From Marasmius tenuissimus (Eukaryota; Basidiomycota; Agaricomycetes; Agaricales; Marasmiaceae): 64,000 nucleotides of DNA. The translations under genes were made by a program, and so were the position numbers. Within the stretch, counting starts at the first letter, position 1, and each line of letters opens with the position of its first letter. The stretch spans positions 248,001 to 312,000 of the forward strand of contig JAQOTA010000054.1 in the NCBI GenBank assembly GCA_029532415.1, written 5' to 3'. The notes below the pieces were generated by a model, which saw only the letters and a program-made list of their open reading frames with translations, searched no databases and had not been told where the DNA came from. Below are positions 1-64,000 of this stretch, piece after piece.

Positions 1-1380
1 ATGCTGGGCTTTGACAAGCTCGGGCGAGAAAGGGTTGGTCGACTGTCGAAAGAACAAAGACTTTGGTCAGTACTGATCGGCCGACTACAAATCTGAAAGC
101 GTGCATTCATTGTTTGCACAGAGTTGCCCCGGCTCCGGATGTCACGTGGGGCAGTTGCCGAATGTGGATATGAAATTGCCAAAAGGGGACTGGGCCATAA
201 TACTCAGGATTGAATATTGACTGTCGATTACATAGAAGCACCAACAGCTCGAAGATCGTTGACTTTCCTGGGCCGCAAATTGCATAGAGCAAATTATGGA
301 AAGTGTAGGCTCCAGACTCCAACAATGTTACGCGTCAAGTTTGAGAAATATCACGGTTGGTGAGGACCGAGCGAACTTGAAGCATACGTTCGGAATCACC
401 TTGAGCATTGGTCACTTTGATGGAGTGGATAGGGTGTACTTACAAGGACAGTAGATCCGCAAAAAATCCTGCTGAGGGTGGTAAACGTAAGGGAGGAGAA
501 GCATTGTCAGTCTCGTGCCGCAATGATAGGGTTACGACTTCCCGGAACAGTCGAGATCACAACTACATTGATCGCGGAAACGACTAAACACAGCGAAATA
601 TCAGTCCCATCGCCGACTGCTCGACGATAATGTCAACCCTTTCTTCGAGCTCACAAGAAATGGGGATATAATCAACTATCCCTGGAGGGACGGAACAGTG
701 TCAGCATTGATGGCCAAACAACCGCATCTAAGAACCAACTCATCATCTTGATATGCGGTTTTTGCAAAGTCGAGATTTCCGCCCGTTTGAGCTACCTATG
801 TGCGTGCAAGGGTTGGAATGCGCTAGGGCCATGGATAAAGGACAGACAGAACGAGACTCCGTGAATTGCTATCAATATCAGAGTTACTGGATGACCGATC
901 GGTCGTTTATATCCACTAAGAAACGATAGCAATGTGCCGGTGTCATACCCCATGAAAAAGATTCAGCACAAGTACCGTATGCTGTTTCCGCCGGAGATAA
1001 GATAACCGCGAAGCTGGGGTATTGGGGGTACTATATTTGCCGGAGAGATCGGGATCAAGTACATATGGGCGTGAATATGGAGATTGGAGCCTTCGCTCTT
1101 TGCGAGAAGAGTTATCGGAGACGGGGCGGTCAAAGGTGCGAGAGATCAAGGTATTAGCTTTGGTGGGTGATCATTATATCATGCCGGAAGCCGTTCCCCG
1201 GTTGTGCGGGTGGACAGGCTGACCAGTCCGAAAAGCCTGTAGTGTAGAGCCTTATAATGCTGTCTCAAACTTGCTTTCAATCCTTTGAATACATCCTTAG
1301 AGTTATGATGAGTAAAACGTGTCCTCAAAGAGACCGAGGGAAATCTCACATTTCACGTCGAAAAATCCAGCCTGTGAGAA
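1..1380. other. No supportable gene in first 1.4 kb
   Basis: Only short opposing open frames are present, the longest about 70 codons, with no recognisable domain, splice pattern or repeat. I see nothing that can be annotated here. Confidence 0.5.
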
Positions 1381-1404
1381 ATTTGACATAGCCTGCCAGG
1401 ATCA

Positions 1405-1483
1405 CCGTTCACGCCGGTTAGCCTGTACAGGCCGCAACCGGTCGCGACGGGTTATTTTGTAACTTACTGATGCCTCGTTACCT
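1405..1483 (-). repeat. Terminal fragment of dispersed TIR repeat
   Basis: The reverse complement starts with GCATCAGTAAG followed by an AAATAACC-type block. The same block ends the repeat copies at 13450-13765 and 52475-52984. Only one end is visible, so this is either a solo terminal fragment or a heavily decayed copy. The class of the element is not known. Confidence 0.45.
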
Positions 1484-1712
1484 CATGTGATTCATCTCAG
1501 CAGGCCGACCGCGAATTATAGACTACAGATAGAGTTCTTGTAAGAAGGAAAAGGAATGCCTCGTAAAACCAGGGACTCTGACAAGCGTACAACGCGAGTA
1601 GAAGCTGGCAACCTACAAACTCAATCATGCTGCTCTTCACCGTTGTTTGCGTTCAATCATAACATTGCCTTGTTTGATAGGGGGGGAGGGGGGCCGACAT
1701 CTCGAATTTGTC

Positions 1713-3522
1713 ATGATCATCACTTTGGCCACTCTCGCCGTAATCCTCCTTGCGTTGAACGGAGCAATGGTTTAGTTGCTCCCCTTAATTATCCACCTTC
1801 TCAAAAGGAATCAAACAACATGACGGATCCTCAACCTTACAATTTACTATTCCCTCTCAGACAGCCACTCTTCTTTACAACCCTCCTCGAGCCAGAAATG
1901 GTACCAAGGCGTCGGATGGATGGGAACTCGCATACTACAATACATGGGACAACCGTGGATTACATCGAGTAGGGCTCGGAGCTGATTTTCACAACTCTAC
2001 TAAGGCAGGAGCCTCCATAACATTCAACTAGCTGGGGACGGAAATCTATGTATATGGCACTGGCACAAAGGAGTCGTACAATCTCTCTGTGGATGGTCAA
2101 GACGTCGGTGAGACATTTGACGTCCAGCAAGGAGGGCTTTTGGGAAGCATGACCGGGATGCAATACAAGGAACATGAGGCCATATTGCAGGTAGTTGGGG
2201 GAGCTATGTTGGCATTCCAGTATGCCGACATAACCATTGGGTTGGGTTATCCAGGGTGTGCACATTCATCCATCTAGATTCTAATAAAGACCTAACGAGC
2301 AACCGGAGTTAGGGAGAAAATACAGAACCAGACAATTCAAGCAGTCCTCGAAGAAGGAGGCACACATAGGCCCAACCCGTTCTTTGACTTCAAGAATGAC
2401 TTGTCAGGCCGGGCACCTGAATCTGATCTGGCCACCAGTAAGTACTAAGCACCTATCCATTGCTATCTAAAATTTCTGTTGCTTACTCATCCGTCTGTCT
2501 CATCTTAGTAACCTTTCCCAGTGGTACACCCAGCTTGATCACGCGTCAAATGCGTACGGACGGGCTTAACGATAGCCTCAGATTCAATGTGACTTCTGCT
2601 AGTACTTTTATTCTTTGGGGTTCATTATATAAAGACCACTACATCAAACGTATAAAAATAGTACCAAGACCAGGACCTAGCGACTTGACCAGCACAAAAG
2701 AAATACTCATGTACGATATGGGTCCCTATGGCGATTTTCAACAGATCTTACACTGGGAAAGCGGGCTCGAGCCGCTCGACCGGGAAACCTCCTACTCTGT
2801 GGAAATTTCGGCTTTCGAGGAACAGCAGAGGATGGCATCCAACGAATTACAGTTGCTGGATGGGTGCGAGCAATCTCAACTTGGAACCTCAGACCTCTCT
2901 CTTGCTGAACTAGTGTATGCATTTTTCTTGCTCTCAGAGTCTCGTCGCCGTCAGTCATGAATGAAGGGCATCGTCGTCATCTGGCGCCAGCACACATTGC
3001 CATGATAGTAGGTCGTGACGATCTTTCTACTTCAGTTCATTCAGACAAGTTTTCCATCACGAAGGTCGTTGCACCTATTCTCTTTTTGGCAGCAGTTGGC
3101 GTAGGAGCACTTTGGTTCCGTAAAAGGTACGAATCATGTTCATCACACACATTCATCACTTCAACGGAATATAGGGCCTCGAGAAATCGAGCTTCAAGGC
3201 TCTCGCCCTATGTGTGTCTCCCCCAAGATCAAGAATGGTATGTCCTTGCCCCTTGGTTCTGAGCTATATATCATCAAATGTTACCACGTCTTCCGTGTTC
3301 GAAGCACCCCCTTCACAATCTCTTTCCACCTCCGCACCAACCTCTCGACCGTTCCGCGAAGTAGACGCTGGTCCGTTACCACCCCAGTATGACCCTTTAT
3401 GGGCAGGCATTCCCTCAGGGGAAAGGGTTGTAACATCTAGTCCGAGTATTGAGACCGCTGAAGCGGCTCAAAACGGTTCAAGAAAATGGGGGAAAATTGG
3501 CAGAACTGGGCGAATCGGATGA
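1713..3522 (+). pseudogene. Type I membrane protein gene with an internal stop
   Basis: A signal-peptide-like start (MIITLATLAVILLAL) opens at 1713 and probably splices across 1770-1860. The joined frame then reads through GWELAYYNTWDN, ASITFN and IYVYG, with an in-frame TAG at 2029-2031. A further exon ends at a GTAAGT donor near 2442. Coding resumes near 2509 with a second beta-rich module (FNVTSASTFILWG, YSVEISAF). An intron at 2864-2937 keeps phase into a hydrophobic segment (VVAPILFLAAVGVGALW) followed by RKR, and a tail containing EVDAGPLPPQY ends at 3522. The layout matches an agaricomycete family of secreted, single-pass proteins with galactose-binding-like domains. The splice after the membrane segment is not resolved. 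The early stop suggests a pseudogene, unless a short intron removes it. Confidence 0.55.
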
Positions 3523-4385
3523 GGATGGACAATCAACACATAACTGTAGTTGAATAAACCCGATACACATCCGTCTACGTGTCCCTCATCACCTGTATGA
3601 AGTCATCACTTCCAGTAGCGTAACGGACAAATAAGAGCAAGTGTGTAGTTTCCGGATTGAATCTAAGTTGATGGGCTTTTCACTGCACATTGTAAGGTGC
3701 TCGCCTTGCATGAGCGGACCGCTGTATTCTATCCTACTATCTTTATGTCAAGGGAATCGAGTTACTCAATGTGAAAGAGGCTGGGAACGGCAACATATTG
3801 ATCTCTGTCGGTAGGACTCGGAGTCGGCAGAAGTCATGAGTGATGACGTGAACGAGCTGCAACGCAAAGCAGCATGCATTGCCACTTGCACAATGTCCAC
3901 ATCAACTACTCGTATTCTTTACCCCTTTACGTGAGAGCCTTCAAGAGCCTGTCAATAGAGCCTGTCAACCTCTCCCATTCAATCAGATGTAATCAAGCTT
4001 CAGCGCAATCATGGAAGTCGGGCTCGTTTGGCGTGGGTAAGTAGCATTGATACTTCTCGCTAACACGAGCCGCGGTTGGTCCCAGTTTGTCGCTCGACCA
4101 CATGAGCTGTTAGGTACTATGACTCCTTGGTAGTTGGCCTCAACTTTGTCATCGGAGCACATGCATGCAACTTTTGAGGTTTGGTCTAATACCTAAAATT
4201 GTGTCACTAGCAGTTGCCAAATAAAAATATTAAATTTCCAAAAGGAGACTCATGTATCCCTTAAAAACTATAATCTTCCCTAAGAGTCAAACTTCTCTAC
4301 TTGACCAGTTCACTGATGCTTCATTGGCTTGGACTTCGAATTCCATCGTACAGATTGTGGAGACTGTAGGCTGCAACAAAGCTAC
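3523..4385. other. Intergenic DNA, nothing recognised
   Basis: No open frame over about 80 codons, no repeat match within the window and no RNA gene was seen between the membrane-protein relic and the left LTR of the decayed copia element. Confidence 0.5.
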
Positions 4386-4705
4386 TGATGAGCCTGCATG
4401 ACGCCTAGCGCAGAGGACCACAACATGGCTACACTACTACTTACCAGAGAGGAGTTTAGAGAGATGGAGGCGAGATGTAGAAGCTCGAGCACACTGTAGA
4501 TTCAGGTAGAGAACTACAAGCTTATATACATGAAGATACAATAGAACTACTATATAAGGACAACAATAAAATTGTACATATGAGCATAATGAACAATGAA
4601 GAATAGAACAATAGCGAATGCATTGTCCCACATAATACAATGGCGGGAAGAGTGAACCGGAACTACGGATATACCGGGATCTAATTTTAGTCCACGGATT
4701 CAACA
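4386..4705 (-). repeat. 3' LTR of C1 (left on the map)
   Basis: A 320-bp sequence runs, read on the minus strand, from TGTTGAATCC to TCATCA. It matches the other five LTR copies in the window, including the TATATAAG block. A G-rich tract on the element strand precedes it (4706-4717), as expected for the polypurine primer of plus-strand synthesis. Confidence 0.93.
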
Positions 4706-4747
4706 CACCCCCTCGCTAAGTGCAGCTGAAAAGCGCATCTGAGTGAA

Positions 4748-6700
4748 TCAAGTGGACGAATAGAATTCAAGTCCAAAGTGATCTCTGAACCGTAAGAACT
4801 TCTCATGACCGAGATTCTTCATGAACATGTCTACGGGATTATAGACTCCTTTGATGAAGAACAATTCAACTTTGCCATCTTCAACACACGATTGAATATA
4901 ATGATATTGAATATAAATGTGCTTGGTTTGGCGTTCTTGAACTGGATTGGATGCAATGAAGGTAGAGCCTTGATTGTTACCACAGATTGGAATAGGACCC
5001 AAGTCAATTCCAGATTCAGAGAGTAGCAATCTTATCCAGGAAGCTTGATGACTGCAATCCGACAGTGCCATATACTCAGCCTCAGTGGAAGAAAGTGCTA
5101 CAGTCTTCTGGGCATGTGATTGCCACGAGAAGATGCTGCCTGCTAACTTGAAGAAGTAGCCAGTAATTGAACAGTGTTTGATGGGATTGGCAGCCCAATC
5201 CGAGTCTGTGAACGCAAGAAGACCTCCATCAGAATCACCATCGTAGACGAGTGAATAATCTGATGTGCCAGCCAGATAGCGGCAGATATACAGAGCTTTA
5301 TCAAGGTGTTCCTTTGTTGGATTAGAAGAGAACTGGGAAAGCTTCATAACTGCATAGGCAATATCAGGATGTGTACCCAGCATAATATATAGAAGCGACC
5401 CAATCACAGACTGGAACTTGGAACGAATAGCAGGATTGACTGGACCATTGTTGGGAGTTGGCACATAGCCAGCAGGTAATGGTATTGGAGCACCTTTTGC
5501 ATTCTGCATCCCAAAGCATTCAAGGACTTTCTTCAGATACTCCTTCTGGTCAATCATAATCTTATTGCCTTCGTGACGAATGCTCATGCGGAGAAACTCG
5601 CTAGCATCGCCCATATCGCGGCATTCCCATGGAGCCATGAACTTGGCTTTCTTCTTGTCAACAAAAGCTTTGTTAGGACCCATGAAGAGTGCATTGTCAA
5701 CGTATATGATAGCATACACAACTTCACCACTCTTCGGATCTTTGCAGATGAAGAGTCCAGCATCAGAAGTCAGGCGTTTGAAACCTAGTACTTCCATGGA
5801 CAAGCTGAGGGTTCGCCACCACTCAAGGGCAGCTTGCTTCAGTCCATATAATGCACGATGCAGGCGTAATACCTTACATTCTTGGCCCTTGACTTTGAAG
5901 CCTTCAGGTTGTTCCATGTAAATCTCCTCAACAAGATCACCGTAAAGGAAGGCGTTCTTTACATCAACGGAGGTGATGTACCAGTTCTTGAGAGCTGCGA
6001 GAGCAAGCATCATACAAACAGTCTCATAACAAACAACTGGTGAGAAGATCTCATCAAAATTGACACCTTCGACTTGAGAGAAACCTTTGGCGACAAGTCT
6101 CGCTTTCTTGCAACCATCTGACTTAACGTCAAAGACCCATCTATTTCTGATGGCTTTGTGACCTTTAGGCAAGTCACAGAGTTCAAAGACCTTGCGCTTA
6201 CGAAGTGCCTCAAGTTCTTCATGACAAGCGTTCTTCCATTCCTTCTGTTGCTCAACAGGCAACTTTAGAATATCGCGGAGTGTCCACTCTCTGATATTAG
6301 AGAAATCAGGAGTATCAGACGTTGGAAGCAAATTGTGAACTGGAACAGCATTGTTCAACAGGTAAATCACGAATCCTACTCCCCCTTCTTGGGTAAGTCT
6401 TTCGACTATGCTTTCTTTCTCATGCCACTCAGTGCTTCCACTGGGTTCTGGAGCAGGCGGAGGCGGAAGTGGACCAGGAATCCCCTTTTTACCACCTTTG
6501 CCTTTCCTAGATCGCGAAGAGCTAGGACGATCAACTGGATGTGTAGGTTCTTTATCTCCAGTGACGTTTCTCCAAGTATTCTTATTTTCTAAGTCGCGAA
6601 CAATATCTGAGGGTTTATTTGGGTTCCGCTGTTCCCCAAATATATTACCAGGTTGCTTTGTACCCTTCTGCTGCCTCGAAGACCAGCGTGGACTGTCCAC
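4748..6700 (-). pseudogene. Copia pol fragment: reverse transcriptase and RNase H
   Basis: An open stretch of 650 codons covers the C-terminal half of copia pol. It contains the reverse transcriptase motifs (RNRWVFD, SVDVKNAFLYG, YGLKQAALEWW) and RNase H motifs (TDSDWA, SSTEAEYMA). The catalytic box reads YVDN instead of YVDD (about 5690-5704), which should abolish polymerase activity. Many Arg codons of the complete copy are Cys or His here, consistent with CpG transitions. The upstream protease and integrase frames are broken, so no full polyprotein can be made. Confidence 0.9.
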
Positions 6701-6766
6701 TGCTGATGCAGGCAGAGGAACGGCGGGTTCACCTGGAGGTGTCAGAGGACCAGATTGAGGGAGTGG

Positions 6767-8183
6767 CTAATCCCCTGGTGCAGGGCCACCTGCAGGTTTG
6801 TCAACCTGAGGTTCTGATCCCTTAGAAGGTCCGAAACGACGTCTGAGATCTGGAAACAGAGTATTGTCCCAATCATCATCAGAGTCTTCATCTTCCAAAG
6901 GAATGTTGGGATTTTCACCCAAAGTAAGTGGTTCACTACTGACAGGTGTGAAGCCACGAGTTTTGGCATCAGGACACTTAGAATACAGCGTCTCATTGAA
7001 CAGTGCAGTGCTACCTTTGAATACGGAATTATTACTTCGCATGAACAGGAAGCCTTTCATCCCATCTTGGTAGCCAATGAAAGTCATCAACTTGCTACAA
7101 GGAGCGAGCTTATTCTTCCTACGATCTTCAGGAATGAAAATGTAGGCTGCACAACCCATAACTCGGAGATGTGAAACATCAGGTGCTTCGCCGTAAAGCA
7201 TTTCAAACGGAGTTTGCCAGCTCAAACATTGCACAGGAGTGCAGTTGTAGAGGTGGACAGTGTGCACATGGCAGAATTCCCACCAGGACTGAGGCATGCA
7301 AGCTTCAAATTGAAGAGCTTCAGCCTTCTCATGAATAGTCCTGTTGAATTATTCAGCACGACTGTTTTGTTGTGGTGTATACAGTATGCTCTGATCCCTC
7401 TGGATCCCATACTCTTTCAGTACTGCATTGAACTTATCCCCCTTGTACTCTTCCCCTTCATCAGACATCCAGGTCTTGACAACAGCATTGAACTGCATCT
7501 TAACCATAGTAAGGAAGCCCCTCAAAGCGGGTACTGCCTCGTCTTTTGTCTTGAGCTTGGAGGTCCCAACATAGGACATGCAGTCATCAAGAAAAGAGAT
7601 GTAGTACTTGTACCGGTGATACAATTCAACTGGGTATAGCTTCAAATCTGAATGTATGCATTCAAACAGTTTAGAAGCCCTTGTAGTAGAGTTGGGGAAT
7701 GATTTCTTCATATTCAGTGAAATCATTCATGTCATTCGTGAAATGAGAGGAGGCACCAGAATCAAGGAGCCACTGTGCATTGTTCACACTTTTCTTTCCC
7801 TTACATTGAGTACACCCCACAAAGTGGGAACTGATTGCATGACAATATTGTACAAGTGATGTCAGATCACTAATACTACTGCACAAATTACTGATACCAA
7901 CTAATTGGGAGCAGCGCTGTAGGTTTGCATCAGTTTGGGAAAGCAGGTCAAGATATGGAACTTGCCTGTCGTCATGGAACAATCCAAGAGAGACATCATC
8001 CAGGATGTCCTCTACTCCTGCAGCTTTGGCAATGTCATTGTCAATGTCATTACCAAACAAAGAAGTCATGTCATCCATACCATCATCAGATCCCCAGTTC
8101 ATTTCTACATCTTCATCAGGTTCAAGGCTGCGAGAGTGTTTAGAAGAAGTAGGAGAAGGACGTCCGGCTCCTTCATCTTCCAA
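6767..8183 (-). pseudogene. Copia pol fragments: protease and integrase, deleted
   Basis: Three overlapping frames (6767-7297, 7349-7726, 7671-8183) together cover the acidic linker, the protease motif LLDSGASSHFTND and the integrase core with its DEGEEYKG and downstream Glu region. The 7671-8183 frame shifts just after the protease motif, where about 520 bp present in the complete copy is missing, including the integrase HHCC finger. A second frame change lies near 7349, and the reading continues toward the reverse transcriptase frame with further shifts. Confidence 0.85.
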
Positions 8184-8222
8184 ATCGTCCTCCAGAACTC
8201 GCTTGGACGAGGATGCACGAGG

Positions 8223-8759
8223 CTATGTGATATGGTCCTGGAGCGAATGATTGGCAGCAGACATGACAATCTGTTCAAACAGTTTGAGATGCCGCGCCGT
8301 CTGAGGAACACCAAGTCTGTCAGCAAGTGAGCGTGCTTCACGTACATCATCAAATACTGACCCGGATGGCTTGAAGCTGGTGAAGGACTGCATAGCAGCT
8401 GGGTTCTTCTTGACAGCGGGAGTAACGGTACTGTCACAAGATCTATCCCAGCAACCAGTGAAGTGTGCTGGGGGCAGTGATCCCCTAGCACAGCTAGGAG
8501 GGGCACTGGCAATCTCAGCATGCAAGGAGTTGTTGACTACGTTCAACTCAATACATTCCCTACAGTCAGTGATTGAGGAGTAAGGACAGACAGGAGGAGG
8601 GGAAGCAACGACAGATGTGTAGGACACAAGATGGGAGTGACCATTAGACCGATTGTTACCACTGTTGTTACTGCCGGCGTTGCTGGGACCCTGGTGCTGG
8701 TTGATACCACCGTGAGTACCACGCTGCTGCTTCTTCTTCTTACCCTTGTTCAGGTTCAA
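8223..8759 (-). pseudogene. Copia gag-pol junction, still one frame
   Basis: This 178-codon frame carries the end of Gag (Lys/Gln/Gly-rich) and runs without a shift into the segment before the protease (CDSTV, AVKKNPAAMQSF). It keeps about 26 nt that are missing from the complete copy, where the same region is split into two frames. It therefore looks like the ancestral fused arrangement, although the element as a whole is dead. Confidence 0.75.
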
Positions 8760-8867
8760 AGAGGAGTGTTGCTGCTGCTGCTGTGGTGGGTGAGTCTTGG
8801 TCTGCTGCTGGTACCCACACTGCTGACGTTGCTGCTGCAGGTGCTGCTGCTAACCAAACGATGGTTC

Positions 8868-9578
8868 TCAGTTTCCAGCACATTTGACTGCAGAGAGGTG
8901 GTTGGCGAGCTGAGGGTTCTGGCACTCGTATTCGACCATGATTGCATTGTGGACAACCGAGACGGTAAGAGCATTGACATCCTCAGGATCCCTGACATAG
9001 TCATGAAGGGATTTAGAGGAGGCGGCGTCCCATTCAGGAGGAATATCGGCGATGAGCAAGAGGGCTTTGATCAACTCGGGGAGAACCACTCCTACCTCGG
9101 AAAGTTGTTCGATATAGGACTTGAAATTGGCAATTCCGGCTTGGGGATGAGAGGTGGTAAGCCTGAAAGAGATGAGTTTAACAAAGTTGCCATAGATGGC
9201 AGAGAAAGTGGGCTTGCTGTAGGTGTCGTTCAGCTGTTCCCAAGCCTTTTGAGTGTTCATATCCTTGATAGGATCGAAGACTTTCTTGGTGGTCGTAATC
9301 TGGATAATCCCCATGAGCTGGAGATGTTCCTTGTTCCATGCAAGACTCTCCTTTTGCCATGCGGCATGTTCTTCAGGAGTAACAGTGTCACAGACAATGG
9401 GATTAACCCCTTTGGGGCTAGTTACATGGCCAAGAGACATGGAGAGATGTGGTTTGTTGCCAGTGAGGTGACCATAAAGACCTTGGGTCTTTGTAACAGC
9501 TTCCATTTTGCTGTAGTAGGTCTGTTTGAAGTTGGTGCCGTCGAAGCGACCAGAGAAGTATTTCTTAACATTGAACAT
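8868..9578 (-). pseudogene. Copia gag fragment
   Basis: A 236-codon frame starts with MFNVKKYFSGRFDG and carries the conserved core (LQLMGIIQ, SFRLTTSHPQAGIA, IPPEWDAASSKSLHDY). It closes just after the SAVK/AGN segment, where the complete copy continues. The central part (about residues 41-90) cannot be aligned with the gag at 38146, although the flanks match well. There is no CCHC zinc knuckle. Confidence 0.85.
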
Positions 9579-9874
9579 GGTAGTAAGATGTTAGGTTTGG
9601 TGTTGGATCTAGAAAAGACAGTATCAGCATGCATCTAATCAACACAGGGAGCAGCCATCAAGGCACTATGCTCAACAAGGAGCATTGGGTCCTTGAGATC
9701 TGATGTTGTCGAAGGATGTACATCAATGCCATAGATCAAGTACTCAATTAAGAGGTTGATGACAACATGCAGGTCTAGCCTAGCTAGCTGATGACAGCAT
9801 CCTAGGGGTGCTCATCACTGACAGCTACCTCGGGGCACTTGTCATTGCAGTCAGGCTAACCGGGGTTCATAACC

Positions 9875-10193
9875 TGATGAGCTGGCATGATGCCTAGCGC
9901 AGAGGACTACAACATGGCTACACTACTTACCAGAGAGGAGTTTAGAGAGATAGAGGTGAGACGTAGAAGCTCAAGCACACTGTAGATTCATGTAGAGAAC
10001 TACGAGCTTATATACATGTAGAGACAATAGTAGATACCATATAAGGAGAACAATAGAGATTGTACATATGACCATAATGAACAATGAAGAATGGAACAAT
10101 AGCAAATGCATTGTCCCGCATAATACAATGGCGGGAAGAGTGAACTGGGACTCCGGATATACCGGGATCTAATAATAGTCCACGGATTCAACA
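9875..10193 (-). repeat. 5' LTR of C1 (right on the map)
   Basis: A 319-bp LTR is bounded by TG and CA. The adjoining 9863-9874 reads GGTTATGAACCC on the element strand. It occupies the same place as the initiator-tRNA primer site of the complete copy but carries two G-to-A changes. Confidence 0.92.
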
Positions 10194-11320
10194 GGTGGGG
10201 CATGCTACTGGCGCGTAACTCTACCCCTAACTGCTGTCTCCACCCACTACTGATGGATTTGATTCCTTCTGTATGGAAGGCCGGACGGTTGCGCTTTCCC
10301 ATCAGTGATGGCCACTGATAGCCTCGGTGCTCCTTACCAATATGGAAGCGGAAGGTTCTAGGACCCCGGAAACCACAAATATCCACATATGAACCATACT
10401 TCCAACCTGTATTCGAGTCGAAGCCTTGAGTGAGCTGTCACCTTCCATACTGACCCCAATCTGACATCATATTCCAGTAATATGAGAGTTGATTCATTGT
10501 GCAGTCTGGTGATTGCGAGTTTTTAGAGAACTAGCACGGTTGCCCAGGCTCTATGCTCCAATCCAAGATGACTCGCATGGATGTCTGTTGTTCTCTTTGT
10601 TGGGTAATTATCCAACTTCTTGTTGTGACTAGTGACACTCATATTCACCCACCCACATCAATCACATCTCACCACCTCTACTCCTACTGATATTCGTGCC
10701 CGAAGAAGGCCGATCCGAGCTGAGGTTCAATGAAACTTCCAGAAAATCCAGTTATGATTGGATAAATAAGACCGAGTTGCAAGGGCAGCCTGACAACCAT
10801 GCACCCTCATTGAAAAACAAAATTACGCAGGAAGGCGAGCAAATATTGAGATAGGTCTCGGCTTTGGCAAAATAACACACCGTGAGGGAGTGGGATAGAA
10901 CGGGATGGTAATATGCAAGTACCACATTGATCACCCAACGAATGATGCAACATTAACGGTATGGCTCGAGCCTTGCCCTCAGCAGGTAGGTATGGCGAGG
11001 GGCTACCATAAACTCTGTAACGAGAAAGAGTAAACAGCCCATTCCCAGTTGCAACGATGGTACTCCAACCACATTACCAAAGAGGGCAGGAAAGGTTGAG
11101 GCTGAGAAGGGAAAATTCCGGAACAGCATTGTCCATATCAGCGAGAAATGGCAGAATGTTGACGGGCTGATTTTCAACTTTGACTTCGCCATCGGCGGGT
11201 GGTGGAATTGAGAAGATTACGGTGGTTGTCTCAGAGTAGAGAGGAATTGGGTCATCGCCCGAGAGCAGCATCGAATTTGTAATTATAGCTCAACTGGCTT
11301 TCCCGGATTGACAGTAGCCT
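10194..11320. other. Unassigned DNA beside the copia element
   Basis: A minus-strand open frame (about 10200-10386) reaches the LTR boundary and another lies at 11074-11271 (containing SIPPPADGEVKVENQPVN). Either could be host coding sequence cut by insertions. I recognise neither, and no splice pattern joins them. Confidence 0.35.
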
Positions 11321-12112
11321 TGTCTCACATTAACAGGCCACTACTACTGCCAGTCTGAACAGAGATTTGCACGAGAGTCGGGATGATGAGCGAATGTTAG
11401 GATCGTGCGGATATGACAGCCCGGACGAAAGTCCGAGCGGAAGAGACGGAAGCCGACGTGCCGGAATGGACCAGTCGGAGTTGGAGAGAGATTCCGACGG
11501 CCGGAAAGCTGAACGGATGGCTGGACAATAGTCGAAGGTTTCGCCAACGACACCGTTGAGTTGAGTTTGTCCTTGACTGGAAGGAAAGGAAGATAAAGCG
11601 GAAGAGGAGATAGAGATAAAGAGACGGAATGAGACGAATGAGATAAAATGGAAACCAAGTTGATTTTCAATTCTAAGGAATACAAGTTGTGAAGTATCTA
11701 GTTTATATATGTATCGATCTCCGAGACCTCCGAAGGGGTTCCGGCGATCGTAGTACCGAAGATGAGTCAAGAGCGGGAGAGAATGTATGTACAGTACGGA
11801 ATCCGAGACGGAGGGTGAAGTCCCGGAGTCGGAGATGAATCGGAAATGAAGTGTCAGAATGGAATGTACGGGATGAGTCATAATAGAATGGAAAGCAGAA
11901 TGTCAGAATGTAGAGTAAACGTACTACTCGGAAATGAACGGTGTATATGTATCTCCGATCCGTAAGTACCGGAGACACGACGTCGGAATCCGAAGTCATG
12001 TTCCGGAAAGGATCGTGAAGGAAGAGAAAACATAAAGTAGATTCCGAGTATCGGAATCTCCGGAAGGTGGATAGAAGCCTTCGGAAACCCCGGAACCGGC
12101 ATGGATGTAACA
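11321..12112 (-). repeat. Possible solo LTR of another retroelement
   Basis: On the minus strand this stretch runs from TGTTACATCC to TGTGAGACA. It has a TATA-like block (ACATATATAAACTAG, near 11700) followed by a long pyrimidine-rich run, and it carries many TCCGGA/CGGAAT-type motifs. That is LTR-like, but no 5-bp target duplication is visible and no second copy exists in the window. It could equally be a gene promoter and 5' leader. Confidence 0.25.
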
Positions 12113-12558
12113 GCGAACCTTATAGTCATGAGAGAGCAAAATGTCTCGGTCGCTTGAACCCCTGGCAGCTAGTGAAGGTATTATCTCCTGTTGGACGTTC
12201 AAATTGACGATGTAAGAGCAATTCTCGAGTCTTAGTCCATTTGTATCATAGCATAAAAAGCTCACAATCAGCGAGCGTTCCCAAATCACCCCGTGTCAGT
12301 CTAGACCGAAAAGTGTGCGAAGCACTGGGATTCAGGGCAGTAATTGTTAGGAATTCGGCCGTTAACAAACTTGGTTGGAAGTTGAGCAGTAACGTTGAAC
12401 ACGGGTTCAGGATAAAGGGGCCAGACAGCCACTGTGGGCTACATAAGTAGATTGTGAGGGTGCTGATGTAGATCAGACTAATAGTACATCTAATCACCGG
12501 GATATGCAGTATGGAATGTGAGAATATGATAAGATGGGCTATCATATGTACAATACAA

Positions 12559-13060
12559 TAGGCAGTTTGCGTGGCTCAACAAGTGTGCGAAAACATTGCA
12601 TAATACAAACTTGTTCGAGATTTGGCCTTTTTTGCGTTGCGTGAGACCACCTTCAAGCTCACGCGTATTTTCCTTTTGCAGGACTCTCCTGGTCAAAAAT
12701 CCCTCAGAAAGATGTGGTTGAGTCTCCGGACCATTAAAGATATTATGAGAAGCCAGTCTCTTGACCAGGAGGGGCTATAGATCAGCGAAAAATTACCTGT
12801 GATGTCACCGGCCATATTGTTCGTGTTCGAGGCCACCTCTATCATGAGATCACCGGAGGGGAATAGCCATTTTCAGTGTTACAAAGTGTTTCTGCGCCTC
12901 TCTGAATCAATTTCTGCTGTGCGAGGACAATTTCTGGTTCGGGATCTACGCAGAACTGGCCAGTGTTGGTGGCCTCACGCAATGTGAGAAAGGCCCAATC
13001 TCGAACAGGTTCGTATTACGCAATGTTTTCGCACACTTGTCGAGCCGCGCAAACTGCCTA
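12559..13060. mobile_element. Non-autonomous DNA element with ~100-bp TIRs
   Basis: The ends are inverted copies of about 100 bp each (12559-12658 and 12962-13060). They start TAGGCAGTTTGCG and share AAGTGTGCGAAAACATTGC and TGCGTGAG blocks. TA lies at both outer borders, which fits a Tc1/mariner-like TA duplication, but a TIR that itself begins with TA is equally possible. The interior (about 300 bp) has no transposase frame. The left arm carries TG or CA at several places where the right arm has CG. Confidence 0.7.
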
Positions 13061-13449
13061 ATGAAGACCCCTGGGGGTACAAAATGTAACAAGCTAAATT
13101 CCTTTGTACCTACCAAGGCCAAGTTGAACCAACCCAAAGTCCTAGGTTCTAAGGGGTCACTGAGGTTTTTCAAGACATCACAGTGGTCTTTCTGTCGTGT
13201 TGGACACCCAGTAGATGAGCCCAACACACACAAGATGTGTTATAGCCAGAGACAGACCACAAACACCCAGGGGAAAGTGTGATTAAATACTCATTCAGCA
13301 CGTGTTTCATGTGCACATGCCATGTATAGAAGGTGGGAGGGGGGGTCCTTGAACCTGGGCTTTAAAGACCTTGTATGCTGATTAAGAAATTGACACCCCC
13401 AGGCCCCTTGGTAATATCCAATATTTTGTATATGGACACTCGTACCAAA

Positions 13450-13765
13450 CCCGCGAAATAACCGTTTATGACCGGTATCAGTTCATCGGTTGGGCCCTGA
13501 ACGGCTGGGTTCAAAATCCCACCGGCTGAATTTTTGGTATAAGTGAGCGTCGAGCTGATTTACCGGTGTTTTATGTATTCCCTTCTGGATTTACTGTAGA
13601 AACACTCTTTGGAGGATTTGAAATGATTATATCACGCGAGGTGGGATGTTGGAAGCTGGTCATGAATCAGATTTCCTGGTCGGTGAGCCTGCTACCCTGA
13701 GAGAACGGCCCAAGTGTCAAGAACGGTCAAGAACGGCCACCGGGAAAAGCCACACTTTGCTGATG
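13450..13765 (-). repeat. Dispersed ~320-bp repeat, copy 2 (uninterrupted)
   Basis: The reverse complement matches 52475-52984 over its whole length, for example CCGTTCTCTCAGGGT, TCAGGGCCCAACCG and the AAACGGTTATTTCGCGG end. The two ends are imperfect inverted repeats of each other (CATCAGYAARG type). This copy lacks the inner CACTG element of the other copy. The superfamily and target duplication were not established. It begins about 6 nt after the stop codon of the membrane-protein gene at 13772. Confidence 0.7.
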
Positions 13766-13771
13766 TAGTTC

Positions 13772-15158
13772 CTATACTATATTTCCTGCTATGCTTTCTA
13801 CAGCAACCTCCCGCTCAACAGGAGGTCCACTTTTGACCATCTTGAGGTGATTGACCGTGATTTGTTGGTTATAGCCTTGCAAAGTATTGGCTCGAACAAT
13901 AACCAGCGTTGGTAAAATACCCTGTCCTTGGTCCACTTAGAAAAGGGATAATTCACGAGACCTGGAATTACCACGCACCCCACTTGTGATCATGATTGAG
14001 ACAATGTCCCAGGGTTTTCCCATGGTCGTAGTTGCAACTAGTATCATGACTATCATCCCCAGCACATACAACAAGCCGGACTCGAACCTAAGAGGACTGT
14101 GAGAAATGTGAAATTCAGTCCATATGCAAGCCATACACAATTGCAATGATTGCAGAAAACTTCCTTCTTGACTCCGGGCTAAGTGTGCTTCCGGCGACTC
14201 GAATGGTCATCCATATTCGAAGCGCTATGGTTTTGTTATTTAGAGTAGTGAGGTGTTATAAGGGCAGACTGACCTATGGTACCCGTCAGAATTAGGTTGG
14301 ATAGCGCAATTAGCGCCAGAAACGTGTTGCAAACGTTTTGCATCATGATCTTCTTCTCCGTAGGAGCTAACCGTACAGCAATTGCAGAAGAAGTTCCACC
14401 GACTGTTCAAGTTTGAGTCCTGAGTGGCGACCATTGACTCTCGAAGTGCTCACGGATAAGTATAGTACAAGCCACGATGGGAACGGAAATGTATCGTTGG
14501 TGGCGATACTCCCATAGGACATAACAACGGAAGATCTGGTACGAGTCAGCCACTTCATTCCTGGCGACCAGTAGGGAGCTAACCAGAATAGCATAAATCA
14601 TTCCACTTGCACGAAGAGCGTTCTAAATAAGTTGGATCTCTCTCGAAGAATGTCAGTAGATCGCGTACCCTTGGAGACACATCAACACCATGCGAGAAAT
14701 GCTGGAGGAGTAGGTGATGAGTTGCTACCAACATCTTCATAACTCATGCGCGGAACGCACCCCAGAACTCTCTCTGCCCGCTCTACGGTCACCGGAGGCT
14801 CTAGTCCAGAGTAGCTATAGAATTCCTTTGAGATTTGAAGAAGATCAAAAGCCAGAGCAATAGGGATGCTCAATGTGACCAGCACAAATAGGACGTGAAG
14901 GGAAACTTGATGAAAGAGACACTCCTGAGTTCTCGGCCGTTTTTTGAGTACGAGTAAGCCGATACGGTATAGTAAAACATATAAGCCGTATAGAAATAAA
15001 TGAACCTTTCGATGGCGGTTAGTCTGGAACACGCGGAGAATGTAGGACTTATAATTTGGGCGACCTACCGAGTTGAAAAGTAATGGAGCCACAACCATCA
15101 AGTTGAACCCAGCTCTTGCTGTCGGCTCTGACCCTTGGACCAGCTGGCTTGGCGACAT
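13772..15158 (-). CDS. Seven-helix membrane protein, agaricomycete family
   Basis: Five exons join in phase on the minus strand: 14622-14454, 14402-14274, 14224-14137, 14096-13979 and 13921-13772 (654 nt, stop TAG at 13774-13772). They encode helices III-VII: MIYAILVSSLLV with FRCYVLW, then SAIAV, FLALIALSNLIL, ESGLLYVLGMIVMILV, and a closing GILPTLVIVRA. The last motif and the ESG...Y helix are typical of an unnamed agaricomycete seven-transmembrane family of unknown ligand. Helices I and II are probably in 15158-14690 (LFLYGLYVLLYRIGLLVL and LFVLVTLSIPIALAF), but the link to 14622 is unresolved because that frame reaches a stop at 14682. The start codon is likewise uncertain. A plasma-membrane receptor-like role is inference. 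Confidence 0.7.
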
Positions 15159-17617
15159 GAAGGAGAATAGGGATCAAATGATTCCATCTCACTGGCTTAT
15201 AACAACAAGGCATAGGTCCATTTCGGTCCAGACCACTAGGAACTGCTTTGTTTCTAGCTTTCATGTGCCCTTGACGTGAGAGTGTTTCTTCGGATGCTGA
15301 TGATTCATCTTTGATGACGCGGCAGATCGAGCTCAAAGCAAAGGTGTAGCCTCTGTGGACTTTAATTGCCGGATCTCTGATGGTTCGGGAAAAAAGATAA
15401 TGTTGTTGGCGTTGTGCAGCATCATACATACACAGGGCAAGCAAATGAGCTTTAGGGCTTGAAAAGGTAAGTTCAATATCTAAATGGAGGTGTTTGTATA
15501 TGAAAAATTGGCAGAAGTGTGCTTTGATAGACCTCCAGAAAATCGGATTGTCGGAGAAAATGATTTAGGTTGCTAATTGCTAATTCCCGGATATTCTTTG
15601 ATGTTGGGGTGGTACCGCCTGCAACCATCCACAACCATCAAAGTCCAAAACTTCTGATGATCGGAAGGAGTACGAGCATAGATCCCCTTGATGGTTGCTC
15701 AGTGTCTTCGGGAGCTGTATCCCATGTTTACGGTCATGATGCAAGAGCAGACATCCGAGATGTGGGTATTTGCAATAAGCCCACGCCTCCACGGTGCGGA
15801 CTCCAGAAGAATGCACAAGGAGGCGTGGTGCCCTACCGGGGAATTCCTCTGCATCTCCAAAATTTTGAAGATACAATATAAAGCCCTGTTCAGTATTAAT
15901 TCTACAGATCCTTATTTGCCCTCATCAAAGACGAGACATGCTGGGATAAAAATCATTGCTCTGGACCCGAAATGCCCCTTTCAACGATCCAATCACTAGT
16001 ACTACTTATGTTGGCTCGGCAAAAGCCAAGATTGTTAGTTCTCCCGCAGCGACCTACCATTTAATTTCCTTACATTTTATGGTCAACTGCTTGGAAGAGG
16101 ATGCAATGACCACGACAAAAGGCTGTACCCTCAAGCTTACCTAGGGTGGTGAGACCTGAGGCTTGAGGGTAAAGACGTGATATCGCTGTATCTTTGACAT
16201 CAGAATGCCGCAGTGAAGCCCTGCTCGGAAGCTCTCCAAACAGCGAATACTTCCAGGTTCACCACGATTTAGTGATGCTCCGATTCGAATTTCGGAGCCA
16301 TGGCAGGTATGATTTATGGAAACTGCCATGTTTCTCTTTCATCAGCAGCGGGAAGGCTCATGTGGAAGGTCAGACAATCGCGCTTCTCGCGTATCAATTC
16401 ACCATCACCCTCATCTATCACGCTTTCAATGACCCCGGAGACCGATGTCAAACATTATCCGGGACGTGATCATATTCCAATAGTATACAGAAGTACAGAC
16501 GCTGATGAAAGGAGTTTCAGTAAGCTCGAGTTGTTTCGACAGACCCTCAGTCCCGGAATCGAATGTTCAAGGGTGAATTTTACGCTGTGGAAAGGTAACT
16601 TTTATCCCTTTGCATCCGACTGGTGCACACCTTTCAACTCTCTATAGGAGCAGTTCAGTTATTATCTGAGTTTTGGACACGATATATAACAGAAAAGTTC
16701 ATTGGTTGTTCTGTTATGCTTGCTGTGTAGACCACAGCTTGTCTAGTATAGTGATCCAACCCGGTGGCATGCTCTTTTATGCCTCGATCCCATTGAATTT
16801 CTTGTGTCTGCTATTTACTTGTTCAGGAATTCCACGCAAATAATCTCATCGCATTTTTGGCAGGCATCAATCAGGGCTTCAGATCTCAGAGCCTACGTGC
16901 TTGACAGAGGTGAAGATGATCGATTCTATCTCAACCAAGCACCCGCCGAGCAATGAGATGACAAGCATTGATTAGGAAGGTCCTACAATGCGACCGATCT
17001 TCAGGTTCTAAGATTCGATGGCAGCATAGGCACTTTTGATTCCCACGACGTTTTCTTATGCGTTCAAGTGGCAAAGGCCAGGTGCGAGGCTCAATTCTTT
17101 TGGTATATAAGCTCTGTAATGATCTATGTCTTCCCCTACCTTAAATCTACTGACTTATCTTATTCAACTCGTATATCATGCGTTACAGGCCCCTGGACAT
17201 ACGATAAATTTTCGTATGGTCACCCAGTCACAGGGGGTCATACGAATTCTCCCAATATGACAAACTTCCTGGAAGCTCGATAAAGGCGGAAAAATTTCCC
17301 TTCCAAGATTTTTTTGTCCCAAATTAGGTGTTCTCTGCAGATTTTTGCTTGCGTCAGCGTCAGCCGCCGCCGTCCTCACCGCTCATCCCTTCTTGGTAGT
17401 CGGTGGCTTGAAAGTTCCGTACGAATTTTCTTTTTTTTTTTCACCGGTCACTTGCCCGACATACGAATTTGCCCCGGCGAAACCTTTCGCTCATGGTCAT
17501 CTCGCCCAAGTAGACCTGATCGCGTGAAATGATATCGTCTCAACCAATTTTTTTGAATCGCTCTCGGAACGGCTAGTTACGAAGGTCAGCTACCTGTTCT
17601 CAGACAAGAAGGATAAT
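15159..17617. other. Unassigned region
   Basis: Several open frames of 60-130 codons occur on both strands, for example 15049-15444 minus and 16194-16647 plus. The latter contains stretches that look protein-like, but they match no family I recognise and no convincing gene model emerges. A T-run lies at about 17430-17440. Confidence 0.35.
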
Positions 17618-17764
17618 TTAGACTATTGCTCCCTTATCTCCCGGCCCTTGAATCCTCAACCACCCGTCTTCCCCAAGAAAGCAATTGTTGATGGTCTTGG
17701 CTTGATAAAATTGCTGATTCCCGTCGATGATTATGTTCTCTTCACAACTTAAGGTGGGAGGCAT
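17618..17764 (-). pseudogene. Family A relic: lone exon 1 (A1)
   Basis: An ATG at 17764 opens a frame of 48 codons, then TAA-type sequence stands where the other copies have a GT donor. The segment contains NIIIDGNQQFYQA, matching the exon-1 motif of the intact copies (GD-I-I--GKQQF-QANG). The length of 144 nt before the stop is exactly that of exon 1 in A2, A4 and A5. No exon 2 was found downstream, so this is a stranded first exon. Confidence 0.7.
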
Positions 17765-20700
17765 GATTGTAAAAGCGTTACACAAAGAACGGATGAGAGA
17801 AGAGATGGGAAGAAAGGCAACGGCGACTCGTATTCTAGAGCTGGGGTTCACTATCGCGTGATGAATCAAACCAGAAGTCAAATATATTTGGCTCACTTCG
17901 GGGGTCTGAGAGTGTACACTGTACAGTGACTTTTGACCGTCCAGATCTGCTTCCCTAAGTCATTTGTATTCAGTTGTGTTAGCCTTCCTGTTAGTAAGAT
18001 CGATTCCTTGGGTGACAGTACCAGGTCTGATGCCCAAATAATCTCCCTTGAATACTTATTCTGACTCCCGAAAACAACTTTCTGACATGCAAAGTGATCT
18101 AATAGTCGTCACGTTCGCTATTCAGTCGACAATTGTTGATATACATCGTGGGTGGAGCGGGTCAGTGAAGCTGGAACGTGAAGTTGAAAGAAAAAGACCA
18201 GCATCAATAAACAATCTTACTAACACTTGAAGCATTGTTGCAAGTCCAACTCGGTGCCGTTAGCAACGACCAGGAACTCACAGACGCGTATATGTATTCA
18301 GACCAGCCTTTTCGATAGTTGGCCTGAGGTAACAATACCAGCACGTTCGGTATTCTCATTGAGTGCGCGCATACCATAGGGGTGATGATAAGTCTATTCG
18401 TTCTAAGTATCTCTGGTGACTAACGTGGATCTGGATATGGGTGTGAGAAATGGCTTTGGGGACACGATCATATCTACCTGCAATATCACAAACGTTCCGT
18501 TCGGTCTTGAATCATAGGAACAATATGGACCGCCGCCGGTTGTGCCAGCGAGTATCTCCACACCGTGATTCTCGGTAGTTTCCGTGGTCGCAGAGAGACC
18601 CATCCGACGGTTCAAGTCATGCAGTTCAGGAGATGGCGCGCACAAAACCGATAGCCGGGGATTCGTGGAGGACCTGTACAAAGGAATCAAGCACGTCGTC
18701 GCCGATCCACCAATCCAAGTGTTCGGGGCGGGTGATAGGAGATTCGCTTGTGATCCAAGAAGAGGAACGAGGGCGTCTCGATGTAAAGATACCAGATACG
18801 TCCCTAAGGGAAAGTATTTGCCGTGTGTTCATCCCTGGAAGGTAGAAACGAAGAGACAAAAGATCCAAACACGCCAAGCAGGGTACACGAACAAATCGAC
18901 AACGACGGCTCGGAACAAGATGTCATGAGAATGTAGGACATGAGCTCAGGCTGAGCAGTGTCCATATCGGCGTGCCAATCGAGAAGCGGAGGCAGTCCGT
19001 GCGCAAAGGGGGAGACAGGCCCGAGCTAAGCATGGCTAAACCACCAAAACCTCCACAGCAATTCAGATACACCCGCCTAGCAGGCATGAAGTGGTAGCAG
19101 ATGAGAGAAGAGTAGTGATGGAAGGATGTCGATGAGCATGTATGGAGGAGTATGCACGGAAACACCGGCTAATAAGACGGGAGCGGATGGCCGGTCCCGA
19201 GTAACAGTAGCCGTGCTTCATGGCGAGATCCAGGAAGAAGTGGGGGGTTCAAAAGTCAGGCAAATGAAGCCATAAAAGAGAAGCGAGTTGGGAACACCGG
19301 GTCTGTATCCAGAGCGATTACTATTGAGAAAGACGAGATTCCAACGCCGTGTCAACATCTCTGGTGCCGAACAGAGCAGGGCTGATGAGGAACTTGAGAC
19401 TGGGCTCGTATGGCGAGTTAGTGACCCGCTTCAAGCGAGTGAGGGGAATACAAATAAGGGATAAACAGAACGACGGTCAAATCAACACAGACAAGATGAG
19501 TCATTCTCTCGAAACCCGTTCGTCTTGTGCCTTCAGGGATTCCAATGGTATTTGGAGTCTTCTCGTTGGCTGTTGACGAGTCCTTCTAATGCAGTATTCC
19601 GAGTGGTGGCCGCGGTGAGGAAATCAGTCAGTACTAGTTTCGAGTCATATGGACGAAACATGCACCACAAAGCCCTCGAAGCCGAGGCAAAAATGAAGAG
19701 GAAAGGATGTCTTGGTGGAAATTAAAATGCCTATCGGCCAAAAAGAGTTGGGTTGAGCTCACCCAAGATTCCATATCCTACTACTATCAACCTATACTCC
19801 GCTTTCTCTCCTTCGAAGCACATCGTCTACTGAGACGACGATCAGCCTGTGGTTATAAACGTAGAGCCAAAATAGCCTCACCATCAGGGTAAATCGAGGG
19901 AGTATTATGTATTTTCATGATTTTATCTTCGTAGTGGGAGTTAGCCTGGAGGCGGGCTCGCGGAACATGGGCGTTCGGATGCAAGAAGAATAGCCGGGAC
20001 ACCGCCACCGGCAAGGCTCCCTTTCCGGCCAACGTTCTCTTGTTGGTTATATCTTGCCTCTGAACCATCACCACCGCGAGCTGCAATGAGATCTCGGCCT
20101 TCCTCGTGGCCTCGAAAGCTAAGCAATCGCTCATGTGTATGATGACGGAACGTGTCTCTCTCTGTCTTTTTCAGCTTTCTTCGAGATCACTCAATTTCGG
20201 GCAGGTTTTTTTCGGTTAGCTCGTGGGTCAAAGAGCATTAGAAATCGACCGGACGATGTTGATTTAGACCGCCGTCGAGATTATGGTCGTTTTCAGGGAA
20301 CCGGTTCAAGAGGGTGTCCATCGCATTAGACGCAGAAAACATGCATAGTTGCTACGGTGAAACCTGGTAAGTCGTTTGGATGATACGTCGATACTGACTC
20401 AAGATGATTTTCCCGTTCGTTCATGCACCTGTATATTTTTGACCGTTCGCTACGACTCATAATTGAGCGAATAGGAAGCAATCGGCAGCATCTTATGTTC
20501 GGGGAATTGGCATGCAATTAAGAAGGGTTTATGCGCCTCTAAACTCGAATGTGAAGTGTTAATGGCTGTGATGAATTGCTCCGGACATCTGATGACTTGT
20601 GAGTTATTCTAAGCTATGTGTAAAAGGCTCGAGCTAACGCAGGCTCCGTACACAAAAACTGTTGTTTCTTAGTATACCATGGTAGTGAAGATAAAACAGG

Positions 20701-23700
20701 GAATGTGTTCTTCCGGATCTTCGAGAGAGCGAGGTATGCCCGTAGGACCAGTTTTCCTCGAAAAAAGGAACACTGATTCACTATAGTCTTTGATCGGCAG
20801 TCCTTCCTTACTAGTGACTCTCAGTGGCCAAACAATATCTAGTAAACGACAAGGCACATGAGCCCTTCGTTCACTTCCAAGTGTTGCCTACTCCTCAGAA
20901 CCAGTTGATAGCAGTTGCTCGAGAACGGCGTCAAGCTCGTGGCCAAAACCTAAGTCAAACCTATCTTGTAGCTCTGACCCACCAATTGTTACGCAGGAGA
21001 GGGCAGCTTGCTGCTTCCTGAAGTGGCAGATACAACGTATTTCCGCCTAATTCCCATCGGCTATGCACTTCCCACAATCATCATTGATCAGTGCCGACCC
21101 CCATACCACGCTCGTCGACGCTCAGTTGCAAGTTTTGAGAAAGAGATGGCCTGCTCAGGACACATACATCATCTTGATTGCCCCATCCGGGCCTCTGATA
21201 CCGTCCTTGTACGATACAGCAGTTTCAACCCAACAAGATATAGCTCAATGGTTCGTTTGGCTTTGTATCCTGCGCCAAGGCTCGGCCTCCCGCACGAATG
21301 GGAAAATATGTCACTTTCCCTTGGGATCTCTAACGCCCAATAGGATCATCCCAAACTGCGCGCATGACGACCCTTCTCTATGATTGTTCCCAACGAGACC
21401 AACGGGATGTTCGCAATCTAGTGGCCCAATTACTTGTCCGAGGCCTCTGTACCTTCAAACACCCGTTGGACATCAATCGCGGGTACCCACTGATCTCATT
21501 CACACCGTCTGTAGTACTCCACACGACCCATTTTTTTCTTTCGCTGTATGTAGCGTATTGGTGGTCTCGACCTCCCCCGTTGTTATCGTCCAACGTTGGG
21601 GCGATAATTCCAGCAAAAATTTGGGCACTTTCTCGGAATCTGCTTCGGGTTGCGACCGACAGATAGCAGGCGCTGCTTGGCATATACCGGTATTCGTAGT
21701 GAGGGTAAAGGCTTGAACGAAATAAGTGCTGCCGGAGCCGAGTGACTTTGCAAACGTTCGGGTATTGTGAATCCCAATTCGACTGAGTGATTGTCACTGT
21801 GGGGGCCGGGTAGGTCATTTTTCGACCTACTGATTTGACCTACCAGAGGTCAGTATCCAACCAGACCATGGGTGATCCGTAGGTCACCTTACAACCTATA
21901 CACCCTAGGATGATTAATGATCTATTCTGTAACAAAACACCTACAGCACTTTTGACACCGCTGGGGCACTCTTAGGTTACTGATAGGTTGTTCAAGAGGC
22001 TAGCTGGGGCCTTTCCTCCGGTCCTTTCTGTTCAGTGCGCAGTAGTCATTTCCAATGCACATATATTAAAAGCAGGTACTATATCTATTGTACGAGACAG
22101 AACCGGGAATATACAGGTCACACAGTCACACTAAGCCCAAGATAGGTTAACTAACATATTGTGTTCGAGAGAATACGAAGTGCTAGACAGTGTATTATGA
22201 GTCAGCTCGAAGAAGAAAACAGAGGGTTGACTGTCGAACATACCTGTTAATTAAAGGCGCCCACCCATCTCGATTCTCGACAGTAAAATCCAGCTCTTAG
22301 TACACCCGCCCTCCTCTTGTGAATTGAATCTAAATGAAAACAACAATTAGTTGCTGTAGCTCAGAACCGAGGACCCGAAGACCAGACTCAGAAAGACCGC
22401 AAAGAACCCGAGAGAAGTGATCTTGAGCATTGTTGAGGACATTCTTGACTAACCTATTGAGGCGAATCTGCAATTTGAAGTGGCCTTGAGGTCATCACAG
22501 CGGGAAGCAAGGGGGGAAATTGACGGCGTTGGACGCGCTGATCGGCGTGAGCTGGCAGTTACGGACCACGGTAGACCCGAGCCCAATGGCTTGCGGGATT
22601 ACTAAGAACTGATCAGTAGGAGCTCGGCAGATGCCGAAGGACTTGGAGGTCACGCAGGCTTGGATCAACGGGGACCTTCACTCCATGAGCTCCCCAACTC
22701 GCAAACCCCCACAATCTTTGACATAACCGGACTATATAAGGTACCTATGTAGCTATGAAAGTCATTTGGAAGAGTTGTACGGAGAGCCGGCGAAGCAACC
22801 TAATGGCCAACCTACCTTCGGGTGATCGGCATAGGTTGTCCAGGAGGGTCCAATTTCGGCATCAACCTACAGCACCCGAAAATAGGTTGAGTGTGACATT
22901 TCACCCCGGTCTAGGTTGCTCGACGACCAAAGGTACGCCCATAGTGCATGTGAGACAACGAAGCCCTACAAACAAAGAAAGCAGGATCTGACATCCCAGT
23001 GCTGTTGATAGCAGGCTTGCCGGTCGGAAATAGCCAAAAAATGAGCATAGGCAATCATCGATTCCGGGCGAAGAGGAATGTGGGATGTTGAGGTATGTTT
23101 TCACTTTTGTTCGCAACTCTAGAGTGTACTACTGACTTTATCTCTTTGTGCCAGATCATCTGAATGAGGCAGAACGAGGGAGGACGCAGAATTCACGATG
23201 CTGCAATTGATCCATGATTCAATTGTCCTTACATCAATGATCAAGGGTCCTCAGAGCAGCATAACCTTCGTCTCGCCTCAATGACAACTGATACATCAGA
23301 TGGGGCGGTAAACCCTACCCCGTATAGGTCATTATGTTGATGTGTAGCATGCTCGCGGACTCGGTACATGAGAAAATCGCTCAGGCTTCCGATCGTTGGA
23401 TCTAGACTCTTCGTAGAGACGTGGTGATTGCGAGTTCGGGCGCCGTCGCGATGAATATCAATGCTGTACTCCACACCAATAGATACTATTCACTCCGGAA
23501 TTCGCTAGAGAAACAAAATTGGTAGTGCGTCCGGGAGAAAAGTTAACTTGGCAACTCTTGACCGACTCCTTTACCGAAAGTTACCGGAGGGGAGGAGAAA
23601 AGAGGAAAATTATTATACGTATTATGGTTATATATACAAGAAAAGATCAACCACCAACTGCATTCATGCCGACTTCTCATCCCTCGATCGCTGACCTACT

Positions 23701-24272
23701 AACCAGAACAATATGCGAACGGTGCTCGAGAGTAAGATCACCGCAATGAGGCCAATTACCTCACACAGTTGGGCGAGAGCCTCGGTCAGTGTTACGGGGC
23801 GGGTATCCACATGCTCAGGCCATGACCGAGGTATTGAAACATGGGAACCTACTGATATCACATGTGGATTAGCGAGCAATATGAGCGCTCCGGCACGACT
23901 CACCTGTTCCATACAGGTCTTGTGAGGGATTGGCTGCGTTCGGCGTCTCTCGAGGGTCATCGGTGTCTGGATAGTAAACAGTAGAACTCAGCAAACAAGA
24001 AAGTAGGTTGAGATATAAGATATGATAAATAAACACCTTTAGTCAATGCGATTGCGTTTTCCGACTGGGCGAGCTCGATCGTGTTATCGGAATCTGGTGG
24101 ACGGCGTCCATTGAGGAATTCGAATTTGCGGATACACAAATTTCGGACTCACGTTCGGAAGCTACAGTCGAGGTTGGAAGTGTATCGAGCGTTGCCTGCT
24201 CAGCAATTGGGGCCTGGTCATCTAAACCCGGTTCAAATCCAATGTAAGTTTCGGCTATGATTAAGGTATAGA
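17765..24272. other. Long unassigned region, no confident gene
   Basis: About 6.5 kb contains short frames only. Protein-like fragments occur at 18403-18877 minus, 20669-20857 minus, 21063-21383 plus and 21378-21818 minus, but none has a motif I can name or a splice chain I trust. A GGCGGTG-type module near 19945-20060 (minus) resembles sequences at 47395 and 49724. Scattered CAACCTA/TAGGTTG words occur between 21800 and 22930. Confidence 0.35.
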
Positions 24273-26448
24273 TCAACAGGGCTCACTGTCCGACTGATTC
24301 TCTCCGAATAGCTCTGCCAGAGAAAAAGACTCGGCTTGGAACCAAATGTCGTGAGGATCATCTTGTAAGGTGGGTGAGTAGGTGTCAAGAAATATTTCGA
24401 CAATGCTACTCACCTCGAACCAGTTCGGGGTAATCGTGATCTCGAGCGTATTGTTTCCCATCTAGGCTGTAGCCCTTGGTGAGGAGGTGATCATGAATAC
24501 AATTATACATAGGGTCAAGCCAGCGCGAGCTAATCCCCAGTGTTGCATCGAGCTCAGGAACGCCCAACTCCTCATAATCTTCAATGAGAACCACATCTTG
24601 TCCGTCTGGATCAAACGACCAATAGAATAGCCTGTTGGGGAGAGGATACCGTATGCAATGCATACCGTTGATATGTTCGACCGGAATAGGTGGAACAAAG
24701 AGGTATAACGGAGTGGGTTGTGCTGCTGGGTCATGGCAAAGAGTGCCCGTGACCATGAAGTGTATGCTGTTGAGGAACACTAAGGGGAGGAGTTGTATTT
24801 CAGTTTGTGTGGGGATAAAGGTGGGAGAAATCCTTGCCTAAATCATTGTCTGGAGTGGTAGTACTGTGAACAAAGCTCGACGACTGGCTGAGGTAGGCGG
24901 TAGAAAACTTGGCTGGAAGCCGCAACGAGAACTGTATCACAATATCGCCCGGACTGCAGAACTTGAGATCAACACGAGACGGCACTAGTAAGGTCAGAGT
25001 CGCATCTGTGGGTTGTTGTATGCACAGACCTTGCTTGGAGTAACTTGCTTGATTCTTAACAGTGTGACTGTGGCAGAACCATTCAGGAGAAGGAAGCGAA
25101 GGGAAATGTGCCATGATTCCTTTGCGACAGTGGATGACGGCCCCGAACGTCAGAAATCCATATCGGACGAAAGTTGAGGGGTCTCTGAACCATCCAACGA
25201 TGAATGTAAACAGGTACAAAAAGTCGCCAAACTTTTGCTCCAACCAGATGGTAACCTCATCTTCGTCGAGTTGTGGAGAGGACTTATGGTGGAGGGATGG
25301 TGGTTGCGCGGTATTCAAAAAGTATAGATCCATCGGTGGTGAAACAGAGGCCGATATGAGGTTGTACTGCCAAGAACGAGTTCCAAGATTGAATGCCCAG
25401 TGGCTATGCTCAACCAAAACCCCCTTTTGTATCCCTTCAACATCGGTTGAGAAAGTGAGAGTCTGGAGATTCAAGCCGAGGTTGTTGGACGTCTTTGAGA
25501 CCTGTTATACCACCGTTATCAGCTGGCAACAAAAGAAACTGTTGTACTGACAGGCAATTCCATCTTCAAGGTTTTGTACGAGCACAACTAATGTCACTCT
25601 CAGCCAAACCATGAGCCAGAAGGCTAAAGCATTGAGCGGACGTACCCAGTGGTATGCAAAATAGTAGGACACCACAGAGTTTGCATGGTATTGAGTGAAT
25701 AATCCAATTGCGTGGGCTAGCTCTGTAATTTGGTCAGTTCGCAGTGCTCGTTCCGTTACTGCGATATGTTCGTACTGTCGTGTGATATAAAGGCCGGCAT
25801 ATCACAAAGACACAGCCCAAACACCTGGGCGAGTAAGGGCGACCTATGCTGACGCTTGAGTGCCCGTACATTCGAACTTGCAGTTGTATGACCTACGTGT
25901 GTGAAGGCAACGCATCATGTATCCGTTGCCACATCTAGAAACGAGTTCTGTTACTGCGTGGTCATTAAAACGTTAGACATATCTCACTACTGCGACCGCT
26001 TCTTTGTCTCCCTTGTTTTCTGGCTCAAAGGTGAACAACGTAAACTTGCATGTGTTATAGCCGACTAATTCTGTATGGAACACCTTTGTGCGAATCTTCA
26101 CCGTCTTCACCTCTATACGTGGTCGAAATGGATTCGTTGACTTGAGCTTTTGCTCGATCTCCATTTCGATGCTGCCCGAGTAGGCCTGGCTGCGTAGGAT
26201 GATATCTCCCTGCAGAATTTCCCTGAACCGACGTTGTATTGGCTGTTTTGGGTTTGGACGAGGATCATTCACCTGTAAACGGCGGGAGGATACGTAGAAC
26301 GCACTGTCAACCTTTCGTATACTTGCCTTTGAACACCCAATGGCCCTTCATCGCTAAGGTAGTAATTATAGATATTTCCGTTGGCCTGTTGGAACTGTTG
26401 CTTTCCCCTGATGACTATTTCCCCGGAGGATCCAAAGGCAGGAGACAT
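24273..26448 (-). CDS. Family A protein, intact copy A2 (551 aa)
   Basis: Nine exons keep phase: 26448-26305, 26242-25988, 25934-25897, 25843-25776, 25722-25646, 25501-25030, 24984-24838, 24779-24414 and 24361-24273 (1656 nt). Exon 1 carries GEIVIRGKQQFQQANGNIY. Exon 2 carries a kinase-N-lobe-like strand set (GDIIL, TVKIRTKVFHTELVGY, FTLFTFEPENK). Exons 4-5 hold the LFG/PALI-HDE-like stretch. Exon 6 holds WAFN, SWQYNL, FGDFLYL and FLTFGAV. Exon 8 holds the signature CIRYPLP-RLFYWSFDP. No kinase catalytic loop is present, so a pseudokinase-derived role is only a guess. Exon 6 is 84 nt longer than in A3 and A5. The intron after exon 7 starts with GC. An alternative splice could extend the C-terminus. 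The cellular role is unknown. Confidence 0.75.
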
Positions 26449-28268
26449 TGGTGTTGTAGTGCCACTGGCGAAGGCGGAAGCGGAGAGGTGGTGAGAATAA
26501 CGACGGAGAGAAGGGAAAATGTGAGCCTTTTGACATAATTAGCGCGACTGATGTTGAGCGAACGGCCGGCCGAAGTACCGTGAATATGATTGCTGTATGC
26601 AATTAAGCTGTGCAAGTACCGTAGGGGCGTCTAAAAAAAGGAAGGGTAGTCGTCGTGAGAAGTTGGAATAAAGTCTAAATCCCTCAATCCGTCGTCCCTT
26701 GATGTATACTCACAGCAACGGCAAGAGATCTCACCGATCCGATCGGTGTTTCATTCACACAATTACATGTGCATGATACTCTCGAATACGCACAAAGGCA
26801 ACAAGAGAGTGGAGATTCGAAGGGAATGTATATCTTACTAAGGGAGACATGGCTTGAAATTCGAGGACTCGTTTTACCCTTATACGCAATCTAGACAAGA
26901 GTACGTACAGTGATAGGCCCAGAACCCAGTACATGCGGTGCGCGAAACCTATGTCTTCTTCTTCCGACACATCTCAACCGTCTGATTGATTTTCCATCTA
27001 TGCTTCATCAAAATTCTCAACCCGAGACGACACGTGATCCTGACGTTTGTCCACAGTCTCTATCATATTCGAAGCTTGAAGGGCCTGTATGCCTGCGTCG
27101 AGACCATCAGCCCCGAGTGCCGATTCGGGGATCAAGCTGTGGTTGATCTTATGTCTAACTAAAGTCTGGTTACACACTACACAAGTCCGAAACCGAGAGA
27201 CCAGTCGAATGGAGGGATAAGCAAAATCTGCGCTGCCACTTGACCTAATCCCGACGATGCCGCCACACAAGTCTCGAAGATTTCAACTTCGGGACGTTTG
27301 TATGAAAGAATGTTTACGGCCCTTTGCGAAAAGGCTGGCACACATTTTGCAGGCTGTAGATATAGGAAAATAAAATGGATGAACATAGACGGTGGTTCTG
27401 CCCATTCGCTCGATGTTTCGGACAATTTACGGGAGGGGCTGAGGCACTTTTTGAGGAGCGGTCGTAGGTAACTGTAGCTTCGGAGATGTTTGATGTGGAT
27501 TCGGAGGTGTTTGGAGTGGATTTGGAGATGTTTGGGGTGAACTCGGAGGTGCTTGAAGCGGGTTTACTGCCGCTCGTATCTGTTCCCCTCGCTCAACCCT
27601 TTTTGATTCAATTTTCCATATATCACATCTTCCCAGCCTGTGCCATCATTTTTGCGAAGGGCTGTAATTTGCCGCAAACCGAGATAAATGATAAATGGAT
27701 GAAACTGAAAGGACATTTGAAAAATAAGGTTGTCCAGCTTGTGCCACAATATAAAACATTCTTGTTTCCTCTCACTCAGTGTAGATACCATGTACACACA
27801 AACAGACTACTATTGTGGCCCAACATGCATAATGATCATGATGTATAACTCAAACCTCAAATCCCCATAAGTCCTTATACAGCATTTGTCCATTATCGCT
27901 GGATCACTGGTTTCCCCACTTCAAGCTTGAGCGGAGGTACCAATACACACAAAACTTGGTGCGTCAGGCTATGATTGCCACGATCAGCGTTCTGATCTTG
28001 CTTAGCTGGACGAGGGCGTCAGAGGGTTTAACAACTTGAATGCGGTATCCTTACGCTGTGAGCATGGTTGAATCGTGGGGTCGTATGCTGGGTCGAATTG
28101 GTGTCAGCATGAAACTCGGTGTTTATGCGATCCAACGAGCTCACCTGTCGCACGGAGGTTTTATACTTAGGTCAGCGGTTTTGTCTCTCTTTGAAGGAGG
28201 AGTCGTTTCTAGAGAGTGTGCCCGATAATTGAGAAAAGAAAGGCGATGCGAATGGTAATCGGTAGGTA
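26449..28268. other. Intergenic between A2 and A3
   Basis: Apart from the minisatellite at 27479-27562, I see only short frames (26755-26970 minus, 27177-27425 minus, 27486-27848 plus) without recognisable domains. The sequence immediately upstream of A2 should hold its promoter, but no clear TATA box was identified. Confidence 0.35.
27479..27562. repeat. 21-bp minisatellite, four units
   Basis: Four tandem 21-bp units follow the pattern TTCGGAGGTGTTTGGAGTGGA with a few changes. The length is a multiple of three, so open frames cross it on both strands: SEVFGVD-like repeats on plus, Ser/Thr/Pro-rich on minus. No gene model is certain. Confidence 0.8.
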
Positions 28269-30530
28269 CTACCTCTGGTTGGTTTTCCCCCATGGTGCCA
28301 CGCCCGGCTGGGCTGTCACAAGTTGCTGTTCATTGACCGTCAGAATTGGACCTCCGCTCTCTATAAATTCCAGGCTTACGTTCAAGGGTTGAGAAAAACG
28401 CTGCGGCGAAGGATGAGGTCTAACTTCCCACTTTTGAAAGTAAAACTTGTACTCACTCTCAGGCTGTGTCTCCTCACGCAACTCGGCTATCTGGTAGTTA
28501 TGTGGATCTCCTGAGTATAATAGTAGGAGATATCCATGATTTAGAAGGCCGAAGGATAGTACTCACCGATGATCAGTTCGGGATAGCCGTAGTCGCAAAC
28601 ATACTGTTTTCCATCGAGATCATACCCCTTTGCGCACAGATGTTCCCGAATGGTCTGATACTGATATTCACGCCAGTAAGAGCTGATCCACGTCGTTATT
28701 CCGAGCTTGGGAACACCATATTTTTTCCAATCCCTCTTTGGAATTCTATTCTTTCCTGCGGGATCGAGGGACCAGTAGAAGAGTGTATCAGGGAGGGGAT
28801 AACGAACACAATACATGCCGTTGATATACTCGACAGGAATGGGCGGCACAAAGAGATAAACTGAAGGGTGTTGTGTTGTAGGGTTATGGAAGAATGTGCC
28901 CCACAGAGTGAAGCTTAATCCATTCAGAAACACTGAGAAGAAGAAAGGTACGCATTAGTTAGGGTGATTTTGAATGGACAAATAGCGGATAGACTTGCAG
29001 AGGTTGCTAGGGGGGTCATTATCATCAAGCAGAAAGTTGAGGGACTGGGCGAGGTAAGCAGCAGAAAGTCGGGGAGGAGCGCGTAATGAGAGTTGTATGC
29101 CACCTCGGATTCTGCCCGGGGTGTGGAACACGAGATCGATACGATCGGGAACTGGACATTGCATAAATTAATACAGGTGATGTGTAGGTGGGGACGCGTA
29201 CAGACCTTCTTTGGAGTAACGCGCTTGGATACCAATGGTGGAACTGTGGCAGGACCACTCGGGCGGGGAAAGCGAAGAAAAATGAGCAAGGGTACCTTTT
29301 TTGGGGTGAGCGATGGTCCCGAAAGTCAAAAGACCATGTCGGGCAAAATCTGAGAGCTGCTTGGTCCACCAAGTGGGCGATGCAATCATGCACAAAAAGT
29401 CACCGAAGTTATGCTCCGACCAGCCGATGATCTCGTTGATGTCGAGTCTCGGATGACTTCCCTTATTGAGTGGAAGAAGCAGGGGGTCGTAGAAGATGGG
29501 GCTCCGCGGTAGTGAAACGGAGGCGGAGGTCATGTCATATTGCCATTGTAGGCTTCTGAGATTGAATGCCCAGTCCTTCAATTCGCCCGAAATCTTTTAC
29601 GCTACATATCAGTATTCCCCGGCCAGTTGAAAATAGGTAACTGACCGGAATCGAAAGTGTCTTATCGGCACGCGACACTTCAATTGAGCACATCTAGTGA
29701 TAATCTCAGGTCAGTCATGATCTCAAAAAGCGGAACGTACCCGTGCATAAGTGAGGTAGCACAGCACAACCGGATCTGAAAGATACCGACTTCTGAACTC
29801 TTGTCCGTTGGCTAGCTCTGTCGAAATATCATTTTATTCAAAACCATCTAGAATCCCCGTACCATCGTGCATTATGCATGCTGGCATGTCAAGCCGAGCC
29901 AATCCAAAAAGCTGAGTGAGAAACGGCGACCTATAATTGAGTATTATTTGTCTGTTCATTCCAACTCAGAAATATGACCGACCGGTTAGTCGCACTCTGG
30001 TAGATTTGTCTCCATATCTCAGATATCGCGTCAATCGAAGAAAAATTGCGGGGGGCTGCGAGTTAGGACTCACCAATCTGATGATTTCCCTACCATCTTT
30101 GTGCTCCGGCAGAAACATGATCACAGTGAACTTCCTTCCAATGTACTGCACAAGTTCTGCGGTGTAGACCTTCTTTTGAATCTTTACAATTCTTGCAAGC
30201 AGGCGGTTTCGGAAGGGATTCGTCATCTTTGTGAAATGCCCGATAGACAATCTTAGATCTTCCGACCAGACCTCCTTCATGAGAATGATTTGCCCGGGCT
30301 GGATTTCCTCGTAACGGCCTTGCATCGGCTAGAAGAGACACGTTCGACTCAATAATTGCGAATAAATCACAGACACGCACCAGAGGACTGATTTTATGCT
30401 TGCTCCAACAATTCGAAGAGCATGCACCGTGACCACAGCAGTGGTAAACATTGCCGTTGACCTGGTAGAATTGCTGTTTTCCTTGGATGACTATGTCTCC
30501 CGACGACTGAAACATGAGGGGCGTAGACAT
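28269..30530 (-). CDS. Family A protein, intact copy A3 (577 aa)
   Basis: Nine exons join in phase: 30530-30381, 30328-30074, 30017-29983, 29930-29863, 29817-29741, 29593-29206, 29151-28999, 28932-28567 and 28510-28269 (1734 nt). Exon 1 carries GDIVIQGKQQFYQVNGNVY followed by a Cys/His-rich tail (CCGHGACSSNC) not seen in the others. Exon 2 carries GQIIL, IVKIQKKVYTAELVQY and FTVIMFLPE. The middle domain has WAFNL, QWQYD, FGDFLCM and GLLTFG. The C-terminal domain has YCVRYPLP and LFYWSLDPAG. The start at 30530 gives MSTPL, like MSTTF in A5. The last exon reads about 50 codons beyond the other copies, or may splice again at an internal GTGAGT. The intron after exon 7 has a GC donor. Function is unknown. 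Confidence 0.75.
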
Positions 30531-31866
30531 CGGGGCTGTGGACGGTCGTGGTATAGAAAGAAGGGGTACAGGACCAGAGCTCATAGGACCTCATGACCCA
30601 GAATCTGGGTAGGGCATAATTTCCATTCTCGTCCCTCATAAGCTCGCTATCACCGATTTATGACAGGAGCTGCCCAGCTGGCTGGCCAGCATCCGAGTGA
30701 GAATACGGTCGCAAATACATTTCCCGTGACCCGTGGTACCGACGCCTGACGGACTGTGTGAACGGCTTTTTGTGTACGAGAATATGACATTGACGCTTGA
30801 GGTTCTCGCAAAGTAAACGAGGAAGGGTGTAGAGGAGATTTGTGCCTTGTGTCAATCCCATGACTCGTCGGCCTTCAATGCACGACTCCGAGGTCGTACT
30901 GAACGGTAAGCCAAATTCTTATGCAAGGAGCTCGCTGCTGATCGAGGCACCCTTCTAGAATTCGAGCCCAGCATTCATTTCCAGGTATATTCTCTGTCTA
31001 CAAAAATAATGCAAGATGATGACCAATTGTCATACTTGTTGAAAGTCTTCGACATAATCCAGAAAAGCGAGTTCGAGATGAGAAAAAACCTATCGGATCT
31101 ACGTATCTATGAACTAATCAAACTCTTTACTCATGGGATAAAACTCCTCCGTTCAGGCTCTGCTCGAAGTCGATGACCGCTGCAAACCTTTAGAGTTAGT
31201 TTATAGGGTATAAAGGAGAATTTGGACTCACCAAAACGTACTTCGCTGTCTTCTTCATGGCACCGCTGTGATCAAGACGGAGACGCGAGCATTGTAATCA
31301 CGACCCTGAGTCCCCGCTGGTAGCGCGTCCTCATAGGCGCTCATGCAACCAACAAACACTCCTTTCTTCCGGCCACCACGGCCTGATTCTGATACTTCTT
31401 TTCTTTAAGTTTACTCTGAAGCTGACGCCCACCAGTAACATAATGCGTTTTCCATCGAAAAATGGAGCTTAATGCGGTCATAGCCTTCCTTCTCAAAGCC
31501 GGTGCCCGAGTCAATGAAGCAATGGTAGCCGAAAGGTTACTGACAATGAACGATGGTCGTGGCCACTATATCATTGTTCCCCGAGATTGGACGAGGCCAT
31601 TCACATTGATATCTCCGTCGCAACAATACGACCTAGAAATACTACAAGCCTCTTTAGTAATTTGATTGTGAACATTAGGGGTTGCCGGTGTGAGTGAGTG
31701 CATAAATTGACCGCGGGTCAAATCCATCCCCTCTACTGTCCTTTCAACAAACCCATCTACAAGCTTGGACAACCACGGTCAGTACTCTTTCCGCTAGCCT
31801 TCCGGAAGTGATAGCCTAACTACTCACCAGCCGGCCGACTCAGCTTGCCAATATCATACCCTAGCC
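30531..31866. other. Upstream region of A3, no gene assigned
   Basis: The A3 promoter must lie here, but no diagnostic element was seen. A 67-codon frame from an ATG at 31462 (MELNAVIAFLLKAG) could be a small exon. Nothing else is supportable. Confidence 0.3.
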
Positions 31867-32337
31867 ATGAACACCTCGTCTAGCTTACTCTCGAGTACCA
31901 TAACCTCATCTCCGAGGCTGCCCGTGAACACCGATCCCGTAGAGTTGGACGACCTCCACTTGACCCTGACCTCCTTCGTCGACATCGACGATTTTCCAAC
32001 AACAGAGACTCTGTCTCTCTTCCTCGAGATACCATCTCCACGAATCGCTTTCCTCCAAGTTACTGATCACGGGGTTCGCGAGCCATTGATATCATCACAC
32101 TCGACGAAGACAAAAGCCAGGCGTCTTCAATCCCCACCGCCACCACCATTCCAAAGCTTGTACGCCATTCAGAGGATTGTTCGAGAGAAATCAATGAAAT
32201 TAGAGTTGACGAGACGGGTGAAGAGGTTCATTTACGCACGTCGGATTCGAAGTATGGTCAAGAAGGGAGGGGGACGAATGAAAAGCGTACATAGACGAGT
32301 TGGAACGCCGTATCAAACGACGGGATATGGGCTTTAG
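31867..32337 (+). CDS. Hypothetical small basic protein, 156 aa
   Basis: A single open frame from ATG 31867 uses many C- or G-ending codons, unlike the surrounding AT-rich sequence, which suggests real coding. The N-terminal half is Ser/Thr/Asp-rich (SSSLLSSTITSSPRLP, VDIDDFPTTETLSLFLEI). The C-terminal half is strongly basic (KLELTRRVKRFIYARRIR, KKGGGRMKSVHRR), with a short proline run (PPPPPF) between them. No domain is recognised. It could be one exon of a longer gene. Confidence 0.4.
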   Translation: MNTSSSLLSSTITSSPRLPVNTDPVELDDLHLTLTSFVDIDDFPTTETLSLFLEIPSPRIAFLQVTDHGVREPLISSHSTKTKARRLQSPPPPPFQSLYAIQRIVREKSMKLELTRRVKRFIYARRIRSMVKKGGGRMKSVHRRVGTPYQTTGYGL

Positions 32338-35300
32338 AAGGGCTGACATCAGTATATGTCCGCCAGCTGATCGTACTTGGGCGCCGTAGTGTTCAGATTG
32401 TCAGCGTCGGACTGGAACACGGTAATTCTTACTCATCGGATAGGTATTAAGCTCATTAAGCTCGCACTCACGATTCGTGATTGCTTATGACAACTGATGT
32501 AGGTAAGTATATGGTTGATGCCGGACTGATCATTCCTACTGACGCGCCATCGCTATGTCCGTAAGATTGGTAAAATCAAGAGTAATGTGATTTACTGGCT
32601 GATTGTATCGTGTACTAGACGAACAAAAGGGAAGCATAACCATACAGATGGTAAAGGTGTATATATGCACGAGCCTCTTACAGAGAAGTGACTCACGGGA
32701 AGGAAATAGGTAAACAAGCAACAGGAACTAGGATTGAGAACGACGAGTCGGTGATAAAGAATACAGGCAAACAATAATCACAACCGACCGAGCAAACAAA
32801 CAAGGAAACGAAAAACATTCGAATAAGGACAAACCGAATCAAATGAGCAGGTGAGATCACGGATGAGAAGGCAATCGAGCGTCTGTACCGGGTCGACGAC
32901 AAGAACCAGCAAAGGCCCCTCACGCCCTCTTGCCCGCCTCTCTGAAGCTTTCGTAACAACGAATTTGATTCAGAATAACAAAGTCTCTCGCACTTGTAAG
33001 CTTTCATAATACACCAGCGGTATATCGAGTGATTTTCCGAAGAGACACGCGAGGTGTTTGAGGGAAATGAGGTACGAGCTGAGCCAAGGGAGCACCTTGT
33101 GGATCTCTCGAAATGCTGATGGCACGATAATGGTCATAGCTACACAGGAGGAGGGGGAAAAGCTAGTTGGTACGCTATTTCAAAGAACAAAAATGGGAGA
33201 AGAGAGGGCATCGGGAAAGACGGTGAGCTAAGGTAGTGAAGGGCAACTCAGATCTTGGTCGCGACAATATTCGGAACCACGGCCAACGGGGAAATAATAA
33301 ACTAAGCGAAATGTCATGTTGAGCGAAGCGAAGGATGGCAGCGATGCGAAATGAAAACGGAAAGAGGGTAGGGAATGAGCGAGAACCGAGGCAGAGGGAG
33401 TAGAAAGGAAAATCGTATGCGGTTCTCAACATTCAATGAGAAAGGGGATAATGGAACGAACGCCTCTGGCATCGAGGCCAGCCAAGGTTCCACCATCATA
33501 TCCACAACTTCGACCAATGCAAAAGCTAACAGTACTGACACCCGTCGTCCAAGAGGGGAAGAAATATAGTCAGCCTCTGTGGCGATGGCACACTCGTAAA
33601 GGGGAAAAAGAAAGAAGAAAAACCGGAGGTGTGGAGATGTTTGTCATCCAATTCTCCAGCGTTCTGAGCTCCAGACGATTACCCAACGCGACGACGGTGA
33701 ATGACACAGATGAAACCATAGGGTATGAACATGGCCGGATCGAGAGGGAGAGATGTCCAGAAAAACAACGAGGGAGAGCCGCTCCTCGATGGACACGGGA
33801 GGACACGAGGCATGTTGCATGATAAGCCAGAATGAACAAAAATGGTCACGGTGAAGAGAGGAAAAGGCCAGAAAAAAAGAAGTTCAAATCCAAATGAGAA
33901 CACTCAATCGAAGGAGGGGAAAAGATGATATTTCAATAGGGGAATAACACCCACGTCTACCAATCTCTCCCTACTTCAGAGGCCAATAAAACTCCGGATT
34001 TAGTTGAATTACACGCTATATACACGCCTTATGACCTCACTAACCCTAGGACCTATTGTACTATACAACCCTTGACCTCCGATCTATACTATGTCATGCA
34101 CAGTAGTTAATCTCCACTTTTACGATCTTACTTACTCATTTCTCATGCCCTATGCCTCTATCTCCATTTCGTCATATGTACTTACAGATTAGATATCTGG
34201 ACTCCGTAGTTCATTCTACAGTATATAAGTTCTCTCTCTCGTCCTGTATAATCATCATTCTACTATCCTCTTTTCTATGTTGAGCCCTAGCTCCGACTTA
34301 CTCTTCACTACTCGTCAACTCCGCTCTTCCGGTAAACTCGATACTCTTCACTGTTACTCGCGACTGATTTTCATGACGAGTGATGAGAGGATAGGGTGGA
34401 ACCTGACGAGCATCAGCACTGGTAACCCTACCAAGCAAAAACGAAGATTTACCGGCCAGGAAACCTGATTTCCTTAATCCACTCCTTCCCACCGTCGGCC
34501 CTCCACAGCTACATAGGGAAAGTTCTAGAAGTTGAGATTGGGAAACTAAAGGCTGCTTGACGAATGCTCTTCTTGTACATTGTCGTCGTCTCGTAGATCG
34601 CCGATAGAGAGGAAGATATGCTATCAATATCTCTCGATGTGCGGCTGAAGGAACCAGTGGGAGAGAAAATTCCAGGCCATCTCGGAGGAAAGGGAAAAAG
34701 AACACGACAGTTATGTAAGCATTATAGCTTTTCCCCCGTCCGTGTTTTGATCGAATACTCGGACTTTTCCGGCACCCTGAAGTCGATACCTCTGTTCATT
34801 CCTTTGGGTTAACCACCATCGCGCTTTACTGACTGCTGAGGTCCAAAATTAAACTGCTCCACACAGAAGCAGATTTTGCAGAACTGAGAACTTCCAGCTT
34901 TCTATAATTGGGCGAATATCTCACCTCTACTGCATTGTGTTTAGTCTCGGAGTTCAAACAACGGAGCATTGAGTATCTGGGTCTGAATCGTCAGACATCA
35001 TCGATCGTCAGCCATATGGAGTGACAGTCGTGTGGCAATCTCTGCCCGACGGTGACTATACGTGCGTCGTGAGTCATTGCTATCCGAAAATTCGAGAAGA
35101 GGTCGGACCGTGAAAGGCACACCAACGCTAAAGGAAGTTTACCCGTCTCGCCGACTCGAGGGGTGTGTGTAATTGAAACAGGCTACTGTCATTATATACC
35201 CTCGAACATGTGCCAAGGTATCTATTGACTCCAACTCATGAACAGCTCAAGGAAGGTTTCGCCTGAAGGCTGAGATTTAGAGTAGATACGAGTCTAGTGA

Positions 35301-35665
35301 TAGTCCGCATGCGGGGGCAATCTCAGCCCCGAACAGATCGCCCTTTGAAATATCCTGCCGGCTTGAAGTCAGATGGCATGAGCCCGCGTGGGGTTGATGA
35401 GGAAGACCCTCTGGTGTCCTCATGGGAAGTTGCCTGACTTGTGCTCACGGTAGATCCTAAACATAGTAGGGATCGTACATCCGCCTTTGTTCTCACCAAC
35501 CCCTCAACAGATATCATATAAAGCGGTTGTCGCACACCGGTGTGCACCAGTGAGAAATTTGGCAATCCAGCGATTTTTCCTTGACAAGACGCGCCTCATA
35601 AATAACCCCTGGAGCCAACACCATCATAACCTCCACTCCCTACCTCCGCCAGTACATCAATTACA
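32338..35665. other. Gene-poor region with strong strand skew
   Basis: About 32600-33930 is purine-rich on the plus strand and about 33960-34360 is pyrimidine-rich, with a TATA-like GTATATAAG at about 34223. Short frames here are by-products of the skewed composition. The skew could mark a promoter/leader region or an unrecognised LTR, but nothing confirms either. The palindrome GCACACCGGTGTGC lies at about 35530. Confidence 0.35.
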
Positions 35666-35696
35666 ATGACCACACATTTCAAATGCTACAGAGACA

Positions 35697-36018
35697 TGAT
35701 GAGCCGGCATGACGCCTAGCGCAGAGGACTACAACATGGCTACACTACTACTTACCAGAGAGGAGTTTAGAGAGGTAGAGGCGAGACGTAGAAGCTCAAG
35801 CACACTGTAGATTCATGTAGAGAACTACGAGCTTATATACATGTAGAGACTATAGTGAATACCATATAAGGACGATAATAGAGATTGTACATATGTTCAT
35901 AAGTAGAAATGATAAATGGAACAATAGTGAATGCATTTTCCCGCATAATACAATGGCGGGAAGTATGAACCGGGACTTCGGATATACCGGGATCTAATTA
36001 TAGTCCACAGATTCAACA
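35697..36018 (-). mobile_element. Solo copia LTR in exon 1 of A4
   Basis: A 322-bp LTR in minus orientation has perfect 5-bp target duplications AGACA (35692-35696 and 36019-36023). No internal sequence remains, so it arose by recombination between the two LTRs of a full insertion. It introduces a TAG shortly after its left edge in the reading frame of A4. Confidence 0.95.
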
Positions 36019-37555
36019 AGACATAGTTATCAGCGGAAATCAGCACTTCCACCAAGCGAATGGCAATATATACAACTACTATGTCCCGAATAGCAACACT
36101 ATCGTCTATGGAAAGCAGACCGGCGAGACATTGATGGTATGTTTATACCTTGTTCAGGATTTGTCCCGCGTTGAGTATAGCTCGCTCAGCCGCATCAAGA
36201 CCAATTCGACGAAGTCCGACGAGGCCACATCATACAGCGAGGACAGGTCTCATCGGAAGACATTGAGATGGTTATTCAGCGACCCCTCAAACAAACAAAT
36301 CCATTCCGAAATCGTGTAGTCGCAAGGACCATCAATATCAAGAAAAAGCAGTATACCGCCGAACTCGTTCAATACAATGGACGAATGTTTACTGTTATTG
36401 TATTTGAGCCCGAAAACAAGGAGGACAAAAATACAGTCAAGATGGTGAGCCACACGAAAAGTGAACTGAAAGCGTAACTCATTGGATTGTTTAGATATGG
36501 AAGAAGGCCTACGAAGCGGCGTCTACGTATATGTATGTTAGATCTTTGCCCGTGGCGACAGCCTCTGCATCGATAATCAAAGTCTTGGTGGACAGGTCGC
36601 CGCTGCTCACTCACCTTTATGGACTGGGCAGACTCGATGCACCAGCATTGATCATGCACGATGGTACGAGATTTCTCGTGCTCAAAATGGAATACAGACT
36701 AAACAGATTACAGAGCTGGCTAGTGGGCTGCGGATCAGTAATCAATATTCCGATGACCAAACAGTGAAGTACTACCTCATGTACACACACGTATGTTCGG
36801 CTTTGAGTCTCCCGGCATCGCTGATGTCGCTCTTAGCTTGCCTCCTTTGTCGCCTTGCGTGATGACAGGACTCTTTCGAATCTAGTGTGTCTCGAGTCGG
36901 GCAACCTTATTGCTCACTAAATATTTCCAGGTCTCACCCAGGTGGGAGAATTGGGCCTACAATTTAACTACCCGTTCTTGGCAATATGATCTTGCCTCTG
37001 CGTCTCTCTCATCTTCCAGTCCAAAAATTAATTACAATCCTGGTACACAACCCCCGCTTCGCCAAAACACACTTCCTCAACTTGACTTCAACGACATCGC
37101 CACCTGCTTTGAAGTTAACTTCGGCGATTTCTTATATCCGCATACCACATTCTTCTGGGCCACTGCTGTCGAACCAGGACTGGAGTCGGAGGCCTTTGTT
37201 GTGCATGGAATTTTGACTTTCGTACCGTCGTTCATAGCCAACAGGGGGTTCTTGCCCATTTTCCGTTTGTTCCCGCTCCCAGATGGTACTGTCAGAGCGA
37301 AACCGATGACATCAAAGCGAAATATTCCAGATCTGGTACGTCTGTTCATCCACTCGATCTTTCTTGTACTCAATGGGTGGTATAGTCACGTCTCGCGTCG
37401 ACCTATCATTTCACCGGTTCGGCAAAACTCAAGTAAAGCTCGACTTCTCATTGGGTCTTTCGGAAAAGGATCGAACGCGTTTTTGTGCTCCCTACCTTAG
37501 CCAGTCACTTGATCTACCCGTTTATGATGACCAAGACATCGGTGAGTGAACAGCC

Positions 37556-37876
37556 TGTTGAATCCGTGGACTATAATTAGATCCCGGTATATCCGAAGTC
37601 CCGGTTCATACTTCCCGCCATTGTATTATGCGGGACAATGCATTCGCTATTGTTCTATTCTTCATTGTTCTATATGCTCATATGTACAATTCCTATTGTC
37701 GTCCTTATATGGTAACTCTATTGTATTTACATGTATATAAGCTCGTAGTTCTCTACCTGAATCTACAGTGTGCTTGAGCTTCTACGTCTCGCCTCTAACT
37801 CTCTAAACTCCTCTCTGGTAAGTAGTAGTATAGCCATGTTGTAGTCCTCTGCGCTAGGCGTCATGCCGGCTCATCA
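37556..37876 (+). repeat. 5' LTR of C2
   Basis: 321 bp from TGTTGAATCC to TCATCA, with a TATA-type block (ATGTATATAAG, near 37732-37742) that probably starts the element transcript. It differs from the 3' LTR at five positions. Confidence 0.95.
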
Positions 37877-37888
37877 GGTTATGGGCCC
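37877..37888 (+). promoter_or_regulatory. Primer binding site for initiator tRNA-Met half
   Basis: GGTTATGGGCCC follows the LTR directly. It is complementary to the anticodon arm of eukaryotic initiator tRNA-Met (GGGCCCATAACC), not to the tRNA 3' end. Drosophila copia uses the same internal priming with a cleaved initiator tRNA half. Confidence 0.8.
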
Positions 37889-38145
37889 CGGTTAGCCCGA
37901 CTACAATAACGAGCGCCCCTAGGCTGCTGTCATCGGCTAGCTAGGCTAGACCTGCATGTTGCCATCGACCTCTTAATTGAGTGATCGATTTATGGCATTG
38001 ATGTACATTCTTCGACGACATCGGATCTAAAGGATCCAATGCTCCTCGTTGAGCATAGCGCCTTGATGGCTGCTCCCTGTGTTGATTAGACGCATGCTGA
38101 TGCTGTCTTTTCTAGATCCAACACCTAACCTAACCTCTTACTACC

Positions 38146-39381
38146 ATGTTCGACGTTAAGAAATTCTTCTCCGGTCGCTTCGACGGCACTGGTTTCCGCC
38201 AGACCTACCACGGCGAAATGGAAGCTGTTACCAAGGCTCAAGGCCTTTATCGTCACCTCACTGGTGCGGCTAAGAAGCCAACGTACCCTCTGGGGGAGAT
38301 CATTCCGGTCATCACCGTTACTCCCTCTCCCGGTGCGGCAGCTGCGCCTGCTATTACACCTGGTTCAGACGACGAACCTGATCGGGCAGACCCCACTGAA
38401 GCCCAGATCACGGCGTACAACACCGCACTGGAAGCATGGGAGGAGAAAGACCTCCAGCTAATGGGTATCATTCAGTTGACCTCTACGAAGGAAGTCTTTG
38501 AACCTCTCAAGGACATGGACGCTGCCAAAGCCTGGTCCACCATCGTCACCACCTATGGCGAACCAACCTTGTCTGCCATTTATGGCGACTTCGTCAAACT
38601 GGTGTCCTTCCGGCTTACCACCAGCCATCCCCAGGCTGGCATCGCCAAGTTCAAACACTACATTGAACGTCTTGCCGAGGTCGGGGTTGAACTCCCCGAG
38701 TTGATCAAAGCTCTCCTTCTCATCGCAGCTATTCCTCCCGAATGGGACGCCGCTTCCTCTAAGTCCCTTCATGACTATGATAGGGATCCTGATAGTGCCA
38801 ACGCCCTCACCGTCGCCGACGTTCATGAAGCCATCATGATCAAATACGAGCGCCAGAACCCTCAGCTTGCTAACCGCCTCTCTGCGGTCAAGCGTGCTGG
38901 TAACCGCGAGCCATCTTTTGGTCAGCAGCAGCGTCCTCCGCAGCAACGACAGCAGCGTGGACAGCAGCAGCGTGGCCAACAGCGTCAACCACAGCAGCAG
39001 CAGCAATGTCCTTCTTCGAACCAGAACAACGGTAAGAAGAAGAAGCAGCAGCGTGGTACCCACGGTGGTATCAACCAGCACCAGGGTCCCGGCCACGCCG
39101 GCGGTAACAACGGTGGTAACAATCGGTCGCATGGTCACTCCCATCTGGCATCCTATGCATCCGTCGTAGCTTCTCCCGCTCCTATCCGTCCTTATTCCTC
39201 GATCACCGACCGCAGGGAACGTATCGCGTTGAACGCGGTCAACAACTCCTTGCGCGCTGAGATTGCCAGCGCCCCTCCTGTTCGCGCTATGGGATCACCG
39301 CCCCCAGTCCTGCGACAGCACTGTCCCTCAGCCAGCTGTCAAGAAGAACCCGGCTGCCATGCAGTCCTTCACCGGCTTTAA
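38146..39381 (+). CDS. gag: Copia Gag of C2 (411 aa frame)
   Basis: An ATG at 38146 opens a frame beginning MFDVKKFFSGRFDG. It forms the capsid-like core (LQLMGIIQLTSTKEVF, SFRLTTSHPQAGIA, IPPEWDAASSKSLHDY), followed by a Gln/Arg/Lys-rich stretch (about residues 255-310) and a Gly/Asn/His-rich stretch. No CCHC zinc knuckle is seen, so the basic Gln-rich region may bind RNA instead (inference). The last 35-40 residues are probably out of register. Compared with C1, about 26 nt are missing near 39305, which moves the reading from the pol frame. The leader between LTR and ATG is 269 bp. Confidence 0.88.
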   Translation: MFDVKKFFSGRFDGTGFRQTYHGEMEAVTKAQGLYRHLTGAAKKPTYPLGEIIPVITVTPSPGAAAAPAITPGSDDEPDRADPTEAQITAYNTALEAWEEKDLQLMGIIQLTSTKEVFEPLKDMDAAKAWSTIVTTYGEPTLSAIYGDFVKLVSFRLTTSHPQAGIAKFKHYIERLAEVGVELPELIKALLLIAAIPPEWDAASSKSLHDYDRDPDSANALTVADVHEAIMIKYERQNPQLANRLSAVKRAGNREPSFGQQQRPPQQRQQRGQQQRGQQRQPQQQQQCPSSNQNNGKKKKQQRGTHGGINQHQGPGHAGGNNGGNNRSHGHSHLASYASVVASPAPIRPYSSITDRRERIALNAVNNSLRAEIASAPPVRAMGSPPPVLRQHCPSASCQEEPGCHAVLHRL

Positions 39382-42300
39382 GCCGACTCAGTCAGTATTT
39401 GATGATGTTCGTGGAGCACGTTCCCTTGCTGATAGACTTGGTGCCCCCAAGACGGCGCGGTATCTCAAACCCTTCGAACAGATCGTCACGTCCGCCACCA
39501 ATCGTTCGCTCCAGGACCGCATTGAACAACCACGTGCGTCCTCGTCCAAGCGTCTTTTGGAGGATGATGAGGGATATGAGGGAGCCGGATCTCCTTCTTC
39601 TACTTCTTCTAAACGCTCTCGTAGCGCTGATCCTGATGAAGATGTAGAGATGGATTGGGGATCTGACGACGGTATGGAAGATATGACCTCTCTTTTCGGT
39701 AATGATGTTGACAACGATATTGCCAAAGCTGCAGGGGTTGAGGACGTCCCGGATGACGTCTCTCTTGGATCGTTCCACGATGACAGGCAAGTACCATACC
39801 TTGACCTGCTTTCCCAAGCTGATGCAAACCTACAGCGCTGCTCCCAACTAGTTGGTATCAGTAGTGCGCGCGGTAGTCGTAGTGATCTGGAATCACTTGT
39901 ACATTTTTGCAATGCTATTTCCACCCACTTTGTGGGTTGTACTCAATGTAAGGGAAAGAAAAGTGTGAACAACGCACAAGGTTGGCTCCTTGATTCTGGT
40001 GCCTCCTCTCATTTCACGAACGATATGAATGACTTCGCTGAATATGAATCGCTTGATGGTCCTATCGTAAATACTGCGAATAAGGGCAACCCTATACAGA
40101 TCAAGGGTAAAGGCACTGTCTTCATTAAGCATAACGTTGAAGGACATGACGGGAAACTTACTGAGCGTGTTTCGCGACTCTATCCTGTCTATTACATACC
40201 GCAATTGGATATACGCTTGCTATCCATGGGAGAGTTCCTTCAAGATGGTCTATCAATTCGTGGAAACGCGAAGAAGTTAGCCTTCTATTCATCACAGCGA
40301 CGACAGTCGCTTGTTTCCTACCCTCATATGCCTGGTCAAACCATTTATTGGGTACACTCGCGGAAAGCATCTGCTGAGGTTTTAATGGCCAAGTCGGTCG
40401 TTTACAACGTCGACTACAATATTGAGCACAGACGCTTTGGGCATCCGTCGGATAAAGCCCTAAATAAAGCTCGGAAACATACGCAAGGTTTCCCACTTGA
40501 CCTTAAGATGCCTACTAAGAAGATACCTCTGTGTCGTGGTTGTGCTGAAGGCAAGATGCATGAGAAATCGTTCCCCAACTCTACAACTAGAGCTTCTAAA
40601 CCGTTTGAACGCATACATTCGGATTTGAAGTCGTACCCGGTTGAATCGTATCACCGGTACAAGTACTACATCTCTTTTCTCGATGACTGCACGTCCTACG
40701 TTTGGACCTCCAAGCTCAAGACAAAAGACGAGGCAGTACCCGCTTTGAGGGACTTCCTTACTATGGTTAAGACACAGTTCAAAGCTGTTGTCAAGACCTG
40801 GATGTCCGATGAAGGGGGAGAGTACAAGGGAGATAAGTTCGATGCAGTACTGAAGGAGTATGGGATCCAAAGGGATCAAAGCATACCGTATACACCACAA
40901 CAAAACGGTCGTGCTGAACGATTTAACAGGACTATTCATGAGAAGGCTGAAGCTCTTCGTTTTGAAGCTTGTATGCCTCAGTCCTGGTGGGAATTCTGCC
41001 ATGTGCATGCCGTCCACCTCTACAATCGCACTCCTGTGCAACGTTTGAGCTGGCGAACTCTGTTCGAAATGCTTTACGGCGAAGCACCTGATGTTTCACA
41101 TCTCCGAGTTATGGGTTGTGCAGCCTACGTCTTCATTCCTGAAGATCGTCGGAAGAATAAGCTCGCTCCTCGTAGCGAGTTAATGACTTTCATAGGCTAC
41201 CAAGATGGGATGAAAGGCTTCCAGTTCATGCGAAGTAATAATTCCGTATTCAAAGGTAGCACTGCACTATTCGATGAGACGCTATATAATAAGTGTCCTG
41301 ATGCCAAAACTTGTGGCTTCACACCTGTTGGTAGTGAACCATTTACTTTGGGTGAAAATCCCAACATTCCTTCGGAAGATGAAGACTCTGATGATGACGG
41401 TTTTGATACTCCATTACCAGATCTCAGACGTCGCTCCGAACCTTCTAAGAGATCAGAACCTCAGGTTGACGAACCTGCAGGTGGTCCTGCGCCAGGGGAT
41501 TTGCCACTCCCTCAATCTGGTCCTCCGACGCCTCCAGGCGAACCCGCCGTTCCTCCGCCTGCACCAGCAGCGGATGGTCCACGCCGGTCTTCGAGGCAGC
41601 GGAAGGGTACAACACAACCTGGTAACATATTTGGTGAACAGCGGAACCCAAATAAACCCTCAGATATTATTCGCGACTTAGAGAATAAGAATACTTGGAG
41701 AAACGTCACTGGAGATAAAGAACCTTCACATCCAGTTGATCGTCCTAGTTCTTCGCAATCTAGGAAAGGCAAAGGTGGTAAAAAGGGGATTCCTGGTCCA
41801 CTTCCGCCTCCGCCTGCTCCAGAACCCAGTGGAAGCACTGAGTCGCATGAGGAAGAAAGCGTAGTCAAAAGACTGACCCAAGAAGGGGGAGTAGGATTCG
41901 TGATTTACCTGTTGAACAATGCCGTTCCAGTTCACGATTCGCTTCCAACGTCCGATACTCCTGATTTCTCTAACATCAGAGAGTGGACACTCCGCGATAT
42001 TTTAAAGTTGCCTGTTGAGCAACAGAAGGAATGGAAGAACGCTTGCCACGAAGAACTTGAGGCACTTCGTAAGCGCAAGGTCTTCGAACTCTGTGACTTG
42101 CCTAAAGGTCGCAAAGCCATCAGAAATAGATGGGTCTTCGACGTTAAGTCGAATGGTCGCAGAAAAGCGAGACTTGTTGCCAAAGGATTCTCTCAAGTCG
42201 AAGGTGTCGACTTTAATGAAATCTTCTCACCAGTTGTTCGTTATGAGACTGTTCGTATGATGCTTGCTCTCGCAGCTCTCAAGAACTGGTACATCACTTC

Positions 42301-43522
42301 TGTTGATGTTAAGAACACCTTTCTTTACGGTGATCTTGTTGAGGAGATCTACATGGAACAACCTGAAGGCTTCAAAGTCAAGGGCCAAGAACGTAAGGTA
42401 CTACGCCTGCGTCGTGCATTATATGGACTGAAGCAAGCTGCCCTTGAGTGGTGGCGAACCCTCAGCTCGTCCATGGAAGTATTGGGCTTCAAACGCCTAA
42501 CTTCTGATGCTGGACTCTTCATCTGCAAAGATCCGAAGAGTGGTGAAGTTGTGTATGCGATCATCTACGTTGACGATGCACTCTTCATGGGTCCTAACAA
42601 AGCTTTTGTTGACAAGAAGAAAGCCGAGTTCATGGCTCGATGGGAATGTCATGATATGGGCAATGCTAGCGAGTTTCTCCGCATGAGCATTCGTCGCGAA
42701 GGCAATAAGATCATGATTGACCAGAAGGATTATCTGAAGAAAGTCCTTGAACGTTTCGGGATGCAGAATGCGAAAGGTGCTCCTACGCCCTTACCTGCTG
42801 GCTATGTGCCAACTCCCAACGATGGTCCAGTCAATCCTGCCATTTGCTCCAAATTCCAGTCTGTGATTGGGTCGCTTCTGTATATAATGCTAGGCACACG
42901 TCCTGATATTGCCTATGCTGTTACGAAGCTTTCCCAGTTCTCTTCTAATCCAACGAAGGAACACCTCGATAAAGCTCTGTATATCTGCCGCTATCTTGCT
43001 GGCACATCAGACTACTCACTCGTTTACGACGGTGACTCTGATGGAGGTCTCCTTGCGTTCACAGACTCGGATTGGGCTGCCGATCCTATCAAACACCGTT
43101 CGATCACTGGCTACTTCTTCAAGTTAGCAGGCGGCATCTTCTCATGGCAATCACACGCCCAGAAGACTGTAGCTCTTTCTTCCACTGAGGCTGAGTATAT
43201 GGCACTGTCGGATTGCAGTCGTCAAGCTTCCTGGATAAGATCGCTACTCTCTGAACTTGGAATCGACTTAGGTCCTATTCCCATCTGTGGTGATAATCAA
43301 GGCTCTATCTTCATTGCATCTAATCCGGTTCAAGAACGCCGAACCAAGCACATCGATATTAGATATCATTATATTCGATCGTGTGTTGAAGATGGCAAAG
43401 TCGAGCTGTTCTTCATTGAAGGAGTCTATAATCCCGCAGACATGTTTACGAAAAATCTCGGACATGAGAAATTCTTACGGTTCAGAGATCACCTTGGACT
43501 TGAATTCTATTCGTCCACTTGA
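39311..43522 (+). CDS. pol: Copia Pol of C2: PR, IN, RT, RNase H
   Basis: An uninterrupted frame of about 1400 codons is one position ahead of gag and has no ATG at its start; true coding probably begins around CDSTV near 39311. The order is aspartic protease LLDSGASSHF (about 39988), integrase zinc finger (H-4-H near 40428, C-2-C near 40535), the integrase core with Asp in HSDLKSY and DEGGEYKG and the NGRAERFNR Glu region, a Pro/acidic linker, reverse transcriptase with YGLKQAALEWW and catalytic YVDD (about 42568), and RNase H with TDSDWA, SSTEAEYMA and GDNQGS. All catalytic residues I can check are present. Expression needs the frame change from gag, so this copy may be defective or may use frameshifting. 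Confidence 0.92.
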   Translation, partial: CDSTVPQPAVKKNPAAMQSFTGFKPTQSVFDDVRGARSLADRLGAPKTARYLKPFEQIVTSATNRSLQDRIEQPRASSSKRLLEDDEGYEGAGSPSSTSSKRSRSADPDEDVEMDWGSDDGMEDMTSLFGNDVDNDIAKAAGVEDVPDDVSLGSFHDDRQVPYLDLLSQADANLQRCSQLVGISSARGSRSDLESLVHFCNAISTHFVGCTQCKGKKSVNNAQGWLLDSGASSHFTNDMNDFAEYESLDGPIVNTANKGNPIQIKGKGTVFIKHNVEGHDGKLTERVSRLYPVYYIPQLDIRLLSMGEFLQDGLSIRGNAKKLAFYSSQRRQSLVSYPHMPGQTIYWVHSRKASAEVLMAKSVVYNVDYNIEHRRFGHPSDKALNKARKHTQGFPLDLKMPTKKIPLCRGCAEGKMHEKSFPNSTTRASKPFERIHSDLKSYPVESYHRYKYYISFLDDCTSYVWTSKLKTKDEAVPALRDFLTMVKTQFKAVVKTWMSDEGGEYKGDKFDAVLKEYGIQRDQSIPYTPQQNGRAERFNRTIHEKAEALRFEACMPQSWWEFCHVHAVHLYNRTPVQRLSWRTLFEMLYGEAPDVSHLRVMGCAAYVFIPEDRRKNKLAPRSELMTFIGYQDGMKGFQFMRSNNSVFKGSTALFDETLYNKCPDAKTCGFTPVGSEPFTLGENPNIPSEDEDSDDDGFDTPLPDLRRRSEPSKRSEPQVDEPAGGPAPGDLPLPQSGPPTPPGEPAVPPPAPAADGPRRSSRQRKGTTQPGNIFGEQRNPNKPSDIIRDLENKNTWRNVTGDKEPSHPVDRPSSSQSRKGKGGKKGIPGPLPPPPAPEPSGSTESHEEESVVKRLTQEGGVGFVIYLLNNAVPVHDSLPTSDTPDFSNIREWTLRDILKLPVEQQKEWKNACHEELEALRKRKVFELCDLPKGRKAIRNRWVFDVKSNGRRKARLVAKGFSQVEGVDFNEIFSPVVRYETVRMMLALAALKNWYITSVDVKNTFLYGDLVEEIYMEQPEGFKVKGQERKVLRLRRALYGLKQAALEWWRTLSSSMEVLGFKRLTSDAGLFICKDPKSGEVVYAIIYVDDALFMGPNKAFVDKKKAEFMARWECHDMGNASEFLRMSIRREGNKIMIDQKDYLKKVLERFGMQNAKGAPTPLPAGYVPTPNDGPVNPAICSKFQSVIGSLLYIMLGTRPDIAYAVTKLSQFSSNPTKEHLDKALYICRYLAGTSDYSLVYDGDSDGGLLAFTDSDWAADPIKHRSITGYFFKLAGGIFSWQSHAQKTVALSSTEAEYMALSDCSRQASWIRSLLSELGIDLGPIPICGDNQGSIFIASNPVQERRTKHIDIRYHYIRSCVEDGKVELFFIEGVYNPADMFTKNLGHEKFLRFRDHLGLEFYSST

Positions 43523-43552
43523 TTCGCTCAGATGCGCTTTTCAGCTGCACTT

Positions 43553-43564
43553 AGCGAGGGGGTG
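43553..43564 (+). promoter_or_regulatory. Polypurine tract of C2
   Basis: AGCGAGGGGGTG directly precedes the 3' LTR. This G-rich tract is in the expected place for priming plus-strand DNA and is repeated in the same place in C1. Confidence 0.75.
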
Positions 43565-43885
43565 TGTTGAATCTGTGGACTATAATTAGATCCCGGTATA
43601 TCCGAAGTCCCGGTTCATACTTCCCGGCATTGTAATATGCGGGACAATGCATTCGCTATTGTTCTATTCTTCATTGTTCTATATGCTCATATGTACAATT
43701 CCTATTGTCGTCCTTATATGGTAACTCTATTGTATCTACATGTATATAAGCTCGTAGTTCTCTACCTGAATCTACAGTGTGCTTAAGCTTCTACGTCTCG
43801 CCTCTAACTCTCTAAACTCCTCTCTGGTAAGTAGTAGTATAGCCATGTTGTAGTCCTCTGCGCTAGGCGTCATGCCGGCTCATCA
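43565..43885 (+). repeat. 3' LTR of C2
   Basis: 321 bp, TG...CA, followed by the target duplication CAGCC. It differs from the 5' LTR at five sites: four transitions or transversions in the first 190 bp and one G/A near the end of the TATA-downstream part. Confidence 0.95.
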
Positions 43886-44432
43886 CAGCCTCATCTTCTC
43901 GATATCTGCTATCTTCAATGAACTCCTCTAGTGTTTATCCTTGAGTTTCGATTTCGCCTTCGTGGTACTTTCTTTCGTGACCCTAGTCCAGCATTTCTCT
44001 TCGTCCCGCCCGTCCCTGTCCAGCATTTCGACGGCATGTATTGCATATGTTATCCTCTTCCGACCAACTTGTTCTACTGGTCCCTTGATCCACAAGGGAC
44101 CACCGCGATTCCCAAGAAGGATTGGAGAAAATACGGTATACCCGAGCTCGAGGTGACATCGTTGATCGGCTCGCAGTGGAACGACGAACAATACAAGTCC
44201 ATTCGGGAGTATCTACACCGTAAGGGCTACGCTATGGATGGAAGACAATACGCTCGTGACCACAACTATCCACAGCTCGTACGCAGTGGGTTTCAGTATC
44301 TTATCAGGATCCTTTAGCACCCTAATTCATTTGGACATAGGTGATCCCCACGAAGCAGGTGTAGCTGATTTGGAGGAACTGGATGCGGATGATTGGACAA
44401 ACTCTCTTCACCTTCAGTTGCTTAGTTTCTGA

Positions 44433-45235
44433 TGCGTGTGAGTGATCTTCTGGATAGATAAATAGATAGATAAATTTGGTAAACAGGTAGTATCCACAAC
44501 GTCACTGACAATGAGGGAAGCCCAGACAGATGCGTCGATTTAAGGAACTTGAGATACCATCTATTATTCCAACGCCATCGACCTTGAAACCTATTCACTG
44601 ACTCGGGCACCAAATGTGGAAGTTTCTTTCAAGGACTCGTAAAACAACAATATAAACTTCACTTGTAACTTGAATTCACCGTGTATCGGCTCGAGATAGC
44701 TTTATTGAGATTTCATGAATCAATATCAAGACACCCACAAGAACATTACGAAGATAGTAGCTGGACTGCATGGTCCAGACTAGGCCGGTGCCTCAATGAG
44801 AATAGAGCACGGTTCAGGGGCGTCATGTATCCTGTGGGTCCAATTAAGTTCCCGATTGATTTAGGATACTATAAATTTCACTCTCACGGCCCAGCCTCTC
44901 CCAAGCCCCTTGGTACTTGCCCAATTATAACTTTGGTACCGGCTGTGTCAATGGTCAATGTCTTCTCAATGTCCCGAATGGCAGAATCAGAATCTGACCA
45001 TCGTTACTCCAAGTGCGTGATGGCCGAAGCCTCTCTTGTTCACGTCTGTGTCTGAAGGCAAAGGTGTAGGTAGGATGTTCGCATACTCAATCCTCCTTCT
45101 TACTCGTTCTGAGTTTTCTCGTCAGGTAGGTCATTAGCTTCGTCTTGATCGTGGCTAATAACACTGAGCCTCACCGGTCTTATTGATATACAGCCCACAT
45201 GGACATAAATTTGTACTTTTACTGAAGATGTGTAA
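44433..45235. other. Intergenic between A4 and the F-box gene
   Basis: A short GATA/GATAAA microsatellite lies at about 44452-44475. A 124-codon frame on plus (44681-45055) has no recognisable motif. Nothing else is supportable. Confidence 0.4.
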
Positions 45236-46960
45236 CTAAATAATAGTTTTCACACCCGACTTGACCACGATCTGCATACCTTCGCTGTCGCATAATTTTA
45301 AAGGTTCGTATTTGGTTTCATCTCCGTCACGCCCGGTGATGCATAGGGTGGCAACTCGAAGAGAACGATGCTGGAAAGCCGAAGGCCGGATGGATTCTAA
45401 ACGCGGATGATACCACCGAGATTCAACCAAACCCACAAACTCCTCATCCGCATCAAAGTGGCGATGGACTCGAAGCTCCACGAGCTCCAGGTGTGGTAGA
45501 AAGAGAACGTGGGACGTCTCGTCGGCTCTAGTATCTGGATCAGGTAAGGTAAGGCTCGAAAGGAGAGCCTTTGTCACGGTTCGAATGTCGCTCTCCATGA
45601 TAGGTACAGTCTCCCTAGCAATACCTGTCGAATCTCGTGTCCCAAACTCCATGATTGTTAGCCGCTCGAGGGAGGGGGTAAGTCTAAGAGCTGCTGTTAC
45701 TTCCGTCTCGGAGAGTGGTAATCCACCAAAGGTGATGTCGGTTAAGGTGCACTTAGAACGCCCGAGAAAGTTTTCAAACGACTTTATCGGCCATTCACCC
45801 GTGAAGCCATCATGACGTGGGCTACAGAATCCGTGCATGTATAGACGTTTTAACGAAGGGAGTGTGAGAGATTCGAAGATGTCGTTCACGTGAGGATAAA
45901 TGCCATTGTAGTTCAGAAGGTTGATAGTCAACTCTGAGGCTTTGGCGCAGTTGATCGGCTCTCTGGGTGCTGCTAACGCTCGTGGGAGATGAGTGGCATC
46001 TCGCAAGTCATTGAGATAGTTGAAGTCGGGGAGTGATTGGTAGGAAAGGGATTCGATGGAGTCCGCACATCCTGATAATAGCTGTAATGAATGCTCGATG
46101 GAGCCATCTGGACCGAACTGGAAAACGAGGTGTTTGAAGGGGTTTCTGGAATCCAGAAAAAATGGCTGGGCATTCATGTAGTGCTCGTAACGTATAGTGA
46201 GGGAGTCCAACGATAAGCCTCGGCTGCACAGGATGTATTGTGCCAGAGCAGGATCGTGGGCGTTCAAGACAAGATGGTGCATCGATGATGACGTCTTCAC
46301 CTTGAAAACGAGGTTGTATAGGATGTAATACCTGTGAACATGATCCATGGAATACCATCGGTGCCCTTGGGAAAGGAGGAGTTGGGATAAGTCTAGATCG
46401 TATTTATGTCTCGGAAAAGAGAACTCGGTCATTGTAATCGAGAGCGGAAGGTCCTTCGAGCGAGAGAGAAAGAGTTCAACAGGAGCCCAAGCTCTAGCTT
46501 CTGGCTCGACTGCGAAACGAGTCCATATATCTGGTGTATCAAGCGCTATGGATCGCCAACGATAACACACAGCACTGATTCTCAAAGATTGGGACTCCCA
46601 AGTTGAGTAAACCCCAAACATGTTCCCGCCTTGTCCTGGTCCGACGGTTGTGAGAACGAGTATTTGCTGGAGGACCTCGGTAGGAAGACGTTGTACCGGT
46701 GCGAACAGAGAGGATATTGGAAGGATGTGTCTCCGAAGGGCGTCTCGTTTGGTGGTGAGGCTCGATAGTTGGTCTTTGAGATCATGGATCGTCTGGTCAT
46801 AATCAGCTAGGGTGCGGCGGGCTTTTTCAAATGCTTCGCGGACCTCTGATCTTATATCAGAGGTGTATATTGGTCCAAGTGTACAATACCGTGAGAGGTC
46901 ACCCAGGGTCAGCTCGGGGATCGGGAAGGTGGGAGATCCTGGGATTTGGAGGTTCATCAT
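45236..46960 (-). CDS. F-box protein, 574 aa
   Basis: A single intact frame from ATG 46960 (a second Met follows at once) to a stop at 45236. Residues about 35-78 are helical and charged (EVREAFEKARRTLADYDQTI, LKDQLSSLTTKRDALRRH), a likely coiled coil. The F-box follows at about 87-145, with PVQRLPTEVLQQI, ISAVCYRW and IALDTPDIWTRF. The rest is rich in leucine-spaced strands and probably forms LRR-like repeats, as in many basidiomycete F-box proteins. Such proteins bring targets to an SCF ubiquitin ligase through Skp1; that role is from the family, and the target is unknown. No intron is needed. A decayed relative lies at 53056-53800. Confidence 0.9.
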   Translation of the reverse strand: MMNLQIPGSPTFPIPELTLGDLSRYCTLGPIYTSDIRSEVREAFEKARRTLADYDQTIHDLKDQLSSLTTKRDALRRHILPISSLFAPVQRLPTEVLQQILVLTTVGPGQGGNMFGVYSTWESQSLRISAVCYRWRSIALDTPDIWTRFAVEPEARAWAPVELFLSRSKDLPLSITMTEFSFPRHKYDLDLSQLLLSQGHRWYSMDHVHRYYILYNLVFKVKTSSSMHHLVLNAHDPALAQYILCSRGLSLDSLTIRYEHYMNAQPFFLDSRNPFKHLVFQFGPDGSIEHSLQLLSGCADSIESLSYQSLPDFNYLNDLRDATHLPRALAAPREPINCAKASELTINLLNYNGIYPHVNDIFESLTLPSLKRLYMHGFCSPRHDGFTGEWPIKSFENFLGRSKCTLTDITFGGLPLSETEVTAALRLTPSLERLTIMEFGTRDSTGIARETVPIMESDIRTVTKALLSSLTLPDPDTRADETSHVLFLPHLELVELRVHRHFDADEEFVGLVESRWYHPRLESIRPSAFQHRSLRVATLCITGRDGDETKYEPLKLCDSEGMQIVVKSGVKTII

Positions 46961-49723
46961 GTCTTTGTTGGATACAGTTACTACGTGGAGCTCTCAACTG
47001 GTCTGTCTCGAGGGTTGGTGACGACCAACCTTTGGAAGGATGTAGTAAGTAGTGGTGGTGGTGGAAGAGGGCTGAAGCTTTCACACGGCCTTCCCGTAAC
47101 GAATGATTCGCCTCTTCCCGCGCCACTTTGTGCTGTGCATCACTTCATTTTCTGGCTTGCAAAGCATCATTTGAACAGAAAAATTGCGGTGAAAGTTGAG
47201 AACTCTGTGGCAGGACCTCCTGGGATGGACATTGATGCGATTCGTGTGTTGTCGGCTCAAATGACTTGCCATCTCCTTCGGGCCGTGGGTATTGTCCCCT
47301 GATGATGACAGAATATAGTGCTCATAGTTGGAGTGGTTTCGGTATCACGATAACTTGCGAGTAATTCGACGACCCTCGGCCATTCGCAAAAGTCAGAAAG
47401 TAAAGATCCGGCCAACTGCAGGCAAATTTTAGCCGAAAAGGAGTTTGGCCGGTGGCGGTGCTCCGGTGATCCTCTCGTACCCAAACACCCATGTTCCGCC
47501 GGCTACTCTCCATTTCTTCTCAAGCCTGCAGGCGTTCCTCCGCTTTGGTATGTCTTTCTCGAGTGGCCTTTTATACGTTGAACTCATACCAATCATACAC
47601 AGGAACCACAGACAGATCGTTTTGCCCAGTCGACGGTTGACATTTAGAAGGAGATGGAAGAAAGAAGTTGTCTGGACTGATTCTAATTCAATGATAGGTA
47701 TAAGGTGCGCTTCGCGTTATCGGTTGTTTCAAGATGCCCCTCTTCCCCAGCCTCGGCACAACACTACATCCTCTTCTTACTCGCCTTCACTGCCGATTCA
47801 AGGCTTTGTTATGGCTCAAAACCTGTGTTATTGTCTACTTTTGCCTCAACCAGCATCCTAAAAAGCCTCGAGAACCAAAAGAGAAGAACATGGGCAGCAA
47901 GAAACACCAAACGTGGGTTGTATCAAGAACGACTTTATTCCTTTCCCCCCTCTTCCACACCCGATTTGCCTCTATCCATTCTGCTTGCCCAAGGCGAGTC
48001 ACTGTGTCATGCTCGGGTCCAACTTGAGCCTTTCTTTACCTTTTATCTCCCCCGACAGAGGTGTTGGCTCGCCGTTGATCTCCTCTTCCCATCAATCACT
48101 CTTATGGACGGGGTCCATCATCACCTACTCTGTACTTCTTTGTTGACACGGTGGAGCATAATTATTTTGGCTATCTCTTTCTCTTTTGCAAGCCGATACT
48201 TCCATACCCCTTGGTCGTCCATGGGCCTTTCTTATCATTGCTCTCCCCTTATCTTTACTGCCTCTTTTGTACACGCAGTACCGCCGTCATGGCAGGCGGG
48301 TATGGGCATCGACAAATCAGTCCACCAAGTTCTCTTTTGGTTTTGAATTTTGGTCTGTCGGGCATCCGTTCTTCGACGTCCTTGGCTGCATGAGCATGTA
48401 TGGAGTTCAGCCAACCAAATAGGTGTCTTGCTCTCCTTTGGCCTATACAGACTACTCAAATCGTCTCACACTAGGATCCAACTTTCAGCCTGTGTCAGAA
48501 CTTTCTTGGAAGACCCCCCGATGTTCGTACAAACACCACTTCCAATGCACAGCCCTGTTGTGCATGATCTGGGGCGAAGTGTTCAGGTGGCTCACACTGA
48601 CATCTGACGCGCATATATGTGCGTTGTCTGCCAGTTGTCCATTGGTTGCGTTTGAATTACGATGTGGGACGAGGTGGTTGGTTTGTTTTACCATATTGGC
48701 ACTCTGACATACGTTTCTGAATAGAATTCATGCAATAGTAGGATCCTGTTGGCAGTGATAGATACGATCCCATTACCACTCTTCCCGCGCGGAGTTGGAA
48801 GTACTTTGCCAAAGAATTGTGACGTTCCCTGCTCTGTCCTTGATGAATGACCTGCTCAATTAGAAGATGGAGTAAATCTCCAAGTTATCGTCGAGTCCTC
48901 GGGCACATCACGTTGGGCTTCATCCCGTACGGTCGTCAAGACAATCAGCCCTCACAGTCTACGCTGATAAGCTGTCTTACAAGTAATATTGAGCGGGTTT
49001 GGTGTTTCATTGTACCAATGACGGTAATGAGACCGTCAACGATGGAGTCAGTTAATGTGTCTAAAGATGTCGTTATCGCAGCAGGAATACCGATCCATGT
49101 CTCGAGCTTTGGCCGGTTTTGCCCCTCCTGATAATTGTCATTGTGTGCCGCAATTCTCGCCGACCCCCTGCTAAAGTTGTGCCGACGACTTTGCAGAAGT
49201 AGCGACTCGGAGCACTTGTGCGGGGGACTGAGAGTGCAGAAAGAGAGGTCGTTGTCGCAGTCTTATACTGTTTCGGGATAATTGAGTAACGGCTAGGCCT
49301 CATCAGTTGGGAGCGCAGGTCGTCATCAACAACGATTACTTCTATGGGAGTAGAGTGAATATCAACGACGTAAGCAAATCAAAACGCTTGGAAATCCACC
49401 TGTAGCCAACGTTGCTTGTATTGTCGATGCCTTTTACCATCCTTATACAACGCTGACAGCCGTCAAACCATATATAAAAGAGTCCACATTGAACCATTGG
49501 CAACCCTTCCAGACCCGCTCCTAGGTGATCCTTGCGCCCTTCGAGCGAGCCTTATGATCTTTACGGTTTCTTGAATCTACTTTAAGTCAGGTTCTAAGAC
49601 GCACCCTTGGCAATTTGAATTCGATATTCCTGATTCCGAGTAGGCAAAATACTCGGCCATACGATCAAGAGGCAAAGTACTACGCTGTCGTTCTTGCGCT
49701 GGTCATAGTCATCGGAGAGCAGA
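46961..49723. other. Unassigned region between F-box gene and A5
   Basis: Many overlapping frames occur (the longest is 213 codons at 47705-48346 plus), but they are Ser/Pro/Leu-rich without domains and disagree between strands. A module near 47395-47550 (LAGGGAPVILSYPNTHVPPA) resembles those at 49724 and 19945. No gene model is justified. Confidence 0.35.
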
Positions 49724-49844
49724 ATGGATAACAATCAATTTGGGCCAACCACAGGCAAAGTTTCCGGTGGCGGCGACCCTATCATCTTCCTTGAACGCCG
49801 TCATCTACTCTCAATCCGCGCTAAATGGAGGCTCGGCGAAAATG
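49724..49844 (+). pseudogene. First-exon-like relic with GGG-P motif
   Basis: ATG 49724 opens MDNNQFGPTTGKVSGGGD and runs to a GTTAGC donor at 49845. A following segment (after TTGGTTAG near 49892) soon meets a stop. Sequences at 47395-47550 (plus) and 19945-20060 (minus) share the G-PT-GK / GGG-P-I pattern, so this is a repeated N-terminal module of an unrecognised family. It is probably non-functional here. Confidence 0.35.
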
Positions 49845-50026
49845 GTTAGCTTGCGTCCCCGTGCCGTTTAGCCTTATTGATACATTTGGTTAGATGAAAT
49901 ATGCCTTATCAGCATTGGTGAGGTGCGGCGGTAGCGAATAGCATCCCGGGACCTTTCAATCACATATACCGGATCTTGTTGTTACTAGTTTGATGTTTCC
50001 TTCCCTTGCCCCAGTGCCTCGCCAAT

Positions 50027-52132
50027 ATGTCGACGACCTTTTCATGTACCGGAGATATAATCATAAAGGGGAAACAGCAATTCCAGCAGGCGAATGGAGA
50101 TATCAATAACTACTACCTCCTTGATGAAGGATCCTCGAGTGTTGGAAGACGGGAGAATGAGAGGTTGATGGTGCGTTCTTTTCTCTCGTTATTCACGAGC
50201 AAGACAATGATCTTTGGGACTTAGCCTACCCAAGACCGGTTCAGAGAAATTTACCGGGGCGACATTATCCTTCGCGAGCAGGTTCACTCAGGAGAATTAG
50301 AGATGATGGTACGAAGGAGCATCAAATCCACTAATCCGTTTCGTGCCCGCGCAGCAGATAGGATAGTGAAGATTCGCAAAAAGATCTTCTGTGCAGATCT
50401 CGTAGACTTTGGTGACCGGAAATTTACTCTGGTTGTTCTTGAGCCAGAGAACAAGGAGGATACAAATGTGGTCGCGCTGGTGAGGGGTGTCAGTACGCTC
50501 TTATTTGTATGGCCCGCAATAACAAGGAGGTATAGATATGGAAACGAGTATATGAGCAAGCATCTACTTATACGTGCGCCATGGTTTCAACGGTTGCTGT
50601 TTGAATTTTGGACACCTAATGCCAATCTAGCACGGTGTCATTTACTCAGCTTTTTGGGTTGGGCCGATTTGATATGCCATCCTTTATTCTGCATGACGGT
50701 ACGGAGTTGTTGACCCAGAGATAATTGAGCTGACTGAATCTCAGAGCTCGCCGACGGACACGAGTTCGTTCTCCGATATCATGGGAATGATGTTGTGTGG
50801 TTTTACCTGGTGTACACACTGGTACGCTCAGTCTTCCGCCCGCTATCGGTCTTCAGCTGAAAGTGGCGTTAGGCATCCTCTCTCGGAGCTTTGCAAACGG
50901 ACCTGACTCTTTCATTTCCAGTGAGTGAGTTATATCTAACACTAGGTCGCTCAACATTGAATACTAGGTGTCGCTCGAATGGCGAGAGTGGACGTTCAAT
51001 ATCAAAGCCCTCTCTTGGCAGCTCGACCTTGTTTCTGCCTCCATCTCACCCCCAACTGTACCAACCTTTTACCCCCTTTCAGTTACCCCGATTCGTCAAG
51101 ATACTCCTCCTCCACTTGAAGCCAGTGAAATAATCGCCTGGTCGGAACGAAGTTTCGGCGACTTCTTGTGTTTGATAGCGTCTCTGGGTCGTGACACTTC
51201 GGAGCTGTCAGCATTCGCGCAACGGGGCTTGCTAACCTTCGGAGCTGTCGTACACCGCCAGAAAGGGATACTCGCTCATTTTCCAATAATACCTGTTCCT
51301 GAGACACGCTGTCAAAGTCTCACCACTGACATGCGAGCGAGTTACTCCAAGGAAGGTCTGTCCACTCGCCCGGGAATCTTCAATCACTAATTCCTTTCCC
51401 AGTTCCTTTCCGCGTTGAACTCTCGTTCCACACCACTGGTAGAATTCAAGGTGGCTTGTGTATCTCATTATGCCTTCCGACAGAACATAAGACACGGCTT
51501 TCAGCCGCCTACCTCAGCCAGTCCCTCAACTTTAGCCTGGACGTCCATAAGCCACACAGCAATCTAAGTGAGGGGATTCACCAGTCTACCTCCCCTTTCC
51601 AGCTCATAATCATTCACCCTCAGTATTCATCAATGAAATAAGCTTTGCCCTGATAGGCACGTTCCTACAGGACCCCACCACGCAGCCCATGCCGGTTTAT
51701 CTTTTTGTCTCGCCCATCCGTGCCGAGCTTATTGACGGCATGTATTGCGTACGCTATCCCCTTCCCAGTGACAGACTCTTTTACTGGTCTATCGACGCGA
51801 AGGGGAAAGATATGATTGTGGAGGGAGATTGGGAGAAATATAACATACCTCGATTGAGAACCGAGATGTGGATTGGTTTGTCGTGGAGATGGAGCAAGTA
51901 CAAGCTGACTCGGGATCATCTGTGCAACAAAAAGTATGATATAGATGGGAGACAATATGCTCGCGATCATGATTATCATGAGATGATACAAGGCAAGCGT
52001 CGTCACTCCACCAGTCTGTGTATTTCTTGACATATTTTTTTAGGGGATCCTCATGACATTCGCCCGACCGAGCTATTCGAAACTGAAGATCGATGTGAGC
52101 AGAAAGTCCCTCTCGAGGTCATAGGAGTGTAA
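50027..52132 (+). CDS. Family A protein, intact copy A5 (530 aa)
   Basis: Nine exons keep phase: 50027-50170, 50225-50479, 50536-50573, 50631-50698, 50745-50821, 50968-51355, 51403-51567, 51624-51992 and 52044-52132 (1593 nt). Exon 1 carries GDIIIKGKQQFQQANGDINN. Exon 2 carries RFREIYRGDIILREQ, IVKIRKKIFCADLVDF and FTLVVLEPENKED (kinase N-lobe-like, without the usual VAIK lysine context). Exon 4 carries LFGLGRFDMPSFILHD. Exon 6 carries WTFNIK, WQLDLVSASISPP, FGDFLCLIAS and GLLTFGAVV. Exon 8 carries YCVRYPLPSDRLFYWSID. The last intron starts with GC. An open segment at about 52158-52392 (ELAFTYESSEW) could be an extra last exon if exon 9 splices at the internal GTGAGC (52095). Its role is unknown. 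Confidence 0.8.
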
Positions 52133-52474
52133 CTCAATAACTTTAAGATCTCCTTAGTAACTCGGAGGAGGTAAATACACCCGAGGAGTTGGCTTTTACC
52201 TACGAGTCATCAGAGTGGATAGAATGTAAGAAATTTCAGATACTCAGTGTTGAAGAGCCCTTAGATTTTCTCTCAAAGCCACCTCCAAGAGCACACTCAG
52301 CGAAGATCATAACTTGGGATACATCAAAGAAGGACAGTTGGTCGGGAATACTGATTTCGATCACGGGGAGCCACAACTACCCCATGAGCTAACCGGTAAA
52401 AAATACATATAAGAACTAGCTGTTAATGATTTCAGCGCGTTTGTAGCGAAGAAAAAACAAGACAAAACCCACGT

Positions 52475-52984
52475 CAGCAAAGTGCGGATTTTCCCGGTGA
52501 CCGTTCTTGGCCGTTCTTGGCACTTGAGCCGTTCTCTCAGGGTGGCGGGCTCACCGGTCAGGAAATTTGGTTCAATGCGAGCTTTAAACGTCCTACCTCA
52601 CGTCAAAGAGTGTTTGTACTCTGGGTGAAGACGTAGGTACAGAAGACATCGGTAAAAATCCGCTCGGAACTCACTTTTGTTTACCAAAAATTCGGCCGGT
52701 GAGATTTTGGGCCCAGCTATTCAGGGCCCAACCGGTGACACTGGGGGGCATTTTTCTGTCAAGTAGGACATGTTGTGGTGGTGTCAAGTGTGCCAGGACC
52801 AAGCCAAGTCCAAGCAATGGTTGTTGCACCTTGGGGGGACTTAGAGAATCTTTGTTTAATGGTCCATTTCAGGGTCAGACACACTTGACACCAACATATC
52901 ATGCCCTACTTGACAGAAAAATGCCCCCAGTGTGAACCGGTACCGGTTAAAAACGGTCTTAAACGGTTATTTCGCGGCTTACTG
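52475..52984 (+). repeat. Dispersed ~320-bp repeat, copy 1, with nested insert
   Basis: Outside the inner element (52736-52935) this matches the inverted copy at 13450-13765 end to end. Its ends CAGCAAAGTGCGG and CGCGGCTTACTG are imperfect inverted repeats. No transposase frame is seen. The outer target duplication is uncertain; CCACGT occurs near both ends but not directly adjacent on the right. Confidence 0.7.
52739..52932. mobile_element. 194-bp CACTA-like MITE
   Basis: The ends are near-perfect inverted repeats of about 28 bp (CACTGGGGGGCATTTTTCTG on the left, differing by one G in the run on the right). The element is flanked by TGA on both sides (52736-52738 and 52933-52935). The uninterrupted copy of the host repeat has a single TGA at the matching spot (13483-13485, reverse strand), which proves insertion with a 3-bp duplication. 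CACTG ends and a 3-bp duplication fit the CACTA/EnSpm superfamily. No coding capacity. Confidence 0.88.
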
Positions 52985-53055
52985 ATGCAATCCACGTCGA
53001 ATACGGGTCCCCACACCATTATAAACTCGTTTAAAGCCTGAGCTAACGGATTCTT

Positions 53056-53800
53056 CTAAACAACAATCTTCCTGTCTGATTTTATCATGACCTGCATTCC
53101 CTCTCCATCGAGCTCCTTCGACGGCTCATACACATTCTTATCAGCATCTCATTTGAGATTGCAATAAGGCGCTACCTTGAATTACGCAGAAACCCGACGC
53201 TAAACTCCCAGGTGAACTCCACCGCGACCTAACCATATCCACATACTCAGCATTGGCATTGAAATGCTCATGAACCCGTATCTGTTAAACTTAAGACCTC
53301 AGACGAGGCAGGCAGGGAATGCAACAACTTTCTTGCCAGTGGTGGTATGAATTTTCGTAATCCAAAGACTCCCGCCGGCTGGAACTCTCTACCAACAAGC
53401 GATGGATTTGTGACTCATCACAGGCCTCGCTGTCCTTGACGGTTAAAAATAAGGGGCAGTTCCTTAAGTGTGCATGCAAGACCCAACGGTAGTCGGCTAG
53501 CACATGCTGAGCATCCTGAACAGACTGTTGTCGAGGGGTGAGTCCGAGGCGGTTACTGGTTCCAGCTTTTGAAAGCGTGCTGTTGCAATGTCAGTTGGCA
53601 ACTGGAGAATAGTGTTGTGCAGCTCTGGCACTTCAAATTCTATGTGATCCATGTAAGAAGTGGTCAGTCTATCTCAAATGGCTCGTGATAAATACTAGAC
53701 TGGCAATGATCTTGGTGAGGGAACAATTTTGAATGGCCTCTGGATACCTGATTACTCGTCGCCATGCCACAGACCCAACGACAGAAACATGGCCTCATTG
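53056..53800 (-). pseudogene. Decayed F-box gene C-terminal relic
   Basis: On the minus strand, fragments match the C-terminal part of the F-box protein at 45236. One is RVHEHFNANAEYVDMVRSRW against RVHRHFDADEEFVGLVESRW. The other is the ending EGMQVMIKS with a stop at 53056-53058 against EGMQIVVKS. Further up, 53291-53503 gives WVLHAHLRNCPLFLTV, which resembles the segment after an F-box. Frames shift between the pieces and no F-box start was found. Confidence 0.65.
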
Positions 53801-54423
53801 CGACGATAACAATCTCAACCTCTCAGTGCACAAAGTCTCAGAGTCTCATTATCATTTGAGAACATGATAATTCTGTATTTGTATTTGAGCCTTTGCATTC
53901 TGATGTGGTGACTACCAATCCAAGATGAGTTTTTGTCACCGAGTACCACTTGGATATATCAAGGTCCTATAGCCAAGGGGCAACATATCGCTGATTATGA
54001 ACAAAGGCCCTTGATTTACCAGGTACAAGGAAATATACTATGGATATGTCCGAGCCCACTGGCTTTACCTGTATACCAGGCCTATTCACCAGTTTGAGAT
54101 ATCAGTCCTGGACCTCACCCAACCATAACCACTCCCAAATCTGTCCTAACAATGAATGTGGCAGTACTTGGCATGGTTCAAACAGGATATTGACCGCATG
54201 CAAACTGAACACTCCTCTAATAGGGGAGTCTCCTTGCCTGCCCACGTAAGACTTCTGACCGCGAGCATGAACACCCGAGCCTCAGATATGAACAATGTAT
54301 CGGAGTTCCCAGACATCTGCTGGTGTTGTGCATGACCGCAGTGCAAGCCCTGTGCAAGAGAGCACTCAGAATTTTGACAGAGGGAGTGTTGTGCAAAAGG
54401 GTGACAATGAAAGGGAAGTCAAT
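53801..54423. other. Unassigned DNA
   Basis: There are short frames on both strands only (for example 54040-54249 plus). No repeat or motif was recognised before the LTR fragment. Confidence 0.4.
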
Positions 54424-54610
54424 TGTTGAATCTGTGGACTATTATTAGATCCCAGTATATCTGAAGTCCCAGTTCACTCTTCCCATCATTGTATTATGTG
54501 GGACAATGCATTCGCTATTGTTCTATTCTTTATTGTTACTTATGCTCATATGTACAATTTCTATTGTCCTCCTTATATGGTGGTTCCTATTGTCTCTACA
54601 TGTATATAAG
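54424..54610 (+). repeat. Truncated copia LTR (U3 with TATA box)
   Basis: 187 bp match the first 187 bp of the copia LTRs, from TGTTGAATCT to the TATATAAG block, and then stop abruptly. The next base is family A coding sequence. The part kept is the promoter half. No target duplication can be assigned because one side is lost. Confidence 0.9.
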
Positions 54611-56130
54611 AGCTCTTCGCGCTAGCTCGGGCTCATATGCCGATGTTTATCTTGCATGACGGTGAGCAGGCTTATTATCTTTACAATAAGCAAACTCTGA
54701 GCTACGCTGAGTCTCAGAGCTCGCCGGTTCGCAAAGATTTTCTGATCAATATATGACGAATTCAATCGTTTCCAGTACCTTCAACACACGATTGTATGTC
54801 CTACGGGCTCTTTGTGTCACGATCACCCTCAGCTGACTACAATGGTTCTCAGTGGACCTCAATGATGGCTTTGCGCGACGACAGGGCTCTAACAATCCCA
54901 GTATGTATACAACACACCCCTCTTAACTCGATTAGTAACCCTATCGAGCAGGTTTCTTTCGACCTATGGACCAACGATTGGCTGTTCAATCTCAAATCAC
55001 AATCCTGGCAGTACAATGTCCCGTCTGTCTCTATCTCACCACCCACCATCGTTGAGTACGACTGGAACTCTCACCTTCCACTCATCGGCAAGATTCCCGT
55101 TCTACCCTCAAGCAATCGGCCTCGCCCTAATATTGGCGAGATTGTCGCCCACGTCGAGAGAAATTTCGGCGATTTTCTATATTTGCTTGCTCCGTGGGGA
55201 GAGACAAGAAGCATATCACTTTCGCAGGTCTCGAGACATGGATTTCTCACTTTCGGGGCCGTTGTGGACTCCGAAAAACCAGGAATTGTCGCCCATTTTT
55301 CGACCACGCCAGCTCCCGAATGGTACTGTAAGACTAGTGACCGTGTCAACGTACAAATTCGATATTCCAAGTCGGGTAAGGCGCTCAAGCTCTGTCATGC
55401 CTCGTTTCGCTGCGCTTACATCTTTTTCACCCTCTTACTACCCTCACGGGTCGACTTGACTTTTTGCAACTTCAATACAGGGAATATCCGAGCAACCATG
55501 TACTTCTCTCTGTGACTTCCTGATAGAGACCAAAGTCGACTCCGTGCTGCGTTTCTCAGCCAGTCCCTACCGTTATACAATGCTTGCGACGATGCGTACA
55601 ATCTTGGTCCGTCCGCTGAGGATTATTTCTGCACTGCATTGTCTGATAACGTATATTTTCTAGTGTACATTGATGAAATCGGATTCTCTCTTGCGGGTAC
55701 CTTCTCCCAAGACCCGACGACATATCCCGCTCCCGTGTACCTCTTCATATCACCTAAAATGGCCTTCGAGACGATCAACGGTATGCATTGTGTACGCCTC
55801 CCCTTTAGGCCCGATACGAGTCTATTCTATTGGTCTTTTGATCCAAAGGGAATACAGCCAATTCCCGAGGAAAATTGGGAGAGGCACGGTATCCCCAAGC
55901 TAGCTACGATAGTACGAGCTGGATCGTCTTGGAGTTGGCGACAGTATGAGTGTGTCGAGGATCACCTGCGTGCGAAGGGGTATGCGACGGATGGGAAGCA
56001 CTATGCGAGGGAATATAGGTACCCTGAGTTGGTTCACGGTGAGTCGAACGTTTTATGATGTGCTACATTCGACATTTATTGATGAAATCACTCTCCAGGA
56101 GATCCCCATAACGTTCGGTTTGAACTCTGA
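54611..56130 (+). pseudogene. Family A pseudogene A6, 5'-truncated
   Basis: The homology starts inside exon 4 (FALARAHMPMFILHD). It continues with exon 5 (54718-54793, one base short of the usual 77), exon 6 (54952-55375: WLFNLKSQSWQYN, FGDFLYLLA, GFLTFGAVV), exon 7 (about 55440-55609), exon 8 (55664-56038: INGMHCVRLPF, LFYWSFDPKG) and a short exon 9 (56099-56130). Exons 1-3 are missing, replaced by the copia U3 fragment. Exon 7 lacks a proper AG acceptor and has an in-frame TGA at about 55514-55516. It is decaying, but a transcript from the LTR TATA box remains possible. Confidence 0.8.
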
Positions 56131-56957
56131 TTTCCGGTGGTTGAGGATGATGAGGAACCAGGTTCGCTGGCAGTCTATGAACGAGGCGAGATTGAACGGT
56201 TAAATGCGAGATCTTGACTCTAGGCACCTTGTAAACTACACCCGACAACGGTCATGGAATGATTTAGATGACACACTTGCGGATGAAGTACTGTACTTGT
56301 AGACATAGTAAATTTAGGATGTCTAAATGAGCGATATGTGACTCCTGTGGCGAGTATCAGGTGGGTAGAGAGTACTCATAGAGGTTGCCCCGGTGCTTGA
56401 TGTGATCCCATCAGTGCGGGAGCCCGCTTGAGGTCTACAGACTACAGCATCCTCTTTACCATCACCAAACCTTCTGGATGCTGAACCTCAACATAACTGT
56501 TATCTAATTGCAGGACCGACACGGATCACTTGCACCCACCCACCGCCTCATCATCATGGCAACTCGAGAGACCAATACTACGAGTAACGACTACCATGCT
56601 ACCTACGGTTCCAGGTCACCACCCTTTTAGTGATCAAGATGTGCGAGAATTCGATCCCGTAAGAGTTGGAAGACGGCTGAGATCTGGGTCCCATGATTTC
56701 ATCATAGTCTATGATCACGGTACGGGCCGATGACGAATTCGAGGCTCCTGGGCTCACGGGTCTTTGTGAATGTACCCCATGTAGGGCACTACATGTGTAC
56801 GGTACTCACACCCTGGCAGTTTTTGGTATTATAAGGTCCTGTGTCTATCTATCTATCTCCAGAAATGATAGATGACCTATATTAGATAAACGGAGATGGG
56901 CCGTATTCTGGCACTGGCGTCGTTTCTTCAGCTCAGCTCGTGACAGCCCAACTCGTG
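56131..56957. other. Intergenic between A6 and the hAT-like element
   Basis: A short TCTA microsatellite occurs near 56838-56855. A 67-codon frame at 56530-56733 shows no motif. No other feature is seen. Confidence 0.4.
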
Positions 56958-57906
56958 CAGTGTTGGTACAGTCATTGACATTGTCAAACCGGCAGTGACT
57001 TTGCCATTTCGGGTGTTGACGCCATGACACCGGCAGTGACTTGACGCTGTTGACGGTTCCCACCATCACGCGACACGTCTGCAGCAACCACCGCAGCAGC
57101 GATTTGGATTTTTCGCTCGATACTCGCAAGTAGATCGGATAGCGTTCATAGGCATTAAATGCAACATATTAAAAATATATCTGAGCTAATTCTCATTGAG
57201 CACGTCAGTTTGCAAGCAAGATTTCTTCATTTGTTTCGTCAAGCTCTAGTAAACCTTCCTCATCTCCTTCGTTCTCACCCTCCAATAGCTCGTATAACAC
57301 CATCTCGGCCTGCAGAGAGTCCTCGTTGCGAGCAGCATACAAGTTGCTTTCATATGCAATGCTAAAATCAAAGAGCTCTTGAATGGATATGCCAGCGCGA
57401 CCAAGACTGAGCTGTAACGAGCGAAAAAAACAAACATTGTTGAGAGGCTTTCTCGCGCTGTGAACTCTTCTTGCTGGGATCGGGATTGTAGAGATACCAT
57501 CCACTGGGGTCACCGGTGGCTACACCTGGATGATCATAGCATAGGTTCTTAGCAGATACCACTGGGACTGTTAAATAGTAAGCACGGGAATTACGAGCTA
57601 TTTTATACACGAAACAGAGTAATATACTCTATTGGAGCGGTATGATTCGACAGCTAAGCTATCATCAATACTAACAGAGGGCTGAGGCAATCTCGGGACC
57701 ATGGATTTGTCGTGGAATGAGGACCTACAGTCGTGAAACTCGATGCGAATGCTTGCAGTCCGCCGGGAGCTACATTGCCGACGGCCCGCTCAGTGTAGCG
57801 TCATTCCGTCAACGTCAAGTTTCTAGCGTTCCGTCAATAGTGTTAACAGTCACGTCAATATTTTTGACGTTGACGGAACCCCAATGTCATTGACGGGACA
57901 ACACTG
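56958..57906. mobile_element. hAT-like non-autonomous DNA transposon, 949 bp
   Basis: The ends are CAGTGTTG and CAACACTG. Imperfect terminal inverted repeats of about 28 bp share GTCATTGACATTG (GTCAATGACATTG on the other end). The element is flanked by a perfect 8-bp direct duplication AACTCGTG (56950-56957 and 57907-57914). CAGTG-type ends and 8-bp duplications are hallmarks of hAT elements. A perfect 15-bp inverted pair TTCCGTCAACGTCAA (57804-57818 and 57864-57878) lies inside the right end. Internal minus-strand frames of about 80-100 codons are not recognisable as a transposase, so it depends on a partner. Confidence 0.9.
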
Positions 57907-58457
57907 AACTCGTGATCATTCGGTACACACAAGTAGTAGTACATCAACTTGCTGTCCGAGGTCGTTTGCGAAAGATTCGGCGCGCCCTATCTTTGAGACG
58001 GCGCCACCACTCTTGTCCTGCCCTTAAAGGTCCCAAAATTCTCCTTGATGATGGTGGAGAATCACTAGACATACTAAGGTGCTTGAGTTCGGGAGCAGAG
58101 TAGCGGAGAAGACGGACGCCCACTTTGTTTCAGCTACGAGCATATTTTTAACATCAGCGTGAATGGTGGGCGTACGCTCAGAATCTTGGGGATTCGCACC
58201 GTGAGTTGAAGGCCTTGATTGATTTAGCTGATGATGATAAAGGTGTCAGTATCACAGCGACAGTGTGAGGGCTGTGAGGCAACATACCAGACATTGGGAT
58301 ATCCCCTCGTGGGAGGCACTTACTGCCTCACAAATTCGTTTCTGCTCGGCTGCATTTGGTTCACGCTGATAGCGATCTATCCACAACCTCAATATCAGCT
58401 TGATGAGCTTGGCGCGCTCCTCAGAACTCTTTGCCGAGTCTGCTATTTTGCTCAACG
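57907..58457 (-). other. Possible 3' exon of the neighbouring gene
   Basis: A minus-strand frame at 58252-58455 (KSSEERAKLIKLILRLWIDR) looks like real protein and follows the gene ending at 58458, so it may be a further exon of it. The join could not be placed in phase. The rest shows nothing. Confidence 0.35.
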
Positions 58458-59900
58458 CTACGTCTTTTGTCTGCTAAATTGGCATCTCACCGTGAATCTG
58501 TTCATCTTTGCTAAATGACGACCGAAACCATCTCTAGGCATCCACACAACAGAAGCAATTAGTATTACATCAGACCAAATATCTGAATCAAAACGCACCT
58601 CCAATTCTGTGGTCGACATACCGATCAACTCTGACAACAGTCCTCGGAAGGCTTCGTTCGGATGCTTGTTTAGTTTCTCGATACGAAATAGTATATCGTG
58701 CTGTTTGGGTATCTTGGACCGGCTAGTGTCATCTGACCGGTCCTCATCGGATGGCAGATCACCAATAGCCGAAGTGTTTGAGCCGCCTGAAATCGCAGTT
58801 CTCTCGGATACTTGTGGTATGGCATCGGATACAAGGAAGGTAGGAGAATCTGGTGATTGAGAACGAGGCGTGCTGATAGAGCGAAAGCGATAGTTTTCCG
58901 CCGGGGGGAACTGATACGTTACGCCTCCATCTTCTGGAAAATAAGCTCTCCAGTACTCAGGAGTATCTCCCACGTTTTGACCGGACTGAACGCCGTTTCT
59001 GGTTATAATGAAACCACTAACGAAGACAGCCTGGTCCTCGACTCCAGTCGGATTTTGGGTATGCTTGTATGGATAGGAATGATAGTCAGCCTTGTTGGCG
59101 TACTCCCAGCTGTAAGTGAGACCATCATTTTCCCCCGCCGACAACGCTGTGAGACGTAGGGAGACTGGCTGAGCTGGCGTCTGGCTCTCAAAAGAGTAAA
59201 TACCCCATGACTGGCACTTCTCGACGGCGGTCACCAGATATAAGAAGTCATTGGGGTACAGATAACGTCCCCGCCATTCAGCAATGTCGAACAACATCGC
59301 ACCATGCTGTATGGCAAAATCAAGGAAATTGCGCTTGTTAACGAGGGTTTCTCGCCGGCTACCATGGGGAAGGACCAGGATTGCACCCGGCTCGCTATGG
59401 TTCAAAGACTCGAACTGGTAGCCTGAGGATTGATGACTTCGTGGCCCGTAAGCCAATGATTACATTTGTGAGTTCACAATGGCACTTACTTAGACTCCGG
59501 TAACCTCTGTGAATTCACACAGACATCTGCATGGTGATCTCGCTCGTGATTGTTTCTCCCCGTTATCTCTACCCCTCCTCTATAGAAAGGTAGATTGGGA
59601 GGGTACCCGTCACATATATTGTAGAGACAGTCGAAGGGTAGGTTTGGTCTCATTATCCCGACATCTCCAATTCTGATTCCACCTGGTGGATTGGTTTCTG
59701 CTCCATTCGGATACCAGAGGGCGGAACCGTTGCCTCGTCCGGACATGAGTAACACATATCTCTGTTTCCCGGAGAGGTGACGATTGGAAGGGTTGAATTG
59801 AGGATTGAACTGAGCAGAGTGGGAGTTTTCGGGTGGAGCTGCGGGCAGATAATAGACTGGGGCATGGGTGTTGTGGGTAACATCTACTTGGCATCAGCAA
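58458..59900 (-). CDS. Uncharacterised agaricomycete family protein
   Basis: The main exon (about 59434-58458) has a conserved core: GAMLFDIAEWRGRY, DFLYLVTAVEKCQSWGIYSF, LRLTALSAGENDGLTYSWEY and FVSGFIITRNG. It is followed by a Ser-rich linker and a C-terminal helical part (IEKLNKHPNEAFRGLLSEL). An upstream exon (about 59860-59500) contains YVLLMSGRG, ALWYPNG, RIGDVGIM and FDCLYNICDGYPP. This combination is typical of a large agaricomycete-specific family with no known function. The intron between them starts at GTAAGT near 59482 and ends near 59434. The exact phase, the start codon and any 3' exon (58252-58455) are not settled. Confidence 0.7.
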
Positions 59901-60959
59901 CAAAATGGAAAGGTAAGAAGGTAGGTGGCTTACCTCCTGAGACAGAGAAATGGTTAGTAAGCTGACTTCCCCCTACACTGCTAGCATTAAAATTGTTTCC
60001 TTCGCCTGTGCTGGGGCACATTCCAATGGTGTTTGTATGGGGTCCCAAGCCACTGTCACAGTGGGGGGTTTATACTGTCTCTCAGTCTGGCGTCTAATCT
60101 ATGCAAAGTTCTGTCATCGTCATGATGGTTACTCACGCCCTGCCTCCTCCTATAAATACTTATATTATCCATCCGTTGAAGGTGTCATAGCCTCAGTAGG
60201 ATAATTCACTCTCCAGCCCTTCTTCTATCCATCAAACGGGATGTGCTGCACCAACCCATAACATGACATGCAGGCATGCACAAGGCCCTACAGAGCATAC
60301 TGGGGCTTCCCCATGCTCAAGGAAATGGCAGAATTAAATCAGGTTTGCTTAGCCGAAGGGCAGCTGACGGGAAACACATTGGCAACACCTAGCAGTGGGT
60401 CAATCACAGCTTCCGCAATCGCCACCTTGTCGCCGCAAAGAGCTATATGCGATTGAATTGCTCGGGTCTGCCTCGTCCGACCCCATGGACAAGAGGCCCG
60501 GGGATGGCTGAGCTGGTAGAAAGAGTGCTATCTAGATATGGTACAGAGATTTGGTGCGTGTGTGGATCCAACGAACAACACTCATCTAATTTTGGTAACC
60601 GAGGCTCCGTGCGTCATGAAATGGTCAGGTGGTACGCCAAGTTCCCTAAATACATCGATCTACCGATTCATTGAACTTTATATGAAGCTCACAGCTTTTT
60701 CAACCAAAAGCGGCTTTTAAGTCTCGAGGTGCTGCATAGCCTGTCATCTACTTTGCTTTCCGGCCCTCGCTATGTCATTGCAACGCCTCCCAGGCTACAC
60801 ATCGCCCACTCTGACGGTCCCCGGGCTCCTCGCTGGGCCACCCGCGAGCAGGGAGCATGCAGATTCGGCGTATGGGCATTTGCAATATCATGTATGTACC
60901 CAACTAATCATGCGCTATAATTTGACTCGCATCCGTACAGTTTACCAGGCTTCCTCGGG
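59901..60959. other. Intergenic, divergent between two family genes
   Basis: The minus gene at 58458 and the plus gene at about 60960 diverge from here, so promoters for both should lie in this kilobase. No clear TATA or repeated element was seen. Short frames without motifs only. Confidence 0.35.
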
Positions 60960-63221
60960 CAAAGATAACCCTCATGTCTCGCATATTTTCATCCCATGTG
61001 GAGCCGTATGAATGCTTGCGAAGGGGGGCCAGCAAAAAAGACCTGTCAGCCATTAGAGTAGCACATCTCGCTAAAGCCCCCGAGCTGGGCTCGAGCACCA
61101 GCCTCCTGATATACTACACTGGAAAAGATGCAAGACAAGTGAGTACCAGCTACGTCTGTACTCGAAGATACTGCTGATATCTCTGGCCTTTCGAGGTCTT
61201 CAAACGTGATTTTGTACGGTTCGCTCATAATCATAAGTCAGTTTTCATTCCTTCGTTGCTACTTTCCTGACCTGCTTGGGACAGCGCGATGCTACTCGCC
61301 TTCGACGATTCTCCGGGAGTTCCGGTCATTATCTTCCAGGACGGTACTGAGCCTCCTTCTGACCCGATTTTATGCAACTTGATAGACTTTGATTTAGCCT
61401 TGATTCCACTCGCCAATGTCATGGAGGTGCACGGTTATTCTCGACTGATGATGTTCTACATCGACTATCATCTTCAATTTCAGACAGTACGTAGCCAACC
61501 CTGTCCATTTCATTCCCCCCAGACATCTCGATCCTATAGGAGCAAACTCGGAATTATGGAGAAACTTGGATCAATCCTCGAACCGGTGAAATCTGCACCG
61601 GAATTCCAGGGCCGAGACTCGAGTACACATGGGAAGCGTCACCCACTCCTCGAGCTGAAATACACAATTCCGTGTCACCACTGCCTATTCGGGATTACGG
61701 GAACGACAAGATTATGGTCAAATACCTCGCAGAGTGCTTCACCGACTCGACATTTCTTTCTAGCTGCTACCTGATCCACAAGCGCGACTTTGAGGTCAAC
61801 TGGCTTGAATTAACGACTGACTCGAGACTGAAATTATTACCCGGATCCGCAGTTTCGATGGCAGAACATGCGGTTATCGCGTTGTTTAGATACTCTTCAG
61901 ACCACGAGGCGTGGACAATTTGGGAGAGTAGCACTCGACCGGAGCTGTGTAGCAAGAGTGAAGAGAACATGAGGGACGGAACCAAGCGGTGGGTCGTGCC
62001 CCAAACCACCATAGCAAGCATGATTGAACACATGCTACCAGATATTCCTTTCCTAGTGCTTTTGAGAACTGGGATGAGCTTGAGTTCCGCTTCAAGTATG
62101 CCACAACCAAGAACTGGTTCAGTAATGCGGCGGCGTGGTGGCTGTCTCAAGCACCGAGCATTTTGAGACAGCGTCGTCTTCAGCCGTCTTCAGAGGACGT
62201 AGGTAAGTATTCAAATGAGTGGATTAATCTCCGTCCTGACCGGGTTCTCCTAGCCATCATCTACGGAGTGGACATAATCATATCAACGGTCCAAGACCGC
62301 CAAGTTCTAGACGGCATGGACCTCGCCAGAGACTGCAGGCCACTTCGTTCTAATCCCTCTGTTTTTCTGTTTCTGACTCCACCGCCCAGCACGTGGGGTA
62401 TCCACGAAGTAGTGTTGTGGAAGGACTTGCAGCACATCTACTACTGGTCTTTCAGTCCGGATGGATCGACTCGACTGTCAGAAGTAGAACGACAGGAATA
62501 TGGGCTTCCCCGTCTCTTGATATCCTTTACGCCTCTTGCACAAACCTTACGCCGACAAATGTACTCTTCCATCACAACGTGGCAGCAGAGTAAGAATTTC
62601 AACCCAACTACGACAGACTTTTCAAGATCTCTCGACTTTCCTACCATGGAAGTCATAGGGGCGAAGCTCCGGGAACTCCCCGAAGGTGGTTTCATGACAT
62701 TCAGCGCTTCAGGCATGATGCTGAAGAGTCCGATTCATGTAGATAATCACATAGGCCACGATGCTGCTGACAACGCCAGTAGACCCACCGTGGTCGAACA
62801 AGGGAGACACTCCCAAACCGCTAGTTTTGCTCGAAAGAACACGCCGGGTACCACAGTGCTCGCAGTAGACGATTATACTCTGCCTCATCTCGGGAATGGG
62901 TATATCAACCATCATATGCTTGGAGTTTCAAAAACGGAACCTCCTCCTCAAATTGCGATTTCGCACGATGACGATCTGGTGCCACTGTTACGGCCTCGAG
63001 AAATAGTAAGTCTCTCTGTGCCGGTAGTACCCGTGTATGCACTGACAAAATTATGTAGAACGGTGAAACTTGGCCGACACCAGAGGAGTTTATCGATAGG
63101 TTGCGTCAAAATTTTGACTTCGTTGATTCGGAAAAACATGGTATATTTTTCATTCTTCTCCATGTGATTGTGACTGAGCATCCGCTTAGGTGTCGTCTAC
63201 ACTCGACGGAGGGATGGTTAG
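60960..63221 (+). CDS. Divergent family A relative (A7), multi-exon
   Basis: Exon-like blocks follow the family A order. The first contains VAHLAKA and SLLIYYTGKDA (kinase N-lobe-like, ending at a GTGAGT donor at 61139). NVILYGSLI and VPVIIFQDG follow, then ALIPLANVMEVHGYS and MMFYIDYH (about 61364-61490). Next is a middle domain (about 61555-62000: GETWINPRTGEICTGI, VNWLELTT, HEAWTIWES). A block then ends ENWDELEFRFKYATTKNW (62091-62203). The C-terminal block (from about 62254) has HIYYWSFSPDGSTRL and GLPRLLIS. Two small last exons (63060-63143 and 63190-63221) close at TAG 63219. It lacks a clear GKQQF exon 1. The 5' end and some joins are unresolved, and so is its function. Confidence 0.6.
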
Positions 63222-64000
63222 TCCAATACACAGCTGACGAGATCGCACCTGTGGGTCCATAGTGGCTTCTGAGGGTTATTTGTAATCCGGTTCCTATTTA
63301 TCTTAGTTTCGTCTTCCCAGTGTTCTTCTTCGTAGTTTACTCGGACCCCCGATTGCATTTCGAGCAAAATCTTGTTTGCACAACCCCAGTGCATTGGTCG
63401 ATAATATGGTTATCATAGTGAGAATTAATGTGGTCTGACTGCTCTAAGGGTCTCCGCGTGACCGCTTCGAATGAAGCGAAGACAGGGCAGTTGTGATCGT
63501 CGCCTCAAATCTTCTGCTTCTTTATACCGTACTCGTTAGTGTTCGGGCAGATTAATGGAAAAGAGAAATAGGGCTATTGAATTATCATGCTCGCACAGCA
63601 CGGGTCCTAGGTGCCATCTGTACAGTATCTGCACGGTATGTCTCCAGACGAGGCATCGGAGAAGCAGGGTGACCTCTTGCTCAAACGTGAATGTAAATGT
63701 TCAGCGTGAGGCACACTTCAAGGTCCTAAATCTTGCAATTTCGTGTGAAACGATCCTACGTATCAATACTTCCCACGCCAGAGGCTCAGCAACTCCGTGA
63801 ATGTTTGTAAGTTTCTGAATCCATCATGTAGCGACACACCTCTGACCTGTGGGAGGAAGAGAAGTGTATTACAAGGCATGGTCCACGTGCTGAACGCCGG
63901 TTCCAGGGTCATGGAAGGACCCGGACCGTCTCAATTCTTCATGTCAAAAGAAGCGAATAGAAGGCTATCAGGTTCGGCATATTGGATCGTGATTGGCCTC
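63222..64000. other. Downstream of A7, nothing recognised
   Basis: One 81-codon frame (63555-63800 plus) has no motif. No repeat or RNA gene was seen to the window end. Confidence 0.4.

Follow-up and report, generated by a model that had tools for sequence, protein, structure and literature searches.

The window analyzed here, a 64,000-nucleotide stretch of a Marasmius tenuissimus contig (C28:248001-312000), carries seven places of a gene family, named family A, that is very large, yet without a name or a Pfam entry. Its members share their gene structure and are homologous to a sister family, and the intact copies are constrained between alleles while disruption and copy change are ongoing. 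A kinase-like fold is predicted. The explanation favoured here, possible rather than probable, is that these proteins form a giant pseudokinase family, intracellular and probably non-catalytic, which evolves by birth and death and may serve recognition or defence.

Genomic Context and Gene Models

The assembly comprises 71.06 Mb in 70 contigs. In this region C28 (4,243,643 bases) and a second contig, C55 (484,332 bases), are collinear, with aligned pieces 91-99% identical; given this parallel course, they are taken as the two presumed haplotypes of one dikaryon. M. tenuissimus is described in PMC11053350 as a reported agent of cacao thread blight, with its species limits in doubt.

The loci were checked by tblastn and by a purpose-written spliced protein-to-DNA alignment. 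All seven places of the preliminary description were recovered in the classes given there, with A2, A3 and A5 intact, A4 interrupted, A6 truncated, A1 a relic and A7 divergent; intact models could be built for A2, A3, A5 and A7, and A4, A6 and A1 are broken. Chance similarity is ruled out by database E-values as low as 1.1e-155 for the homologues of A5.

A2 (23667..26448, minus strand), modeled from the spliced alignment and a public protein match, has 14 exons and encodes 684 amino acids. Its translation agrees at every residue with the public protein P0004 (PM082_016571) and has a hydrophobic helix at the C-terminus, absent from the preliminary description. A3 (28054..30530, minus strand) was modeled in the same way and consists of exons of 150/255/35/68/77/48/388/153/366 nt, followed by tail exons. 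From exon 6 to the end, the translated sequence shows no difference from the public protein P0012 (PM082_016572), the public model of which begins only at exon 6; exons 1-5 are newly added in the present analysis. A5 (50027..52132, plus strand) was obtained by spliced alignment and encodes 546 amino acids in 10 exons of 144/255/38/68/77/48/388/165/369/89 nt. Its 48-nt exon 6 (50873..50920, plus strand) lies at the same place as in A3 (48 nt, P0012) and A2 (36 nt, P0004). After exon 6, A2, A3 and A5 have exons of 388-472, 147-165 and 366-369 nt ahead of their tail exons. The exon model proposed previously was right for exons 1-5 (144/255/38/68/77 in A2 and A5) and missed exon 6 and the 3′ tail exons, and its lengths hold for A2, A3, A5 and exons 2-5 of A4, but not for exon 1 of A4, which is split by an LTR in the window. 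Exon 1 ends at a codon boundary in A2, A3 and A5 and therefore forms a separable module.

A7 (60772..63215, plus strand; spliced alignment and hhalign) is an intact distant relative with 11 exons and without the N-terminal motif; its allele on C55 is P0065 (PM082_023406). The family A profile aligns to the A7 profile, made of two sequences only, with an hhalign E-value of 5.7e-12.

The broken copies were placed by tblastn and spliced alignment. A1 (17483..17764, minus strand) is a relic that comprises exon 1 and a piece of exon 2 and contains an in-frame stop. A4 is found in two parts on the plus strand, the remainder of exon 1 through exon 8 (36019..37513) and the last large exon with a tail exon (43928..44384). 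A6 (54610..56118, plus strand) starts within exon 4, the beginning of which is missing along with exons 1-3.

Copy Turnover and Selection Between Alleles

In the window A4 is damaged at three points. A solo LTR (35697..36018, minus strand, target duplication AGACA) interrupts exon 1, exon 7 contains a frameshift, and the intron preceding the last large exon is occupied by a 6.3 kb LTR retrotransposon (37556..43885, plus strand, target duplication CAGCC), apparently of the Ty1/copia type by its motifs. Both insertions are absent from the other haplotype, where exon 1 is unbroken at 144 nt; about 7.3 kb lie between the C55 bases that match positions 36964 and 37084. An LTR remnant (54424..54610, plus strand) adjoins the cut 5′ end of A6, the C55 allele of which retains matches to exons 2-4. 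Furthermore, C55 carries an extra family copy at 393557-395615, with internal stops and without a counterpart in the window. These relics, truncations, LTR insertions and haplotype differences support the local birth-and-death pattern proposed earlier, and the multiplication and decay of family A genes resembles that of self/non-self recognition genes.

Between the alleles, 0 synonymous and 1 nonsynonymous changes were counted in the 684 codons of A2, 6 and 6 in exons 1-10 of A3, 7 and 7 in A5, and 11 and 8 in A7. Pooled over the genes, pN/pS amounts to 0.27 (Fisher p 1.9e-5; p 0.023 for A5 alone), so that the intact copies are under purifying selection while their neighbourhood gains and loses copies. 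Diversifying selection between alleles was not seen, and no excess of amino-acid change is present. The divergence of A5 exons and introns (0.9% vs 1.5%) does not differ significantly (Fisher p 0.30).

Family Size and Homologues

A single A5 exon finds at least 150 places in the assembly. Three A5 pieces, searched at E up to 0.001, gave at least 150, 107 and at least 150 places, which were merged by order and distance (<1,900 bases) into about 261 loci on 30 contigs. This count includes both haplotypes and broken copies, and it is no strict bound because the searches with at least 150 places lower it and genes split by insertions, like A4, count twice. Nine contigs carrying ten or more loci each hold 203 of the 261; 21 loci have matches to all three pieces and 136 to a single piece. 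The term seven-locus cluster used before thus understates the family, and a local cluster of seven genes is ruled out.

At E up to 1, the search with A5 resulted in 64 proteins, every one of them from Marasmius and annotated as hypothetical, and precomputed Pfam domains are recorded for none of the 64. The database homologues are 27-53% identical to A5. With A7, three proteins were found, the third being P0067 (E 4.2e-4), which has a family A-like N-terminal motif. Among the matches listed for A5, A7 and P0067, with about 8,000 candidates scored in each search, no relatives outside Marasmius were present. Pfam searches with A5, the A7 relatives and all aligned members gave no convincing family (best row, at chance level, E 0.014), and rows from the PDB by sequence profile were at chance level only. 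Within the databases used, the earlier statement that no function is assigned therefore stands, and no description of family A was found among the open-licence papers searched. The plasmid collection gave no match.

The P0067 family (PM082_014844 and relatives) is likewise unnamed, and all 120 proteins listed, from at least 160 found, are from Marasmius. Its profile aligns to that of family A with E 4.5e-23 over 440 columns (hhalign) and to that of A7 with E 3.1e-24. The agreement with family A is good in the motif, from strand 3 to the hinge and in the C-terminal third, and weak between these regions. A homologous motif, a kinase-like part and a C-terminal domain follow each other in the same order in both families, but the P0067 family forms its own clusters, mainly on C23 and C7, and has the canonical motif FFxNAxNFxIxGGxFxxVxGDQ. 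A 34-residue sister motif was detected at at least 150 places (E up to 0.19), with clusters on C23, C7, C12, C28, C10, C3 and other contigs. In four sister stretches from four clusters, inspected by eye and pattern, the motif is followed by a kinase-like part and a WLSQA stretch in every case, and by a YWS part in three, it not being seen in the fourth (L078).

Domain Architecture

The predicted structure of A2 resembles protein kinases from residue ~50 to a point between 261 and 354, and residues 1-51 are predicted to be disordered. Since the match extends past the N-lobe, this part looks like a degenerate kinase domain. The kinase likeness seen earlier is thereby retained, but not the limitation to an N-lobe without a C-lobe. 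The WQY...FGDFL...LLTFG segment, previously read as one domain, would be divided according to the model, with WQYD closing the kinase-like part and FGDFL opening the C-terminal domain.

In columns placed with the model, no conserved VAIK lysine is found in strand 3, where K occurs in 5 of 52 members at residue 119. A lysine is common just before this strand (19/52 at residue 114), so the loss of the ATP lysine is a reading of the alignment. No HRD-like run was detected in residues 226-245. A hairpin is conserved, with W241 in 59/59 members, N244 in 58/60 and an aspartate at 253 in 54/61, A2 itself having N at 253; this aspartate may be that of DFG. Pfam searches at E up to 10, run on 61 and on 27 members, gave no kinase match, and the same rows contain no match to the fungal kinase family FunK1 (Pfam profile Pkinase_fungal).

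The C-terminal domain (A2 ~286-540) is well predicted and better conserved than the other parts (mean entropy 1.73-1.88); structure matches cover residues 51-353 only. It may resemble the C-termini of Agaricomycete proteins with 'YWSLDPSG..LS.E'. A hydrophobic C-terminal stretch occurs in only 8 of the 64 proteins. No start resembling a signal peptide was seen by eye, and the proteins are probably intracellular.

N-Terminal Motif and Known Systems

At E below 0.01, the HMM of family A exon 1 matched 27 of 30 sister loci and 2 of 8 family A stretches, which start ~1.5 kb ahead of the last large exon and therefore mostly lack exon 1. The sister motif HMM matched 30/30 sister loci, by construction, and 0/8 of these family A stretches, again mostly without exon 1. 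For NLR genes, 30 of the 72 NACHT places in the assembly were sampled with an upstream flank of 1.5 kb each; neither the family A nor the sister motif was found in any of the 30, so that no NLR partner emerges from this sample. Several NLR stretches have N/G-rich runs of their own upstream. Conversely, NACHT or NB-ARC domains were not found in 61 family A members (Pfam, E up to 10). None of the listed NACHT places falls within the large family A clusters; a few stray family A loci are situated ~2-11 kb from one (C8, C54, C16).

According to PMC9815663, basidiomycete NLRs often bear N-terminal amyloid-like motifs, among them a class built on a core of 25 residues with three hydrophobic positions and G[DN]. 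The class NLR05/08/22/29/44 described there resembles family A, by eye, in an N-terminal motif of ~25 residues with hydrophobic positions and G[DN], and also in multiplicity, with dozens of copies per strain; it differs in its NACHT or NB-ARC domain. Fungal HeLo/HELL effectors join a short motif to a folded domain as well (PMC9815663, PMC12881547), but carry it at the opposite end, and family A gave no HeLo Pfam match. Family A shares with MLKL and other animal pseudokinases a kinase-like fold, predicted in family A, and the lack of an evident catalytic set. MLKL, which is activated downstream of amyloid (RHIM) assembly according to PMC12881547, joins a four-helix bundle to its pseudokinase and differs in its C-terminal domain; residues 1-51 of A2 are predicted to be disordered. 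All kinase structures are close in score, indicating no special kinship to MLKL.

Interpretation

In the favoured explanation, family A would form one branch of an unnamed and very large superfamily of three-part proteins in Marasmius. The first part, a short motif encoded by a separate exon at the N-terminus (roughly F..A....I....F..V.G[DN]...Y), would precede a putative pseudokinase, a kinase-shaped domain without the conserved strand 3 lysine, and a conserved C-terminal domain with YLFVPP...FYWS.DP.G; the terminal hydrophobic helix of some members is a possible membrane anchor. The pseudokinase might act as a non-catalytic switch, and the motif, judged by its likeness to the class in PMC9815663, may let members of the superfamily assemble together. 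Judging by the turnover pattern, a role of the many copies in recognition or defence is conceivable, to be weighed against mainly purifying allele changes and the 0/30 NLR stretches with the motif. Less easily accommodated are the missing motif of A7, the missing Pfam kinase match and the weak middle of the family A/P0067 profile.

Duplication noise, in which unequal exchange and LTR activity multiply the genes and a few copies are kept for housekeeping or signalling without any recognition role, would account for the many broken copies, the insertions in A4 and beside A6, the copy differences between haplotypes and the purifying selection on intact copies. Plain recent duplication leaves unexplained that the constrained intact copies diverge from one another (database homologues are 27-53% identical to A5), and this explanation is considered rather unlikely. 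The best conserved C-terminal domain and the purifying selection would also suit a family for developmental or mating-related signalling, whose growth in Marasmius would serve fruiting or hyphal fusion instead of defence. Core developmental genes would not usually be expected to show such copy numbers, pseudogenes and differences between haplotypes, which makes this improbable.

The proteins could also be unusual active kinases that hold ATP without the usual lysine and take the metal-binding aspartate from the hairpin. The conserved W241, N244 and aspartate 253 and the predicted fold are in line with this, but no strand-3 lysine is conserved, no HRD-like run was seen, Pfam gave no kinase match and A2 has N at 253, so that the idea is quite improbable. 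Control by NLRs through an amyloid template, the shared N-terminal motif acting as in fungal HET-S-type pathways, would draw on the frequency of N-terminal amyloid-like motifs on basidiomycete NLRs reported in PMC9815663, on the 72 NACHT matches and on the N/G-rich runs upstream of several. Against it stand the 30 NLR stretches without a match to either motif HMM, the motif position (N-terminal in family A, C-terminal in established effectors) and the lack of listed NACHT places in the large clusters despite the stray loci, and it appears very improbable.

The favoured reading as a pseudokinase family under birth and death has a more far-reaching form, a recognition system other than NLRs in which several hundred pseudokinases would assemble through a shared prion-like exon and signal by a new C-terminal readout domain; this is quite unlikely. 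With about 261 loci and at least 150 places of the sister motif, these genes are among the larger gene groups of the genome, and a kinase-shaped family of such size would be of interest to researchers of pseudokinases and of fungal immunity. As both alleles of a structured family are contained in one assembly, a recognition role is testable. Somatic incompatibility is described in PMC8229728 as poorly understood in basidiomycetes and modeled on ascomycetes. If recognition without NLRs were true, family A would provide candidates for the unknown genes that underlie somatic incompatibility or defence against viruses in mushrooms.

Splice sites in family A and neighbouring features of the window

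In the gene models of three intact copies, the introns following exon 8 of A2, exon 8 of A3 and exon 9 of A5 are bounded by GC-AG instead of GT-AG, and the GC-AG intron models of A2 and A3 agree with public proteins.

Between A4 and A5, an open frame of 585 codons lies on the reverse strand (45236-46993, -), which has an F-box-like Pfam match (E 1.4e-6). The interval between A6 and A7 contains two open frames (58458-59893, -) that probably belong to a single gene, and for the larger of these no match was obtained in the Pfam search.

A second, broken LTR element with split reading frames is located at 4385-10195 (-). It is of the same type as the LTR element inside A4, and the arms of I1 are 93% complementary across 3,138 nt.

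Observations elsewhere in the assembly

N/G-rich runs, e.g., GSGxQNN...GD.V, were observed upstream of the NLR NACHT domain at five loci (L009, L018, L019, L021, and L030). These differ from the exon 1 motif of family A and may be the own N-terminal motifs of those NLRs.

Among the matches listed, several copies on contig C49 (L006, L007, and others) carry two or three in-frame TGA codons inside the same C-terminal match, a pattern that would fit the copying of a single pseudogene lineage. On contig C7, at least four same-strand pairs of family A C-terminal matches were found between 2.02 and 2.09 Mb among the matches listed, with about 1 kb within each pair, as if the last domain had been doubled or two copies had been fused.
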